Shown here: in pieces, positions 1 through 64,000 of the stretch
How positions within the stretch are numbered: the stretch's first letter is position 1
How the letters are laid out: each line of letters opens with the position of its first letter
NCBI RefSeq assembly: GCF_000213575.1
Contig: NZ_GL892011.1
Coordinates: 115,790 to 179,789 of the forward strand
DNA length: 64,000 bases
Direction: 5' to 3'
Source of the DNA: Dysgonomonas mossii DSM 22836
GTDB taxonomy: Bacteria > Bacteroidota > Bacteroidia > Bacteroidales > Dysgonomonadaceae
The notes under the pieces: model-generated
Told to the model about the DNA's origin: nothing
Database searches by the model: none
What the model saw: only the letters and a program-made list of their open reading frames with translations
Translations under genes and position numbers: made by a program

Positions 1-489
1 GCTCACGAATAGCACTATTAACAGTATATGCTTCAGCAGATTTTTGAGGTAATCTCCTTGAATGTTTTTAGCTGTAACGATAATGACAAAATTCCCTTCA
101 TTGTCCGGGTAATATATACCAACTCCGCTTAGCTTATCAATCTCGAATTTTAATTGTTCTGTTCGGAACAATTCGTCTATTTGCCTTTCATTCAGGAAAG
201 ACTGAAGCTCTACAGTAGCATCATGTCTATTATTGGCTACAACTATCTTTTCAGAAGTCTCAGGTAATAATCTTTGATATGCGTCAATTACTTTTTGATA
301 GGCTTGTTGACTCAGCTCATCTTTTTCAAAATGCTTTTGAGCCGTAATAAGTGCTTTGTCAAGTAAAAGCGTATAGTAATTACTATCAATATTTTTTGAA
401 GTAAGTAGATAGACAAAAATAAAAACAACCATCAAGATCACGACGGTGATAGATGTATATAAAAGAGCTAGTTTGGTCTTTATCTTCAT
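1..489 (-). CDS. Sensor histidine kinase, N-terminal part (cut by window edge)
   Basis: The reading frame starts at an ATG at 489 and runs off the left edge after 163 codons. Residues about 8-28 form a hydrophobic membrane segment, followed by an extracytoplasmic region of about 120 residues, and a second hydrophobic stretch begins at about residue 153. That is the usual front end of a two-component sensor kinase; the HAMP, dimerisation and ATPase domains would lie outside the window, so the kinase assignment rests on this topology and on context. Its ATG overlaps the stop codon of the response regulator (ATGA, 486-489), which shows translational coupling. No conserved sensor domain is recognised, so the signal is unknown. 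Confidence 0.75.
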   Translation of the reverse strand, partial: MKIKTKLALLYTSITVVILMVVFIFVYLLTSKNIDSNYYTLLLDKALITAQKHFEKDELSQQAYQKVIDAYQRLLPETSEKIVVANNRHDATVELQSFLNERQIDELFRTEQLKFEIDKLSGVGIYYPDNEGNFVIIVTAKNIQGDYLKNLLKHILLIVLFVS

Positions 490-1172
490 TTTTCTTTTAA
501 TATATATCCTAATCCGATAACTGTATGAATTAGCTTATCCATTCCTTCGGGTTGAATCTTATTGCGTATATAGTTAACATATACATCTACTATATTTGTA
601 TTCGTGTCGAAATTTATATCCCATACGTTTTCTAATAGAGTTTGACGTGAAAGTACTCTATTCGGATTTTTCATAAAATATTCGAGCAATAAATATTCTT
701 TAGCTGTGAGATAAATAATATTACCATCACGAATAGCCTGCTTAGTATTTGTATCTAACTTTAAGTTAGAAATTTGTAAAATTTTGTCATCTTCTATTTC
801 CGTACTGACTTTCGAACGCCTTAATAAGGCATTGATACGAGCTTCAAGTTCAACTAGCTTAAACGGCTTGACAATATAATCATCAGCTCCCGCATTAAGG
901 CCTTTTACAATATCTTCGGTTGTAGATAGGGCCGTAAGCAGAATTACAGGGGTAATATAGCCGAACTTTTGCCGATAAGCCTTACAAAGCTCCAATCCTG
1001 ACATAAAAGGCATTATTATATCCATAATGATTAAATCATAATCTGTGATTTGTAACTTTTCCCATGCATGTAATCCATCATTACATATCTCTGTTTCAAA
1101 TCCGCTTATATTTAAACCTCGCTCAATAAACGAACTGATGTTTTGCTCGTCTTCAACAATCAGTATTTTCAT
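486..1172 (-). CDS. OmpR/PhoB-family response regulator
   Basis: This is a two-domain transcription factor of 228 residues. The N-terminal receiver domain has the acidic pair in ILIVEDE, the phosphoacceptor aspartate in LIIMDI, the conserved Thr/Ala in LLTALS and the lysine in VKPF. The C-terminal half is a winged-helix DNA-binding domain ending in the typical GLGYIL wing. I chose the ATG at 1172, which opens with MKILIVEDE as in other family members; an upstream ATG at 1199 would add nine unlikely residues. The gene overlaps the downstream sensor kinase by 4 bases, so the pair forms one operon. The target genes cannot be read from the sequence. Confidence 0.93.
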   Translation of the reverse strand: MKILIVEDEQNISSFIERGLNISGFETEICNDGLHAWEKLQITDYDLIIMDIIMPFMSGLELCKAYRQKFGYITPVILLTALSTTEDIVKGLNAGADDYIVKPFKLVELEARINALLRRSKVSTEIEDDKILQISNLKLDTNTKQAIRDGNIIYLTAKEYLLLEYFMKNPNRVLSRQTLLENVWDINFDTNTNIVDVYVNYIRNKIQPEGMDKLIHTVIGLGYILKEK

Positions 1173-1196
1173 ATTAAAAAGGGTAGCTTTTAAATA

Positions 1197-1204
1197 CAAA
1201 TATA
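1197..1204 (-). promoter_or_regulatory. Likely -7 element of the two-component operon
   Basis: On the minus strand the sequence reads TATATTTG, a match to the Bacteroidetes -7 consensus TAnnTTTG, about 25 bases before the chosen start codon of the response regulator. No good TTG element is seen at the expected -33 distance, so this is a partial match. Confidence 0.4.
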
Positions 1205-1288
1205 AAGGATGTTTAAAAATTCTAGTATGTTTAACCTTAAGTTATTTGAAAATAAGAGTGATCAATATGGATATTAATAAAAAGAAGT

Positions 1289-1310
1289 CCATAAAATGAA
1301 TATTTTATGG
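1289..1310 (-). terminator. Hairpin terminator downstream of the biosynthetic cluster
   Basis: A perfect inverted repeat, CCATAAAAT / ATTTTATGG with a 4-base loop, is followed on the minus strand by a T-rich run and on the plus strand by GCTTTTTC. It would stop transcription coming from the broken DUF5009 gene and the biosynthetic cluster before it reaches the two-component operon. Confidence 0.6.
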
Positions 1311-1369
1311 GCTTTTTCATAACAATATAGTCTCTCCTATCCCACCTCTTCTTTTAGCATATTAAATCT

Positions 1370-1812
1370 TTATGAATGTTTTCTTTTCATATAACATGTA
1401 CCAACTATCCAAAGGATAGAAATGGAACACAAGGCGTAGATTAATGATATGAAATAATTTCCACAAACAGATTGTAAAATCTGAGTATAAAAATAGTGCT
1501 TAATAATCATTACTTCCGGGTAATTTAAATGAATACTTTCGAGAATAGTAGCCATAACGCCTGCTAAAACATAGATAAACAAAGGATTTACACCAAATGA
1601 TTCGAAAAAGACCGACGACTTCTTATATCCCTTCACATAGATGATCCATATAATTAGCGATAAGAAAGTTGCACCCAATCCACATGTTGTTAGCACAAAC
1701 ATGCTTAAAACACCTTGGGGGGGGCGAGACCAAACTTTGTATACATCTGATTTAGTCCGAGAATACTCTGATCTGTTACAGCCAATATATATGCTATTTC
1801 AAGGATAGGGAT
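1370..1812 (-). pseudogene. Broken 3' remnant of a DUF5009/NagX-like membrane acyltransferase
   Basis: The intact part, 1370-1702, encodes 110 residues with three hydrophobic segments and the motif FFESFGVNPLFIYVL, which I recognise from the C-terminus of Bacteroidetes DUF5009 (heparan-glucosaminide N-acetyltransferase-like) membrane proteins of about 370-400 residues. A second frame, open from 1812 to the G8 tract at 1717-1724, encodes the preceding residues (ILGLNQMYTKFGLAPP). Adding one base to the G8 tract joins both frames into one continuous family-like sequence. Everything before residue ~30 of this joined piece is missing, and the 3-hydroxyacyl-CoA dehydrogenase gene ends only about 20 bases away. 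I read it as a truncated, frameshifted remnant; a sequencing error in the G tract could explain the frameshift but not the missing 5' part. Confidence 0.7.
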
Positions 1813-1832
1813 TTATCCCTTCAGTCATTTCT

Positions 1833-2705
1833 TTATTTTAGTGAGTTTCTTTCTTTTGGATATTTATAAAATCCTTCTCCTGATAGATAACCCAGTTTCC
1901 CTTGTTTTATAAAATTCTCTTTTAGATATTGTGCAAATAATTTTGCTTTCAGATCTCCATTAGAAGCTATATTATATACTGTATTTATCCCAACTATATC
2001 ATATATTTCGAAAGGGCCAACAGGTGAGCCTGTTGCAATGCGCCATGTTTTATCTATGGTTTCAATGTCGCTAACACCTTTTAGGTAGAGTTCGGTAGCA
2101 GCTGCCATAAAAGGCATTAACAATGAATTTAATATATAGCCACGTTGCTCTTGTTTTACAAGGATAGGAATCATTCCAATAGCTTCTGCAAATTCTATAA
2201 CAGTATTATACGAATCAGCATCAGTCTCTGAAGATTTCATAATTTCAGCAATATTGCAGTGAAATAATAAATTGGAAAAATGTAATGCTAAAAATTTATG
2301 AGGACGCCCTGTAAAACCCATCAAATCGCTGGGTAGCATTGTTGACGAATTGGTGGTGAAAATTGTCTTTGCAGGAGCAACTCTGCCCAACTCAGCGTAT
2401 AATTTTTGTTTTATTTCCATATTCTCGGGTATAGCTTCTATTGTAATATCAGCATCTTGAACAGCTTCAGGCAGATTAAATGAATACGATATATTATTAA
2501 AAGTGGCATCCATTTCATCTTCGGTAGCATGAGCCTCTCTCAGATAGATGTTCTTTAATAGCTCAAGATTCTCGATGACTTGACTGTATAAATCAACATT
2601 GATGTCATATATTGTGACATTGAACCCTTTAAAAGCAGTCTGAAATGCTATTTGAGAGCCCATGTTACCTCCCCCAAGAATAGTTATATTGGATATTTTA
2701 TTCAT
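1833..2705 (-). CDS. 3-hydroxyacyl-CoA dehydrogenase family protein
   Basis: This 290-residue soluble protein should interconvert 3-hydroxyacyl and 3-ketoacyl thioesters using NAD. It begins with a Rossmann fold (GGGNMGSQIA, residues about 11-20) and has the family's NSS motif near residue 118, followed by a LHFSN motif carrying the presumed catalytic histidine. The usual sequence there is HFFNP, so this copy is a divergent member. The C-terminal helical domain (from about residue 190) contains the family-like GSPVGPFEIYDIVG. It overlaps the upstream membrane glycosyltransferase gene by 4 bases and closes the biosynthetic operon. It may act on the synthase product or supply a hydroxylated or oxidised acyl chain; that role is inferred from position only. 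Confidence 0.85.
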   Translation of the reverse strand: MNKISNITILGGGNMGSQIAFQTAFKGFNVTIYDINVDLYSQVIENLELLKNIYLREAHATEDEMDATFNNISYSFNLPEAVQDADITIEAIPENMEIKQKLYAELGRVAPAKTIFTTNSSTMLPSDLMGFTGRPHKFLALHFSNLLFHCNIAEIMKSSETDADSYNTVIEFAEAIGMIPILVKQEQRGYILNSLLMPFMAAATELYLKGVSDIETIDKTWRIATGSPVGPFEIYDIVGINTVYNIASNGDLKAKLFAQYLKENFIKQGKLGYLSGEGFYKYPKERNSLK

Positions 2706-4294
2706 CTTCTTTGTTTTAGTTTGTATAGTTGAAGTATCTCTATATTCTTTTCGTCTATTGTATTGATAATCGTATCTGTTAAAATTAGAGTGTAATTTTC
2801 TTTGAATGCAGGCAGATTTAAAAAATATTCTTGATTCCCTATTTTCCGCCTCTTTTGCAATTTTGTGCTTCCATCTATATTCAATAGAGGCAAGGGCATA
2901 ACTATAAACTTAATTTCTTTATTTTCAATATATTTTGTCTGTTCATCACGCATTTGAGGATATGATTCGTATGTTAGATTCGGTGAAACAAAATAACGAA
3001 TATTAGGAACGATTTTACATGTTGTGAATAGGCTATTACCCAGACCAAAACCAACATTTAGGAGTGTCGGATTTTGTTCCTTAATTATCTCATCATGAAT
3101 TTTCTGCGTAAGTAATCCGGGTTTCAGTGAAACTGTAGTCCCAGCGATCTTACTATTACCCAAATCAGTCTGACTATAGCCTATATATATCATAGAACTT
3201 GTAATGATAATTAAAAAAGCAGGTGTAATATATTTTACTATCGTAATAAATCCGGATATGTATATAAACAAACTTAATACACCCAATAAGCTAAATATAA
3301 GGAATACAATGGGATAATACATTTGAAAAACCGGAGACATAAATATAATAATATAAAGAGCAACGCCGGATAATAGTAAAGCATATTTACCTAAAGTATT
3401 CTTAATATGTTTTACGGGAAAATAAAAGACTCCGATAAGTGTCATAAAGAACAGTGCAAAAGGATCCATAAACAGGTATACGATGCGAAGTAGTACTAAT
3501 TGTATAGAACTACTTATCGATTGTAATTCAGCATATTTTCTATTCAATTCAATATAAACTGAATATGCCTCATGGAGTGCATTATTTATATAGAGGTACA
3601 AAAGAATAGGAATTGCAATAACCAAAAGTCCAGCAATATACGCAACCATATTTACTGCAAAACTTTTGAACGCTCTCTTCCGCAAAAGATTTAAAAATAT
3701 AGCAGCTAAAGGGAAGAACCAAAAAACTAATAAATTGAGTTTTATGAAGAGTACCATAGAACACATAATTCCATGTATAAACATTACTGACGGCTTATGG
3801 ACAGGTACACTTTTTTCTTTAAAGTATCTGACAAAGTAATATAAACTAATACACTCGAATACAAGAATAAACTCCTCAGCCGATCCTCCCGCTTTCATCA
3901 TTTTCAGTATAAAGACAGGGAAAATAATAGCTACTATATATGCAAAAGTATTATCCAAATATAATTTAGATAGCTTATAGATATAATAAACCATTGTAAA
4001 CCATGCAATCCATTGAATCAGAAACATACCAAAGAAGGAATTATTTGATATAAGATATCCCAGACCATATATAAAGAAGATGAGAGGTCCTTTATGATCA
4101 AAAGTTTCAGTATAAAGGGTTCTGCCATTAAATATGGCTTTTGCTACATTGAAGTAAATATTTACATCTGCCCATTCATTTGAATAATACAAAGGAGACA
4201 TATGAGAACAGATGATTAAAAGAAAAAAAACATAACAACCGAGAAGTATTATTATTTTATTTTCGGTCAGATGGTTAAAAAAGCTCATGCTCAA
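2702..4294 (-). CDS. GT-C (ArnT/PMT-like) integral-membrane glycosyltransferase
   Basis: The protein has 530 residues with about ten or more hydrophobic helices over residues 1-370 and a soluble C-terminal part of about 150 residues. The first loop after the first helix holds NEWADVNIYF and TFDHKGPLIF, resembling the acidic catalytic motif and the DHKPPL-like motif of GT39/GT83 enzymes. These enzymes move a sugar from a polyprenyl-phosphate carrier to an acceptor on the outer face of the cytoplasmic membrane. It sits between a GT1 glycosyltransferase and the dehydrogenase in the biosynthetic operon, which suggests that it extends the glycosylated product after export. The sugar and acceptor are unknown. 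A start at the next ATG (4288) is equally possible. Confidence 0.75.
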   Translation of the reverse strand: MSMSFFNHLTENKIIILLGCYVFFLLIICSHMSPLYYSNEWADVNIYFNVAKAIFNGRTLYTETFDHKGPLIFFIYGLGYLISNNSFFGMFLIQWIAWFTMVYYIYKLSKLYLDNTFAYIVAIIFPVFILKMMKAGGSAEEFILVFECISLYYFVRYFKEKSVPVHKPSVMFIHGIMCSMVLFIKLNLLVFWFFPLAAIFLNLLRKRAFKSFAVNMVAYIAGLLVIAIPILLYLYINNALHEAYSVYIELNRKYAELQSISSSIQLVLLRIVYLFMDPFALFFMTLIGVFYFPVKHIKNTLGKYALLLSGVALYIIIFMSPVFQMYYPIVFLIFSLLGVLSLFIYISGFITIVKYITPAFLIIITSSMIYIGYSQTDLGNSKIAGTTVSLKPGLLTQKIHDEIIKEQNPTLLNVGFGLGNSLFTTCKIVPNIRYFVSPNLTYESYPQMRDEQTKYIENKEIKFIVMPLPLLNIDGSTKLQKRRKIGNQEYFLNLPAFKENYTLILTDTIINTIDEKNIEILQLYKLKQRR

Positions 4295-4313
4295 AAAATA
4301 TTCTTTTTAGTTA

Positions 4314-5504
4314 CTATTTTACTGCTATAATTTCTTCCAACAATTCGGCAGCTCTATTATTACCTCCCGCATCTATAAAAGATTGTTGAATCTCTTTAGC
4401 CGCTTTTTTATATGTAGGATTGTATAATAGCTCATCTACTGCATGTTCGATATCTTTAACGCGCATACGACTATATTTAATGCGAATACCACAGCCGTAG
4501 TTTTGAATAAGTTGTGCTGTATGCGATTGATCGAAGGCCATTGGAATAATGAGCATAGGTATACCATTCATAAAAGTATCGCAAGTTGTATTTAACCCTC
4601 CATGTCCGATTACAACATCTATATGTTTTAATAATTCCGATTGAGGCACATATCCTTGCACTATAAAGTTATCAGGCCATTCATCCAATATGTTAGGATC
4701 TGCAGCCGCTATAACAGTAACAGGCTTATCTTTTAACGCTTCAATCATGCGGCTAAAGAAATCTTTCCGACTTTGTACCAATACTGTTCCTATCGAAATG
4801 TATATCTTAGGACGATCTCCCATTGCCTCAAGCTTTTTCCAATCGAATGGAGTATTATCCGGCCTTCCTGTCAATGCTCCTATAAACTTCATATAAGGAG
4901 GTACAGATGAATCATCTAACCCACAAAATAACTGTGAGGTATAGTACATATTTAATAATTGGGATTGAACAAACTCTTCATCTCCATCTATACCAACAAA
5001 ACGTTGTAAATCGATAACTGATTTGTGTACCCATTCCGTAACTTTAGGTGCACTTTGAGGGTCATTTAAAGCATTCGGTGTAATAGGCGTTATAGTGGCA
5101 AATGAAATATTCTTTAATCGAGCGGATAGCCCACCAACAAAAGTAATACAATCATTTACTATGACATCGGGTTTATATTGCTCTACGATCTCATTAAACT
5201 CGTCTATCATCATTTTAGCAAAAGGAATATAGGTATCTTCCAGCCCTAATTTAAGAGCTTCAAGTGCCGGCATATTTGCTCCTTTATTTTGCAGCAAGAT
5301 TATTTGTTCTATCTCCTTTTTATTTTTACTCTCTGTCTTTTCCATATAGAAGTACTTAGCTCCAGACGGAAAGAGTTTCATATTAAGTGTAGTCATACCA
5401 GCCCAAGCAACATCATGACCTCTTTCTAAGAGAGTGCCGCCTATACTTAATGTTGGATTTATATGCCCCCAGAAAGGAGGAATTACAAATAAAAATTTTG
5501 ACAT
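4314..5504 (-). CDS. GT1-family (MGT-type) glycosyltransferase, copy 1
   Basis: This 396-residue cytoplasmic enzyme has the two-Rossmann GT-B layout. The N-terminal acceptor half begins FLFVIPPFWGHINPTLSIG, the usual glycine-histidine start of macrolide and carotenoid glycosyltransferases. The C-terminal half carries the nucleotide-sugar motif GHGGLNTTCDTFMNGIPM followed by the FDQ sequence that contacts the sugar. It is expected to move a sugar from a UDP- or dTDP-sugar to a hydroxyl on a small lipophilic acceptor. It lies 17 bases downstream of a second, related glycosyltransferase gene, so the product may receive two sugars. Specificity cannot be read from the sequence. Confidence 0.88.
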   Translation of the reverse strand: MSKFLFVIPPFWGHINPTLSIGGTLLERGHDVAWAGMTTLNMKLFPSGAKYFYMEKTESKNKKEIEQIILLQNKGANMPALEALKLGLEDTYIPFAKMMIDEFNEIVEQYKPDVIVNDCITFVGGLSARLKNISFATITPITPNALNDPQSAPKVTEWVHKSVIDLQRFVGIDGDEEFVQSQLLNMYYTSQLFCGLDDSSVPPYMKFIGALTGRPDNTPFDWKKLEAMGDRPKIYISIGTVLVQSRKDFFSRMIEALKDKPVTVIAAADPNILDEWPDNFIVQGYVPQSELLKHIDVVIGHGGLNTTCDTFMNGIPMLIIPMAFDQSHTAQLIQNYGCGIRIKYSRMRVKDIEHAVDELLYNPTYKKAAKEIQQSFIDAGGNNRAAELLEEIIAVK

Positions 5505-5521
5505 TTAATTCTGTTTTGAGG

Positions 5522-6721
5522 TCATAGACCAATTTGTTTTGTAAGTATGTTTTCTAATAACTTTACAGCCTTAGTGACGCCTCCGGCTTCTTCGAATGAT
5601 TTTTGGACTGTTTGCGCATTCTCTGAATATTTCTTATCATAGAGAACTTTGTTTACAGCATCTTTCAATTGCTGTGCCTTAAATCTATTGAAGTTTAATC
5701 GTATTCCTGATCCGCTATCTACAACTGTGCTTGCAACATAGGATTGGTCATAGGCAACAGGTAAAACAACCAGAGGCTTGGCATATGACAACGCTTCACA
5801 AACAGTATTGTGTCCTCCGTGACATACGACTGCATCCATTAGAGGAATAAGTTTTAGTTGTGGAATCTGTTTGCAAACAATGAAATTATCAGGGATATAA
5901 TCAAACAATTCAGGATCAGAAATAATTACAACTCCCATCATTTCATTTTCGAAAGCTTCTGTCACTTTCCTTAGAAACTGTTGTTTGAGGCTGTGATCAA
6001 ATGTTGTTCCTATTGTGACTAGTATTTTGGGACGATTGTTCATTGATTGAAGTTTACACCAATCAAAATCATCGGTAAAATCTCCTCTATTGATTACTGG
6101 ACCTATAAACTGGTAATAATTATCTAAGTCAGATTCTCCAAATAGTTTCTTAGACGTATATACAATTGTAAGTAATTTGGAGCAATCTAAACGCTTATCA
6201 CTATCAAGACCTACACTCTTTTGAAACTTTATAATCTGGTCTCCTTCCCATACATGAATCATCGGTAAAGCTTCGTTTACCTTTATTGCCGCCGGAGCAG
6301 TTACAGATGTTACATAAGGTATATTCTTTTGTATTGCTGCTACTGCTGCTGCAAATATCTGATGATCATTAATAATGATATTAGGTTTATAAGCATCAAT
6401 AAGTTTTTTTATACCATCAAGCATACCCATATTCATGGGTGTTAATACGTCATCATACAAGAATTTTAAACTATCAAGTCCATAAACAGCTTTCTTTCCT
6501 AGTTCCAGAATTTCATTTTTTATCCGCTCTTTCTCGTGTTTGTTTATATCAGTGTCGAGTAAAAGAAATGTGCCTCCGTTGGGTATTCTTTTTTCTAATT
6601 GAGGGTCAATACTTATCCATGCCACTTCATGCTTGTTTTTAAGCAATTCAGCCCCCAACCCTAAAGTAGGATTAACGTGACCTGTAAGTGGCGGAACAAT
6701 AAATAAAAATCTGCCTTTCAT
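5522..6721 (-). CDS. GT1-family (MGT-type) glycosyltransferase, copy 2
   Basis: The 399-residue protein is a diverged paralogue of the neighbouring glycosyltransferase. It starts FLFIVPPLTGHVNPTLGLG and has the C-terminal nucleotide-sugar motif CHGGHNTVCEALSYAKPL with a YDQS sequence. The overall length and motif spacing match copy 1, which points to an old tandem duplication. It overlaps the upstream alpha/beta hydrolase gene by 4 bases (ATGA type), so it is translated in the same operon. Differences in the acceptor half suggest that it uses a different acceptor position or sugar, though this is inference. Confidence 0.88.
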   Translation of the reverse strand: MKGRFLFIVPPLTGHVNPTLGLGAELLKNKHEVAWISIDPQLEKRIPNGGTFLLLDTDINKHEKERIKNEILELGKKAVYGLDSLKFLYDDVLTPMNMGMLDGIKKLIDAYKPNIIINDHQIFAAAVAAIQKNIPYVTSVTAPAAIKVNEALPMIHVWEGDQIIKFQKSVGLDSDKRLDCSKLLTIVYTSKKLFGESDLDNYYQFIGPVINRGDFTDDFDWCKLQSMNNRPKILVTIGTTFDHSLKQQFLRKVTEAFENEMMGVVIISDPELFDYIPDNFIVCKQIPQLKLIPLMDAVVCHGGHNTVCEALSYAKPLVVLPVAYDQSYVASTVVDSGSGIRLNFNRFKAQQLKDAVNKVLYDKKYSENAQTVQKSFEEAGGVTKAVKLLENILTKQIGL

Positions 6722-7482
6722 TTCATAAATTCTAATAGTTTCTCAATAATCCATTGTGGTTTCTGGATAGGCAAGTTATGGTCTCCACGTCCTTCCAGTA
6801 AATATGAATTTGGAATGATCTCTTTCAATAGATTTCCGGCTAATAAACAATCCGAATCAGAACCATATAATAATAAGGTTGGTACTTTAATAGGATTGTT
6901 CGATAATATATCAAACAAATTATTATCTATATCAAAATCTTCCTTAATTGAAGTATGGTTGAATAAGTATTCATAGAGTTTTCTATTCTTTTCAATCTGC
7001 CTTTTTCCGGGCTGTAAAGATGTAGACTCAGCATAGTTATTCAAATACTGATCTATAAATTTATTTCCATATTTCTGGAGTACTTCAGGAGCATCACCTT
7101 CATCCGGCTTGGGAGACTCTATCAGGCTTAGTTTTTCCACCCTATCAGGATAAAGCATTACCGTTTTTAAGGCTATAAGACCACCATAGCTGTATCCAGC
7201 CAAGTGTACTTTCTTTAAATTCAGAAAATCAAGTAGAGCTATCAAGTCATCAGACATCGCCTCAAGATTATATCCACAGTCAACACGTTCACTCATACCG
7301 TGGCTTTGCAAATCATATAATACAATATGAAAGTGCTTAGCCAGTTCGGGTGCTATGTTAAAGTAAAATACAGACATGTTGGTAAACATACCATGAATCA
7401 TTACAATAGTCTGGGATGCTTCAGAGTTCATTTCCAATAAATGAATTTTTTTGTTATTTATCTGAATGATTGCCATCAACAA
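6718..7482 (-). CDS. Alpha/beta-fold hydrolase (possible thioesterase)
   Basis: The 254-residue protein has the alpha/beta hydrolase signature: the oxyanion-region HGMF motif near residue 30, the nucleophile elbow GYSYGG with Ser98, an acidic residue in GSDSDCLL near residue 211, and His235 in GDHNLP. No signal peptide is visible, so it acts in the cytoplasm. Its start overlaps the free ACP gene by about 29 bases (a start at 7476 is also possible) and its end overlaps the glycosyltransferase gene. Neither synthase has a thioesterase domain at its C-terminus, so this enzyme is the best candidate in the cluster for releasing the acyl chain from the carrier protein. That role is inferred. Confidence 0.82.
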   Translation of the reverse strand: MLMAIIQINNKKIHLLEMNSEASQTIVMIHGMFTNMSVFYFNIAPELAKHFHIVLYDLQSHGMSERVDCGYNLEAMSDDLIALLDFLNLKKVHLAGYSYGGLIALKTVMLYPDRVEKLSLIESPKPDEGDAPEVLQKYGNKFIDQYLNNYAESTSLQPGKRQIEKNRKLYEYLFNHTSIKEDFDIDNNLFDILSNNPIKVPTLLLYGSDSDCLLAGNLLKEIIPNSYLLEGRGDHNLPIQKPQWIIEKLLEFMK

Positions 7483-7759
7483 TAAAATTTACAATATCTT
7501 TTATATTCAACTTTACAATCTGATCAAGATCCATTGCTGACAACCATTTTGTAAAGTCTATATCCGTCCCGTATTTCACTCTAACTTTTTCAGCAAAAGC
7601 TACTAGTTCAATACTATCCATCTCCAGATCTTTTGTGAAATTACTATTTTGAGTTATATCAAGTTCTTCTGCTATATCTGCACCTATTATATCTGAAATA
7701 AACTGATGCAGAATATTAAACACCTGGTCTTTTTCATCTTTTAGCATTATTGTGTCCAT
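7454..7759 (-). CDS. Free-standing acyl carrier protein
   Basis: This 101-residue protein fits the acyl carrier fold, with the phosphopantetheine attachment motif EMDSIELV and modified Ser49. It is acidic and helical as expected. The ORF start at 7759 overlaps the upstream synthase gene; the ATG at 7747, which shares a base with the synthase stop codon (TAATG), is an equally good start and would give 97 residues. Next to two synthases that already carry two ACP domains, a third separate ACP may accept the finished chain or load the starter unit. It should be modified by the transferase domain at the end of the adjacent synthase. Confidence 0.88.
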   Translation of the reverse strand: MDTIMLKDEKDQVFNILHQFISDIIGADIAEELDITQNSNFTKDLEMDSIELVAFAEKVRVKYGTDIDFTKWLSAMDLDQIVKLNIKDIVNFIVDGNHSDK

Positions 7760-10700
7760 CCTATTATGTAGTTTTTATATTTAAATATCCTTATTTCACA
7801 ATCTTCAATAAAAAGAATGTCTTCATTTATTCTTTTTACTTCATATCGTTTAGGGTTTCCTTGAAGTCCAACACCTAACATTTTTCCATACGCTTCTTTT
7901 GCTACCCAAAAACGAGTGCTCCATTCTGCGATATCCTTGTCCTTGATCAATTCGAGTTCGTAAGGAGTGAATGAAATTTCTAAAAAGTCTTTTGTTCGTT
8001 CCTCTATTGTTTCAATGTCGATACCAACAGGTTTTTCGGAAACAATACTCACACTGGCTCCGTTTTTGTGGGCTAAAGAAATCTCTAATCCTTTTGTTTC
8101 TTCTAGACCATACACATCAGGTTTGCCATGATCATCATATTTTATAAAGTATTCAATGGGATATGTTAATTTATCACACTTACTCTGAACATACCACCTT
8201 AAACTATCTTTAAGTGCAATCCTGCTAGTAAGATAATCTTTCCGCTTATTTAGAGGCAGAGAAGCTTGTCGTTTCTTTTCGGGCTGATTCAGGTATCTTT
8301 TTCTAAGAAATTCCAAAACACCTGTCTTATTATATATACTTTCTGATAAGAATACTCCGGGGACGATTTGTTCAGCTATAAAATTTTTTCCGGGATTCAA
8401 AGTCATTTCCCATAACAAATTGTCAAACTCAAATCGTCTGTTTTGCCAACCTTTAACAATACACCACACTTTACCATCTATTTTTAGCACCATTTCTGCT
8501 GTCGTAAAGTCTTTATCAATAGTTTTACTCAAACAGATGCATTCAAATAATCCTTCTTGATCATGCATATCTTGATAAAAAGTAATTTCCTGAACTTTTA
8601 CTGGAAAGGTTATATAGTTTATGTCTAGAATAAGATGTAAATACAAACCATAAGTTTGTCCCATATTATCGAGAAGAGAGCCTTTGCCTGCCTTTTTTCT
8701 TATATAAGATCTTATACCTTTTTCTGTGACATTTGTAACCTTTTCTATTCCCTGATATTCAATCCCATGAAACATATACTTTTCATAGATTTGCTCTGGT
8801 GTAGGTAATGGTCTGATATCTTCTCCCAGATCAATATAATCTTCATAATATGAATCAGGCTTAGAAAATGAGTTTCTTAATGTAACCTCCCCCGATGCAT
8901 AATTCTTGATGTTTAAAGAAAGTAACTCTTCGGACTTCCACACACCATTTATTTTCTGTTCAAAGGGTGTATGAACTTCCATCCACTGATAAACACTGAT
9001 AGGTCCAATTCTTACAATCTTTTTTGACAAATCCTGTCTATGTGCAGCTTCAGCAATCAACTCAAAGGTCATAGTCATTGGAATTACAGGATTTAAGTCT
9101 TCCACATAGTCCCAATTTGCCGGTTGCTTAACTAATGAGTGCCCTATTAGTGTAGGGTGTGTATCTAATGATACGTATAAATCTTCTTCAAATGACGTTC
9201 CTATCTTAGACCCATTTTTTATAACGGTAGGTTTTAAATCTTTTTCGATAAGGGACGAAATGGTATTTCTTTCTTTCAATAGTCCGGCTAGCTCCATCTG
9301 CATTTGTGATATCTCTTTCATATTCTCATTCAGGGCTGCCATTATCGGATGAGAAGTCTCCATTGTCAATGAGTCAATATCAACAGAAGTCTTTTTTTGC
9401 ACACTACTTTTCATATGACTACTTAAAAGAGGAAAGTCTGATTGAAAGTCCATGAGCATCTGTAGATTCATTCCTTTTTTCTTATTCAGTTTCTCTACAT
9501 TAAGAAAAGACATATCTACATCCCGACCTTCTATATAAAGCAATGCCATCACGCGTCTCAATTGTTCTAATGTTGTTCTTTGTGTACTCACCTCAGATAT
9601 AGAGCTATAGGGTTTGTTTGCCAATATATCATCTACAAATCCGACAAGACTCCCTCCTCCAACCTGAATAAATACCCGCACATTTTCTTTATCATATAGC
9701 TTTTCTATAAGCTCTCTAAATCTCACAGTTTCTATAAGATGCTTGACTGATAATGCTTTAATATCATGAGCTTCGGTTGGATAAGGCTCCAATGTATTAC
9801 TAGACCACATAGGTACACTCGGATCAATAAATTCAAGATGTTGGAACGAATCCTCAAGCAGGTGAAGCCTATCTTTTATGAAAGGAGTATGAAATCCAGA
9901 TTGATATGGTAAAACCTGAAAGAAAATATCTTCCTGCCTAAGAGATTCGGACAACTTCTTAAGAGCATCTTCGGTAGCGCATAATAATACTTGATTCGGA
10001 CAATTATCATTAGACAAGTAAAGATTAGGTATTGAGTCTAGATACTTCTTAACCCTCTCCCGCCCTACACTGACAGCAATAAAGAAAACGCCATCTATTT
10101 TATATTGACTCGCATCTAAGCAGTTGATAAGTTTTTTGATTGATTTACCTGATACCATACCTGATGCTTCCACGCCGAACCATTCACCTAAACTGTGTCC
10201 GACGTTCATATCTGATTTTATATTTAATGTCTTCAACGACATGTCCATTGCTTTGCTGATACGATACAATCTTAAGACATTGTCTATAATTTCACTTTCT
10301 GCTGATCTGTATTCCTCTTCCGGTAAAGAAAATTTAAAATAGTTGATCAAGCTCTCGATTTCAGGATTCACTCCGGGATCATAACCCGGATACATAAATG
10401 CAATCTTTCCTCCATTCTTTATAAGTGGTTTATTTGTAAACCAAATATCTTGACGTCCTTTCCATATTAAATCTTTTTCAATAAACTTTATAGCTTTTTC
10501 TATCCTATCAGGCGTTGGGTTGAATAGAACCAGACGGTAATCTCCATCCTTATTAATAGATGCTGTTTGTCCATTACGTAAAGTCTTTATCAAGGCATCT
10601 TTGGAACGTGCACTTATTGCTATTACCTTATCCTGAAATGGACTATCTTCTATACTAGTATTTAAAGATTGTTTTTCTCCGTATGCTTCTAAGATGACAT

Positions 10701-12060
10701 GTGCATTTATTCCTCCAAAACCAAAAGCATTTACCCCAGCAATTAATGGGTACTTATTTTCATCCCAATCCTGTAGTTGCTGTACAGGTCTGAAACGGCT
10801 ATTTTCTATACCCCTCAATGGCTGTTCGCAATGTAATGTTGGAGGAATTTTTCTAGTATACAGTGCTAGAACTGTTTTAATCAGACCGAGAATACCTGCG
10901 GCAGGCATAGCATGCCCAATATTAGATTTTACAGAGCCGATTAGTACATTCTTATCACATTCTTCTTTTGGGAATACTTCTGATAGAGTTTGTAACTCTA
11001 TCTTATCTCCGATAGTTGTAGCTGTGCCATGTGCTTCTAAATAACCAATCTTAGATTTGTCTAAATCTCTACCAGCCCAGGCTGTTTCTATGGCAAGTTT
11101 CTGCCCCTTTACAGAAGGAGCCATAACGGCAACTCCTGATCCATCGCTACTCACGCCTACTCCTTTGATGACTGCGTAAATACGATCTTTATCTGCAATA
11201 GCCTTATCCAGCGTTTTTAGAACAACGAAACCGCTACCTTCACCAATCAGTAGACCATCCGCATTTTCGCTGAATGGACAGATACGTTGTTTATGAGATA
11301 GAGCTCCAAGTTGTGAGAAAATACTCCAAAACGGAGCATTATGACCAACATGAACTCCGCCTGCAACTGCAATATCACATCTTCCACTTTCCAGTTCCTT
11401 TACACAATGATCCAATGCAATCAAAGAGCTAGCGCAAGCTGCATCAACTACATATGAAGGCCCTTGCATATCTAATTTATTAGAAATAAGAGATGCTATA
11501 AGATTGGGTATAAGCCCGGGCATAGAATCCGCTTGATAACGCCCTCGTGACGCTTGATACTGTTCTTTTATTTTGTCGAGTTCTTCATCAGATAAATCGG
11601 GCAATGCTTTTTTTACCACTTCTGTTATTTGATGACTGACATGAACAATATCCATCGCTCGCCATATAGCAGATCCCACATACGCTCCTTTTCCTATTAC
11701 CAATGCGCATTTCTTTAAGGATATATTTTTTTCAAAGACCGATGCATCTTCCAATGCTTCATAAACACATTTTAATGCTAAGAGATGTGCCGTATCCATT
11801 CCTTCTACAGCCAGTGGTAGGATAGAAAATTGGATAGGGTCAAATAATATATCAGGAATAAAGCCACCACGTTTGCAGTAGAAGCGATCTACAGCCGGAG
11901 TCTTTGTGTCATCAAAATATCTAGGATCTAATCTATCAGCAGGAACATCCTTAATACAGTCCACCCCATTGATAAGATTATTCCAATACTCAGTGTAATT
12001 ACTTGCTTCAGGAGCAATACAAGACATCCCTACTATTGCTATATCTTTCTTGTTTTCCAC
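7747..12060 (-). CDS. Type I polyketide/PUFA-like synthase: KS-AT-DH-PPTase
   Basis: This is a 1437-residue multidomain protein. Residues about 8-460 are a ketosynthase with active-site Cys209 (DAACASS), a histidine in EAHGTAT and another in SNIGHA. Residues about 540-850 are acyltransferase-like with nucleophile Ser623 (GHSLGEW), though the usual N-terminal GQG motif reads PGYDPG. Residues about 965-1260 form a double-hotdog dehydratase with His974 and Asp1131 in a DxxxQ motif. The last ~150 residues are a 4'-phosphopantetheinyl transferase with VGIDIE and WVAKEAYGK (Lys1388, Glu1389). There is no carrier domain; the two ACPs are in the partner protein and a third is downstream. The protein would supply condensation and dehydration and would activate all carriers. 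It resembles PfaC/HglC-type secondary-lipid synthases but is not identical to any layout I know. Confidence 0.9.
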   Translation of the reverse strand: MENKKDIAIVGMSCIAPEASNYTEYWNNLINGVDCIKDVPADRLDPRYFDDTKTPAVDRFYCKRGGFIPDILFDPIQFSILPLAVEGMDTAHLLALKCVYEALEDASVFEKNISLKKCALVIGKGAYVGSAIWRAMDIVHVSHQITEVVKKALPDLSDEELDKIKEQYQASRGRYQADSMPGLIPNLIASLISNKLDMQGPSYVVDAACASSLIALDHCVKELESGRCDIAVAGGVHVGHNAPFWSIFSQLGALSHKQRICPFSENADGLLIGEGSGFVVLKTLDKAIADKDRIYAVIKGVGVSSDGSGVAVMAPSVKGQKLAIETAWAGRDLDKSKIGYLEAHGTATTIGDKIELQTLSEVFPKEECDKNVLIGSVKSNIGHAMPAAGILGLIKTVLALYTRKIPPTLHCEQPLRGIENSRFRPVQQLQDWDENKYPLIAGVNAFGFGGINAHVILEAYGEKQSLNTSIEDSPFQDKVIAISARSKDALIKTLRNGQTASINKDGDYRLVLFNPTPDRIEKAIKFIEKDLIWKGRQDIWFTNKPLIKNGGKIAFMYPGYDPGVNPEIESLINYFKFSLPEEEYRSAESEIIDNVLRLYRISKAMDMSLKTLNIKSDMNVGHSLGEWFGVEASGMVSGKSIKKLINCLDASQYKIDGVFFIAVSVGRERVKKYLDSIPNLYLSNDNCPNQVLLCATEDALKKLSESLRQEDIFFQVLPYQSGFHTPFIKDRLHLLEDSFQHLEFIDPSVPMWSSNTLEPYPTEAHDIKALSVKHLIETVRFRELIEKLYDKENVRVFIQVGGGSLVGFVDDILANKPYSSISEVSTQRTTLEQLRRVMALLYIEGRDVDMSFLNVEKLNKKKGMNLQMLMDFQSDFPLLSSHMKSSVQKKTSVDIDSLTMETSHPIMAALNENMKEISQMQMELAGLLKERNTISSLIEKDLKPTVIKNGSKIGTSFEEDLYVSLDTHPTLIGHSLVKQPANWDYVEDLNPVIPMTMTFELIAEAAHRQDLSKKIVRIGPISVYQWMEVHTPFEQKINGVWKSEELLSLNIKNYASGEVTLRNSFSKPDSYYEDYIDLGEDIRPLPTPEQIYEKYMFHGIEYQGIEKVTNVTEKGIRSYIRKKAGKGSLLDNMGQTYGLYLHLILDINYITFPVKVQEITFYQDMHDQEGLFECICLSKTIDKDFTTAEMVLKIDGKVWCIVKGWQNRRFEFDNLLWEMTLNPGKNFIAEQIVPGVFLSESIYNKTGVLEFLRKRYLNQPEKKRQASLPLNKRKDYLTSRIALKDSLRWYVQSKCDKLTYPIEYFIKYDDHGKPDVYGLEETKGLEISLAHKNGASVSIVSEKPVGIDIETIEERTKDFLEISFTPYELELIKDKDIAEWSTRFWVAKEAYGKMLGVGLQGNPKRYEVKRINEDILFIEDCEIRIFKYKNYIIGWTQ

Positions 12061-12067
12061 TTCTGAA

Positions 12068-15000
12068 TCAATTATTTAAAAAGCTTTTTACATCTTCTGA
12101 TCCACCCATCACCAGTATATGATTCTCTTTTCCATATTTAAGCTCATTTACAAAATATTCAGCTCCTTTCCTCAGAGGAATCAACGAAACCCCACGTTTC
12201 ATGAACTCAGCTTCTAATGTGTCATTTACCATACCTGTTCCTTTCCAGGGTCCCCAATTAATAGTGAGTATTCTGGCTTCAACTTTATCATTTAAGATTG
12301 GAGCAATATAATCGAAGACACTGTTTGCTGAAGCATAATCAGATTGTCCCTTGTTCCCATAAGATGATGCCACGCTACTGAACATTACAAATAGTTTTAG
12401 GTCGGAACGTAATTCATCCAGTAAGACATGCAGTGGAATGACTTTGGTAGAATACACTTTATCAAAAGATTCAAAAGTTTTATGTATAAATAATTTATCG
12501 TCCAACAAGCCTGCAGCATGAAATATCCCGTCTATTCTGTTATAGGTATCATATGTTTTTTTTATAAAACCTCTCAGTGCTCCTTCATTTTTTATGTCTA
12601 AGGATATATATGTTACTTTCGCTCCGTTTTGTTCTATTTTTGCAACATTTTCATTTATCTGATTCGTCTTGAATATCTTTTGTACTTTCTTTTCTATTTC
12701 GCCGGGAGATTTCAGGTTTTCTTCAGTGATCAGATATTTACGTATCTTGTCCTTTGAGTCCAACGATTTATACTTATCAAATTCTTTTGTAGGAGTGTCT
12801 GAACGTCCTACAAGAATATAGTTACATGGATATTCTTTTGACAGTTCGCTAATCAACTCCGGCGTAATCCCCTGTGCTCCTCCAAATACCACAATTACAG
12901 CATCTTTGTCGAGAGAAAGATGAGAACTTCCATTTTCAATAAGAGTGACAGGTTTAGAATTTACAAAATATCTCTTATTATCCTTATAGATTATTTCTGT
13001 ATAGGTATCATCTTGTGTTAATAATTCATCTACTACTATTTGGGATAAAGAATCTGATTCGAAGATAGAATGTGATACTATTGCCCGGAACGTAATTGTT
13101 GGGAACTCATGTGCAAGGCTCTTTATCAGCCCTGGGAAGCCTTGAATCTCTTTCAACTTAGATACTCCTTCGGTGCTTTTAATATTTCCAAGTACATCAC
13201 TGAATGTATACACCCATTTGATCCTAGCAATATCTACATTCTTGATCATACTAAACACTTCTTTGATACTGTATTTCCGAGGTGATACCGAAGAGTTGAG
13301 TATCACTAGCCCATCATACTGAGAAAGATTCTCATCTCCTTGTATCAAGTCAACAATAGCTCCATTTGCCTCCATTGCTATTTTAACCTTTTGAGCATAT
13401 TCACCATTGTCATCCGTAAGGGCAAATCGCTTTCCTTGTATCTTATTATTTTCAGAGTTTAGGGTTGTTTCTTCAAGTTCAAAACTCATTCTTATCAATT
13501 CATCTGCAATGGTTTTATTATCTTTTACTGTTATCTGCTCAACTTGAATTGTTTGCCCTGTTTGAGACTGGGGTATAGAATCTTTATTCTCAACACCATT
13601 AGCCAATTCTTTTATCCAATCAATTAATCCATTAAGAGTTTTTACTGAAGCTAGTTTTTCAATTGTATCATCAGCATCCTCAATACTACCGGATATATTA
13701 AGTTTTTCTCTCAATGAGCCTATAATCTCCATGCGTTTGATAGAGTCAATACTGAGATCTGCTTCCAAATCTAGATCCAATCCAAGCATATCCGCTGGAT
13801 AACCAGTTTTTTCACTAACGGTTTCAAGAAGCAAAGCCCTGATATCATCGATTGTTATGGCTTGAGTTGGAGTAATAGCAACAGAATGAACTACATCTGG
13901 CACAATTGCACCTTGTGTCTGACTTATACTTGAGTTGGCTAATTCCTTAATCCAGTCGATCAAACCATTAAGAGTTTTTACAGAGGCAAGCTTTTCTACT
14001 GTATCTTCTGCATCCTCCATACTCCCTGATATGTTAAGCTTTTCTCTCAAAGCACCAATAATTTCCATTCGTTTGATAGAGTCTATACTCATATCTGCTT
14101 CTAAGTCTAAGTCAAGACCTAACATTTCGATCGGATAGCCCGTTTTTTCGCTAACAGTCTCGAGCAATAGGCCTTTAATATCGTCTATAGATAAGACTTG
14201 TGTTGATCTTTCAGCAGATTTAGGCATTGACGCATTTATTGCCACAGGTTGTTGTATTTGCTCTACCTGTTGTGAAACAGTGCTTACCGGTAAGACCTGT
14301 ACTTGCTGCACGGGGATTATTCGTGTTGGAGTTGATATATTACTGCTAGGAGTATATCCCAAATAGCCGAGCATGACATCACGCTGGCTCTGCATCATCA
14401 TTCTCATACTATCCAGATACTCTAATATTACTTGATCTGAAGAAGAAAGTCCTGAAGATTGATTATTATTGGGGTTATTAACCATATTTTTTAAGTTCAT
14501 TATAGGTTGTGTTATTGGGTATGCACCTGTCGAAGGCATTCGTCCATCAGAAGGTATAGCATTGTGTCCATTTATATGCCATACAATAGGACTCTTTTTG
14601 TATTGTTCAGGCTCATCTATATTTACGATAGATGTATTGCGGTTTTCAAAGAGTTTTTCAACGTCAACAGATTTACCTGTCGACAAATATTTTGCAATAG
14701 TATGTAATATGAAAGTTACGCCATTGAAACTTTTATTTTCTGTTTCAAAAGCAGATACTTTATCCCCTAATATGGATTGTACAAGTCCAGTAAGAACTCT
14801 ACCGGGTCCAACTTCGATAAATATACGTGTACCTTCATTGTACATATTTTCAACTTGCCGGGTAAAATGTACAGGTTTGATAAGGTGTTCCGCTAATCGA
14901 TTTTTTATTTCTTGTGTTTCTATCGGATAAGGTTCCGCTGTTGTATTAGACCATACAGGCAACCTTAGTGTTTTAAAGTCAACCTTTTGCAACACGTCGC

Positions 15001-18000
15001 CGTACAGATCTCTTGATTTATGTAAAAGAGGACTATGAAATGCACATGCTACATTAAGCTCTTTATATGCAATATTTTTATTACTTAGTTTTCGCATAAA
15101 AGAATTAATTCCTTTGGTAGAACCAGCCAGTACAATTTGTTTCGGCGAATTGAGGTTCACAGCCCACACATCCTTTTCACCATCCAATAGGGCAATTATC
15201 TCTGTTTCGGAGAGACTGACAGCTATCATTTTCCCTTTATCCTCTTCTATTGCATCTAATATAGATAAAGCTCTTTTACGACTTAATGGCACTAGTTCCT
15301 CGGCATCAAAAGCACCGGCAAAACATAAAGCCGGCAACTCTCCATAGCTATGACCTGCCACCATATCAGGCACAACTCCTAATGATTTAAGAAACTCAGC
15401 GAATGCAAAATCTACAATTCCAAGTAATGGCTGAGCATTTTGTGTATCGGTGATAACTTTCTCTTGCTCTTTACGCGTTTCTTCATCGAAGGCTGAGTAA
15501 GGAAATAATATCTTCTCATATTCTTTATGCTTGGTAAGTAAGCGACGCATTGCGGGAAAGGCAACAAACATATCGCGAGCCATATTTACTCTTTGACTCC
15601 CTTGTCCGGAAAACATAAATGCAACCTTTCCTTCTTTCACCTTTTTTAAATAAATCCCATATTCTTCTTTTTCTAGAAGAGCTGTATCAATTCTATTCTG
15701 TAATTCTATGCAATCACTTGCAATTATTGATAGTTGAACTTCTTTTTGGCTGTGTAAAGCTAAACTGTAAGCTATATTTTTAATATTGATTGTATTATTG
15801 TAGCTCAACAGTTCTTTTACTTTCTGTAATTGCTGTTTAGCTTCTTTTAGTGAATCCCCGCGAAATACAAATAGTTCTGATGGCCATAGAGGTAAACTGC
15901 TATTATGATCTTCTTCACTTTTATGATTCTCCATCACTACATGAAAATTAGTTCCGCCAAAACCAAATGCACTGACTCCGGCAATTCTTTTCTCACTATC
16001 CCAATATCCCGAATGTGAATTAAAGACAAAAGGACTACTGTCTTTATCGTAATAAGGATTCGGTTTATTAAGATGTAATGTAGGCGGTTGGACTTTGTAG
16101 TAAATAGATAAAGCAGTCTTGATGACGCCTGCAATACCTGCTGCACATTTAGCATGTCCTATTTGCGTTTTTACAGAACCTAGCAATGTTTGACCTTTGA
16201 CCGCTCCTGATTCAAGAAACATATCAGTTAATGCCCTTAACTCCGTTCGATCCCCTACTACCGTTCCCGTACCATGAGCCTCTATCATTTCTACCTGTGA
16301 TGGTAAAATCCCTGCATTTTGATAAGCTCTTTGCAATGCTTTTATCTGTCCATTTCTGTTTGGGGCAGTCATTCCCAGGCTTTTTCCATCACTACTACCT
16401 CCCATTCCTTTGATAACGGCATATATCTTATTTCCATCACGTTCGGCATCAGCTAACCGTTTCAGGACTATAACGCCAATGCCTTCCCCCAAGGCAATAC
16501 CATCGGAATCTGCATCGAATGAAGCAGAATAACCTTTACGGGATAATGCATGCGTACATGAAAACATTAAGAAGTCGTTGATCCCGTTATGTAAATCGGC
16601 TCCACCTAAAAGTACCATATCAGAGCGTTTGGAGAATAATTCCTGGCATCCTAAGTCCAAAGCAGCAAGAGACGATGCACATGCTGCATCTACTGTATAG
16701 TTACGTCCCCCCAGATTTAAACGATTGGCGATTCTACCTGATATCACATTTGATAATACTCCGGCAAAAGAATCTTCATTAAGACGAGGCAGGGAATTTT
16801 TTAATATATCTGGTAATTCTCCAAAAACCTGTTTTGCATAGCCTCTGAAACCATAACTTGCCGCTAGTTCTGTTGCTCCTTCTGCACCGAATATAACGGA
16901 AGTATTTTCTAAATCAATTTCGGACAGGTTTTCATATCCTGCATCTGTTAAGGCTTGCTTAGCAACCAAAAGGCTCAGTAATTGTGTCGGTTCTATAGAC
17001 GCAAGTGATTGAGGTGTCATTCCAAACTCAAGAGGATCAAAGTCTATCGATGGAATAAATCCGCCCCATTTCGAGACCACTTTATCTGTATCAGTAGAGT
17101 TTGGATCATAATATAGATCTTTATTCCAGCGACTATCGGGAACCTCAGTTATACAATTTTTGCCAAGAACGATGTTTCTCCAATATTCTTCAATATTATG
17201 CGCATCGGGGAAAATACCCGAAATTCCTACAATCGCTATATCTAATGGTTGTGTATTTGATGTTGGCAAAGCAATATCAGGAAGCTGAGAAAGCAGTTCG
17301 TTATTATCTACAGCTACATGCTTATGCAATTCATCCAGAGTTATTTCCTTCTGATTGAGAGCTGCTATTTGTCCTATCATATAAAGCCCTTTTTCTTTTT
17401 GCTCCTCGTCGTTCAATTTTACAAGATCTGTTCCTATACGTTCAATGCCTTTTGTTGCAATTCTCGAACGACCAAGGTTAAGCTCCTCTAATCTGATCCA
17501 AATTTCTTTACTATCCAGATTTTGTTGCTGTAGTTTTTCTTTTTCCTTACCGAAATATTCTGTAAATGGAGATTTTAGAGATTGTGTTTCTTGTCCCGGG
17601 GCTGCTTGCAGAATAACTGTATCATTTTCTTCAATCGCCAACTTTTGGAATTCAGGGAGGATGGCTTTTGTCTCTACAGCCTCTTTTGTGTACAGATACG
17701 AAGACCCCATTAGTACCCCTATTTTGGCTCCTTTAGCATCGAGTGTAGCAGACATTATAGATACGAATGCAGAAGAAAATGCGTTATGTATCCCACCCGC
17801 AAAAAATACACTGAATGCAGACAGGTTATCTTCTTTTAGTAATCTGTATATCTGTCTTTCCCATAAGATAAAGCTGGAAAGAGGACCTATATGTCCACCA
17901 CTTTCACGCCCTTCGAATACAAAGTTCTTCGCCCCTTCTTTAAGAAATATATCTAACAATATTTGAGATGGAACATGAATAAAAGCTTTAATACCTTCTT

Positions 18001-19186
18001 TTTCAAATGGTTTTGCCAAAGCTGGGCTTCCTCCGGCTATCAGTACCACAGGAGGTCTGTACTCTAATATATATTTTGTTTGCTCTTCGCGTTGTTTTGT
18101 AGGTATAAAGCCTAGCAGTCCTACTCCCCATACTTTATCGTTGAGTAACCGACTGGATTCTGCTATCAGGTTGCGGGCAGCATCTCCGGTTGTCATACTC
18201 ATGGCAATAAAAGGTAATGCTCCCGCATCAGCTATATTACAAGCAAATTCGGGAACATCGCTTACTCTGGCCATTGGCCCTTGTGCTATTGGGTATTTTA
18301 TACCTAAACTTTTTGCGAGTTTACTATCAGATTTGATTGTTTGCAGTCTTTTTGCTTGCTGTATATGACCGTATATAGCTTCATAAAAGCTAGAAACAAA
18401 TGTGTTAAGGTTTTTATATTTTTCTACAAAGTCAATAGATAATGAAATATCTTGCCCTATAGGTAATATATTCTTATTAATATCTAATCCTCCCAATAAT
18501 GGTATAACATCCAAATATTTAGTATTGACAGGTAATTTAGGAGAATTTTTCCTCAACAATATTCTGAAATTGTCAATTACGGTAGTTTCACTTCCACTCA
18601 GTTTACTAAAAATATTTTTCTGATCTTTGGTTAAACCGCATTCAGGAAATAAGGAAATCTGACTATCCATAATAACCCCCTTAGCCCCTAAAGCCAAACA
18701 AGCGGCAGAAGTATGTATACCGACTCCGCCTTGTATATAAATATTTATTCCTTTATTTAAATATTTATCCGCTATACTTTGGAAAAGGATGAATGAGGAC
18801 TGAGCTGACACTTTTCCTGTTCCTTCATTTCCTTTTACGATAATATTACTGATACCGCTATCGACTACTCTTGCAGCTTCATCTAAAGAATCTACCTGAC
18901 ATAATTTTTCTATATTTTCGCTTACTGATATATTCATACCAGCAGGAAAAATCACTCTGGTTACATTTGGTGGAAGGTCTAATTTTAATGAAGTCTCATC
19001 TACAAAACAAACCCCAAAAGATTCAGTTGTAGATTCACTCATGATATCTAAGGATTCTTGTGCTTTTTGCAGATTCCTACCAAGATGCAATACGGGATAT
19101 GCACCGGTCTTGATCGTTTCTAAAGCTAAAACAGGATTTGGTATCTCGAAGGGAGATACGATTAGTAGCTCTTTGTAGTGTTGCAT
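12068..19186 (-). CDS. Type I polyketide/PUFA-like synthase: NMO-NMO-KS-AT-ACP-ACP-KR
   Basis: This 2372-residue protein carries most of the assembly line. Residues about 1-250 and 295-560 are two nitronate-monooxygenase (PfaD-type enoyl reductase) barrels; the second is complete (YPIAQGPMARVSD, EGRESGGHIG), the first is shorter and lacks the start of the barrel. The ketosynthase spans about 650-1080 with Cys836 (DAACASS), the HGTG histidine and QIGHAK. The acyltransferase spans about 1185-1490 with GQGSQ and Ser1280 (GHSYGEL). Two near-identical ACPs follow with Ser1703 and Ser1815 (DSIKRM). A ketoreductase closes the protein (GGAQGITPEL, GQSDYASAN). With the dehydratase of the partner, all reductive steps are present, so an iterative, reduced chain is likely. 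The GHSYGEL and KR sequences resemble PfaA of PUFA synthases. Confidence 0.92.
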   Translation of the reverse strand: MQHYKELLIVSPFEIPNPVLALETIKTGAYPVLHLGRNLQKAQESLDIMSESTTESFGVCFVDETSLKLDLPPNVTRVIFPAGMNISVSENIEKLCQVDSLDEAARVVDSGISNIIVKGNEGTGKVSAQSSFILFQSIADKYLNKGINIYIQGGVGIHTSAACLALGAKGVIMDSQISLFPECGLTKDQKNIFSKLSGSETTVIDNFRILLRKNSPKLPVNTKYLDVIPLLGGLDINKNILPIGQDISLSIDFVEKYKNLNTFVSSFYEAIYGHIQQAKRLQTIKSDSKLAKSLGIKYPIAQGPMARVSDVPEFACNIADAGALPFIAMSMTTGDAARNLIAESSRLLNDKVWGVGLLGFIPTKQREEQTKYILEYRPPVVLIAGGSPALAKPFEKEGIKAFIHVPSQILLDIFLKEGAKNFVFEGRESGGHIGPLSSFILWERQIYRLLKEDNLSAFSVFFAGGIHNAFSSAFVSIMSATLDAKGAKIGVLMGSSYLYTKEAVETKAILPEFQKLAIEENDTVILQAAPGQETQSLKSPFTEYFGKEKEKLQQQNLDSKEIWIRLEELNLGRSRIATKGIERIGTDLVKLNDEEQKEKGLYMIGQIAALNQKEITLDELHKHVAVDNNELLSQLPDIALPTSNTQPLDIAIVGISGIFPDAHNIEEYWRNIVLGKNCITEVPDSRWNKDLYYDPNSTDTDKVVSKWGGFIPSIDFDPLEFGMTPQSLASIEPTQLLSLLVAKQALTDAGYENLSEIDLENTSVIFGAEGATELAASYGFRGYAKQVFGELPDILKNSLPRLNEDSFAGVLSNVISGRIANRLNLGGRNYTVDAACASSLAALDLGCQELFSKRSDMVLLGGADLHNGINDFLMFSCTHALSRKGYSASFDADSDGIALGEGIGVIVLKRLADAERDGNKIYAVIKGMGGSSDGKSLGMTAPNRNGQIKALQRAYQNAGILPSQVEMIEAHGTGTVVGDRTELRALTDMFLESGAVKGQTLLGSVKTQIGHAKCAAGIAGVIKTALSIYYKVQPPTLHLNKPNPYYDKDSSPFVFNSHSGYWDSEKRIAGVSAFGFGGTNFHVVMENHKSEEDHNSSLPLWPSELFVFRGDSLKEAKQQLQKVKELLSYNNTINIKNIAYSLALHSQKEVQLSIIASDCIELQNRIDTALLEKEEYGIYLKKVKEGKVAFMFSGQGSQRVNMARDMFVAFPAMRRLLTKHKEYEKILFPYSAFDEETRKEQEKVITDTQNAQPLLGIVDFAFAEFLKSLGVVPDMVAGHSYGELPALCFAGAFDAEELVPLSRKRALSILDAIEEDKGKMIAVSLSETEIIALLDGEKDVWAVNLNSPKQIVLAGSTKGINSFMRKLSNKNIAYKELNVACAFHSPLLHKSRDLYGDVLQKVDFKTLRLPVWSNTTAEPYPIETQEIKNRLAEHLIKPVHFTRQVENMYNEGTRIFIEVGPGRVLTGLVQSILGDKVSAFETENKSFNGVTFILHTIAKYLSTGKSVDVEKLFENRNTSIVNIDEPEQYKKSPIVWHINGHNAIPSDGRMPSTGAYPITQPIMNLKNMVNNPNNNQSSGLSSSDQVILEYLDSMRMMMQSQRDVMLGYLGYTPSSNISTPTRIIPVQQVQVLPVSTVSQQVEQIQQPVAINASMPKSAERSTQVLSIDDIKGLLLETVSEKTGYPIEMLGLDLDLEADMSIDSIKRMEIIGALREKLNISGSMEDAEDTVEKLASVKTLNGLIDWIKELANSSISQTQGAIVPDVVHSVAITPTQAITIDDIRALLLETVSEKTGYPADMLGLDLDLEADLSIDSIKRMEIIGSLREKLNISGSIEDADDTIEKLASVKTLNGLIDWIKELANGVENKDSIPQSQTGQTIQVEQITVKDNKTIADELIRMSFELEETTLNSENNKIQGKRFALTDDNGEYAQKVKIAMEANGAIVDLIQGDENLSQYDGLVILNSSVSPRKYSIKEVFSMIKNVDIARIKWVYTFSDVLGNIKSTEGVSKLKEIQGFPGLIKSLAHEFPTITFRAIVSHSIFESDSLSQIVVDELLTQDDTYTEIIYKDNKRYFVNSKPVTLIENGSSHLSLDKDAVIVVFGGAQGITPELISELSKEYPCNYILVGRSDTPTKEFDKYKSLDSKDKIRKYLITEENLKSPGEIEKKVQKIFKTNQINENVAKIEQNGAKVTYISLDIKNEGALRGFIKKTYDTYNRIDGIFHAAGLLDDKLFIHKTFESFDKVYSTKVIPLHVLLDELRSDLKLFVMFSSVASSYGNKGQSDYASANSVFDYIAPILNDKVEARILTINWGPWKGTGMVNDTLEAEFMKRGVSLIPLRKGAEYFVNELKYGKENHILVMGGSEDVKSFLNN
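13597..14192 (-). repeat. Direct repeat encoding the tandem ACP domains
   Basis: Two copies of about 260 bases, 13597-13856 and 13933-14192, are offset by 336 bases (112 codons). They encode nearly the same ACP sequence around DSIKRMEIIG. Many third-codon positions differ, so the duplication is not very recent, while the protein sequence has been kept. Confidence 0.85.
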
Positions 19187-19237
19187 TATTAAATAGTTGT
19201 AGTTTGTTTTATATGTTTGTCTTTCTTGTTTTATTAT

Positions 19238-20602
19238 CTAATCTATTGCATATATATATTTCTCTTTAAGTTTATGTATTTGCCAAATATAAATTATAAC
19301 AGCTAATATTGTTGATGCAACATCAGCTAATGGTATTGAAATCCATACCCCATCCAATTGAAAAAAAAGAGGTAAAATGAATAACAGCGGTACTAGAAAA
19401 AGGAATTGCCGTGTTAGGCTTAAGATGATTGCTTTCGTAGGCATTCCTATAGATTGGAAAAAATTAGAAATGACCATTTGCCAACCACTAAGAGGTAATA
19501 CAATCGTTATTATTTTTAAAACTCTAGAGGCTTTACTTGCCAATGTAGGACTAGGATTAAATGGACTGACTGCAATATCTGAAAAGAGTAATCCACCCAT
19601 CATACCGAGAAATCCGATACCGACACCGGCTTTTATTGCGTGATTTACTGTAGATATTACCCTTTCTATCTTGTTCGCCCCATAATTGTACCCAACGATG
19701 GGTTGCATTCCTTGTGTTAAACCAACAATGATGAGTACAACAACAAGATTTAATCTATTGGCTATTGCATATGCTTCTACAGCGATGCTGTCTCCGTAAG
19801 TACTTAACCTGTTATTTATAAAAAAGACTACAATGGAAGCTGCTACTTGCATCAGAAATGGAGAAACCCCGACACTCATTATAGCCCATACAATTCTTTT
19901 ATCCAGATTTAACTTATGCTTATATAGTGTTAATGTATTATTTCTATCAAGAAAATGAATCATAAAGATAACGAAGGAGCTAAACGCGGCTATTGAAGTG
20001 GCAATTGCAGCACCTCTCATCCCCCATTCGAATATAAAAATGAAAATAGGTGCAAGTATAATATTTAGAATAACACCAAGCAGCATAATATACATTGCTT
20101 TTTGAGGATAACCCGAAGCACGCATAACACTGCTCAATACGAAGCCTAAATTAAGGAAAATACAACACGGCAGATAAAAGATTAAGAACTCGCGAGCAAA
20201 ATTATAAGTATCTTTTGTTGCTCCGATTATATGTAATAGTGGATCGATAAAGATATAAGTCAGAAGAATGAAGAATCCGGTTAACAGTATTGTCAAAACA
20301 AAAGCGTTTCCTAATACTCTATCTACCTTATATTTGCAACCTTCACCCATATAAATAGCAACACGAGTGGCTGCACCTGTACCGACGAATGCTCCTAATG
20401 CAGTAAAGAATGTCATTATAGGAAAAATGAGCCCTAGCCCACCAATGGCATGATCTCCTAAATTAGGCCCATGTCCAATATAGATACTATCCACAATATT
20501 GTAGATGGCAACAACTAAGGAACCGATAATAGCCGAAATGGAATATTCTCTCAGTAGTTTTGTTATTTGTTCCGATTCTAATCTATTTTGTATAGACCCC
20601 AT
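19238..20602 (-). CDS. MATE-family efflux transporter
   Basis: The 454-residue protein has about twelve hydrophobic helices and the MATE features PIMTFFTALGAFVGTGAATR in the first half and VGLTQGMQPIVGYNYGA in the second. MATE proteins export organic molecules in exchange for sodium or protons; some relatives flip lipid-linked substrates. The gene is the first of the biosynthetic operon, 51 bases before the large synthase and just after a strong promoter, so its most likely substrate is the cluster product or an intermediate. It could also be an unrelated multidrug exporter that happens to lie here. Confidence 0.9.
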   Translation of the reverse strand: MGSIQNRLESEQITKLLREYSISAIIGSLVVAIYNIVDSIYIGHGPNLGDHAIGGLGLIFPIMTFFTALGAFVGTGAATRVAIYMGEGCKYKVDRVLGNAFVLTILLTGFFILLTYIFIDPLLHIIGATKDTYNFAREFLIFYLPCCIFLNLGFVLSSVMRASGYPQKAMYIMLLGVILNIILAPIFIFIFEWGMRGAAIATSIAAFSSFVIFMIHFLDRNNTLTLYKHKLNLDKRIVWAIMSVGVSPFLMQVAASIVVFFINNRLSTYGDSIAVEAYAIANRLNLVVVLIIVGLTQGMQPIVGYNYGANKIERVISTVNHAIKAGVGIGFLGMMGGLLFSDIAVSPFNPSPTLASKASRVLKIITIVLPLSGWQMVISNFFQSIGMPTKAIILSLTRQFLFLVPLLFILPLFFQLDGVWISIPLADVASTILAVIIYIWQIHKLKEKYIYAID

Positions 20603-20696
20603 TATTTTATCTGATTACTAAATGTTATCCAGGCAAAACATTAGTAATGTATGTAAAGTCAATGTTAAAGAAAAAGATATTTATAGTCTCAAGCCA

Positions 20697-20728
20697 CAAA
20701 CTTATATAAATATATTTTACTAAACAAA
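20697..20728 (-). promoter_or_regulatory. Promoter of the biosynthetic operon
   Basis: On the minus strand TTTG (20728-20725) is followed after exactly 20 bases by TAAGTTTG (20704-20697), a full match to the Bacteroidetes -33/-7 consensus. Transcription would start near 20690 and give a leader of about 90 bases before the MATE gene. No other strong promoter match was noticed between the cluster genes, which overlap or lie 7-51 bases apart. The rest of the 20603-20941 gap holds only A/T-rich sequence and the terminator at 20868-20908. Confidence 0.65.
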
Positions 20729-20867
20729 TAAAAATAATTAACGAACAAAGAATAAAGCCCCTATCAATTATCTGAGAAGGAATCTAAATATATGAAATTT
20801 ATTGTTTTTCAATTTAAGGACATTACGTCTACTTTCTTTTCTTGTAGATGTAAAAACATTAAAAGAA

Positions 20868-20908
20868 CTCCTCTCTCACCAGGATAAATAGATCAAGTGA
20901 GAGAAGAG
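20868..20908 (-). terminator. Hairpin terminator after the CoA-disulfide reductase gene
   Basis: The stem CTCCTCTCTCAC / GTGAGAGAAGAG (one mismatch, 17-base loop) is followed on the minus strand by TTCTTTTAATGTTTTT. It lies about 35 bases past the stop codon of the reductase gene and insulates the biosynthetic operon from it. Confidence 0.6.
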
Positions 20909-20941
20909 TAATTCGGATTTTGTCTTATATGTCTAAAAATA

Positions 20942-23398
20942 TTAAATGAATAGATTTACATTCGCATTTTCTGCTCTATCAAGATAAGCGGCAACACCAC
21001 CAATCGTAATATTATCTATTAATTCCTCTTTTTTTATACCCATTACATCCATCGACATAGAACATGCAATAAATTCTACACCATTATCTAAAGCCTGTTG
21101 CATAAGGCTTTCAAGGCTATCTACATTTTTATTTTTCATGATGCTACGCATCATTTTACTACCGATGCCTCCCATATTCATTTGAGATAGGCCTAGTTTT
21201 TTGCTGCTAGATGGCAACATCATGCCAAACATTTTTCCCATAAAGTCTTTTCTTACAGCAGGCTTTTTCTCCTTTTTTATAACATTAAGCCCCCAGAATG
21301 TAAAGAAGATACTTACTTTTTTACCTGTAGCTGCGGCACCATTAGCTATCACAAATGAAGCTAAAGCTCTATCCAAATCGTCACTAAATACTATGAGTGT
21401 TTTATTATCTTTAGCGATAGCTGATGTGGTGCAAGAAGCGTCTTCTTTTGCTATCTTTTCTACAGTAGCAGTTATTACCCCACCCGAGTTATTCATGCTT
21501 ATCAGTTTTGCGCCAACCATACGACACCAGCCATTTAAGTCTTCACCAAAAGCCTGATCTGTAACACTGATTTCGAGGCGGTCACCAATATTTATTTGAT
21601 CGTAGTTTTTCTTCAACTGCATGATCGGGCCAGGACACTGTAATCCACAAGCATCTATTTTGATTGTTTTAATTGTTGCACTTTCTTTATTTTCCATTTC
21701 TCCATCATCTTTAATAAGTGTATCACAAAGTCCTTCACTCGTTGTATTATCAGCAATAGCACAAGAGTAAGTTCGATATCCTCCCGAAAGATTATAAACG
21801 TCTGTATAACCATGTTGCATAAGAATCCGCGAGGCAATATATCCACGTAATCCAACAGCGCAATAAACTATAATCTTTTTATCTCTTGGTATTTCATTTA
21901 GACGACTTCTAATCTCATCGACTGGTATGTTAATAGCTCCTTCGATATGTCCAAAATCATATTCTTCCTTTGTACGTGAATCTATGATCATAGCTTCTGT
22001 TTTATCTACATTGGGGATGTCTCGCCATTGGATAATGTTTACTTTCCCTTTTAAAATATTCTCGGCTACAAATCCGGCCATATTTACGGGGTCTTTGGCT
22101 GACGAATATGGTGGGGCATAAGCATGTTCTATTTCCTGAAGGTCATAAATTGTACCTCCTTTTTTTATAATCTGAGCAAATAAGTCAATACGTTTATCAA
22201 CCCCATCATAACCCACCACTTGAGCTCCCAGCAATTTACCATCTTCAGGAGAAAAAATTATTTTAATAGATAATGGTAGTGCTTCAGGATAATAGCCTGC
22301 ATGGGAACTTCCGTGCGTATATGATGATATATGTTCTATTTTTTCTCTATTTAGTAATTTTGAAGAAGCTCCTGCTGCTGCGACAGTCAAATCAAAAACC
22401 TTAGCAATAGAAGTTCCTATAGTACCATTATATGTATACTTATTGCCTTCCAAAATATTATCGGCTACGATACGAGCTTGTTTATTCGCTGGACCGGCTA
22501 GTGGAACTAAAGTATGTTTATTAATAACCGGATTAAACACTTCTGTAGCGTCACCTAGAGCATATACGTTACTATCTGATGTTTGCATATAATCATCAAC
22601 CTTGATGCCTCCCATAGAGCCAAGTTGCAAGCCTGCGTCTTTAGCCAATTTTACTTCGGGACGAACTCCAATGCTTAGTATAACCATATCTGCAGTAACA
22701 CTTCCTCCACTTTCCAATCCGACGTTTATAGCATCCTCAATTGATTCGAACTTTGCAACACCCTCCTCGAGTAAAAGAGATACATTCTTTTGAATAAGAT
22801 GTCGGTGTACAATAGAAGCCATAGAAAAATCGATTGGAGCCATTACTTGGTTACTCTTTTCAATCAACGTTATATCTAATCCTGCATCATGTAGATTTTC
22901 CACCATTTCAAGACCTATAAAACCCCCGCCTATTACCACAGCTCTTTTGGGTTTATGTTGGTTTATATAGCTTTTTATTTTATCCATATCAGGCACATTC
23001 CTTAATGAAAAAATACGATTGTCCTCTATGCCCGGCATTGGAGGTTTGATTGGCTCTGCTCCTGTCGATATTATTAGCTTGTCATAACTTTCTGCATAAT
23101 CTCTATTAGCTGCAATATCATGAACTCTTATTGATTTATTCTTTAGGTCAATTCCGGTTACCTCCGATTTTACTCGGATATCTATATTGAAACGATTGAT
23201 GAAACCATCTACTGTTTGTACAAACAACCTGTCACGTTCACTAATTGTTCCCCCAATATAATAAGGAAGTCCACAGTTGGCATATGATACGTACTCTCCT
23301 CTTTCGAACAGTATAATCTGAGCATTTTCGTTCATTCTTCTCAGTCGTGCAGCTGCTGTTGCACCACCTGCCACACCTCCAATTATCAGTATTTTCAT
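20942..23398 (-). CDS. CoA-disulfide/persulfide reductase fused to rhodanese, TusA and DsrE domains
   Basis: This 818-residue protein joins four sulfur-handling modules. Residues 1-445 are an FAD/NAD(P)H disulfide reductase of the CoA-disulfide reductase type (GGVAGGATAA, single redox Cys42 in ANCGLPYY, second nucleotide site VVIGGGFIGLE, C-terminal dimer domain). Residues about 460-555 are a rhodanese domain with Cys513 (YCAVGLRG). Residues about 575-650 are TusA-like with CGLQCPGP. Residues about 660-818 are a DsrE/DsrF-like domain. Such fusions are known as NADH-dependent CoA persulfide or polysulfide reductases with sulfur relay domains. It acts in the cytoplasm in sulfane-sulfur detoxification or trafficking. 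A MarR gene lies 47 bases upstream in the same direction and probably controls it. Confidence 0.93.
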   Translation of the reverse strand: MKILIIGGVAGGATAAARLRRMNENAQIILFERGEYVSYANCGLPYYIGGTISERDRLFVQTVDGFINRFNIDIRVKSEVTGIDLKNKSIRVHDIAANRDYAESYDKLIISTGAEPIKPPMPGIEDNRIFSLRNVPDMDKIKSYINQHKPKRAVVIGGGFIGLEMVENLHDAGLDITLIEKSNQVMAPIDFSMASIVHRHLIQKNVSLLLEEGVAKFESIEDAINVGLESGGSVTADMVILSIGVRPEVKLAKDAGLQLGSMGGIKVDDYMQTSDSNVYALGDATEVFNPVINKHTLVPLAGPANKQARIVADNILEGNKYTYNGTIGTSIAKVFDLTVAAAGASSKLLNREKIEHISSYTHGSSHAGYYPEALPLSIKIIFSPEDGKLLGAQVVGYDGVDKRIDLFAQIIKKGGTIYDLQEIEHAYAPPYSSAKDPVNMAGFVAENILKGKVNIIQWRDIPNVDKTEAMIIDSRTKEEYDFGHIEGAINIPVDEIRSRLNEIPRDKKIIVYCAVGLRGYIASRILMQHGYTDVYNLSGGYRTYSCAIADNTTSEGLCDTLIKDDGEMENKESATIKTIKIDACGLQCPGPIMQLKKNYDQINIGDRLEISVTDQAFGEDLNGWCRMVGAKLISMNNSGGVITATVEKIAKEDASCTTSAIAKDNKTLIVFSDDLDRALASFVIANGAAATGKKVSIFFTFWGLNVIKKEKKPAVRKDFMGKMFGMMLPSSSKKLGLSQMNMGGIGSKMMRSIMKNKNVDSLESLMQQALDNGVEFIACSMSMDVMGIKKEELIDNITIGGVAAYLDRAENANVNLFI

Positions 23399-23445
23399 AA
23401 TTTATATTATAAATATTTGTTATTAGCAATTATATGATTAAAAAA

Positions 23446-23805
23446 TTATTCTGATATTTCTACCAGTTCTTTTATCAATGCAGATAAATTAATTTCATGT
23501 TTCATCATTTCTTTTATTTTGTTTCTCCCTTCCTCTGTCAAGGAAAAGATCATTTGTCTTTTATCTATTGAACCCATTTCTCGCAATATATACCCTTTAG
23601 TTTCTACAGTATTTATTATACGTGATACTCTGGAATTAGATAACCCCACAAATTCGCAAAGATCATTTGCTGTTCTTGGCTTCTCATCCTTCATACAACA
23701 TAAAACCATACCTTCATTAATAGTTATGTTATTCTTTTCGGCAAACTCTTTTTCGAAAGTATAAAGAGATTTATATATATTTTTTAGCTTACAAATTGAC
23801 TCCAT
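23446..23805 (-). CDS. MarR-family transcriptional regulator
   Basis: The 119-residue protein has the winged-helix region of MarR repressors: a recognition-helix segment LSNSRVSRIINTVETKGYI and a wing IDKRQMIFSLTEEGRNKI. The N-terminus is helical and would form the dimer interface. I chose the ATG at 23805; an upstream ATG at 23862 would add 19 residues that do not look like the family. It lies upstream of the sulfur reductase gene on the same strand and faces the MacAB-like exporter operon across a 311-370 base gap, so it could regulate either or both. MarR proteins often sense oxidants or reactive sulfur through cysteines; Cys residues occur in the VLCCMKDE and DLCEF segments. Confidence 0.85.
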   Translation of the reverse strand: MESICKLKNIYKSLYTFEKEFAEKNNITINEGMVLCCMKDEKPRTANDLCEFVGLSNSRVSRIINTVETKGYILREMGSIDKRQMIFSLTEEGRNKIKEMMKHEINLSALIKELVEISE

Positions 23806-23862
23806 AAAATACTTGCTATTGGAAAATATTTGCAAAGAAAAATAATATTTTTTGATTGACAA

Positions 23863-24173
23863 AATGTATATGAATAATATAGATTCTATGATTCATTTCA
23901 AATATGCTTTATTCTGGAAAAAAGATTTCCAAGCACATCAAAAAGTAAATTTATAATCAAAAGTTGTATTTTCTAAATTTAATTATTCATCTTTATATCA
24001 TATAATTACAGAATTATATATTTTTTTAATGTTAAAATATCAAAAACGTGTAACCTTTTTTTATTTTTAGCGACATATATAGTAAATGTTTCTAGATATA
24101 ATTTTATGAAACTTTATTAAAATTTAATTCTGTGCGACAGTAGGTTCTTCAAATATAATAAACAACAGCGAAC
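23863..24173. other. Divergent AT-rich intergenic region
   Basis: The gap between the MarR gene and the exporter operon is very AT-rich. I see no gene, no clean hairpin and no full TTG/TAnnTTTG promoter on either strand, although both divergent units must start here. A MarR operator is expected but no clear palindrome stands out. Confidence 0.5.
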
Positions 24174-24869
24174 GTGATAAGAATAAATAGTTTAAACAAA
24201 ACTTATTGGGGAAAATCACCTTTACATGTATTGAAAGGGATTAATATGGACGTGGAAAGAGGAGAGCTAGTCTCTATAATGGGAGCTTCCGGCTCAGGAA
24301 AATCCACCTTGCTAAATATTCTCGGAATTTTGGATACCTATGATACCGGAGAATATTACTTGGATAATGTTCTAATCAAAAATCTGAGTGAAACCCAAGC
24401 AGCTGAGTTGAGAAATAAGAAGATTGGGTTTATATTCCAGTCCTTCAACCTGATTACATTCAAAAATGCTGTAGAAAATGTAGCACTACCGCTATATTAT
24501 CAGGGAGTTTCTCGAAAAAAACGTAATAGTATAGCTATGGAATATCTGGATAAGATGGGAATCGCATCGCATGCAAGCCATATGCCGAATGAACTCTCCG
24601 GAGGGCAAAAGCAGCGTGTCGCAATTGCCCGGGCTCTAATAGCTCAACCTCAGATAATACTGGCAGATGAACCTACAGGCGCTCTAGATAGCAAGACTTC
24701 TAGAGATGTGATGCAATTACTTCGACAGATCAATAACGATGATGGTATAACTATGCTTATTGTAACCCATGAGCAATCTGTGGCTGATGCTACAGATCGA
24801 GTTATCCATATAAAGGATGGAATTATAGGTTCGATAGAAGTAAATGAGAACCCAGTAATAGCAATGTAA
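24174..24869 (+). CDS. MacB-type ABC transporter ATP-binding protein
   Basis: This 231-residue ATPase powers the exporter encoded downstream. It has Walker A GASGSGKST, a Q-loop in FQSFNLI, the signature LSGGQKQR, Walker B ILADEPTG with the D-loop GALDSKTS and the switch histidine in VTHEQ. The sequence belongs to the LolD/MacB group, which works with FtsX-like permeases. The start appears to be GTG at 24174, because the protein begins MIRINSLNKTYW as its relatives do and no nearby ATG fits. The permease gene follows 13 bases downstream. Confidence 0.92.
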   Translation: MIRINSLNKTYWGKSPLHVLKGINMDVERGELVSIMGASGSGKSTLLNILGILDTYDTGEYYLDNVLIKNLSETQAAELRNKKIGFIFQSFNLITFKNAVENVALPLYYQGVSRKKRNSIAMEYLDKMGIASHASHMPNELSGGQKQRVAIARALIAQPQIILADEPTGALDSKTSRDVMQLLRQINNDDGITMLIVTHEQSVADATDRVIHIKDGIIGSIEVNENPVIAM

Positions 24870-24882
24870 ACCCAGATTACTT

Positions 24883-26136
24883 ATGTTTGATTTTGATTCT
24901 ATACGCGAAATATTTTCTACTATCGGCAAAAATAAGTTACGCACTTTTTTAACCAGTTTTGCAGTAGCATGGGGTATTTTTATGCTTATAATATTATTGG
25001 CTGCAGGTAATGGGTTGAAAAATGGTGTTACTTCAAACTTTTCACGCAGAGCACAAAACTCTGTTACATTGTGGCCCGGATGGACTTCAATGGCTTATAA
25101 AGGGCTTCCGACAAATAGACAAATAAAGTTTGATCAAAAAGACTATGATCTAATACGAAATAAGATACCCGAGGTCGAATATGTCTCTGTTCGGTTGAGC
25201 CAAAGGGTAACTTTATCTTATGAAAAAGAGTATGGTTCGTGGGATATAGATGGAGTGTCACAGGATGCTTCTATTATCAATAATCTGAAAGTTGCGAATG
25301 GAAATGGCCGATTTCTCAATAAAATGGATGTTGACAATCGCCGCAAGGTGATAGTTCTCAGCCCCGATATGCAAAAGGTATTATTTAAAGATAAAGATCC
25401 GATAGACCAATATGTGATTGCTGATAATAATATAGCTTATCAGGTGATTGGGGTTTATGATAATGAAGATATCTATGACAACAACCCTCCAGGCTATATA
25501 CCTTTCACAACAGCTCAGATGCTCTATAACAAAGGTTATGGTTTTCGCAGGATTGATTTTACCGTAGTCGGATTGTCAACTAAAGAAGCAAACGAGAAAT
25601 TTGTAGAAAAGCTCCGCCAACGAATGGGAACACTCCATAATTTTGACCCGGCTGACAGATCTGCATTGTATGTTCGCAATACGGCAGAAGACATGTTGGA
25701 GGCACAAAGCATATTCTTTATTATCACTGCTTTTATCATTGTCATCGGAATTGCTTCATTATTAGCTGGAATTGTTGGTGTAGGAAATATCATGCTTATA
25801 ACGGTAAAAGAACGCACTAAAGAAATTGGTATTCGAAAGGCAATAGGAGCTACTCCTTTCTCTGTTCTCAAGCTCATTATTTTTGAATCTATACTGATCA
25901 CTACCGTAGCCGGCTATATTGGTATAGTTATTGGCGTAGGAATCACTGAAGGTATTAGCACAATTATGGCTAATGCGCCATCCGATGGTCCTTCAATATT
26001 CAAAGATCCAACAGTAGATTTGTCCACTGTAATATGGGCAACAGTGGTTTTGATTGTCGCAGGAACAATTGCCGGTCTTATACCTGCGCTGAAAGCAACA
26101 AAAGTGAGCCCAATAGAAGCGATGAGAGCTGAATAA
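24883..26136 (+). CDS. MacB/FtsX-like ABC transporter permease, copy 1
   Basis: The 417-residue protein has the MacB topology: one N-terminal membrane helix (about 22-42), a large periplasmic domain (about 45-275) and three C-terminal helices (about 280-305, 330-355, 370-395). The N-terminal FDFDSIREIFSTIGKNKLRT and the conserved VKERTKEIGIRKAIGA coupling helix are typical. It should form the inner-membrane part of a tripartite system with the ATPase, the second permease, the adaptor and the TolC-like channel encoded in order downstream. MacB proteins drive export of peptides, antibiotics or lipoproteins from the periplasm; the substrate here is unknown. Confidence 0.9.
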   Translation: MFDFDSIREIFSTIGKNKLRTFLTSFAVAWGIFMLIILLAAGNGLKNGVTSNFSRRAQNSVTLWPGWTSMAYKGLPTNRQIKFDQKDYDLIRNKIPEVEYVSVRLSQRVTLSYEKEYGSWDIDGVSQDASIINNLKVANGNGRFLNKMDVDNRRKVIVLSPDMQKVLFKDKDPIDQYVIADNNIAYQVIGVYDNEDIYDNNPPGYIPFTTAQMLYNKGYGFRRIDFTVVGLSTKEANEKFVEKLRQRMGTLHNFDPADRSALYVRNTAEDMLEAQSIFFIITAFIIVIGIASLLAGIVGVGNIMLITVKERTKEIGIRKAIGATPFSVLKLIIFESILITTVAGYIGIVIGVGITEGISTIMANAPSDGPSIFKDPTVDLSTVIWATVVLIVAGTIAGLIPALKATKVSPIEAMRAE

Positions 26137-26153
26137 TTAAAAAAAAACAGAAC

Positions 26154-27410
26154 ATGTTTGATTTAGATAATTTACAAGAAATATGGGTAACTATAACTCG
26201 AAATAAGCTTCGAAGTTTCCTTACTTGCATAGGCGTTTCGTGGGGTATTTTCATGCTTATTATTCTCATAGGTATCGGATATAGCTTTCAAGGAGGTATC
26301 ATGAAAAATGTAAGCGGATTTGCATCCAACTCCTGCTTCTTTTGGACAGATGTTACCAGTGAACCGTACAAGGGATTCCGTAAAGGACGTTTCTGGTCGA
26401 TGAACAGAAAAGATGTTACGCTGATCAGAGAAAAAGCCCAATCTGTGGAATATATTTCTCCTGTACTCTTTGGAAATAGCGGAGATAAAAATGTTGTACG
26501 TGGACGAAAATCAGGATCGTATGGAACCAGAGGGATATATCCCGATCATTTCAATATAGAACAACAGCACATACTCATGGGACGGGTATTCAACGAATTG
26601 GATATAGCGGGCACTCGCAAAGTATGTGTAATCGGACGAGAAGTTTATGAAACATTATTTCAGCCGGGGGAAAATCCCGAAGGACAATATATAAGAGTAA
26701 ATGGAATATACTTTCAAGTAATTGGAGTGATTCGTCCTAAGTCGAACATGTCGATCGGCGGAGATGTAGAATCAACGGTTTTTATTCCATTCTCAACAAT
26801 GCAACAGGCCTTTAATCAAGGAGACAAAGTATATTTCATGGCATGTACGGCTAAGCCGGGTTATCCAGCCTCTGTGGTAGAAGAAGAGGTTACAGCGATA
26901 ATAAAAACAGCGCACGACATATCTCCTACCGATGAAAAAGCCGTAGGTAGCTTTAATATAGAAAAACAGTTCCAAATTTTCAACAACTTATTTTTAGGTA
27001 TTGATTTCCTTATATGGTTTGTAGGAATAGGTGCTTTGTTATCCGGTATTATAGGCATCAGTAATATTATGCTGGTAACGGTACGTGAACGAACTCGGGA
27101 AATTGGGGTAAGGCGTGCTCTTGGCGCTAAGCCAATAACAATAGTCAAGCAAATCTTGAGTGAAAGCTTTGTTTTAACGACAATCGCCGGATTTGCAGGC
27201 TTTTTTGCAGGAATAGCACTCATAGAAATCATCAGCTATGTAATGAGCAAAAATATAAGTGACGAAGTATTTCTCATACCACCACTTGTTTCATTTTGGA
27301 CAGCAATAGCAGCACTTGGGGTATTGATTGTATCGGGGATACTTTCCGGTTTGATGCCTGCAATGAGAGCACTGCGCATAAAAGCAATCGATGCTATCAG
27401 AGAAGAATAA
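26154..27410 (+). CDS. MacB/FtsX-like ABC transporter permease, copy 2
   Basis: The 418-residue protein is a diverged paralogue of the preceding permease, with the same start (FDLDNLQEIWVTITRNKLRS), periplasmic domain and C-terminal helices, and the coupling motif VRERTREIGVRRALGA. Two permeases beside one ATPase suggest a heterodimeric transmembrane unit, since MacB works as a dimer. It lies 18 bases after copy 1 and 37 bases before the adaptor gene. Confidence 0.9.
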   Translation: MFDLDNLQEIWVTITRNKLRSFLTCIGVSWGIFMLIILIGIGYSFQGGIMKNVSGFASNSCFFWTDVTSEPYKGFRKGRFWSMNRKDVTLIREKAQSVEYISPVLFGNSGDKNVVRGRKSGSYGTRGIYPDHFNIEQQHILMGRVFNELDIAGTRKVCVIGREVYETLFQPGENPEGQYIRVNGIYFQVIGVIRPKSNMSIGGDVESTVFIPFSTMQQAFNQGDKVYFMACTAKPGYPASVVEEEVTAIIKTAHDISPTDEKAVGSFNIEKQFQIFNNLFLGIDFLIWFVGIGALLSGIIGISNIMLVTVRERTREIGVRRALGAKPITIVKQILSESFVLTTIAGFAGFFAGIALIEIISYVMSKNISDEVFLIPPLVSFWTAIAALGVLIVSGILSGLMPAMRALRIKAIDAIREE

Positions 27411-27447
27411 TTTACTGTAAAGAATAAAAAATAGAAAATTAAATAAT

Positions 27448-28563
27448 ATGAAAGCTTTAAAAATTATTGGACTAGTACTTATCGGATTAATTTTCTTTGG
27501 TACATTATATTTTCTTTTTAGAAAATCTCAACCTAAAAAGATTGTTTATGAGATATCAACTGTAGAATCCGGAGATATAGAAAACACTACTGTCGCAACA
27601 GGAAAGGTATCGCCTCGTGATGAAATTCTTATCAAACCTCAGATCTCCGGTATTGTATCCGAGGTGCTGAAAGAAGCCGGTGATTTTGTAAAAGAAGGAG
27701 AAATTATCGCTACGGTAAAAGTAATACCGGAGGTCTCTCAGTTGAATAGTGCTGAATCGAGAGTAAATGTTGCACGCATCAATCTGAACCAGATAAAAGC
27801 GGAATACGACAGACAGAAACAACTTTTTGGTAAAGGAGTAATAGCCAAGGAAGAGATGGATAAATCGGAGGCAGATTACAAAAAAGCTGTAGAAGAGCTC
27901 GATAACTCTAAAGATAATTTAGACATTGTAAAAAATGGGATTTCTAAAAAAACAGCACAATACAGTAATACTCAGATCAGATCTACTATTACAGGTATGA
28001 TACTAGATGTTCCCATTAAAGTCGGAAACTCTGTTATTCAGGCCAATACATTTAATGATGGTACTACTATAGCTAGTGTAGCCAACATGAACGATATGAT
28101 CTTTATTGGAAAAGTAGACGAAACCGAAGTTGGACGTATACATACAGGTATGCCGATGAAGCTATCAGTGGGTGCTATAGAAAACAAAAAATTTGATGCT
28201 GTTCTAGAATATATCGCACCAAAAGGTGTTGAAGAAAACGGAGCCATTCTTTTTGAAATAAAAGCAGCAGCACGTATCCCTGACACAGTCGTCATTCGTG
28301 CCGGATACAGCGCAAATGCAGAAATCGTATTATCTAAAGCTGAAAAAGTATTATCTATACCGGAAAGTACGATAACATTTAGTAATGACTCTGCGTATGT
28401 ATACGTGCTAAAAGATTCTATAGAACAATTGTTTGATAAAAAACTAATTACTACAGGACTATCTGACGGAATAAAAGTAGAAGTAAAATCCGGGTTGAAA
28501 AAGGGAGATAAAATCAGAGGAAACGAAATTTCGGATAAATCTAAAAAGCCTGCTCAAAAATAG
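27448..28563 (+). CDS. Periplasmic adaptor (membrane fusion protein, MacA/HlyD family)
   Basis: This 371-residue protein has an N-terminal membrane anchor (residues about 5-24), a lipoyl/barrel-sandwich half beginning VSPRDEILIKPQISGIV, a helical hairpin (about 95-175, rich in Glu, Lys and Asn), the second lipoyl half (TQIRSTITGMILDV) and a beta-barrel domain. It should link the MacB-like permeases to the outer-membrane channel encoded next. The C-terminus is lysine-rich. It is co-transcribed with the permeases and the channel gene 25 bases downstream. Confidence 0.9.
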   Translation: MKALKIIGLVLIGLIFFGTLYFLFRKSQPKKIVYEISTVESGDIENTTVATGKVSPRDEILIKPQISGIVSEVLKEAGDFVKEGEIIATVKVIPEVSQLNSAESRVNVARINLNQIKAEYDRQKQLFGKGVIAKEEMDKSEADYKKAVEELDNSKDNLDIVKNGISKKTAQYSNTQIRSTITGMILDVPIKVGNSVIQANTFNDGTTIASVANMNDMIFIGKVDETEVGRIHTGMPMKLSVGAIENKKFDAVLEYIAPKGVEENGAILFEIKAAARIPDTVVIRAGYSANAEIVLSKAEKVLSIPESTITFSNDSAYVYVLKDSIEQLFDKKLITTGLSDGIKVEVKSGLKKGDKIRGNEISDKSKKPAQK

Positions 28564-28587
28564 ACCGATAGGATAATATATACAATT

Positions 28588-30069
28588 ATGAAAAAAGCAA
28601 TAACATTCTGTGTCCTATTAAGTTTCTGTTTTACAATACAAGCACAAACGGTAAGAAAAAGGACATATGTAGAAAAGGCTGAGCCGGGTTCTGAAAAGAC
28701 CTTAGATGAGACGGCAGATTCAACTAAAATATCAGAAGAACGCACGGCAGAACCTGTACAAGTAAAAACACCACTTTTTACTCAAGGAACTGGTAAGTGG
28801 ACATTGAAACAATGTGTTGATTATGCTGTAGAAAATAATATCGACCTTCGACAACAATCTCTGAATGTAAAAAGTGCAGAAATAGATTTGAGTACATCAA
28901 AGAATAGTCGCTTGCCAAATTTAAACGGAAATATTGGACAAGATTTTAACTTTGGACGCTCTATCAGAACCACAACAAATACAGTGGGTACAGGAAATAC
29001 AGGCTCGACCAGCTTTGGCGTATCAACATCAGTTCCTCTATTTACAGGATTCCGTATTCCAAATCAAATTAAATCGGATGAATTAAATTTGCAAGCTGCT
29101 GTTGAAGGATTGAAAAAAGCAAAAGAAAATCTTGAACTACAAGTAGTATCATTATATCTAGATGTGCTTTTCAAAAAAGAGATTCTAAAAGCATATAAAG
29201 ATCAAGTATCGTATAGTTCTCAGCAAGTAGAACGCACACAGTTGTTACTTGAAGCTGGAAAGGTTCCATCATCACAATTGTACGATATCAAAGCGCAGTT
29301 AGCTAAAGATGAATTGAATGTGACTATGGCAAATAATGACCTTGATTTATCTCTGCTAAATCTGTCACAATCACTAAATTTGCCGACAACTAAAGATTTT
29401 GACATAGAAGAACCTAATTTAGGAGATGTTGTATACGATAATATTTCTAGTATAATACCACCCGATCAGGTTTACACTATGGCATTACAAACAAAACCTC
29501 ATGTTAAAGAGGCTCAGTATAAGCTAGAAAGTTCACAAAAACAACTAAAAGTTGCCCAGTCCGGCTACTATCCTACTTTAGACATGACTATGCGCTATGG
29601 CAGCGGATTTGATCGTATTTATAAAAAAGGAGTGGATCAGGAAAGCATATCTAAACAACTTAGTCAAAATCAGACTAAGTATATAGGCTTCTCACTCAAT
29701 ATCCCGATCTTCAATCGCTTCCAAACACGAAACCAAGTACGTAGCGCACGATTAAACATAGAGAATCAGGACCTAGCTTTAGACAATGTAAAGCTTGCCT
29801 TATACAAGGAAATACAGCAAGCCTATCAGAGTGCTGTTGCAGCTCAGGCTAAATATGGTTCTACAGATAAAGCCTACGATGCAGCGGAAGAATCTTTCAA
29901 GTATGCACAAGAAAGATATGAAATAGGAAAATCTACTGTTTTTGAATTTAATGAAGCGAAAACTAAATTATTGACAAGTAGATCAGAACAGATTCAGGCG
30001 AAGTATGATTTCCTTTTTAGGAGTAAAATATTAGATTTCTACCAAGGAAAACCTATAGATTTGGAATAA
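28588..30069 (+). CDS. TolC-family outer-membrane efflux protein
   Basis: The 493-residue protein has a signal peptide (residues 1-20, ending QAQ), an unusual charged stretch of about 50 residues (Glu/Lys/Thr-rich), and then two repeats of the TolC domain. The repeats start at WTLKQCVDYAVENN and at QVYTMALQTKPHVKEAQ, with long helices and beta strands ending in FSLNIPIFNRF. It should form the outer-membrane and periplasmic duct of the exporter. It closes the operon and is followed by a clear terminator. Confidence 0.92.
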   Translation: MKKAITFCVLLSFCFTIQAQTVRKRTYVEKAEPGSEKTLDETADSTKISEERTAEPVQVKTPLFTQGTGKWTLKQCVDYAVENNIDLRQQSLNVKSAEIDLSTSKNSRLPNLNGNIGQDFNFGRSIRTTTNTVGTGNTGSTSFGVSTSVPLFTGFRIPNQIKSDELNLQAAVEGLKKAKENLELQVVSLYLDVLFKKEILKAYKDQVSYSSQQVERTQLLLEAGKVPSSQLYDIKAQLAKDELNVTMANNDLDLSLLNLSQSLNLPTTKDFDIEEPNLGDVVYDNISSIIPPDQVYTMALQTKPHVKEAQYKLESSQKQLKVAQSGYYPTLDMTMRYGSGFDRIYKKGVDQESISKQLSQNQTKYIGFSLNIPIFNRFQTRNQVRSARLNIENQDLALDNVKLALYKEIQQAYQSAVAAQAKYGSTDKAYDAAEESFKYAQERYEIGKSTVFEFNEAKTKLLTSRSEQIQAKYDFLFRSKILDFYQGKPIDLE

Positions 30070-30100
30070 TTAAGTTTAATGTAGAATCAGGTGTTATCAG

Positions 30101-30140
30101 ATTCCGTGAAATATCTTATGTTTCACGGAATTTTTATTTT
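30101..30140 (+). terminator. Terminator of the MacAB-TolC-like operon
   Basis: An 11-base perfect stem ATTCCGTGAAA / TTTCACGGAAT with a 9-base loop is followed by TTTTATTTT, about 30 bases after the stop codon of the channel gene. Confidence 0.85.
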
Positions 30141-30182
30141 AAAAACATGTCTTTACAAGTCAATTCTCTAGCGAAAAAATTA

Positions 30183-30190
30183 TATATTTG
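30183..30190 (+). promoter_or_regulatory. Likely -7 element of the NfeD-flotillin operon
   Basis: TATATTTG matches the Bacteroidetes -7 consensus and lies 43 bases before the NfeD-like start codon. No good -33 element is seen. Confidence 0.45.
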
Positions 30191-30233
30191 TATAAAGCTT
30201 AAATATAATTAACACCATTAACTAAAACCTATA

Positions 30234-30809
30234 ATGAAAGAGTTTTTTGCTAATATGGATGGCACTCAACAGTTTTATTGGTATATAGCCATCGGAGCGA
30301 GTGTAATATTTATTATCCAAACAATAATGACCTTTGTTGGAGCCGATGCAGATACAGGTGTTGATGCAGATTTTGATGGAAATCTTGACGGAGGAGATTC
30401 TCCTTTTCAGCTTTTTTCACTTCGAAACCTAATTAATTTTCTTCTGGGATTTGGATGGGCAGGAGTATCTCTTTACACTGCTATAGAAAGTAATGTGCTT
30501 TTAGCCATTGTTGCTTTTCTGGTAGGAGTACTCTTCATCGCATTCTTTTTCTTCATTATGCGAGCATTACTAAAGTTATCAGAAGATAATAGCTTTAAAA
30601 TAGAAGATACAATCGGAAAAACCGCAGATGTTTATCTTTCTATACCTGCAGCAAAAACAGGTAAAGGAAAAGTTTTTATTAGTGTTAAAGGTTCTACTCA
30701 TGAACTCTCAGCTATCACCAATAGTGTTGATGAGATCAAAAACGGCTCATTAGTGAAGGTTGTAGGTATAGAAGGAGATATATTAATTGTTACTCCTTTA
30801 ACTCTTTAA
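30234..30809 (+). CDS. NfeD/YuaF-like membrane protein
   Basis: This 191-residue protein has three hydrophobic segments (about 15-37, 65-85, 90-115) and a C-terminal beta-rich OB-fold-like domain (about 125-190, starting IEDTIGKTADVYLSI). Between the first two helices is an Asp/Gly-rich loop (about 40-60) that could bind cations. This layout matches YuaF/YqiJ proteins, which are encoded beside flotillins and influence flotillin-rich membrane domains. The flotillin gene follows 51 bases downstream, supporting the call. Confidence 0.85.
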   Translation: MKEFFANMDGTQQFYWYIAIGASVIFIIQTIMTFVGADADTGVDADFDGNLDGGDSPFQLFSLRNLINFLLGFGWAGVSLYTAIESNVLLAIVAFLVGVLFIAFFFFIMRALLKLSEDNSFKIEDTIGKTADVYLSIPAAKTGKGKVFISVKGSTHELSAITNSVDEIKNGSLVKVVGIEGDILIVTPLTL

Positions 30810-30860
30810 ACAACCCTTTGATTGAATAAATACAATGAATTTTAAAATAAAACTCTTATT

Positions 30861-32429
30861 ATGGAAGGATTATTTGAAGGAACGGGAGTTCTTTTCGTAG
30901 TTGCTATAGTTGTGATATTTGTCCTCGTTATGACAATGGTATCTAGGTACAAGCGTTGTCCGTCGGACAAAATATTAGTTGTATATGGTAAAACAGGAGG
31001 GGCTTCAGCCAAATGTATACACGGTGGAGGTGCTTTTATCTGGCCGGTAGTACAAGATTTTGCTTATTTAGATTTGAAGCCGATATCTATCGAGGCCAAT
31101 CTGACGAGTGCATTGAGTAAACAGAACATCAGGGTCGATGTCCCATGTCGATTTACTATTGCTATCTCTACCGAGAAGGAGAATATGAATAATGCGGCAG
31201 AGAGATTATTAGGCTTGACCACTTCGCAAATACAAGAATTGGCAAAAGATATCTTATTTGGTCAGCTTCGTTTGGTTATTGCCACAATGATGATTGAAGA
31301 AATTAACTCTGATCGTGATAAATTTCTGGACAATATCTCCAAGAATGTAGATACTGAATTACGTAAGATTGGACTTAAGTTAATCAACGTAAACGTGACC
31401 GACATCAATGATGAATCAGGGTATATTGAAGCTTTAGGGAAGGAAGCTGCTGCAAAAGCCATCAATGAGGCGAAAGTGAGCGTCGCTGAACAAGAAAAAA
31501 TGGGTGAAACAGGGAAGGCTGTAGCCGATAGACTTCGTGACGTGCAAATAGCTGAAACGCATAGAGATAGGGATGTACAGATAGCTATAGCGCAGAAGGA
31601 CAAAGAGGTTAGTATTGCCGGAGCATTCAGAGATGAGTCGATTGGTAAAGCTGAAGCAACGAGAGATACTCGTGTAAAAACGGCTGAAGCAAATGCTGTA
31701 GCTGTAAAAGGAGAAAATATTGCAAAAATTGAAATCGCAGGCTCTGATGCTCTACGTCGTGAAAAAGAAGCAGAAGCCTTGAGACTTGCTGTTTCATCAG
31801 AAAAAGTACAAGAGGCAAAAGCATTAGAAGAAGCATATCAGGCAGAACAAAGAGCTGAGTTGGCTCGTTCTGAAAGAGAACGCTCTACTCAAATAGCTAA
31901 CGTTGTAGTTCCTGCGGAGATAGAAAAACAAAAAATCATAATTGAAGCCCAAGCTAAAGCTGAACAATTGAGAGAACAAGCTCGAGGTGAAGCGGATGCT
32001 ATATTTGCTAAAATGGATGCAGAGGCTCGAGGGTTGTATGAAATACTATCGAAACAAGCAGAAGGTTATAAGGGTGTTGTAAATGCAGCCGGAGGCGACC
32101 CTATAGCGGCATATCAGTTATTACTGATAGAGAAGCTTCCTGAACTGGTGAAAACTCAAGTTGAAGCTATCAAAAATATTAAAATCGATAAAATTACTGT
32201 TTGGGATTCGTCAGGTAACAATACCAACGGACAAACAACTACAGCAAATTTTGTTTCAGGTCTTATGAAGTCAGTTCCCCCTCTCAATGATTTATTCAAG
32301 ATGGCTGGAATGAATCTTCCTTCGTACCTGAAGGGCGATGCTGAAAAAGCCGGAATCACCATACCCCTTGCGCATCCTATAGAGGATGAAGACAAGAACC
32401 AAAAGGAAGAAACGAAGAAAGACAAATAA
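30861..32429 (+). CDS. Flotillin-like SPFH/band 7 protein (YqiK/FloT type)
   Basis: The 522-residue protein has an N-terminal membrane segment (about 8-27), an SPFH domain (about 35-200) and a long Ala/Glu/Lys-rich coiled-coil region (about 205-390) with many EA repeats, followed by a C-terminal tail. Flotillins form large assemblies that organise membrane microdomains. Pairing with the NfeD-like gene is the standard bacterial arrangement. A terminator follows directly. Confidence 0.93.
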   Translation: MEGLFEGTGVLFVVAIVVIFVLVMTMVSRYKRCPSDKILVVYGKTGGASAKCIHGGGAFIWPVVQDFAYLDLKPISIEANLTSALSKQNIRVDVPCRFTIAISTEKENMNNAAERLLGLTTSQIQELAKDILFGQLRLVIATMMIEEINSDRDKFLDNISKNVDTELRKIGLKLINVNVTDINDESGYIEALGKEAAAKAINEAKVSVAEQEKMGETGKAVADRLRDVQIAETHRDRDVQIAIAQKDKEVSIAGAFRDESIGKAEATRDTRVKTAEANAVAVKGENIAKIEIAGSDALRREKEAEALRLAVSSEKVQEAKALEEAYQAEQRAELARSERERSTQIANVVVPAEIEKQKIIIEAQAKAEQLREQARGEADAIFAKMDAEARGLYEILSKQAEGYKGVVNAAGGDPIAAYQLLLIEKLPELVKTQVEAIKNIKIDKITVWDSSGNNTNGQTTTANFVSGLMKSVPPLNDLFKMAGMNLPSYLKGDAEKAGITIPLAHPIEDEDKNQKEETKKDK

Positions 32430-32437
32430 AAGCAAAT

Positions 32438-32475
32438 AAAGACCATTCTATATTTTAAGAATGGTCTTTATTTTT
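32438..32475 (+). terminator. Terminator of the NfeD-flotillin operon
   Basis: A stem AAAGACCATTC / GAATGGTCTTT with an 9-10 base loop is followed by ATTTTTAAT, nine bases after the flotillin stop codon. Confidence 0.8.
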
Positions 32476-32565
32476 AATCTATTATTTATTCTAAGAAAGA
32501 AGCCCTGTGCTTTATTTATACACAAGAGCTACTTAGCAACTATAATAAAAACACTAGATTTTAGC

Positions 32566-33624
32566 TCACGCTAAAGTTATTTCTTTATCCAAGTATACAT
32601 CTTGTATTGTATTTATCAATTCAACTCCTTCTTTCATTGGACGCTGAAAAGCTTTACGACCACAAATTAAGCCCATACCGCCTGCTCGCTTATTAACCAC
32701 TGCTGTATAAACTGCATCTTTAAGGTCTGATGCCCCATGCGATTCTCCGCCGGAGTTAATTAGTCCAACACGTCCCATGTAGCCATTTATAACTTGATAA
32801 CGACACAAATCGATAGGATGATCGCTAGATAATTCGGTATACATACGTTCGTCCCACTTCGCAAAGTTAATAGCTTTGAACCCACCGTTATTCGTTGGTA
32901 GTTTTTGCTTAACTATATCTGCTTTTATCGTAACACCTATATGGTTAGCCTGAGATGATAAATCTGCAGCACTGTGATAATCGACACCGTCTTTCTTGAA
33001 AGAGCTATTTCTAAGATAGCACCAAAGTATGGTTGCCATACCCAATTCGTGCGCATATTCAAACGCTTTAGAAATATCTACTATTTGTCTGCGGCTTTCT
33101 TCCGAACCAAAGTATATTGTCGCACCTACAGCTGTAGCTCCCATATTCCATGCTTCTTTTATAGTCCCAAAAAGCACTTGGTCGTATGTATTTGGGTATG
33201 TTAGCAGTTCATTATGATTAATTTTTACCACAAACGGTATTTTATGCGCATATTTTCGGGCTACTGACCCTAATACTCCATAGGTAGAAGCCACAGCACT
33301 ACATCCCGATTCTATAGCAAGTTTTACTATATTTTCTGAATCAAAATAAATAGGATTTGGAGCAAAAGAAGCCCCTGCCGTATGTTCAATATCCTGATCT
33401 ACGGGCAAAATAGACAAATAACCCGTATTAGCAAGCCTGCCATGACTGAATAGTCTTTGCAAACTGTTTAATGTAGGGATATTACGATCCGAATCGATCC
33501 AAACGTTATCGATAGCATTTGGACTTGGAGCATGTATAAGAGATTTGTCAACAGTCTTGCTTACATGTCCAAGAAGAAACTCACTTTGATCGCCTAAAAT
33601 GTTTATAATTTTTGTATTAGCCAT
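32566..33624 (-). CDS. fbaB: Class I fructose-bisphosphate aldolase (FbaB/DhnA type)
   Basis: The 352-residue enzyme should split fructose 1,6-bisphosphate into two triose phosphates. The length and sequence match the FbaB/archaeal-type class I aldolases, with a TIM barrel, the segment [10 protein letters not shown] and the segment [13 protein letters not shown], where the Schiff-base lysine is expected. The phosphate-binding region near the C-terminus is LINSGGES. It is transcribed alone, convergent with the flotillin operon and divergent from the HprK/PEPCK-like gene. Class I aldolases of this type are common in Bacteroidales. Confidence 0.92.
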
Positions 33625-33801
33625 AATATATAAGTTTTGTATTTAGGTTATGAAAAACCATTCATGTTATATTATATAAAACAATGCTATTGGGAATATG
33701 TTTAAAAATACCATGTACATGTGTAATACATCAAAAGATTATTTAACATACATAAACCACATCTATCTTATCATATTAACTAAAAACTTAAATTAAATCT
33801 T

Positions 33802-33809
33802 TATCTTTG
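33802..33809 (+). promoter_or_regulatory. Likely -7 element for the HprK/PEPCK-like gene
   Basis: TATCTTTG is a perfect -7 consensus match about 60 bases before the start codon. The -33 region is poor. Confidence 0.45.
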
Positions 33810-33868
33810 TTTGTTTCGTATCAAGAAACACTCTCTTTTTGTATTAATTTAACCATATATAAAACATT

Positions 33869-35602
33869 ATGCTACATGAATTTACGCTTTCCAGAGGAAG
33901 AGCAATGATCAATTTTACATTAAAATATTGCGACACAAAGCAAAAACTTCTCAATAGCTATGGTTTTCGACGGGTAGTTGATTCTTTTATAAAACAATTT
34001 CTGAAGAAAGAAGAGGTTGTTATTTTCGATTATTATATTGAACATTTTGGCTCAGAAGATAATCTTGTAGATGCTTTTATCGAAGTATTTAAACTGCTTA
34101 CAGTATTTGAAATTGATGAAGTTGTGGCTGTAGACAATAAGTATTCCAAATTCTTTGAAGATAAAGATTTGTTTATTGAAGTTACAGAATTGCTTTTTGA
34201 ATATTGGAAAAGACTTGAACGATATACAATCGTAAGAAACAACAGACTGGGCGAAGGCCTGCAAAATGTTCGTTTTATTCAGGCCAATGATATGTTTAAC
34301 GATCTCATATTATCAACAGGGCGTAGAATACAAACAACAGTTGTAGGAAGGGAATCCCGTATTTTTCGCCAATCTACAGCCGGAGCGAATGCCGGTCTTA
34401 CATTAAATGATGTAAACTGGAATTGTCCGATAGAATATAAAGGGTTAACATCAATACCTTTTATTAGTACGGTGGTATTTCATCCTCCATATATTTCTTA
34501 TACAAAGAGAAATACGCGTGATGGAATTTTCCAAGAGCATCAACAAAATCCGATTGAAAATCTTGTCTTAAACGAAGACGACTGGTTCGTATTTCCGGCT
34601 AAAGTGGGTAACATGCTGACGTTCGTTTATTTCCATAAAGATTTTATGGTACATGGTGTAGGGCTCTCTAATCTTTTTGAAATAGCGACAGAAAACGAAT
34701 ATATAGGGAAAAAACCAGATATGATCTACATATTCGGTTATCCTGACGGCCATGAAGAGAAACGTACATTCTATTACAAAGATAAAAAGAACGATATACT
34801 GATTGGATATGCAAATTATTGCGACGATATAGATTATTTCGGTTATATGAAGAAAATGCTTCTTACATTGCATAATGTGAAGCAAATAGAAAATGAAAGA
34901 CTGCCTATACACGGTGCTATGGTTAATATTGTTCTTCGTAACGGAAAAGAATCCAATATTATCATCGTAGGTGATAGCGGTGCCGGAAAATCTGAAAGCC
35001 TTGAAGCATTCCGCACTTTAAATGAAAGTTATATCCGTCATATGCGTGTCATTTTTGATGATATGGGATATCTTAAAAAAGAGGAAGATGGCACTATTAA
35101 AGCATATGGAACCGAGATTGGAGCGTTTGTAAGGGTCGATGATCTCGATCCGGCTTATGCCTTCGCTCAATTAGATAGAGGTGTTTATACCAATATGGAT
35201 AGAGTAAATGCTCGTGTTACAATTCCGATATCGACATATGAAATTATATCCAGAGGATATCCGATCGATTATTTCTTATATGCAAATAATTATAATGAGG
35301 CCGAAAAGAAAATCCTTCTATATGACGATCTTGATAAGGCTATTCCAATATTTGAAGATGGGGCACGTAAAGCAAAAGGAACAACAACAGAAACAGGACT
35401 TGTAAAATCTTATTTTGCAAACCCATTTGGACCGGTTCAAGAACGAGAAGCAACCGAGAAGCTTGTACGCTCATATTTTAGTGATATGAAAGAAGCCGGA
35501 GTAAAAATAGGTGAGATACACACATCTCTGGCAATTGAGGGTAAAGCAAAAGATGGCCCACGTGAGGCAGCCGAAGAGCTTTTCTCTTTGATTAATGAAT
35601 AA
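33869..35602 (+). CDS. P-loop protein of the HPr kinase/PEP carboxykinase fold
   Basis: The 577-residue protein has no signal peptide. A P-loop GDSGAGKSES lies near residue 370, very like the HPr kinase motif (GxSGxGKSE) and related to that of PEP carboxykinase. It is followed by a Walker B-like VIFDDMGYL and by RVTIPIS downstream. The N-terminal 300 residues are not recognised. The fold suggests phosphoryl transfer, but neither true PEP carboxykinase motifs nor the HPr kinase partner region are obvious, so the substrate is unknown. It is transcribed alone with its own terminator. Database names for relatives often say phosphoenolpyruvate carboxykinase; I would treat that as unproven. Confidence 0.65.
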   Translation: MLHEFTLSRGRAMINFTLKYCDTKQKLLNSYGFRRVVDSFIKQFLKKEEVVIFDYYIEHFGSEDNLVDAFIEVFKLLTVFEIDEVVAVDNKYSKFFEDKDLFIEVTELLFEYWKRLERYTIVRNNRLGEGLQNVRFIQANDMFNDLILSTGRRIQTTVVGRESRIFRQSTAGANAGLTLNDVNWNCPIEYKGLTSIPFISTVVFHPPYISYTKRNTRDGIFQEHQQNPIENLVLNEDDWFVFPAKVGNMLTFVYFHKDFMVHGVGLSNLFEIATENEYIGKKPDMIYIFGYPDGHEEKRTFYYKDKKNDILIGYANYCDDIDYFGYMKKMLLTLHNVKQIENERLPIHGAMVNIVLRNGKESNIIIVGDSGAGKSESLEAFRTLNESYIRHMRVIFDDMGYLKKEEDGTIKAYGTEIGAFVRVDDLDPAYAFAQLDRGVYTNMDRVNARVTIPISTYEIISRGYPIDYFLYANNYNEAEKKILLYDDLDKAIPIFEDGARKAKGTTTETGLVKSYFANPFGPVQEREATEKLVRSYFSDMKEAGVKIGEIHTSLAIEGKAKDGPREAAEELFSLINE

Positions 35603-35616
35603 TAAATTATATATTT

Positions 35617-35658
35617 ACAAAGCCTCTTGACTCATTCTCAGAGGCTTTGTGTATATTT
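35617..35658 (+). terminator. Terminator after the HprK/PEPCK-like gene
   Basis: The stem ACAAAGCCTCT / AGAGGCTTTGT (11 pairs, 12-base loop) is followed by GTATATTTTT. Confidence 0.82.
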
Positions 35659-35684
35659 TTATAATTCAGAATCAAAAAGTAATC

Positions 35685-37898
35685 ATGAAAAAACTGAAGT
35701 TAACGCTAATCCTTTCTATCTATGTTTTATCCTGTTTTTCACTGCTTGGACAAAATTACCCCTTCCAAAACACCAACCTCTCTATTGATGAACGAGTCAA
35801 CGACTTAGTGTCAAAATTAACATTAGAAGAGAAGGTCGCCCAGATGTTAAATAATACACCTGCAATAGAGCGGCTCAATATTCCGGCATACAATTGGTGG
35901 AACGAATGTCTTCATGGAATAGGCAGAACAGATTATAAAGTAACAGTATTCCCTCAGGCTATAGGTATGGCCGCAGCTTGGAATAAAGAGTTGATGAAAG
36001 AGGTTGCTTCTGCTATATCAGACGAGGGACGTGCTATATATAACGATGCCACATCAAAGGGTAATAGAGAAATATATTACGGATTAACATATTGGACTCC
36101 TAATATTAACATATTTAGAGATCCTCGCTGGGGGCGAGGACAAGAGACTTATGGCGAAGACCCTTTCTTAACGGGGGTATTAGGAAAATCTTTTGTTGCC
36201 GGATTGCAAGGAGACGATACTAAATATCTGAAAGCTGCAGCGTGTGCCAAACATTATGCAGTGCATAGTGGTCCTGAAAACACACGCCATACTTTCAATA
36301 CATTTGTTACTGACTATGATTTATGGGATACTTATCTCCCTGCATTTCGGAATTTAGTAGTAGAAGCAAAAGTAGCAGGAGTGATGTGTGCATACAATGC
36401 GTATAATGGAGAACCTTGCTGTGGAAACAACTTTCTGATGCAAGAAATATTACGCGAGAAATGGAACTTCACAGGATATGTAACATCGGATTGTGGTGCA
36501 ATAGACGATTTTTACCAACATCACAAAACGCATCCGGATGCTAAATATGCAGCAGCTGACGCCGTATATAACGGAACGGATATAGATTGTGGAAACGAAG
36601 CTTATAAGGCTCTCGTAGATGCTGTGAAGACCGGTATAATAACAGAAAAACAAATAGATATATCTCTTAAACGCTTGTTTACGATAAGATTCAGATTAGG
36701 CATGTTTGATCCTGCGGAAAATGTTAAATACTCTCAGATATCAACATCTGTCCTTGAATCTCAGAAACATAAAGATTTAGCTTTGAAAATAACAAGAGAA
36801 TCTATTGTACTTCTAAAAAATGAGAACAATACATTACCTCTAAGCAAAAAGCTAAAAAAAGTAGCCGTTGTAGGACCTAACGCAAATAATGAAGTTTCTG
36901 TTTTGGGTAATTACAATGGTTTCCCAACGGAGATAGTAACGCCATACGAAGCTGTGAAACAAAAATTGAAAGGGGCTGAAGTTATTTATGAAAAAGGGAT
37001 AGACTTTGTTACTCCTTCAACAAACAGTAAAGAAGAAGTTTCCGCATTAGTAAAACGTCTTAAGGATGTAGATGTCGTTATCTTTGTAGGTGGAATTTCC
37101 CCTGAATTAGAAGGGGAAGAAATGCCTGTTAAAATTGAAGGCTTTACCGGAGGTGACAGAACTTCTATCAAGCTACCTAAAATACAAACAGACTTTATGA
37201 AAGCCCTTGTTGCTGAAAAAATCCCTACAGTATTTGTGATGATGACAGGTAGTGCAATTGCAACAGAATGGGAATCGCAAAATATACCAGCCATTGTCAA
37301 TGCATGGTATGGAGGTCAGGATGCGGGCACAGCTATTGCCGATGTACTTTTTGGGGACTATAATCCTTCAGGAAAACTCCCTGTTACATTCTATGCAAAA
37401 GATAGTGATTTGCCAGCCTTTAATTCATATGAAATGAAAAACAGAACATATCGATACTTTAACGGAGAAGTTTTATATCCGTTTGGATATGGTCTAAGCT
37501 ATACTAAATTTGAATATTCACCGATCCAAGTACCGTCAACAATAGATACTGGAAACAATGCTAAAGTATCTGTAAGTATCAAGAACACAGGAAAAGTAGA
37601 AGGAGAAGAGGTTGTACAGCTTTATATTTCTTATCCTGACACGAAAGGGCAAAAACCTTTATATGCTTTAAAAGGCTTCAATAGAGTGTCACTCAAAGCT
37701 GGAGAATCTAAAACTGTAGAATTCAACCTATCGCCAAGAGAGCTCGGTTTAGTAGATGATGCTGGCATATTAAAAGTTAGTGCGGGAAAAAGAAAGATAT
37801 TTATAGGAGGAAGCTCTCCTACCCCAACCCATTCAGAAAAACTTCCACTCGTTGAGAAAGATTTTGATATAAAAGGAAGTGATTTTATTGTAGAATAA
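35685..37898 (+). CDS. GH3 glycoside hydrolase (beta-xylosidase/beta-glucosidase type)
   Basis: The 737-residue protein starts with a signal peptide (residues 1-22, ending SLLGQ), so it acts in the periplasm or outside. The GH3 N-terminal barrel contains YNWWNECLHGIG and the nucleophile Asp269 in VTSDCGAIDDF. The second alpha/beta domain starts near residue 385 and the protein ends with a fibronectin type III-like domain (about 630-710, NTGKVEGEEVVQLY). The NWWNE and CLHG motifs favour the xylosidase-like branch of GH3. I chose the ATG at 35685; an in-frame ATG at 35649 lies inside the upstream terminator. It is a single gene without a SusC/SusD neighbour. Confidence 0.92.
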   Translation: MKKLKLTLILSIYVLSCFSLLGQNYPFQNTNLSIDERVNDLVSKLTLEEKVAQMLNNTPAIERLNIPAYNWWNECLHGIGRTDYKVTVFPQAIGMAAAWNKELMKEVASAISDEGRAIYNDATSKGNREIYYGLTYWTPNINIFRDPRWGRGQETYGEDPFLTGVLGKSFVAGLQGDDTKYLKAAACAKHYAVHSGPENTRHTFNTFVTDYDLWDTYLPAFRNLVVEAKVAGVMCAYNAYNGEPCCGNNFLMQEILREKWNFTGYVTSDCGAIDDFYQHHKTHPDAKYAAADAVYNGTDIDCGNEAYKALVDAVKTGIITEKQIDISLKRLFTIRFRLGMFDPAENVKYSQISTSVLESQKHKDLALKITRESIVLLKNENNTLPLSKKLKKVAVVGPNANNEVSVLGNYNGFPTEIVTPYEAVKQKLKGAEVIYEKGIDFVTPSTNSKEEVSALVKRLKDVDVVIFVGGISPELEGEEMPVKIEGFTGGDRTSIKLPKIQTDFMKALVAEKIPTVFVMMTGSAIATEWESQNIPAIVNAWYGGQDAGTAIADVLFGDYNPSGKLPVTFYAKDSDLPAFNSYEMKNRTYRYFNGEVLYPFGYGLSYTKFEYSPIQVPSTIDTGNNAKVSVSIKNTGKVEGEEVVQLYISYPDTKGQKPLYALKGFNRVSLKAGESKTVEFNLSPRELGLVDDAGILKVSAGKRKIFIGGSSPTPTHSEKLPLVEKDFDIKGSDFIVE

Positions 37899-37920
37899 GT
37901 TTGATTAGATTGACTATAAA

Positions 37921-37957
37921 AAAAGCCTCTGAAGAAATATTCAGAGGCTTTTGGTTT
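37921..37957. terminator. Bidirectional terminator between GH3 and formate-THF ligase genes
   Basis: A 12-base perfect stem AAAAGCCTCTGA / TCAGAGGCTTTT has A-rich sequence before and T-rich sequence after it. It serves two convergent genes. Confidence 0.82.
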
Positions 37958-37979
37958 ATTTTAAATTATGAAATTTCTA

Positions 37980-39647
37980 TCAACTAAGTCCTTCAATCAT
38001 ACCATTTACAATATCAATATGCTTTGCTTGTGGTTCTGCCGGTAACCCGGGCATGCGCATGATATCTCCGGCTATAGCGACAATAAATTCAGCACCATTG
38101 TTAATCACTATATCATTAATTGTAAATTCAAAATCTTTGGGAGTACCGTAGAGGCTGGCATCATCGGAGAAAGAATATTGTGTTTTTGCGATACAGATCG
38201 GATAATGACTTATACCCATTTTCTTAATCGTATCGAGCTTTCTTTTAGCTTTATTGCTAAATACAACAGAAGCTGCACCATATACTTTCTTTGCCACTTT
38301 ATCTATCTTAGTGTCAATAGTATCTTCATCATCGTATGTAAAAGTTAAACTTCTGGAAGGATTTAAGTCAATTTGCTCGACAACCTTCTTCGCTAATGCT
38401 ATAGCTCCTTCGCCACCTTTTACATAAGAATCATTCAAGGCAAACCCAACACCCATTTTATCACAACATTTCTCTATCAATGAGATTTCTTCATCAGAAT
38501 CGAAACCATATCTATTTAAAGATACAAGAACGGTCTGCCCAAAAGATTTCATATTCTCGATATGCTTGTTTAGGTTTTCAAAACCTTTCAGCAGTCCATC
38601 AATATTTTTCTTCTTAATATCTTCCAAAGCTACTCCTCCATGCATTTTCAAAGCTTGAGTAGTGATCACGATTATTGTAAGCTTAGGTGTTATACCGGCC
38701 TTGCGACACTTGATATTAAAGAACTTTTCAGCACCCAGATCAGCACCAAAGCCAGCCTCGGTTATTACATAATCAGCGTGAGACATTGCCATTTTGGTAG
38801 CAATTACAGAGTTGCAACCATGAGCTATATTCGCAAAAGGGCCACCGTGTATAATTGCCGCAGAATGTTCTGTAGTTTGTACCAAATTCGGATTTATAGC
38901 ATTCTTCAATAAAACAGCAATGGCACCTGATACTCCGAGATCATTAACTGTAAAAATATTATTTTCTACGGTATATCCCAGAATGACATTTCCTATCCTT
39001 CGCTTTAGGTCCTCAATATCTTTGGATAAACATAGAATAGCCATTATTTCCGATGCCGGAGTAATCTCAAATCCGGACTCAGTGGGAATGCCATTTGTTG
39101 TTCCGTTTAGTCCTGTGACGATATATCTTAAGCTCCTATCATTTACATCCAATACCCTCTTCCATGTTATTTCCTTCAAAAAACCTTTTGTACCCTTACT
39201 TCTATACAAATAGTTATCAAGCAGGGCCGTTATCATATTATGAGCAGATGTTATTGCGTGAAAATCGCCCGTAAAATGCAGATTAATATCTTCCATCGGC
39301 AAAACCTGAGCATGACCTCCTCCGGTAGCACCGCCCTTCATTCCAAAGCAAGGGCCTAATGATGGCTCTCTTAATGCAACAACTGTTTTTTTACCTATTT
39401 TATTTAAACCCAAAGCTAATCCAATAGACGTTGTTGTTTTCCCTATTCCTGCTTTAGTGGGGGTTATCGCTGTAACCAATATAAGATTACTATTAGCTAC
39501 CTTCTGGTCATTTATTAGAGATACAGGTATTTTAGCTATATATTTACCATAATTATATAGTTGCTCTTGAGATATTCCCAGCTTCTTGGCTATAATATTT
39601 ATATTTTCTAACTCTATATTTCTTGCAATCTCAATATCTGTAATCAT
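37980..39647 (-). CDS. fhs: Formate-tetrahydrofolate ligase
   Basis: The 555-residue enzyme joins formate to tetrahydrofolate with ATP, giving 10-formyl-THF for one-carbon metabolism. The ATP site is [20 protein letters not shown] (about residues 62-81); the more common form has a glutamate where this one has isoleucine. Other family stretches are [16 protein letters not shown] and [14 protein letters not shown]. Length matches the family. It is a single gene with its own promoter. Confidence 0.95.
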
Positions 39648-39688
39648 GTTATTATTGGGTTTAATGATATTAATAATTTTACGGGGAG

Positions 39689-39718
39689 CAAAGATAAATC
39701 TTTAAATTAAAGAATCAA
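39689..39718 (-). promoter_or_regulatory. Promoter of formate-THF ligase gene
   Basis: On the minus strand TTG (39718-39716) is followed after 19 bases by TATCTTTG (39696-39689), a full Bacteroidetes consensus match about 40 bases before the start codon. Confidence 0.65.
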
Positions 39719-39848
39719 TAAAGATTTTTCAACACTGTAGTCCCTAATTAACACCCGTCCTCACATATATGTTCATATTCTACTATTTAGGACCAATTCA
39801 TCTATCTTTATTATGAAGGAAATAGAAAAAACAATAACAGAATAGATG

Positions 39849-39905
39849 TTGTAAAATAGATTTCTTTTATTATCTTTGCACAGGTTTATTGCAAATCTAT
39901 CTTTG
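39849..39905 (+). promoter_or_regulatory. Two overlapping promoters of rho
   Basis: TTG (39849-39851), 19 bases, TATCTTTG (39871-39878) form the first promoter. The TTG inside that -7 element, followed after 20 bases by a second TATCTTTG (39898-39905), forms another. The first -7 box can thus serve as the -33 box of the second. Confidence 0.6.
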
Positions 39906-40145
39906 TCTAGCAAAAAAAAATAAAATAATTATTTTCTCTTGTAAACAAAAAAGATTAGGGGTTGAATATCATCCCGACAGATAGCCAGCCAACAAACTAA
40001 CTATTTAAATCTTAGATAATAACCTTAAATTATTATCTCCCTAAAGTTAAGTTCCATTAAAGTTATTATTATAAAGTTTTACAGAAAAGGCTTTACTCTA
40101 ATTTATTAAAAATTCTCAAAAATCAATATTTTAATATAGATATAC

Positions 40146-41984
40146 ATGCGTATATACAACATTCTTGAGCTTAACGAGAAGCTCACTATCGAACTTAGAA
40201 CCATCGCAAAAGAGCTTGGGATAAGACGTCCCGATGCTTATAAGAAAGATGAGTTAATCTATAAAATTCTTGACGAACAAGCTATCTTAGAAGCAAAAAA
40301 CAAAAATTCGGAGAGCTATCAAAGTGAAGATCGGATAGAACAACAACAAAGGAAGTCCCAGTCTGCAGCTAAGAACAAACAAGAAAAACCAAAGAACCAA
40401 CCGCAAGCGAAAAAAACAGAACAAGACTCTAAACCTGCTGATGCCTCCCCTAAAAAAGAAGAGCCAAAACCTCAGGTAAAAGTAACACCTAAAGAGGCTC
40501 TTGTTGTGGAAAAGAAAAATGAACCGAAAGCAGTTATTGAAGAAAAAGAAAAGGCTCCACAAAAAGAGGTAGTAAAGAAAGTGGAAGAAAAAGAAAAGGA
40601 AGCTAAGCCTGTTAGCAATGTGAAACAACAGCCAACAGCGGTAAAGCCGACTCAACTGGTTTTTCGTTCCAACAAGGTAAGAGAAGCTCAGCCAGAAGAA
40701 CCTGTTCCGGGATTACCTCTTCTTTCTCCATTAGAAATTGATGCAGAGGTTCCTGCTGTGGAAATTATTACTGAAGCACCAGCTAAAACAAATAAACCGG
40801 CGCAGCAACAAAACAATCAACAAAATCAAAAACAAAATAATCAGAATCAAGAAAAATCTTTTGATTTTGAAGGAATATTGTCAGCAACAGGTGTTTTAGA
40901 GATTATGTCGGAAGGGTACGGATTCCTTCGTTCATCCGATTATAATTACATGTCATCTCCTGATGATATATATATATCCCAATCACAGATACGTCTATTC
41001 GGCTTGAAAACCGGAGACATCGTAGAAGGACCAATACGTCCACCCAAAGAGTCTGAAAAATTCTTCCCATTGGTTAAGGTAGATAGAATCAATGGACGCA
41101 CACCGGATGAAGTACGTGACCGTGTTCCGTTTGATCATTTGAAGCCACTATTCCCGGATGAGAAATTCAAGCTTACAAAAGGACGTAATGACAATTTATC
41201 ATGCCGTGTTGTAGATCTATTCTCTCCGATTGGTAAAGGACAGCGTGGTTTGATTGTTGCTCAACCGAAGACCGGTAAAACAACATTGCTAAAAGATATA
41301 GCAAATGCGATTGCAGATAACCATCCTGAAGTGTACATGATCGTTCTTCTGATTGATGAACGCCCTGAGGAGGTTACCGATATGGAACGCAGTGTAAATG
41401 CTGAAGTTATAGCATCTACATTTGACGAACCGGCAGATCGCCATGTTAAGATAGCCGAAATAGTATTGAATAAAGCAAAACGTATGGTAGAGTGTGGACA
41501 TGACGTGGTTATCCTATTGGATTCTATCACTCGTCTAGCTCGTGCATACAATACTGTGCAACCGGCATCAGGAAAAGTATTAACCGGGGGGGTTGACGCA
41601 AATGCATTACATAAGCCAAAACGTTTCTTCGGGGCAGCACGTAATATCGAAAATGGAGGATCTCTTACAATCATTGCGACAGCACTAACTGAGACCGGCT
41701 CTAAAATGGATGATGTTATCTTCGAAGAATTTAAAGGTACAGGTAACATGGAGCTTCAGCTCGATCGTAAATTGTCTAACAAGCGTATCTTCCCTGCAGT
41801 GGATATTATTGCGTCAAGTACTCGTCGAGACGACTTGTTACTCAGCAACGACACCCTAAGCAGAATGTGGGTTCTTCGTAACTTCTTATCTGATATGAAC
41901 TCTGTAGAAGCAATGCAGTTCCTTGATGGAAGACTACGAAAAACAATAAATAATGAAGAATTCCTTATCTCAATGAACGACTAA
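40146..41984 (+). CDS. rho: Transcription termination factor Rho with large disordered insertion
   Basis: The 612-residue protein is an ATP-driven RNA helicase that ends transcription. It begins with the Rho N-terminal helical domain (about 1-50), followed by a low-complexity stretch of about 190 residues rich in Lys, Glu, Gln and Pro (about 50-240). The RNA-binding cold-shock domain starts near residue 245 ([12 protein letters not shown]). The ATPase follows, with Walker [11 protein letters not shown] (Lys378) and LIDERPEEV, and then the arginine-finger region. E. coli Rho has 419 residues, so the extra length is this insertion. Bacteroides Rho has a similar disordered region reported to drive phase separation. 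The leader is long (about 240-260 bases). Confidence 0.97.
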
Positions 41985-42013
41985 ATAAGAAGAATTATAA
42001 TTCTAGATAACAG

Positions 42014-42055
42014 AAGCAAGGGAAAAAGAAGTAACTTTACCCTTGCTTTTTTATT
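42014..42055 (+). terminator. Terminator after rho
   Basis: The stem AAGCAAGGG / CCCTTGCTT with a 17-base loop is followed by TTTTATTTTA, about 30 bases after the rho stop codon. Confidence 0.8.
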
Positions 42056-42079
42056 TTAAATAATTCTAAATAAGAACGT

Positions 42080-43012
42080 ATGAAACACGATCATAATCAT
42101 AACGACCACCAACATTCACATAGCGGACATAGCCATGCACACAATGCCAATAAGAAAGCTTTAACTATCAGTTTCTTCCTGATAGCCGGATTCATGTTTG
42201 TTGAATTCATCGGAGGATATTTAACGAATAGCTTGGCTTTAATATCCGATGCAGGACATATGTTAAGTGATGCTGTTGCACTAGGACTAAGTTTAAGTGC
42301 TCTTATTTTCGGATCAAGAGCAGCAACCCCATCCAAAACATATGGATATAAACGTTTTGAAATACTAGCAGCTTTATTAAATGGCATTGTCCTTGTCCTA
42401 ATTTCTGCTTTTATATTCAAAGAGGCTATACATCGTCTTTCGGAGCCGCCTCATGTGATAGGCCCGGGTATGATGGTCATCTCAGTCATTGGGCTTATTA
42501 TTAATATAATTGTCGCATATATCCTACATTCACAAGGTTCGACCAAAGAAAACTTAAACATCAGAAGTGCTTTTCTGCACGTTATAGGTGATTTGTTAGG
42601 TTCTGTTGGAGCTATAGCTGCAGCAATACTCATCATGTTGTTTGGCTGGTATATAGCCGACCCAATAGCAAGTATGATTGTTTCACTATTAGTTCTGTAT
42701 AGTGGATGGCACGTTCTTAAAGAATCTGTTAACATATTGATGGAAGCTAAACCGGCAGAGATAGACTCTGATGAAGTAGTAAATGCATTGAAGTCAATAC
42801 AAGGCATAGAAGATATACATGACTTACATATATGGATGATAACTTCCGAATTTTCGGTATTAACAGTTCATCTAATAGTAAAACCAAATGCTGATCGTGA
42901 CCTAATCCTAAATAAGGCTAAGCGCTCTATTCATGAAAAATTTGGGATTAAGCATGCCACAATTCAGTTAGAAGGGAAGAATATTTGTTTGTCTGAAGAC
43001 TCTTGTAATTAA
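42080..43012 (+). CDS. CDF-family cation efflux transporter (probably zinc)
   Basis: The 310-residue protein starts with a His-rich stretch (about 16 His in the first 25 residues), followed by six membrane helices. Helix 2 carries SDAGHMLSDA and helix 5 carries HVIGDLLGS, the paired His/Asp metal-site motifs of zinc-type CDF exporters (HxxxD pattern). A C-terminal cytoplasmic domain of about 85 residues closes it. It should export Zn2+ or a related divalent metal in exchange for protons. It lies alone just after the rho terminator and is convergent with pfkA. Confidence 0.93.
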   Translation: MKHDHNHNDHQHSHSGHSHAHNANKKALTISFFLIAGFMFVEFIGGYLTNSLALISDAGHMLSDAVALGLSLSALIFGSRAATPSKTYGYKRFEILAALLNGIVLVLISAFIFKEAIHRLSEPPHVIGPGMMVISVIGLIINIIVAYILHSQGSTKENLNIRSAFLHVIGDLLGSVGAIAAAILIMLFGWYIADPIASMIVSLLVLYSGWHVLKESVNILMEAKPAEIDSDEVVNALKSIQGIEDIHDLHIWMITSEFSVLTVHLIVKPNADRDLILNKAKRSIHEKFGIKHATIQLEGKNICLSEDSCN

Positions 43013-43043
43013 AGTATTTTTCAAAGGGAAATATAATCAAATA

Positions 43044-43081
43044 AAAAACGACAAAATCAGATAATGATTTCGTCGTTTTTC
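43044..43081. terminator. Bidirectional terminator between CDF exporter and pfkA
   Basis: A 16-base stem AAAAACGACAAAATCA / TGATTTCGTCGTTTTT (one mismatch, 5-base loop) lies between two convergent genes, with T-runs in both directions. Confidence 0.82.
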
Positions 43082-43110
43082 ATTTAGTATCTATGTATTT
43101 TATTCTCTTT

Positions 43111-44091
43111 CTAAATTGAAAGTACTTTCAATGTTTCTACTAAATCCGGCTGAATTGGTTTATTCTTTTTGATCGCTTTGGAAAATGGAACATATACAAT
43201 CACATCATTCTGAATACCAATCATTACATTGCGTTGTCCATCAAGTAGAGCATCGATTGCAGAAGCTCCCATTCGACTCGCTAGTATACGATCGTTGGCA
43301 GTAGGAGAACCTCCACGTTGCACATGTCCAAGAATAGTTACTCGTACATCGTACTGAGGAAATTCTTTTTTCACACGTTCGGCCATCATCATTGCTCCAC
43401 CGGTGATATCACCCTCTGTAACAAGAACCAGGCTACTGTTTTTACTTTTACGAAATCCATTAGATATCAAATCGGCTAATTGGTCTTGTTGCATTGATCT
43501 CTCGGGGATAATAGCAGCTTCTGCTCCGGAGGCAATCGCTCCATTGAGTGCAAGAATACCGCATTCACGCCCCATCACCTCAATAAAGAATAAACGTTCG
43601 TGCGAACTGGCTGTATCGCGAATTTTATCTACAGCTTGCATGATTGTATTCAACGCTGTATCATAACCAATCGTTAAGTCTGTACCTTGCAAGTCATTAT
43701 CAATAGTTCCCGGTAGGCCAACTATAGGAAAATTATATTCTTGTGCAAAAATACGGGCTCCAGTAAGTGAACCATCTCCACCTATAACAACCAAAGCGTC
43801 AATATTCTCGCGTTGAAGTGTTTCGTATGCTGTCTGTCGACCTTCTGTTGTTTCAAATTCTTTACAACGAGCTGTTTTAAGAATTGTACCTCCTTGCTGT
43901 ATAATATTACTTACACTATTTGTTTTGAAAGGTATAATTTCATCAAATACCAATCCCTTATAACCACGCATAACACCTTTAACTTCTATTCCGTTATAGA
44001 TAGCTGAACGAGTTACTGCACGAATAGCTGCATTCATACCCGGAGCATCGCCTCCGGAAGTAAGGATACCAATACACTTAATGTTAGCCAT
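43111..44091 (-). CDS. pfkA: ATP-dependent 6-phosphofructokinase
   Basis: The 326-residue enzyme phosphorylates fructose 6-phosphate in glycolysis. It has [12 protein letters not shown] at the nucleotide site, GGDGSLTGA, and the substrate motif [12 protein letters not shown] with the catalytic aspartates. The glycine residues in GGDGS and PGTIDND, rather than the Asp and Lys of pyrophosphate-dependent enzymes, indicate ATP as donor. Length and motifs match bacterial PfkA. It is probably transcribed alone, in the same direction as ispH and cmk upstream. Confidence 0.95.
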
Positions 44092-44190
44092 AATGTTATT
44101 TATATTTATTCTTAAAGTCCCTTTTTCAAAATGAATTACAAAAATAAGAATAAATTTACTGATAAGGCTAATCTCAATATGTCAATTTGG

Positions 44191-45066
44191 TTAAATTAAC
44201 ACCGATCTTATTTCCTCTATTTTTGCTTCTACTTCCTCCATTTGCCATTTTGGAGTAGAAGTTGCACCACAAATACCTATTGAGGCTGTTTTGCTTACTA
44301 AATCAGGGTTTATATCTGATGGAGTAGTGATAAAATACGAGTTCGGATTATATTTTTTACACTCAGCAAATAAGACCTTTCCATTTGAACTCTTCTCTCC
44401 TGCTACAAAGAATATGATGTCGTTATTCAGAGCAAATTCTTTGATGTTAGGGATACGGTTTGATACTTGACGGCAAATAGTATCAAAAAATTCAAATTTA
44501 GCATCTCCCGTCATTCTGCCTTGAATAATATCAATTATCTCTTGAAATCCATCCAGCGGTTTTGTTGTCTGAGAGAATAAACAAATATTTTTAGAAAAAT
44601 CGAGTTTTTCGAGATCTTCTTTCTTCTCAATAACAATAGCACTCGATTCAGTTTGTCCGAGTAGCCCATTCACTTCGGCATGACCGTTTTTACCATAAAT
44701 AACAATTTGTGTATTGTTATCTCTTTCACTGTCATATTTGTCGTGTATCTTTTTCTGAAGACGTAAAACAACAGGACATGAGGCATCTATGATCTCGATA
44801 TTGTTTTCTTTCGCCGTTTGATAGGTTGAAGGTGGCTCGCCATGAGCCCTAAGTAAAACTCTGGCATTTTTTAGTTTTGCAAACTCTTCATGATTAATAG
44901 TCTTCATTCCAAGTTTCTCCAATCTGTCTACCTCTAGGTTATTATGCACGATATCACCTAAACAATAAAGCATACCTCCTTTGGCCAATTCTTCTTCTGC
45001 TTTCTTTATGGCATTAACTACCCCAAAGCAAAAACCTGACTTAGCATCTATTTCTATATTACTCAT
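44191..45066 (-). CDS. ispH: 4-hydroxy-3-methylbut-2-enyl diphosphate reductase
   Basis: The 291-residue iron-sulfur enzyme makes IPP and DMAPP in the last step of the MEP isoprenoid pathway. The three cluster-binding cysteines lie in GFCFGV (near residue 13), DASCPVV and GICGATSTP. It follows cmk with no gap (stop and start adjacent at 45066/45067), a pairing common in Bacteroidetes. Confidence 0.96.
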   Translation of the reverse strand: MSNIEIDAKSGFCFGVVNAIKKAEEELAKGGMLYCLGDIVHNNLEVDRLEKLGMKTINHEEFAKLKNARVLLRAHGEPPSTYQTAKENNIEIIDASCPVVLRLQKKIHDKYDSERDNNTQIVIYGKNGHAEVNGLLGQTESSAIVIEKKEDLEKLDFSKNICLFSQTTKPLDGFQEIIDIIQGRMTGDAKFEFFDTICRQVSNRIPNIKEFALNNDIIFFVAGEKSSNGKVLFAECKKYNPNSYFITTPSDINPDLVSKTASIGICGATSTPKWQMEEVEAKIEEIRSVLI

Positions 45067-45759
45067 TTAATTTGTAGTTATTTGTTTGAACTTTTGTACC
45101 AACCATTGCATCTGATCGTCAATGGTCATATATGAATTATCCAGAAGAATGGCATCATCCGCTTGGATTAAAGGGCTTTCTGCCCGCGTCTGATCCATAT
45201 GGTCTCTGGTTCTTAAATTTTCCAGCACTTCTTCGTATGTCGTTTTCGTATCACCCTTCGACTGCAATTCATCAAAGCGCCTCTGTGCCCTAATTTCAGC
45301 TTTTGCTGTCACAAAAACTTTCATCTCGGCATCAGGGAAAACAACAGTTCCGATATCTCTTCCATCCATTACAATTCCTTTAGCCTTACCCATTTCTTGT
45401 TGGAGAGCTACCATTGCATGACGAACAAAAGGAATTGCGCTAACAATACTTACTTTTGACGATACCTCCATACTGCGTATCTGAACTTCAACATTCTGTC
45501 CATTCAGATATGTCTCAGGAGTTCCTGTATCTTTATTTAAGTGAAACTGTATCTTTATATTTTCTATTTCGTTACGCAATTTTTCTTCATCCAGTGCTTC
45601 GCCATTAAAGAGGTTATGTTCTATGCAATATAATGTTACAGCCCTATACATGGCTCCACTATCTATATAGATATACCCAATCTCCCTTGCCAAACTTTTG
45701 GCCATAGTACTCTTACCATTCGATGAAAAACCATCTATTGCGATAACTATTTTTTTCAT
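45067..45759 (-). CDS. cmk: Cytidylate kinase
   Basis: The 230-residue enzyme phosphorylates CMP and dCMP. It starts with the P-loop [15 protein letters not shown], which differs from the usual GPxGSGKST by a serine and asparagine, and has [10 protein letters not shown] and [14 protein letters not shown] as in other CMP kinases. It is the first gene of the cmk-ispH operon. Confidence 0.95.
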
Positions 45760-45839
45760 TACTTACTTCTATTAAACATCTAAGCGATATAAATGTTTAT
45801 GTTGATTCGTTATAAATTATATTCCTAATAAAGATGCGG

Positions 45840-45847
45840 CAAAGATA
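45840..45847 (-). promoter_or_regulatory. Likely -7 element of the cmk-ispH operon
   Basis: On the minus strand TATCTTTG is a perfect -7 match about 80 bases before the cmk start codon. No TTG is seen at the standard distance. Confidence 0.45.
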
Positions 45848-45913
45848 ATTCTAATTTTTCATTCTAAATCCTCCTTCGTTTTATAACGAGAAAGATGTTG
45901 CCGAAAAAAACTA

Positions 45914-45941
45914 TTGTATTACAAAAAAATGTGTATTTTTG
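45914..45941 (+). promoter_or_regulatory. Likely promoter of the nusB-to-znuC operon
   Basis: TTG (45914-45916) and TATTTTTG (45934-45941) match the consensus elements, with 17 bases between them, slightly short. The nusB start codon is 27 bases further on. Confidence 0.45.
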
Positions 45942-45966
45942 CAGCCTGAAACATTTTTATATATAA

Positions 45967-46893
45967 ATGATAAATCGCGTTCTTATTCGTATCAGGGTTG
46001 TTCAAATACTGTTTTCATGCAGTCATAGTGAAACCACAGATTTGAGAAAGGCAGAAAGCGAATTGATGCTTAGCCTACAAAAATCATATGATTTGTACTT
46101 TTATCTGTTATCGTTGATGGTAGAGTTGACTAATACTTATGCTCAGAGAGTAGATAGTCGCAAATCAAAGCTATTGCCCACCAAAGAAGATATGAGTCCA
46201 AACATAAAGTTATTGAATAACAAATTCATATCTCAACTCAGTCAAAACACAGAACTGATAAAATACCTGAACGATAGGCCTTTCTCATGGGCAGAACATG
46301 ATGCCTTTATCCGCAACCTATTGGATAATATCTTAAACTCTGACATATATAAAGAATATATAGAAAATCAATCTCAAGAATATACTGACGATCGTGAGTT
46401 TTGGCGTAAAGTTTTCAAGCAAATTATATGCACGACTGAAGATTTGTATTCTATCCTTGAGGACGAAAGTCTTTACTGGAACGACGATATCGAAATTATC
46501 CAGTCTTTTGTTCTAAAAACAATTAAACGCTTTGATGAAAACAAAGGAACAGAACAAGAGCTGCTTCCTATGTTTAAGGATGAAACCGATAAAGAATTTG
46601 CAGTAAAATTATTGAGAGAGTCCTTATTCAACGGAAAAGAATATAGAGAGCTGATTGATAAATACACTAAGAATTGGGAGTCGGAACGTATTGCTCTGAT
46701 GGATATGGTTATAATGCAGATCGCAATAGCTGAAATCATCGAATTCCCATCTATTCCTATTAGCGTTTCATTAAATGAATATATAGATATAGCGAAGTCA
46801 TATAGTACTATAAAAAGTGCTTCTTTTATAAATGGAATTTTGGATGCGATTGTAAAAGAGCTGAAAGAAGAAAAAAAGATAATTAAGAAATAA
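45967..46893 (+). CDS. nusB: Transcription antitermination factor NusB (long form)
   Basis: The 308-residue protein has a recognisable NusB domain in its C-terminal half (about 165-300; DKEFAVKLLRES, ALMDMVIMQIAIAEI, SVSLNEYIDIAKSYST). E. coli NusB has 139 residues, so the first 150 residues are an extra helical region, usual in Bacteroidetes. NusB binds boxA RNA with NusE in rRNA antitermination. It leads a run of genes that continues to znuC. Confidence 0.92.
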   Translation: MINRVLIRIRVVQILFSCSHSETTDLRKAESELMLSLQKSYDLYFYLLSLMVELTNTYAQRVDSRKSKLLPTKEDMSPNIKLLNNKFISQLSQNTELIKYLNDRPFSWAEHDAFIRNLLDNILNSDIYKEYIENQSQEYTDDREFWRKVFKQIICTTEDLYSILEDESLYWNDDIEIIQSFVLKTIKRFDENKGTEQELLPMFKDETDKEFAVKLLRESLFNGKEYRELIDKYTKNWESERIALMDMVIMQIAIAEIIEFPSIPISVSLNEYIDIAKSYSTIKSASFINGILDAIVKELKEEKKIIKK

Positions 46894-47012
46894 TAGTATT
46901 TATCATATTTTCGCATAAAGCCTATTTCAAAATATTCACTTATATTTGTAAAAACTTATTCAAGAAAAGTAACTGAAGTAAGAATAATATAAATCAATAT
47001 TAAAGAACAATT

Positions 47013-47351
47013 ATGACTTTATTAAATGTATTGTTACAAGCTGCAGATGGTGGAGCTTCTCCTGCCGGAGGTTTATTAGGCGGAAGTACCGGCATGATTA
47101 TTATGATGGTGCTGCTCTTCGGAATCATGTACTTCTTTATGATCAGACCACAGCAAAAGAAACAAAAAGCTCTACAAGAAGCAAGAAACGCCATTAAGGT
47201 AGGTGACAAAGTTGTTACAGCCGGAGGTGTTCACGGAAAAGTGAAAGAAGTGGGTGATACATATTTTATTCTTGAAATAGCAGAGGGAGTAAAAATTAAG
47301 ATTGAAAAATCTTCTGTATATGTTTCAGCCGAAGATACTAAGAAACAATAA
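47013..47351 (+). CDS. yajC: Preprotein translocase subunit YajC
   Basis: The 112-residue protein has one membrane helix (about 28-45, ending MIRPQQKKQK) and a small soluble domain containing VGDKVVTAGGVHGKV. Both are hallmarks of YajC, an accessory of the SecDF-YidC translocation complex. It lies between nusB and a ybbR-like gene, the usual order in Bacteroidales. Confidence 0.95.
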   Translation: MTLLNVLLQAADGGASPAGGLLGGSTGMIIMMVLLFGIMYFFMIRPQQKKQKALQEARNAIKVGDKVVTAGGVHGKVKEVGDTYFILEIAEGVKIKIEKSSVYVSAEDTKKQ

Positions 47352-47385
47352 TTTTTTTATTACGGTAAATATCCGGGTATAGCTT

Positions 47386-48372
47386 ATGAGCGATACTTAC
47401 GATAAGGAAATATTTGCACAAAAGGTCAAAGCTTTTTTCAAGACAATTCGGTGGAAAAAGATTTTGACCTTCATGTTTTTTGTGCTTTTATCTTTTATTT
47501 TCTGGATGATGCAAGTGTATCGCCAAAAATACGAGGCTACCCTTGCTATACCTGTAAAATACATAAATGAGCCGGATAGTATAGTCTTTGAGAATGAATT
47601 GCCAACAATGGTTTATGCCCGAATCAAAGATGACGGTGCTACTCTATTTCGATACTACCTCACCAAGCGTAAAGACTCGTTGGTGGTTGACGTCAGAGAG
47701 GTTATCAAAAATTCACCTGACAAAGTTATTCAAGGACGTAACTTTGAGCAATTAATACGTTCAAAGCTTTTCGTTACATCCGAACTAATAAGCTACTCTC
47801 CTACTCGGGTATCATATTCCTATGCATTATTGCGAAGCAAAAAGCTACCCGTTATTTTTAACGGTAGTGTAAGTCTCGATGCCGGTTATATGCTCGACGG
47901 AGACTTGATAACTCAGCCGGATTCTGTAATGGTATACGGCAGTAAAGCTTCATTAGATACCATTTTCTTTGCCTATACAGAATCAGATACATTAAGGAGT
48001 ATCAAGTCGGCAAAGAAGGTAAAAATAAAGATGAAGCCTATACTAGGAGTCAAATATGTTCCGAGTGAAATAGAATTGAATATTCCAATCGATGAGTTTA
48101 TAAAAAAGGAAGTGGAAGTGCCTATTACCTGCATCAATTTACCTAGCAACCTGGAAATAAAACTATTCCCTTCTGCTGTCAAGATTGAATTTTTTGTAGG
48201 AAAAAGAAGGCCTGATAATATAACCAGTAGTAACTTTGAAGTTACCATAGACTACAACGATATAAAAGAGCTGAAAGATGCAACTATACCAGTACGTATA
48301 ACCGATAGTCCTGATTATATACGTACAATGACGCCTGTACCTTCAGAGGTAGAGTTTGTTCTCGAACAATAA
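47386..48372 (+). CDS. YbbR-like domain protein
   Basis: The 328-residue protein has one N-terminal membrane helix (about 25-43) and a long extracytoplasmic part with YbbR-like beta-rich repeats (for example VSLDAGYMLDGDLITQPDSVMVYG). Its function is unknown in this phylum; in Firmicutes a YbbR protein (CdaR) controls a cyclic-di-AMP synthase. It lies 34 bases after yajC and 8 bases before coaE, which fits the conserved Bacteroidetes gene order. Confidence 0.85.
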   Translation: MSDTYDKEIFAQKVKAFFKTIRWKKILTFMFFVLLSFIFWMMQVYRQKYEATLAIPVKYINEPDSIVFENELPTMVYARIKDDGATLFRYYLTKRKDSLVVDVREVIKNSPDKVIQGRNFEQLIRSKLFVTSELISYSPTRVSYSYALLRSKKLPVIFNGSVSLDAGYMLDGDLITQPDSVMVYGSKASLDTIFFAYTESDTLRSIKSAKKVKIKMKPILGVKYVPSEIELNIPIDEFIKKEVEVPITCINLPSNLEIKLFPSAVKIEFFVGKRRPDNITSSNFEVTIDYNDIKELKDATIPVRITDSPDYIRTMTPVPSEVEFVLEQ

Positions 48373-48380
48373 TAACAATT

Positions 48381-48971
48381 ATGATCAAACTAGGTATAAC
48401 CGGTGGCATAGGCAGTGGAAAATCAACTGTCTCTCAAATATTTTCACTTAGTGGTGTGCCAGTCTACATTGCTGATGTAGAAAGTAAAAGGCTAGTTGCT
48501 ACATCTCCTACAATCAGAGAAAAACTAATCAATCTATTTGGTGAAGAACTATATAGTGAAGGAGTATTAAATAAACCATTGCTCGCTTCTCATATTTTTA
48601 ATGATAAGAAAAAACTGGAAACAGTGAATGCAATCATTCATCCCGAAGTCGAACGTGATTTTATTGAATGGGTAAAAAAACATGCACAATGTGATATTGT
48701 AGCACATGAAGCAGCGATCCTCTTTGAATCCGGATTTAACCACATGATGGATAAAGTGTTAATGGTATACACGCCTTTAGACATAAGAATCGAGCGAACA
48801 ATGTTACGAGACAACCTCTCTAAAGAAAAGGTGATGGAACGCATACAAAATCAGATGTCGGATGAAGAAAAAGCTAAACTTTCTGACTTTGTAATTGTTA
48901 ATGATAACACAAAATCATTGATCGAACAGGTAACGAATATAATACAAGAACTTAAAACCTCAAAAAACTAG
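48381..48971 (+). CDS. coaE: Dephospho-CoA kinase
   Basis: The 196-residue enzyme adds the 3'-phosphate in the last step of CoA synthesis. The P-loop GITGGIGSGKST lies at the start; FGEELY and IIHPEVERDFI are typical of CoaE. The stop codon directly abuts the ATG of the carbonic anhydrase gene. Confidence 0.95.
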   Translation: MIKLGITGGIGSGKSTVSQIFSLSGVPVYIADVESKRLVATSPTIREKLINLFGEELYSEGVLNKPLLASHIFNDKKKLETVNAIIHPEVERDFIEWVKKHAQCDIVAHEAAILFESGFNHMMDKVLMVYTPLDIRIERTMLRDNLSKEKVMERIQNQMSDEEKAKLSDFVIVNDNTKSLIEQVTNIIQELKTSKN

Positions 48972-49622
48972 ATGCAAATACAAGAATCATATCAGAAAAT
49001 TTTTGCAGAGAACAAAAAATGGGTTGAAAAGAAGAATAAGGAAAACCCGGATTTCTTTGCTCATCTTGTAAAAGAACAAAATCCTGAGTATTTATACATC
49101 GGATGTTCCGATAGCCGTGTACATGCAAATGAAATAATGGGTTTGCAACCGGGAGAAGTGTTCGTTCATCGCAACATAGCTAATATGGTTGTAAATAATG
49201 ACTTAAATGTATTATCTGTCATTAACTATGCTGTAGAATATTTAAATGTAAAATATATCATTGTTTGCGGTCACTATAATTGTGGTGGAATAAAAGCAGC
49301 TATGCAACCAAAAGATTTAGGTATTTTGAATCCATGGTTACGAAATGTGCGAGATGTATATCGTTTGCATGAAAAAGAGCTCGATGCTATTCCTGATATG
49401 AAGGATCGCTACAATCGCTTGGTGGAACTTAATGTCTACGAACAGTGTCTGAATGTTATAAAAACAGCAGAGGTCCAAAAATCATATCTAGAATCAGGAT
49501 ACCCACGTGTAGCAGGTTGGGTGTATGATCTTAACGATGGTACTTTGATAGACCTGAACATTGACTTCAAGAAGGAGCTTGATCATATTCGCAAAATATA
49601 CGACCTAACGAAGGAAAAGTAA
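48972..49622 (+). CDS. Beta-class carbonic anhydrase
   Basis: The 216-residue enzyme interconverts CO2 and bicarbonate. The zinc ligands are visible as Cys in GCSDSRV (near residue 42) and His and Cys in CGHYNCGG. The sequence opens as in plant-type beta-CAs. It starts at the base after the coaE stop codon and is followed 19 bases on by znuA, a zinc uptake gene, though the link may be chance. Confidence 0.95.
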   Translation: MQIQESYQKIFAENKKWVEKKNKENPDFFAHLVKEQNPEYLYIGCSDSRVHANEIMGLQPGEVFVHRNIANMVVNNDLNVLSVINYAVEYLNVKYIIVCGHYNCGGIKAAMQPKDLGILNPWLRNVRDVYRLHEKELDAIPDMKDRYNRLVELNVYEQCLNVIKTAEVQKSYLESGYPRVAGWVYDLNDGTLIDLNIDFKKELDHIRKIYDLTKEK

Positions 49623-49641
49623 AATAAGATTATACTAAATA

Positions 49642-50538
49642 ATGAAACTTAGACATACATATATAGCTTTATGTTTGGGGATACTTACACTTGTTCTATT
49701 ACAAGGCTGTAAATCTTCAACAAAGACAGAAGAATCTAAATTACTGATGGTTACAATAGAGCCGCAGAGGTATTTTTTAGAGGCTCTTGTTGGCAATCAC
49801 TTCAAAGTAGAATGCATTATTTCTCCCGGAATGAATCCGGAAAGTGCAGACTTTACTCCTTCACAGATGATGAATCTTGACAAAAGCACAGCTTACTTCA
49901 AGGTGGGTTATCTTGGTATAGAGAACTCTCTGATAAATAAAGTTGCGGCAAGTAATCCTGCGTTTAAAGTAATTGATTGTTCGGATGGCATAGAATCAAC
50001 CTGTGAAGACCACAATCATCACGAAGGGCATGATCATAATCATCATGGACATGTAGGAGGTGATCCTCATACATGGAGTTCTGTCGTTTCAGCTAAAATA
50101 ATTGCAGGAAATATGTATAAAGGGCTTATCGAAATAGACAAGGCAAATGAAGCTGATTACAAAGCTAATTACGATAAACTTCTCTCCGAAATAGACAAGA
50201 CCGATAGCATAATAAAATCGTATCTGAAAAAAGCACCAAGCAAAGCTTTTATTATTTACCATCCTGCGCTTAGCTATTTTGCCCAAGAATATGGACTAAC
50301 ACAGTATTCTATTGAACATGAAGGGAAGAATCCTTCTCCTGCACAGTTGAAAGAACTGATAGATAAAGCAAAAGCTGAAGGTATAAAGGTTGTGTTTATT
50401 CAAAAGGAATTTGATACAAAGAATGCAGAAACTGTAGCCGAAGCTACTGGCGGAAAAGCAGTACCTATCAATCTGCTGTCTTATAACTGGAGTGAAGAAA
50501 TGATTAAAATAGCTAGAGCTATGGCTTTAGAAGATTAA
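49642..50538 (+). CDS. znuA: Zinc ABC transporter substrate-binding lipoprotein
   Basis: The 298-residue protein has a lipoprotein signal (LLQGCKSS, lipidated Cys23) and the cluster-9 binding fold. A His/Asp-rich loop (about 114-135, with repeated HNHH/HDH) is the metal-collecting loop of zinc-binding ZnuA. Further histidine ligands are in DPHTWSS and the YHPALSYF segment. It should deliver Zn2+ to an ABC permease. The znuC ATPase follows after four bases. Confidence 0.92.
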   Translation: MKLRHTYIALCLGILTLVLLQGCKSSTKTEESKLLMVTIEPQRYFLEALVGNHFKVECIISPGMNPESADFTPSQMMNLDKSTAYFKVGYLGIENSLINKVAASNPAFKVIDCSDGIESTCEDHNHHEGHDHNHHGHVGGDPHTWSSVVSAKIIAGNMYKGLIEIDKANEADYKANYDKLLSEIDKTDSIIKSYLKKAPSKAFIIYHPALSYFAQEYGLTQYSIEHEGKNPSPAQLKELIDKAKAEGIKVVFIQKEFDTKNAETVAEATGGKAVPINLLSYNWSEEMIKIARAMALED

Positions 50539-50541
50539 TTG

Positions 50542-51327
50542 ATGAGTAAAATTCTTGAGATAAAAGATCTTTCTGTAGGATACGACGGCAATCCTTATGT
50601 ATTGAAGAATGTCAATCTGGAAGTTACCAAGAATGATTTTCTCGGTATTATCGGGCCAAACGGAGGAGGTAAAACAACTCTTCTCAAAACTCTCATGGGG
50701 TTGGTTAAGCCGGCTTCGGGTAAAATATCTTTTTACAGGAATAATATAAAGGTTGATAAAATAAACATCGGTTATCTGCCTCAGATCAATCAGATTGATA
50801 AAAAATTCCCAATATCTGTATATGATGTTATCTTGTCTGGATTAACCGTAAAAAAAGGTATTTTCTCTTCTTATACAAAGGAACAAAAAGAAAAGGTTCA
50901 TGTCGTAGCCGAAAAAATGGGGTTGGAACAGCTTATACACCGTTCGATAGGTGCGTTATCAGGTGGGCAGTTGCAACGCACATTACTAGGAAGGGCGATT
51001 ATCGATGACCCCGATTTGTTAGTTCTCGATGAGCCTAATTCCTATGTGGATAAACGTTTTGAAAGCAATTTCTACAAATTGCTCGAAGAGATAAATCTGG
51101 ATACGGCTATCATACTGGTATCTCATGATGTTGGAACCGTTATTTCACTCGTGAAGAATATAGCATGCGTAAACGAAGGACTGCATTATCATTCAGGCAC
51201 GAACATCTCGACCGACTGGCTTGAAAAATCATACAATTCTTGTCCTATCGAAATAATTGGACATGGAGATTTTCCTCACAGGGTTTTAGAGAAACATGAA
51301 GGTTGTGACTGTTGCAAAGAAGATTAG
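50542..51327 (+). CDS. znuC: Zinc ABC transporter ATP-binding protein
   Basis: The 261-residue ATPase has Walker A GPNGGGKTT, signature LSGGQLQRT, Walker B LLVLDEPNSYVD and the switch histidine in VSHDVG. A His/Cys-rich C-terminus (HEGCDCCKED) could bind metal. I chose the ATG at 50542; a TTG codon lies just before it. The permease gene znuB, which normally follows, is not in this window: the next gene encodes a small lipoprotein. Confidence 0.92.
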   Translation: MSKILEIKDLSVGYDGNPYVLKNVNLEVTKNDFLGIIGPNGGGKTTLLKTLMGLVKPASGKISFYRNNIKVDKINIGYLPQINQIDKKFPISVYDVILSGLTVKKGIFSSYTKEQKEKVHVVAEKMGLEQLIHRSIGALSGGQLQRTLLGRAIIDDPDLLVLDEPNSYVDKRFESNFYKLLEEINLDTAIILVSHDVGTVISLVKNIACVNEGLHYHSGTNISTDWLEKSYNSCPIEIIGHGDFPHRVLEKHEGCDCCKED

Positions 51328-51377
51328 CAACTCTTTATCTCTCTTTTTTCAAAAATGACTATAAATTGATATTACTC

Positions 51378-51385
51378 TATATTTG
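51378..51385 (+). promoter_or_regulatory. Likely -7 element of the small lipoprotein gene
   Basis: TATATTTG matches the -7 consensus, 52 bases before the start codon; the -33 region shows no clear TTG at the right distance. Confidence 0.4.
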
Positions 51386-51437
51386 AGAACTAAACACATG
51401 CTTAGAACGTTAAATAGGTTATAAAAACAATTATATT

Positions 51438-51698
51438 ATGAAAAAGATATTTTTTGCATTCCTTGTTGCATTTACACTTGCAGCTTGCGGACCAGTTTAC
51501 AACACACAACTTAAACAAGTAGAACTGGGGATGACACAACGAGAGATCGTCTCACTTATGGGTGATAAATATTCAGTTGTCGACCAAAGAAGTAATGGTG
51601 ACCAGACTTTAGAATACGTAGATAAATTTAAAAACCACTGGTACTTTGTTTTTGTTAATGGGCAGCTAAATAAATGGTATAAGGAAACAGAGAAATAA
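51438..51698 (+). CDS. Small SmpA/BamE-like lipoprotein
   Basis: The 86-residue protein has a lipoprotein signal (FTLAACG, Cys17) and the short SmpA/OmlA-like fold, with VELGMTQREIVSLMGDKYSV and then a beta strand (WYFVFVNGQLNKWY). BamE-like proteins of this size sit in the envelope, and some belong to the outer-membrane assembly complex. The role here is not proven. It has its own terminator. Confidence 0.75.
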   Translation: MKKIFFAFLVAFTLAACGPVYNTQLKQVELGMTQREIVSLMGDKYSVVDQRSNGDQTLEYVDKFKNHWYFVFVNGQLNKWYKETEK

Positions 51699-51717
51699 AA
51701 TTGTATTAGAATAAAGA

Positions 51718-51750
51718 AATAGGATGTATCAATGGTGCATCCTATTTTTA
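51718..51750 (+). terminator. Terminator after the small lipoprotein gene
   Basis: A nine-base stem AATAGGATG / CATCCTATT with an 11-base loop is followed by TTTA. Confidence 0.78.
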
Positions 51751-51869
51751 TTACATATAGACATACTTTATATAAAGAATGATACAGCATTTATTTCTTA
51801 TGATTTAATCTTTCTTTAAAGTCACTCAAATCTGTTTCGCGAATAGCCCTGTATTTTATATCTTTTTTG

Positions 51870-51877
51870 TATATTTG
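51870..51877 (+). promoter_or_regulatory. Likely -7 element of lepA
   Basis: TATATTTG lies 64 bases before the chosen lepA start. It falls inside the longest possible reading frame, which argues against the farthest upstream start codon. Confidence 0.5.
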
Positions 51878-51941
51878 CAGCCTAATTTGGGGTAGTATAT
51901 TTACTTCAAATCGATACACCAAAAAGAAGATTTATTACAGA

Positions 51942-53729
51942 ATGGATAAAATACGAAATTTTTGCATTATAGCTCATATTGATCATGGTAAAAGTACCCT
52001 TGCTGACAGGCTTTTAGAATATACAAAGACTGTTGAAGGCAAAGACTTGCAAGCTCAGGTACTTGACAACATGGATCTGGAACGTGAGCGTGGCATCACT
52101 ATAAAAAGCCATGCCATACAGATGGAATATGTATATAAAGGCGAAAAATATATTCTTAATCTGATTGATACTCCCGGACACGTTGACTTTTCGTATGAAG
52201 TTTCACGTTCTATAGCAGCATGTGAAGGCGCATTATTAATAGTAGATGCCGCACAAGGGATACAGGCACAAACAATATCAAACCTGTATATGGCAATCGA
52301 GCATGATCTTGAGATTATCCCTATTCTGAATAAGATAGACCTTCCAAGTGCTATGCCCGATGAAGTTGAAGATCAGATTATAGAACTGTTAGGTGTAAAA
52401 AAAGAGGATATAATACGTGCCAGTGGTAAAACAGGAGAAGGCGTTTATACCATACTGGATTCAATTATAGAACGTATACCGGAACCACAAGGAGATCCCG
52501 AAGCTCCGTTACAAGCACTTATTTTCGATTCAGTTTTTAACTCTTTCCGTGGTATCATTGCTTATTATAAAGTGGTGAATGGTACAATAAAGAAAGGTGA
52601 TCTAGTAAAATTCTTTGCAACAGGGAAAGAGTATGAAGCAGACGAAGTAGGTGTACTAAAATTGGATATGTCTCCGCGTAATGAAGTAAGGTGTGGCGAC
52701 GTTGGTTATATAATTTCAGGGATTAAAACTTCGAAAGAAGTAAAAGTTGGTGATACTATCACACATGTAAAAGGAGCCTGCGACAAGGCTATTGATGGCT
52801 TCGAAGAAGTAAAGCCAATGGTTTTTGCCGGAGTTTATCCTATCGATAGCGAAGACTTTGAAGACCTACGCTCATCGTTAGAGAAACTTCAGTTGAATGA
52901 TGCCTCTCTTACATTTCAGCCGGAATCATCTGTTGCCTTAGGGTTTGGTTTCCGTTGCGGATTCTTGGGCCTTTTACATATGGAGATTATACAGGAACGC
53001 CTCGACCGGGAATTCAACATGGATGTGATTACAACTGTTCCAAATGTTTCTTATATCGTTCACGACAAGAAAGGGAACACGAAAGAAGTTCACAACCCCG
53101 CAGGACTCCCCGACCCTACTCTGATAGATTATATAGAAGAACCCTATATACGTGCTTCGGTAATCACCAATACCACCTATATAGGGGCTATTATGACTTT
53201 ATGTCTGGGCAAACGAGGTATCCTTATCAAACAAGAATATATCTCAGGAGATCGTGTTGAGATTATATATGATATACCGTTAGGAGAGATTGTCATCGAT
53301 TTCTACGATAAGCTGAAAAGTATTTCGAAAGGATATGCTTCATTCGATTATCATATGCATGACTATCGTGAATCGAAGCTTGTAAAATTGGACATACTAC
53401 TAAACGGTGAATCTGTAGATGCTCTGTCTACACTAACACATGTTGACAATGCCGTAAACTTCGGTCGTCGCATGTGTGAAAAACTGAGAGAACTGATCCC
53501 TCGTCAGCAGTTTGATATAGCAATACAGGCTGCTATCGGTGCTAAAATCATTGCCCGTGAGACGATCAAGGCCGTACGTAAAGATGTTACGGCGAAATGT
53601 TATGGTGGTGATATCTCTCGTAAGCGTAAACTTCTCGAGAAACAAAAAGAAGGTAAAAAACGCATGAAGCAGGTAGGAAACGTAGAAGTTCCTCAAAAAG
53701 CTTTCCTTGCAGTATTGAAACTGGATTAA
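51942..53729 (+). CDS. lepA: Elongation factor 4 (LepA)
   Basis: The 595-residue GTPase has the motifs AHIDHGKST (P-loop), DTPGHVDF and NKIDL, then EF-G-like domains and the LepA-specific C-terminal domain ([17 protein letters not shown]). I chose the ATG at 51942 (MDKIRNF), where LepA proteins normally begin; the 25 codons upstream overlap the promoter. LepA acts on stalled or slow ribosomes. Confidence 0.96.
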
Positions 53730-53802
53730 ATTATCTATATACAGATCATTCGAATTAGTTTAGAAATAAAAAAGTGACATCTAGAAATAGTTTAAAAACT
53801 GT

Positions 53803-53810
53803 TACTTTTG
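53803..53810 (+). promoter_or_regulatory. -7 element before the flavin reductase gene
   Basis: TACTTTTG matches TAnnTTTG and lies 40 bases before the start codon, inside CTGTTACTTTTGTTACTTTT. A nearly identical stretch occurs on the minus strand before the T9SS plug gene. Confidence 0.45.
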
Positions 53811-53850
53811 TTACTTTTTACTTGAAAACGATATTGACACTTGCGAAATT

Positions 53851-54360
53851 ATGACATCCTTTGAAAAAATAGAAATAAAAGATTTTACGCCCGATTCATT
53901 CGGGTTAAAAAACAAATGGATGCTTGTTACTGCATCTAAGCCCGATGGAACAGTGAATACAATGACTGCAAGTTGGGGAGGATACGGTGTGATGTGGAAC
54001 AAAGAAGTAGTATTTGTTGTTATACGTCCTCAAAGATACACAAGGGAGTTTGTAGAAAGTACTGAATCTTTCTCTCTTACTTTCTTTGATAAAAAATACT
54101 TAAAGGACTTAAGTTATTTAGGTAAAGTATCGGGGCGTGATGAAGATAAAATCTCAAAAGCCGGACTAAATATTGCCTTCGATAAACATATACCATATTT
54201 TATGGAAGCCGAAACAGCTATTTTTGCCAAAAAGCTCTTTGTCCAGCGTATCCAAGAAGATGCTTTTCTTGAAAAAGACATCATCGAAAGATGGTATCCC
54301 GAAAAGGATTTTCATTACTTGTATATTGCAGAAGTAACAAATATCTTAAAGAGGAAATAA
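53851..54360 (+). CDS. Flavin reductase family protein (FMN-binding split barrel)
   Basis: The 169-residue protein has the split-barrel fold pattern of flavin reductases, with WMLVTASKPDGTVNTMTASWGGYG early and VVIRPQRYTREFVE after it. It should bind FMN and use NAD(P)H, or serve as a general flavoprotein. It starts a short operon with a GyrI-like gene two bases downstream and speA a little further on. No signal peptide. Confidence 0.85.
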   Translation: MTSFEKIEIKDFTPDSFGLKNKWMLVTASKPDGTVNTMTASWGGYGVMWNKEVVFVVIRPQRYTREFVESTESFSLTFFDKKYLKDLSYLGKVSGRDEDKISKAGLNIAFDKHIPYFMEAETAIFAKKLFVQRIQEDAFLEKDIIERWYPEKDFHYLYIAEVTNILKRK

Positions 54361-54362
54361 GG

Positions 54363-54830
54363 ATGAATCGTGAAGAAGTCACTCTGACTAAGTTTGTGGT
54401 TGTTGGAATATCTGTCCGTACTACGAATCAGAATCATCAATCGCAAGAGGATATTGCAAAACTATGGGAAGTTTTTTTCCGTAATGCTTACATTCAGCAA
54501 CTGATGCCTAATAAGGTATCTAATGATATTTATTGCATTTATACTGATTATGAGAGTGACTATACAGGAGAATACACGACTGTATTGGGTTATAAAGTTT
54601 CTAGTATTGAAGGAATACCTACAAATTTAGGGTTAACTTTCAAAGAAATACCAGAATCAAAATATTATAAGTACCTTTCGGAAGGTGAACTGCCTTATGC
54701 CATAGGTAAAACTTGGGCACATATTTGGCAGTCTAATATAAAAAGACGTTATTTAGCAGATTTCGACATCTATGGTGAGGAGTCGAAAGACCCTAAGAAT
54801 GCTAAAATAACAACATATTTATCTATTTAA
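54363..54830 (+). CDS. GyrI-like effector-binding protein
   Basis: The 155-residue protein corresponds to the small-molecule-binding domain found in AraC-type effector-binding regions and in GyrI (SbmC), without a DNA-binding domain. The pattern LWEVFFRNAYIQQL, then YCIYTDYESDYTGEYTTVLGYKV and ending DFDIYG, is typical. I chose the ATG at 54363, right after the flavin reductase stop. The ligand is unknown. Confidence 0.8.
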   Translation: MNREEVTLTKFVVVGISVRTTNQNHQSQEDIAKLWEVFFRNAYIQQLMPNKVSNDIYCIYTDYESDYTGEYTTVLGYKVSSIEGIPTNLGLTFKEIPESKYYKYLSEGELPYAIGKTWAHIWQSNIKRRYLADFDIYGEESKDPKNAKITTYLSI

Positions 54831-54853
54831 ATAAATTTCACTTTACACAAAGA

Positions 54854-56746
54854 ATGAGAAAATGGCGCATCGAAGACTCAGCTGAGTTGTACAACATCGC
54901 AGGCTGGGGTATTAATTACTTTTCTGTTAATGAGAAAGGTAACGTTGTTGTAACTCCACGAAAAGATGGGGTGGCTGTTGATTTAAAAGAACTGATGGAC
55001 GAATTGCAGCTTCGCGATGTGTCAGCTCCTGTATTGATTCGTTTTCCGGATATTCTGGATAATCGTATCGAAAAAATTTCCACGTGCTTTAAACAGGCTG
55101 CCGAAGAATATGAATACAAAGGGCAAAACCATATAATATACCCTATCAAGGTAAATCAAATGCGCCCGGTGGTAGAAGAACTTATCAGCCACGGAAAAAA
55201 ATTCAATATCGGATTGGAAGCCGGCTCTAAGCCGGAACTTCATGCCGTTATAGCAATCAATACCGATTCAGACTCGCTTATAATCTGTAATGGATATAAG
55301 GACGAAAGTTATATTGAGTTAGCTTTATTGGCACAAAAGATGGGCAAGCATATATTCATTGTAGTTGAAAAATTAAATGAGATCCCCCTAATTGCCAAAA
55401 TAGCTAAAAGACTAAAGATAACGCCTAATATCGGTATACGTATCAAGCTGGCTAGTTCCGGCAGTGGTAAATGGGAAGAGTCTGGTGGTGATGGAAGTAA
55501 ATTCGGATTGAACTCAAGTGAACTGTTAGAAGCTTTGGCATATCTTGAAAAAGCAAATATGCAAGAGTCATTACGCCTTATCCATTTTCATATTGGAAGT
55601 CAGATTACTAAAATTCGCCGCATAAAAACAGCATTACGTGAAGCCGCTCAATTCTATGTACAGTTACATGCAATGGGCTTTAAGGTAGAGTTTGTTGATA
55701 TTGGTGGAGGACTAGGTGTTGACTACGATGGTACACGTTCATCTTATAACGAAAGTAGTGTAAACTACTCGATACAAGAGTATGTGAATGACTCTATCGC
55801 TACAATGGTAGATGCAGCCGATAAGAATGGCATTCCGCACCCTAATATTATAACAGAATCGGGACGATCGCTCACGGCACACCACTCTATTTTGGTATTT
55901 GAAGTGTTGGAAACAGCTACTTTACCCGAGTGGGACGAAGATAAAGATTTGTCAGAAGACGACCATGAGCTCGTTAAGGAGCTTTATCAAATATGGGACG
56001 ATCTTAGCCAGTCGCGTATGTTAGAAGCTTGGCACGACGCACAACAGATTCGTGAAGAGGCACTCGACTTATTTAGTTTGGGAATGCTAACATTGAAAAC
56101 GAGAGCGCAGGTAGAGCGTCTTTACTTCTCTATTGCCCGTGAAATATTCCAAATTGCAGGCAGAGCAAAACATGCTCCTGAAGAGTTGAAACAATTATCA
56201 AAATTATTACCGGATAAATATTTCTGTAATTTCTCCTTATTTCAGTCGTTGCCGGACTCTTGGGCTATTGACCAGATTTTCCCAATTATACCAATTCATA
56301 GATTGGACGAAAAGCCGGATAGAACAGCAACACTGCAGGATGTAACTTGTGACTCTGACGGAAAGATAGATAACTTTATCTCTAACGGTAATCAGTCATC
56401 ATACTTGCCGGTACATAGCATGAAGAAGAACGAATCATATTACCTCGGAGTATTCCTTGTGGGTGCTTATCAGGAAATATTGGGCGACCTTCATAACCTG
56501 TTTGGAGATACAAATGCAGTTCATATATCAGTTGATAAAGACGGATATAAGATAGAGCAAATGATAGATGGTGAAACTGTTGCAGAAGTATTAGACTATG
56601 CTCAATACAATGCGAAAAAGCTTGTCCGTACAGTTGAGACATGGGTTACATCAAGTGTTAAACAAGGGACAATAACAGTAGAAGAAGGAAAAGAGTTTCT
56701 CTCAAACTATCGTTCAGGTCTTTATGGATATACTTACCTTGAGTAA
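54854..56746 (+). CDS. speA: Biosynthetic arginine decarboxylase
   Basis: The 630-residue PLP enzyme turns arginine into agmatine for polyamine synthesis. The PLP lysine lies in YPIKVNQ (near residue 99); HFHIGSQ, GGGLGVDYDG and ESGR are barrel motifs of fold-III decarboxylases. Length matches SpeA of E. coli (about 630-660). The gene follows the GyrI-like gene by 23 bases. Confidence 0.96.
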   Translation: MRKWRIEDSAELYNIAGWGINYFSVNEKGNVVVTPRKDGVAVDLKELMDELQLRDVSAPVLIRFPDILDNRIEKISTCFKQAAEEYEYKGQNHIIYPIKVNQMRPVVEELISHGKKFNIGLEAGSKPELHAVIAINTDSDSLIICNGYKDESYIELALLAQKMGKHIFIVVEKLNEIPLIAKIAKRLKITPNIGIRIKLASSGSGKWEESGGDGSKFGLNSSELLEALAYLEKANMQESLRLIHFHIGSQITKIRRIKTALREAAQFYVQLHAMGFKVEFVDIGGGLGVDYDGTRSSYNESSVNYSIQEYVNDSIATMVDAADKNGIPHPNIITESGRSLTAHHSILVFEVLETATLPEWDEDKDLSEDDHELVKELYQIWDDLSQSRMLEAWHDAQQIREEALDLFSLGMLTLKTRAQVERLYFSIAREIFQIAGRAKHAPEELKQLSKLLPDKYFCNFSLFQSLPDSWAIDQIFPIIPIHRLDEKPDRTATLQDVTCDSDGKIDNFISNGNQSSYLPVHSMKKNESYYLGVFLVGAYQEILGDLHNLFGDTNAVHISVDKDGYKIEQMIDGETVAEVLDYAQYNAKKLVRTVETWVTSSVKQGTITVEEGKEFLSNYRSGLYGYTYLE

Positions 56747-56771
56747 TTAAAGTATAAGCTAATATAATCAG

Positions 56772-56808
56772 ATCCTCTTTATGCAAATGTGTAAAGAGGA
56801 TTTTTTAT
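56772..56808. terminator. Bidirectional terminator between speA and T9SS plug genes
   Basis: A ten-base stem ATCCTCTTTA / TAAAGAGGAT with a 10-base loop is followed by TTTTTATTT and lies between convergent genes. Confidence 0.82.
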
Positions 56809-58070
56809 TTATTTCGTGATTGAATGTTTTGCACACCTATCAGGCTATCATAGCGTTGCCCGGATGGACGGTAGTAGACAAATATCTGATATTCATTTTC
56901 TGTTTCAAAATAATTACCTTCTATTTTTGCTGTTGAGTAACTAGCTCCCGACTTAGTCAGATACTGATAATTATACAAACCTTGCTTTAAAAGCAGAGCT
57001 ATATAATATTGTCTGTTCTCTTCATCATATATCATTCTATATTTGTCGGTAAAGTTATTATCAGTAAAGTCCCCATTAATAAAAATATCCTCGCCTATTG
57101 GGCTATCCATTGGTAGAGTAAATACTGTATTAAAATAATCAGACTCTATCTCACTATCATTCTTATCGTTACTTCTAATATAAAATCTTCCATTTTGATC
57201 TTGGTCATAACTATATGATCTCCCAGCTCTGATTTTATCAGGAACGATGTACATTGTATAATTAGGTCGATTATATTCAATATGCTCTACATTCAAACCA
57301 TTGTATCTATAACTGGATGTCTCAAATCGACGATATTCATTTCCTGCTTCAAATATCAGATTCCCATTGTGTTCATATATTAATTTATCGGAACTAACAT
57401 AAGTAGGCTTTATTTGGCGTCGTTCTGTATCGAGTCTATTGTTTTGCCAAGCAAAGATTTTCAATTCGGTAAAAGGGTCTCTTATATTAAGATTCTGATG
57501 AAATATACTAAAAGACAACTGTTGATGCCCCTTATTTGTATCAATATCCGTATTAGAAGTGATGCTTGGAGCTATACTTACTTGTGTATCTACAACAGAG
57601 AAACAAGCAGTAAGTAAAACTTCTTCAGGAGTACCATCTTCGTAGATTTCAATAACATAGTTTCCTGATAATTTAATATTTACATCATTATTAGGAATAT
57701 CAATAGCAAAGTGAGTATATTCTACTGTTGTATTTAAAGAAGAAGCATAATCATCGATCGGGTTATCATTGAATCCACTTAGATAATCTATCTCAGATAT
57801 GCCACTGCTTCTTTTCCAGTATGCATCACAATGTATTATCCGATAACGTAAACGATTCATTGAGTTTTCAGAAATACGATCGAAACTCATATGTATATAA
57901 TCGTTGCCATCCAATGCTATGATGGGATATGAACTCCAATCGTTATTTTTATTTACCTGTACCGTATATATATCATCAGATATTGCTTGGGTATGATAGA
58001 CTTGTGAAAAAGTATATATACTCGTTAGATAAAAGATTATAGAGAAAAATAGCAATAGTTTATTATTCAT
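56805..58070 (-). CDS. Type IX secretion plug protein (DUF5103)
   Basis: The 421-residue protein has a signal peptide (MNNKLLLFFSIIFYLTSIYTFS) and a beta-rich body matching DUF5103, the domain of the Plug protein that seals the SprA translocon of the type IX secretion system in Flavobacterium johnsoniae. Family-like stretches are YIHMSFD, YRIIHCDAYWKRS and YLSGFNDNPI. I chose the ATG at 58070; an ATG at 58106 would add 12 residues before the signal peptide. It lies in the periplasm or outer membrane. Other T9SS genes are not in this window. Confidence 0.85.
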   Translation of the reverse strand: MNNKLLLFFSIIFYLTSIYTFSQVYHTQAISDDIYTVQVNKNNDWSSYPIIALDGNDYIHMSFDRISENSMNRLRYRIIHCDAYWKRSSGISEIDYLSGFNDNPIDDYASSLNTTVEYTHFAIDIPNNDVNIKLSGNYVIEIYEDGTPEEVLLTACFSVVDTQVSIAPSITSNTDIDTNKGHQQLSFSIFHQNLNIRDPFTELKIFAWQNNRLDTERRQIKPTYVSSDKLIYEHNGNLIFEAGNEYRRFETSSYRYNGLNVEHIEYNRPNYTMYIVPDKIRAGRSYSYDQDQNGRFYIRSNDKNDSEIESDYFNTVFTLPMDSPIGEDIFINGDFTDNNFTDKYRMIYDEENRQYYIALLLKQGLYNYQYLTKSGASYSTAKIEGNYFETENEYQIFVYYRPSGQRYDSLIGVQNIQSRNK

Positions 58071-58113
58071 TATTCTAAACTTAATTGTTGCAGAGACCTT
58101 TTTCAAAAAGTGA

Positions 58114-58121
58114 CAAAAGTA
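58114..58121 (-). promoter_or_regulatory. -7 element before the T9SS plug gene
   Basis: On the minus strand TACTTTTG, inside CTGTTACTTTTGTCACTTTT, lies 44 bases before the chosen start codon. It repeats the promoter sequence of the flavin reductase gene on the other strand at 53800-53820. Confidence 0.45.
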
Positions 58122-58226
58122 ACAGGTTATTGTCTATTTTTTCATGTCACTTTTTAGCTATAAAAGTAAACTACAATTCTATTATTAGATAATTTAAATT
58201 CTTAAAAATAATACTCGTGCATGCCC

Positions 58227-59495
58227 TTAATATCGATCTTTCCAGAGCTTTTTGAGCCATTCCACAATTTTACTTTCAGCTGCATTCTGTTGGGGTTTCC
58301 AAAATTGTCTCCCCTGTATCTCTTTAGGTACATAATCTTGTTGGACGAAATTATTTTCAAAGCTATGTGCATATTTATATTCTTTTCCGTAATTCAATTC
58401 CTTCATCAACTTTGTAGGCGCATTACGTAAGTGTAATGGCACAGGTAGATTTCCTGTCTCATTTACTAAGGCTATGGCTTCATCTACCGACATGTATGCT
58501 GAATTACTTTTAGGAGATGTTGCCAAATATATAGTAGTTTCAGCCAGTACAATACGCCCTTCAGGCCATCCAATTTTATGCAAAGCATCGAAACAAGCAT
58601 TTGCTAACAACAAGGCATTTGGATTTGCCAATCCAATATCTTCTGCAGCAGAAATAACAAGACGTCGTGCTATAAATTTCGGATCTTCACCTCCGGCCAC
58701 CATCCGCGCCAACCAATAAATAGCAGCATCGGGATCGCTCCCTCGTATCGACTTTATAAAAGCAGAAATAATGTCATAATGCATTTCCCCTCCTTTATCG
58801 TATGCTGCCGGATTTTCTTGCAAACGTTCTGTTACCAGTTTATCGGTTATTGAGATCTTATCATTTGTTTCAGATGAGATTACTAAATCAAGTATATTCA
58901 ATAATTTACGGGCATCACCTCCCGAAAAACGCAATATCGCATCCGTTTCTTTAAGTTCGATATCCCGATCTTTAAGTATTATATCCTGTGTTAAAGCCCT
59001 ATGAGCCAGTTCTTCCAAATCTTCTTTACCTAAAGATTGCAAGACATAAACCTGACAACGTGACAACAACGGGCGAATAACCTCAAAGGAGGGATTTTCT
59101 GTAGTTGCTCCAATTAATGTTATTACCCCTGTTTCTACAGCACCGAGTAATGAGTCTTGTTGTGATTTAGAAAAGCGATGGATTTCATCAATAAACAAAA
59201 TAGGACTCTTGGTATTAAAGAACTGATTCTTTTTAGCCAATTCAATTACTTCTCGCACATCTTTTACACCGGAGTTTATAGCACTAAGAGTATAAAAAGG
59301 CGTATCAAGTGTATTCGCTATTATCTGAGCCAATGTAGTTTTGCCCACTCCAGGAGGCCCCCATAGTAAAAAAGAAGGAACTCTGCCCGATTCTATCATC
59401 TTTCGAAGAATAGCACCCTCTCCTACTAAATGTTTTTGTCCTATATATTCTTCGAGATTACGCGGACGTAACCGCTCTGCTAAAGGTTGGCTCAT
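58227..59495 (-). CDS. rarA: Replication-associated recombination protein A (RarA/MgsA)
   Basis: The 422-residue AAA+ ATPase acts at stalled replication forks. It has Walker A GPPGVGKTTLAQ, Walker B LFIDEIHRFSKSQQD, sensor-1 GATTENPSFE and the arginine-finger region RPLLSRC. The start MSQPLAERLRPRNLEEYIGQ is typical of the family. It is transcribed alone and divergently from dnaK. Confidence 0.95.
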   Translation of the reverse strand: MSQPLAERLRPRNLEEYIGQKHLVGEGAILRKMIESGRVPSFLLWGPPGVGKTTLAQIIANTLDTPFYTLSAINSGVKDVREVIELAKKNQFFNTKSPILFIDEIHRFSKSQQDSLLGAVETGVITLIGATTENPSFEVIRPLLSRCQVYVLQSLGKEDLEELAHRALTQDIILKDRDIELKETDAILRFSGGDARKLLNILDLVISSETNDKISITDKLVTERLQENPAAYDKGGEMHYDIISAFIKSIRGSDPDAAIYWLARMVAGGEDPKFIARRLVISAAEDIGLANPNALLLANACFDALHKIGWPEGRIVLAETTIYLATSPKSNSAYMSVDEAIALVNETGNLPVPLHLRNAPTKLMKELNYGKEYKYAHSFENNFVQQDYVPKEIQGRQFWKPQQNAAESKIVEWLKKLWKDRY

Positions 59496-59896
59496 TTATA
59501 TATATGTTTAAGCTCTAAATATCCTCAAATCTACAAAAAGTTTGATTTAATAACAAGCCGGATTGCTATCCAACGGAACAGAAATGTATTAAAGCTTGAT
59601 TAAGTTATTATTAAATATTTTCTTATTTGTGTCTTGATATATTATACTTATATGTAGTTTATAGTAATCTCTAAAATATATATAAAACAGAAAAAGACAA
59701 ATAAACACCTATAAATAAAAACATTAAACACATCCAATAGAATCACTATCAATTCTGACAAATCGTCATATTTTATTTTTTTTATTGTCATCATATATTT
59801 TGGCATAGCTTTTGAACAAAGGCTAATGTCATTGAAATATCAATTGAAAGAAATTAGAATAGAAATTAATTAGAAACAATATAATAATATAATAAG
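59496..59896. other. Divergent AT-rich region between rarA and dnaK
   Basis: This 401-base gap holds the rarA promoter and must contain the dnaK promoter. I find no perfect TAnnTTTG for dnaK; the best candidate, CATATATTTTGG near 59792-59803, has one extra base between its parts. I see no CIRCE-type repeat and no gene. Confidence 0.45.
59526..59556 (-). promoter_or_regulatory. Promoter of rarA
   Basis: On the minus strand TTG (59556-59554), 20 bases, TAGATTTG (59533-59526) match the Bacteroidetes consensus, about 30 bases before the start codon. Confidence 0.62.
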
Positions 59897-61801
59897 ATGG
59901 GAAAAATAATAGGAATTGACTTAGGTACCACAAACTCTTGTGTTGCCGTGTTGGAAGGTAACGAACCTATCGTTATCACAAACAACGAAGGAAAAAGAAC
60001 AACACCTTCTGTTGTTGCTTTTATTGAGGGAAATGAACGTAAAATTGGTGATCCTGCAAAACGTCAGGCTATCACAAATCCGGAAAAAACAATATACTCC
60101 ATAAAAAGATTTATGGGAGAAACATGGGATCAAGTTCAAACCGAAGTAACCCGTGTACCTTATAAAGTAGTGAAAGGAGATAACAATACACCACGTATAG
60201 ACATTGACGGACGTCTTTATACTCCTCAGGAAATTTCAGCGATGATTCTTCAAAAGATGAAAAAAACAGCTGAAGACTATCTTGGACAAGAAGTGACAGA
60301 CGCAGTTATTACTGTACCTGCATACTTTAGCGACTCGCAACGTCAGGCAACAAAAGAAGCCGGAGAGATTGCAGGTCTTAAAGTTCAACGTATCGTTAAT
60401 GAGCCTACAGCTGCTGCACTTGCTTATGGTCTTGACAAGGCTCACAAGGATATGAAAATTGCAGTGTTCGACCTTGGTGGTGGTACATTTGATATCTCTA
60501 TCCTAGAATTAGGAGACGGTGTATTTGAAGTTAAGTCAACCAATGGTGACACTCACCTTGGTGGTGACGATTTCGATCAGGTTATTATTAATTGGCTGGC
60601 TGAAGAGTTCATGAATGAAGAGGGACTGGATCTACGTAAAGACCCAATGGCTTTACAGCGTCTGAAAGAAGCTGCTGAAAAAGCAAAAATAGAGCTATCA
60701 AGCACAACTTCTACTGAAATCAACTTGCCATATATTATGCCGGTTAATGGTATTCCAAAACACTTGGTAAAAAATCTAACTCGTGCTAAATTTGAGCAAT
60801 TAGCAGACTCACTTATTCGTAAGTGTATCGAGCCATGTCGTCAATCGTTGAAAGATGCAGGATATTCTCCATCCGATATAGATGAAGTAATCTTAGTCGG
60901 AGGTTCTACTCGTATACCTGCTGTACAAGCAGAAGTTGAGAAGTTCTTCGGAAAGACACCATCCAAAGGTGTAAACCCTGATGAAGTTGTTGCCGTGGGT
61001 GCTGCTATACAAGGAGCTGTATTGACAGGTGAGGTGAAAGATGTATTATTACTTGACGTTACTCCATTGTCTCTTGGTATAGAAACAATGGGAAATGTAA
61101 TGACTAAGCTAATTGAGGCCAATACAACCATTCCTACGAAGAAGAGCGAAACATTCTCTACCGCTGCCGACAACCAACCGTCTGTACAGATTGTTGTACT
61201 TCAAGGAGAACGTCCGATGGCGAGAGACAATAAACAAATAGGTGTCTTCAATTTAGACGGTATATTACCGGCACGTCGTGGTGAGCCTCAAATTGAAGTT
61301 ACATTTGATATCGATGCCAATGGTATTCTTAGTGTATCGGCAAAAGATAAAAAGACCGGTAAAGAACAATCTATTCGTATCGAGGCTTCATCGGGTCTTA
61401 CAGACGCAGAAATCCAACGAATGAAGGACGAAGCTGCAGCTAATGCAGAAGCAGATAAGAAAGAAAAAGAAAAGATAGACAAGTTGAATCAGGCAGATTC
61501 AGTTATTTTCCAAACAGAAAATCAATTGAAAGATCTTGGAGATAAAATTCCAGCCGATCAGAAAGCTTCTATCGAAGGTGCTTTAAATAAACTAAGAGAT
61601 GCTCACAAAGCTCAAGATATTCCAGCTGTTGATTCTGCTATGGATGAATTAACTAAATTAATGCAGGAGCTCAGCCAAAATATATACAATCAGCAACAAG
61701 CAGGTGCTCATCCGGGACAAGAAGCCGGAGGTAATACTGGTAGCCAATCTAATGGAGGCGACAATAATGTGACTGATGTAGATTTTGAAGAAGTGAAATA
61801 A
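59897..61801 (+). CDS. dnaK: Molecular chaperone DnaK (Hsp70)
   Basis: The 634-residue chaperone has the ATPase motifs [23 protein letters not shown] and [11 protein letters not shown], the linker [13 protein letters not shown], a substrate-binding beta domain and a helical lid ending in a Gly/Asn/Gln-rich tail. It is transcribed alone; no grpE or dnaJ is next to it in this window. Confidence 0.98.
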
Positions 61802-61829
61802 GCAAATAGAAACAGATAGTATATTTATT

Positions 61830-61871
61830 AAAAAGCTCATTATCCTATATTAGGTATAATGAGCTTTTTGT
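61830..61871. terminator. Bidirectional terminator between dnaK and TssK-like gene
   Basis: A 13-14 base stem AAAAAGCTCATTAT / ATAATGAGCTTTTT with a 13-base loop lies between convergent genes. Confidence 0.82.
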
Positions 61872-61896
61872 ATTATATATAGAGTCCTTTTATTCG

Positions 61897-62931
61897 TTAA
61901 ATTTTGCTCCACAACTCAGAAAATAAAGCTAAAGAAGATTCTATTCGAGCCATTGAGCATCGTATATCTTGATGATCGTATCGGCATTCTTCTAAATTAG
62001 AGAGAAGTTCCAAAAATGTATTCGGTTCAATACCTCCACATTTACCAAAATAATTAAATAGTCCTTTTTTCTTTTCTAGAGATATAGAATCAATGAAAGT
62101 AAAGCATACACGAGCAAAAGAAGAAAAGGTGTTGGCTATTTCTATAGGTTGATAAAAACGTCCTCTATTAGTATAGTTAAAACGAATCTCTGCAATATAA
62201 ATGAGTATCTTTTCGCATAGAAATATCATATTATTTGTTAGATCAGAATCACTGTCTTTATCTTGTATTTTTTGAATAATACTTTGAGATGAAATTTCGA
62301 TTTCATTAAGGTATTTTCCAAATAGTTCATAATATTTTTCTAGATCAGGATGGCTGCTCATCATTACGCTTGGAGGAATATAGTTCGAATCTATACTGTA
62401 ATTATTATCTTCTTTAATAACCCGTCCTAGAATAAGATTAGATATTCCGAATTCTTCTTTTGGAATTTGTCCCATTGGTTGTATAGACAAATGATAGGTT
62501 TGTCTATAATTAGATGATGTTTCTTGAACGCTTACAATACCTTGACACTTATTATAAAATGGTTCTACAGCTAAAACAACATTCCAGTGTTTATTATCTT
62601 CAATCTCTTGACTAAAATCATAATCTAATCGCACAAAGTCAGAATAATTAATAGGCTTTATATCTATACGACCACCTCTAGAGGTAATAGCATTACATTG
62701 AGTCAACTCTATTGTTATTTTATCTTTAATTATTTTTTTGATTTTCAGATCACATGATGACATTTCACCTTTGTAAGGAGGCAATAAACCATAGCTGAAA
62801 TTAGCAAATTCCACACTATTCCAATCTTGAATCCTGTCTGCATAATTACCCTTTGTTCGTTGCAAATGAGTTTCTGATATTTTAATATTGTCTATCAGGC
62901 TCCCCATTTTCTTCTTTATAGGAATAAGCAT
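61897..62931 (-). CDS. TssK-like protein (type VI secretion baseplate family)
   Basis: The 344-residue protein has no signal peptide or membrane helix. Its pattern fits TssK: an N-terminal beta-rich part with NFSYGLLPP and CNAITSRGGRIDI, the central ILGRVIKEDN...SNYIPPSVMMSSHPDL stretch, and a helical C-terminal half. TssK links the T6SS baseplate to the membrane complex. No other T6SS gene is in the window: dnaK is downstream and the rRNA operon upstream. This is a family-pattern assignment made by eye and should be treated as likely rather than certain. Truncation is possible, as TssK proteins are often longer (about 440 residues). Confidence 0.55.
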   Translation of the reverse strand: MLIPIKKKMGSLIDNIKISETHLQRTKGNYADRIQDWNSVEFANFSYGLLPPYKGEMSSCDLKIKKIIKDKITIELTQCNAITSRGGRIDIKPINYSDFVRLDYDFSQEIEDNKHWNVVLAVEPFYNKCQGIVSVQETSSNYRQTYHLSIQPMGQIPKEEFGISNLILGRVIKEDNNYSIDSNYIPPSVMMSSHPDLEKYYELFGKYLNEIEISSQSIIQKIQDKDSDSDLTNNMIFLCEKILIYIAEIRFNYTNRGRFYQPIEIANTFSSFARVCFTFIDSISLEKKKGLFNYFGKCGGIEPNTFLELLSNLEECRYDHQDIRCSMARIESSLALFSELWSKI

Positions 62932-63522
62932 ATTTTTACTCTTTATTATTGTTTGTTTATGATCAAATATAAGTATAGTTTTCCTGTACTTTTTTAATTC
63001 GTTTGTATCGGTGTTGTTTAAAATTTGATATTATAGTTTTGTAAAAATCTTTGAAATCATATATAATACAATACATTATTCTTATTTTTACTTGAATTAT
63101 GTATCCTTCATTCCATATATTAATCTAATATATTCTGAAGTAAAATTGATAATATTTTTATTTTATATCCAAATTATAATTCGGATATGCTTTCCTAAAA
63201 TAAAATATATGTGTAAAATTCATTATAGCTTAATAGCTTCATTAGTTTGCGTTATCGAATATTTAACTATTTGATTATTTGCACATTTATCATAATGCAA
63301 AGGTTGCAAAGTTAAAAAAAAATATGAGATTTTTATCTTTTAATTATTTGAAACTATATTAAGGTTTGTGAAAAAAGAGTAGAGTATATATGAAATAAGA
63401 ATGATTTGAATGAGAATGTATTAATATATTTATTTCAGGATTTTAAAAACAAAGTACCTCATTGGTATAATGAGATCCTTTTCTTCTGTTATTTATCATT
63501 CCTAATGGAGTCTGATTGTTCA
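62932..63522. other. AT-rich gap between TssK-like gene and rRNA operon
   Basis: This stretch of about 590 bases is very AT-rich. It contains a TATATTTG -7 match on the minus strand (62971-62964), 33 bases before the TssK-like start, and a second TAACTTTG (63314-63307). I see no convincing gene. Confidence 0.5.
62964..62971 (-). promoter_or_regulatory. Likely -7 element of the TssK-like gene
   Basis: On the minus strand TATATTTG matches the -7 consensus and lies 33 bases before the start codon; the -33 element is not clear. Confidence 0.4.
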
Positions 63523-63566
63523 AAAACAAAGAGTCCGCATACAATTGCTTGTATACGGACTTTGCT
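63523..63566 (-). terminator. Terminator of the rRNA operon
   Basis: A 12-base stem GTCCGTATACAA / TTGTATGCGGAC (one G-T pair, 4-base loop) follows the 5S gene and is followed on the minus strand by TCTTTGTTTTTG. Confidence 0.85.
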
Positions 63567-63568
63567 TA

Positions 63569-63679
<111 letters not shown>

Positions 63680-63814
63680 ATATCGTTACGGATGAATCGT
63701 TTTCCATCCTTATAGGATTGACCTGATGTAAAAGAGCAAATAATTCCGTATCATAGATACCAATCTAGCAAACCTCTGGGTTAGTTGTGCGGGGCAGACC
63801 TGAGTCCGCCCCCC

Positions 63815-64000
63815 TGTGAAAGCTTTCGGGCAATTAGTACTGCTCGGCTATGACATTACTGCCTTTACACCTGCAGCCTATCAACGTTGTAGTCTACAAC
63901 GACCCTTATGAGGATATCTTATCTTGAAGCCGGCTTCGTACTTAGATGCTTTCAGCACTTATCCGATCCAGACTTAGCTACCCGGCGATGCTCCTGGCGG
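63815..64000 (-). rRNA. rrl: 23S ribosomal RNA, 3' end (cut by window edge)
   Basis: The minus strand contains the conserved 3' end of 23S rRNA, including the complement of CAATTAGTACTGCTCGGCTA and GTAGTCTACAACGACCC. The gene continues beyond the window. The 3' end near 63815 is estimated. The spacer to 5S is about 135 bases and holds no tRNA that I can see. Confidence 0.93.

Follow-up and report, generated by a model that had tools for sequence, protein, structure and literature searches.

The gene run and its proteins

Nine minus-strand genes, packed tightly between positions 1833 and 20602 of the window (the whole 64,000-nucleotide stretch of Dysgonomonas mossii DNA analyzed here), are built around a two-protein synthase. 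Gene calls and domain search confirm the original prediction that these co-directional genes encode an exporter (MATE), a split synthase (SYN1 and SYN2), an ACP, an alpha/beta hydrolase, three glycosyltransferases (the GT1 enzymes UGT2 and UGT1 and the GT-C enzyme GTC) and a hydroxyacyl dehydrogenase (HCDH), and they support its reading of two GT1 genes joined by a third, membrane glycosyltransferase. All features below lie on the minus strand. The run begins with the MATE-family exporter (19238..20602; PF01554, E 1e-45; TIGR00797 above cut-off), an orthologue of which precedes SYN1 in the sister clusters G015 and G013 and in Apibacter adventoris (L109); for most named loci, the fetched stretch ends short of this position. 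About 95 nt before the MATE start, a candidate promoter (20697..20728) matches the pattern TTTG-N20-TAAGTTTG, which we take to be the Bacteroidota-type consensus; since the pattern occurs three times in the window against 1.56 expected, the match is weak evidence alone. Consensus sigma-70 promoters are no more frequent in the window than in shuffles. At the other end, the 3-hydroxyacyl-CoA dehydrogenase HCDH (1833..2705; NF006143 above cut-off) is confined to the window's genus among the clusters read, being found in L108 only of the best 80 of 190 loci, plus G015, and missing from the Apibacter clusters; one distant paralogue (25%) lies elsewhere in the genome. The cluster itself is present in 3 of 25 genomes of the genus.

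Residue conservation was counted in full-length frames only (76-77 rows for SYN1 and SYN2), so that a SYN2 of Apibacter adventoris without KS2 and the broken frames of L183 fall outside these counts; active-site residues across the cluster proteins are retained in nearly all of 46-77 rows. SYN1 (2372 aa; 12068..19186) has the ArsA/PfaD-PfaA-like order ER-like half barrel-ER-KS-AT-ACP-ACP-KR and passes the NCBIfam PfaA model (1034.3 against a cut-off of 1010.1). Its N-terminal ER-like part (residues 1-280; 18347..19186), whose G013 counterpart matches the window's second barrel (26.5%, E 6e-6), carries Lys125 where the ER His is expected; none of 76 aligned rows has His there, although G325 does, and this part probably holds no working ER. 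Its fold model (mean pLDDT 61.6) was too poor for use. The FabK/PfaD-like enoyl reductase that follows (residues 289-622; 17321..18322; PF03060; FabK structure, E 2.3e-15) keeps His432 in 76/76 rows, as does KS1 (residues 647-1090; 15917..17248) each of Cys836, His971 and His1011. Further along lie AT1 (residues 1187-1475; 14762..15628), with Ser1280 in an AFHS motif; two tandem ACP domains (13652..14167; PF00550 in two stretches), with Ser1703 in 74 of 76 rows (two gaps) and Ser1815 in all 76; and KR (residues 2097-2315; 12242..12898; PF08659), with Tyr2284 in every one of the 76 rows.

SYN2 (1437 aa; 7747..12060) is a KS-AT-DH-PPTase protein. Judged by Cys209, KS2 with its KS C-terminal extension (residues 5-503; 10552..12048) is not a chain-length factor; the Cys is kept in 75, His344 in 74 and His383 in all of 77 full-length rows, with Cys or His replaced in 2-3 of the 77. 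Both KS1 and KS2 of the window have intact catalytic residues. The Apibacter adventoris SYN2 is a protein of 969 aa without KS2, indicating that at least one cluster can do without KS2. AT2 (about residues 560-830; 9571..10383; PF00698 at 601-801) keeps Ser623 and His724 in 77/77 rows. The DH (about residues 946-1210; 8431..9225; His974, Asp1131) is a double-hot-dog PKS dehydratase by fold; it has no Pfam match, the Pfam search of SYN2 gave no FabA-type model, and a sequence search of the PDB with the DH gave no convincing relative. The built-in 4'-phosphopantetheinyl transferase (residues 1344-1416; 7813..8031; PF01648) shows motifs P1a (HGKP at 1311) and P1b' (ISLAH at 1327), and a motif scan found neither P0 nor P1b.

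The free ACP (7454..7759; PF00550) has its Ser49 in 74/74 rows. Behind it, the alpha/beta hydrolase (6718..7482; PF00561) keeps Ser98 and His235 in 77/77 rows, while the Asp position examined varies among the rows and was probably the wrong choice; the enzyme matches macrolide esterase models below their cut-off and is likely a releasing thioesterase. UGT2 (5522..6721), which resembles YjiC-like structures, has His15/Asp119 in 76/76 rows, and UGT1 (4314..5504) has His14/Asp118 in 46/46 unfused rows. Both match macrolide-inactivating and OleI families below cut-off; an assignment as macrolide glycosyltransferase MGT was rejected because UGT1 (190.0 bits) and UGT2 (184.3 bits) stay under the 260-bit cut-off of TIGR01426. 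GTC (2702..4294; PF13231) is a PMT_2-type membrane glycosyltransferase, for which a sequence search gave no PDB relative.

Relatives of the synthase

The tree of KS domains has 43 rows, none of them a verified PfaA, HglE or enediyne KS; it includes a very long Persicobacter sequence and an Apibacter sequence that belongs to a separate FabF-like gene. KS1 clusters there with KS of the PfaA-like and Ars types (support 97/98), including those of Beijerinckia, which is listed under Type P, and of a Persicobacter five-ACP protein, among others. KS1 lies outside the clade of ordinary modular PKS, and a modular type I PKS was rejected for this reason. This grouping and the PfaA score support the proposal of a reducing iterative synthase of the PUFA or heterocyst glycolipid (hgl) kind. 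Like the secondary-lipid (Pfa-like) synthases sensu Shulse and Allen, the window's synthase has at least one each of KS, ACP and KR, its proximal KS goes with FAS/PKS of the Pfa-like kind and not with modular PKS, and SYN1 carries the tandem ACPs that are usual but not obligatory. We rejected a canonical PUFA synthase (Types A/B; pfaABCDE with a KS-CLF-DH2 PfaC), given the two fused proteins, a KS2 followed by AT and the absence of a FabA match. The synthase also departs from the heterocyst glycolipid synthase of Type F, which is reported to be without DH and to have a KS-CLF-AT protein: the window has a DH, and no CLF was recognized. The hgl islands, in which a PfaA-related synthase and a glycosyltransferase yield a glycolipid (PMC11804610, in part), resemble the window in that combination.

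The characterized relatives are the Type P proteins ArsA and ArsD (Azotobacter vinelandii, Beijerinckia indica), which, judged on the Beijerinckia proteins, have the same NMO-KS-AT-ACP-ACP-KR and DH-PPTase architectures. SYN1 and the ArsA-like protein of Beijerinckia share 38.7% identity across 1514 columns, and the DH-PPTase part of SYN2 matches the ArsD-like protein with E 2e-26. Compared with Type P, the window has both the ArsA-like and the ArsD-like protein, lacks the linked type III PKS genes, and adds a KS-AT before the DH-PPTase, an ACP, a hydrolase and two GT1 genes. ArsA makes C23-C25 fatty acids in Azotobacter, according to the available text of PMC4824345. The accessible sections of Shulse and Allen 2011 (PMC3098273) list Chryseobacterium and Chitinophaga as the genera of Type N, whose product was then uncharacterized, and report P1a in the PPTases of Types M-T, P1b' in Types M, N, O, P, R, S and T, and P0 in Types A, B, C, D, F, I and L; the main text there does not contain the word “glycosyl.” With P1a and P1b' and without P0, the PPTase of SYN2 is like those of Types M-T, and both Type N genera are among those holding the present cluster, the listed C. 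gleum and C. pinensis lying outside our locus set.

The original prediction that the two-protein synthase is unusual is not supported as such: homologues of both proteins occur in 79 of the best 80 of 190 loci and on two Streptomyces plasmids, and the ER-KS-AT-ACP-ACP-KR order recurs in the Beijerinckia Ars-type protein. The Streptomyces plasmid clusters (NBC_00984, NBC_01243) have SYN1-SYN2-ACP-hydrolase-GT in the window's order, but with one glycosyltransferase and a methyltransferase in place of two GT1 plus GT-C or PapA; the large proteins of NBC_00984 are 28-40% identical to the window's. As described in the available part of PMC13291983, a PUFA-like cluster of Ottowia thiooxydans has fused pfaD-pfaA and a pfaBC-like protein without canonical KS-CLF, a precedent for the window's fusion pattern, although that cluster, unlike the window, is tied to PKS-NRPS genes. 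In Chryseobacterium herbae, region 2.2 (495,527-554,653) was called “hglE-KS, T1PKS” with no similar known cluster (PMC10459008, in part); if region 2.2 is on NODE_2 of the same assembly, it contains L156 (NODE_2, 515,179-536,330). The same antiSMASH class is given for Apibacter in the accessible part of PMC10673953, and we infer that this region is the cluster of L109-L112. Gene order, glycosyltransferases and the GT-C/PapA exchange are not described in the available portions of either paper.

A conserved core with two endings

Our locus set comprises the best 80 of 190 loci matched with the DH alignment, so all counts out of 80 are biased toward its relatives; a locus search with SYN1 alone gave no relative among 34 pattern matches. 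A six-gene core, SYN1-SYN2-ACP-hydrolase-UGT2-UGT1, is complete, collinear and on one strand in 76 of the best 80 of 190 loci, all Bacteroidota. Gene by gene, these best 80 contain SYN1 in 79 (it is missing only in L180, where the locus is cut), SYN2 in 80, ACP and hydrolase in 78 each, and UGT2 and UGT1 in 77 each; of the three without UGTs, L113 and L167 are cut off by the end of their contig, and L128 represents a different type of cluster. UGT1 and UGT2 form a single fused protein in 28 of the best 80, an argument that the two act together on the same product. In two Sphingobacteriaceae genomes, SYN1-SYN2-ACP occurs with neither hydrolase nor UGTs, so the synthase can do without them. Behind the core, PapA_a or PapA_b is found in 72 and GTC in 5 of the best 80 of 190 loci, and no locus has both; within this set the two endings are mutually exclusive. 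The PapA ending comprises a pair of acyltransferases of the PapA/condensation type, frequently accompanied by a small membrane protein, suggesting that the last step in most other loci is probably an acylation. No account of a two-GT core with two exchangeable endings, and no report tying this gene set to a known product, was found in searches of an open-access paper collection. The kind of cluster itself is already known in Bacteroidota.

The five GTC loci among the best 80 of 190 all come from the window's genus or from Apibacter, and a GT-C ending common to such distantly related bacteria suggests a likely transfer of the pathway. Trees reject a grouping of Apibacter with Chryseobacterium, both Weeksellaceae (p-AU 4.25e-8 for SYN2 and 8.24e-7 for SYN1); both come from quick searches of 32-40 rows chosen by hand, with SH-aLRT as the sole support measure (LG+G4 for SYN1), and L113 was left out of the SYN2 tree for having no SYN2 frame above 900 aa. 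Support for the GTC clade in the SYN2 tree is 80 with the long rows and 100 after dropping L128, L102 and the Streptomyces row, in a second run that still warns of long branches meeting. Of 25 genomes of the window's genus, 23 have a GTC homologue; of 320 from Weeksellaceae, only 7 do, each one an Apibacter genome with the gene directly behind UGT1; the GTC tree covers relatives of the window's genome and cluster copies, with a Weeksellaceae search as outside check. The probable history is that the GT-C version originated in Dysgonomonas or close to it and later passed to Apibacter. Alternatively, the clusters might be alike by common descent with loss elsewhere: patchy presence in 3 of 25 genomes of the genus makes losses likely, and GTC donors were sampled only among the window's relatives and Weeksellaceae. 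Given that Apibacter and Chryseobacterium cannot be held together, and given the lopsided distribution of GTC, we regard this explanation as improbable.

Predicted product and its significance

Taken together, we favor, with somewhat better than even confidence, an ArsA/ArsD-like, PUFA-synthase-related iterative synthase that, with its partners, likely makes a long-chain acyl lipid carrying two or three sugars; that is, we infer a di- or triglycosylated long acyl lipid. In the proposed route, the ACPs would be armed by SYN2's own PPTase, and SYN1 and SYN2 would work as one iterative synthase, with KR, DH and ER, whose residues are present, predicted to be able to reduce each unit. The free ACP may hold or receive the chain, which would retain or acquire one or more hydroxyls, perhaps because a dehydration is skipped; in Dysgonomonas, HCDH might trim their oxidation state. 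On the cytoplasmic face, UGT2 followed by UGT1 would attach two sugars; the hydrolase would release the chain, MATE would carry the product over the inner membrane, and GTC, outside, would add the last sugar from a polyprenyl-phosphate donor. What AT2, the hydrolase and HCDH do in this scheme is a guess. No one gene accounts for the hydroxyl to which the sugars would be attached, and the sequence does not reveal how long the chain is, how far it is reduced or which sugars would be added.

MGT-type GT1 enzymes also inactivate antibiotics, so that UGT1 and UGT2 need not build the product. MATE exporters often expel drugs, and the clostridial polyketide clostrienose is glycosylated. One could thus imagine an antibiotic-like polyene or polyketide, with the GT1 enzymes, the macrolide-esterase-like hydrolase and MATE, as a potential drug exporter, serving self-protection and export instead of assembly; the below-cut-off matches of the UGTs and the hydrolase fit this picture, and Clostridium acetobutylicum shows that polyketides, including clostrienose, are made by anaerobes (PMC5686105, in part). 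We consider it unlikely, since a GT1 pair in 77 of the best 80 of 190 loci, fused in 28 and with PapA-like genes behind in 72, resembles the assembly of one acylated glycoside, the invariant ER His and KR Tyr (76/76 rows) speak against a plain polyene, and the KS is not of modular type. Less probable still is a synthase of PUFA or long-chain fatty acids for the membrane, with the product built into phospholipids and the glycosyltransferases acting on something else. The PfaA score, the tandem ACPs and the two genomes with synthase and ACP but without UGTs would agree with it, but KS2 is followed by AT and not by a chain-length factor (Cys in 75/77 rows), the DH is PKS-type by fold with no FabA-type Pfam match, and the GT pair is tightly linked. 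Finally, the synthase could supply a partner that forms a ring, with phenolic lipid glycosides resembling alkylresorcinols as the product; the model would be the Ars system, whose ArsA and ArsD are the characterized relatives and whose Beijerinckia Type P locus also carries a glycosyltransferase gene. UGT1 and UGT2, however, have no BLAST match to that glycosyltransferase at E 1e-3, and neither cluster nor genome contains a type III PKS (the control was positive in 3 of 14 genomes), so no resorcinol ring would form by that route; this pathway was rejected, and we hold its probability to be very small.

Building on the favored glycolipid reading, it is tempting to speculate, at somewhat less than even confidence, that an unrecognized family of long-chain lipids with two sugars is shared among Bacteroidota and that its outer end can be exchanged. 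Most lineages would acylate it; a Dysgonomonas lineage would have swapped the acyltransferases for its own resident membrane glycosyltransferase, and the triglycosyl form would then have spread to bee-gut Apibacter, so that one surface glycolipid would be common to unrelated insect gut symbionts. Among the genomes sampled, 67 of 118 from Chryseobacterium and 24 of 251 from Sphingobacteriaceae carry the DH-PPTase part of SYN2, so that a common glycolipid may be absent from current lipidomes. An anonymous “hglE-KS/T1PKS” match would become a defined pathway in which a core is joined to either of two endings and the enzymes can be tested, and the GT-C exchange, with its likely inter-order transfer, would constitute a natural experiment in which one core meets differing ends in differing hosts.

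Gene run, conserved core and alternative endings

The nine co-directional genes of the original prediction (1833-20602) were borne out, all of them lying on the minus strand. In order of transcription they encode a MATE exporter, the synthase proteins SYN1 (ER-KS-AT-ACP-ACP-KR, 2372 aa) and SYN2 (KS-AT-DH-PPTase, 1437 aa), a free ACP, an alpha/beta hydrolase, the GT1-type glycosyltransferases UGT2 and UGT1, a membrane GT-C glycosyltransferase (GTC) and a 3-hydroxyacyl-CoA dehydrogenase (HCDH). Since the intergenic gaps do not exceed 51 nt and four adjacent gene pairs overlap, the nine genes likely form one transcript. Among named full-length homologues of SYN1, the best is a Dysgonomonas sp. 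protein (P0014, 93% identity); the window's genome comprises 28 contigs, with an estimated completeness of 99.99%. As to the flanks, a 110-aa membrane ORF (1370-1702) between HCDH and a response-regulator gene gives the impression of being the leftover C-terminal end of a larger membrane protein, and an 818-aa fusion of a FAD/NAD(P) disulfide-reductase-like part with rhodanese, TusA and DsrE domains (20942-23398) lies beside a seemingly MarR-like ORF (23446-23862).

Gene presence was scored by tblastn in the best 80 of 190 named loci. SYN1 was found in 79 and SYN2 in all 80, the ACP and the hydrolase in 78 each, and UGT2 and UGT1 in 77 each; in 76 loci all six genes keep order and strand. UGT2 and UGT1 are fused into a single protein of ~800 aa in 28 of these loci, from Chryseobacterium, Flavobacterium, Sphingobacterium or other Sphingobacteriaceae. 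The MATE gene is present in two genomes of the window's genus (G013, G015) and in Apibacter adventoris; most named stretches stop near the start of SYN1, and in those PapA loci of the sampled genomes that extend far enough the upstream neighbor of SYN1 is not MATE.

Downstream of UGT1, the same 80 of 190 loci display two alternative endings: 72 carry at least one PapA-like acyltransferase (PapA_a 71, PapA_b 71, accompanied by a small membrane protein in 61), five carry GTC and one HCDH, and none combines GTC with a PapA. The PapA pair of genome G270 matches the Condensation, AATase and PapA_C models. We found no published account of this GT-C/PapA exchange in the open-access literature searched.

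Distribution across genomes

The DH-PPTase part of SYN2, taken as prevalence marker, was detected in three of the 25 genomes that represent the window's genus and, counting the window's own genome, in 4 of 395 of the phylum sample and 2 of 395 of the class sample. Of 118 genomes in the genus to which G270 belongs, 67 carry the marker; the families of G858 and G305 yield 24 of 251 and 1 of 249, respectively. By exact DNA matches to named records, the loci from these samples belong to Chryseobacterium, Sphingobacteriaceae and Flavobacteriaceae. Among 60 relatives compared, G013 and G015 hold the two-protein set and G027 a larger relative (L043, L044), related yet different, with additional KS-bearing proteins. 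Two other loci are likewise related but different: in L113 SYN2 is split or double, and the stretch of L128 holds no homologue of ACP, hydrolase or UGT. In Chryseobacterium sp. E1 (L183) the genes are broken into many short frames, through either decay or an error-rich assembly, and Pedobacter panaciterrae O48 has two copies in opposite orientations on one contig (L122/L123), either a duplication or an assembly artefact.

Synthase relationships and proposed pathway

The original prediction likened this synthase to PUFA and heterocyst glycolipid synthases. In a 43-row KS tree, built from a set without verified PfaA, HglE or enediyne KSs, modular PKS KSs form a clade separate from the KS of SYN1. 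The latter groups (97/98) with proximal KSs from Beijerinckia, Persicobacter and others, of which the Persicobacter protein lacks annotation and has five ACP stretches; the SYN2 KS and its Streptomyces counterpart form their own clade (99/99). Beijerinckia is a listed Type P member in the classification of Shulse and Allen (PMC3098273); its ArsA-like protein shares 38.7% identity with SYN1 over 1514 columns and an identical domain order, and its ArsD-like protein is matched by the last part of SYN2 (E 2e-26). Azotobacter ArsA makes C23-C25 fatty acids that are supplied to type III PKSs (PMC4824345); no type III PKS was found in the window's genome. The PPTase motifs of SYN2 agree with those described for Types M-T (PMC3098273). 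Type N of the same classification occurs in Chryseobacterium gleum and Chitinophaga pinensis (PMC3098273), and the cluster described here is carried by other members of both genera, in strains not listed for Type N. For Ottowia, a fused pfaD-pfaA and a pfaBC without KS-CLF have been reported (PMC13291983). The SYN2 of Apibacter adventoris (L109 8747-11656) has 969 aa and lacks the KS; similar AT-DH-PPTase proteins of 969-977 aa appeared in the protein search (P0152-P0155, P0166).

No product for this gene set was found in the open-access literature searched. Judging from the protein families, the synthase would build a long chain, on which a hydroxyl would be left or made; the two GT1 enzymes would attach sugars, the hydrolase would release the chain, MATE would export it, and GTC would add a further sugar outside. 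GT1 enzymes could instead serve self-protection, but we assign the pair to assembly because of its high constancy and its fusion in 28 of the 80 loci, and because acyltransferases or a third GT come next. Two Streptomyces linear plasmids (L188, L200) fit a core made up of the synthase, the ACP, the hydrolase and one or more GTs; their SYN1-SYN2-ACP-hydrolase-GT-methyltransferase clusters, with transposase genes close by, represent an actinobacterial branch of the pathway. At odds with this core are two Sphingobacteriaceae genomes (G961, G952) that have SYN1-SYN2-ACP without hydrolase or UGTs. Separately, 24174-30069 encodes an ABC/MacB-type exporter (ATPase, two permeases, adaptor, outer-membrane protein) that may export lipids of such kind; its permeases, adaptor and outer-membrane protein share 43-50% identity with counterparts in G027 (L044 12707-17758), which come after a thioesterase gene behind the larger relative synthase cluster.

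Likely transfer between Dysgonomonas and Apibacter

Seven rows carry GTC: those of the window, G015 and L108, three from Apibacter, and L112, from a genome assigned to the Apibacter genus. L108 is a GTC-HCDH cluster in a MAG titled Prevotella sp. TD116_bin59, probably a misnomer. The seven form one clade with support 100 in the SYN1 tree and, once long rows are left out, in the SYN2 tree; with those rows the SYN2 support is 80. Forcing the three Apibacter rows together with six rows of Chryseobacterium, their family mates, costs 631 log units for SYN2 (p-AU 4.25e-8) and 1750 for SYN1 (p-AU 8.24e-7). With an E-value limit of 1e-10, GTC has homologues in 25 of 61 genomes overall, including 23 of the 25 from the window's genus; within Weeksellaceae they are confined to 7 of 320 genomes, all Apibacter, and in all seven stand immediately behind UGT1. 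The cluster copies group as a single clade (100/100) in the GTC tree, nested in a clade of 22 rows, the remaining 15 of which all come from the window's genus. This nesting makes Dysgonomonas to Apibacter the likelier direction of transfer among the donors sampled. Dysgonomonas is often an insect-gut dweller. Apibacter is a bee gut bacterium (PMC10673953). Taken together, the cluster, whose class antiSMASH has already seen as an "hglE-KS, T1PKS" region of Chryseobacterium herbae (PMC10459008), is real, widespread and orphan.
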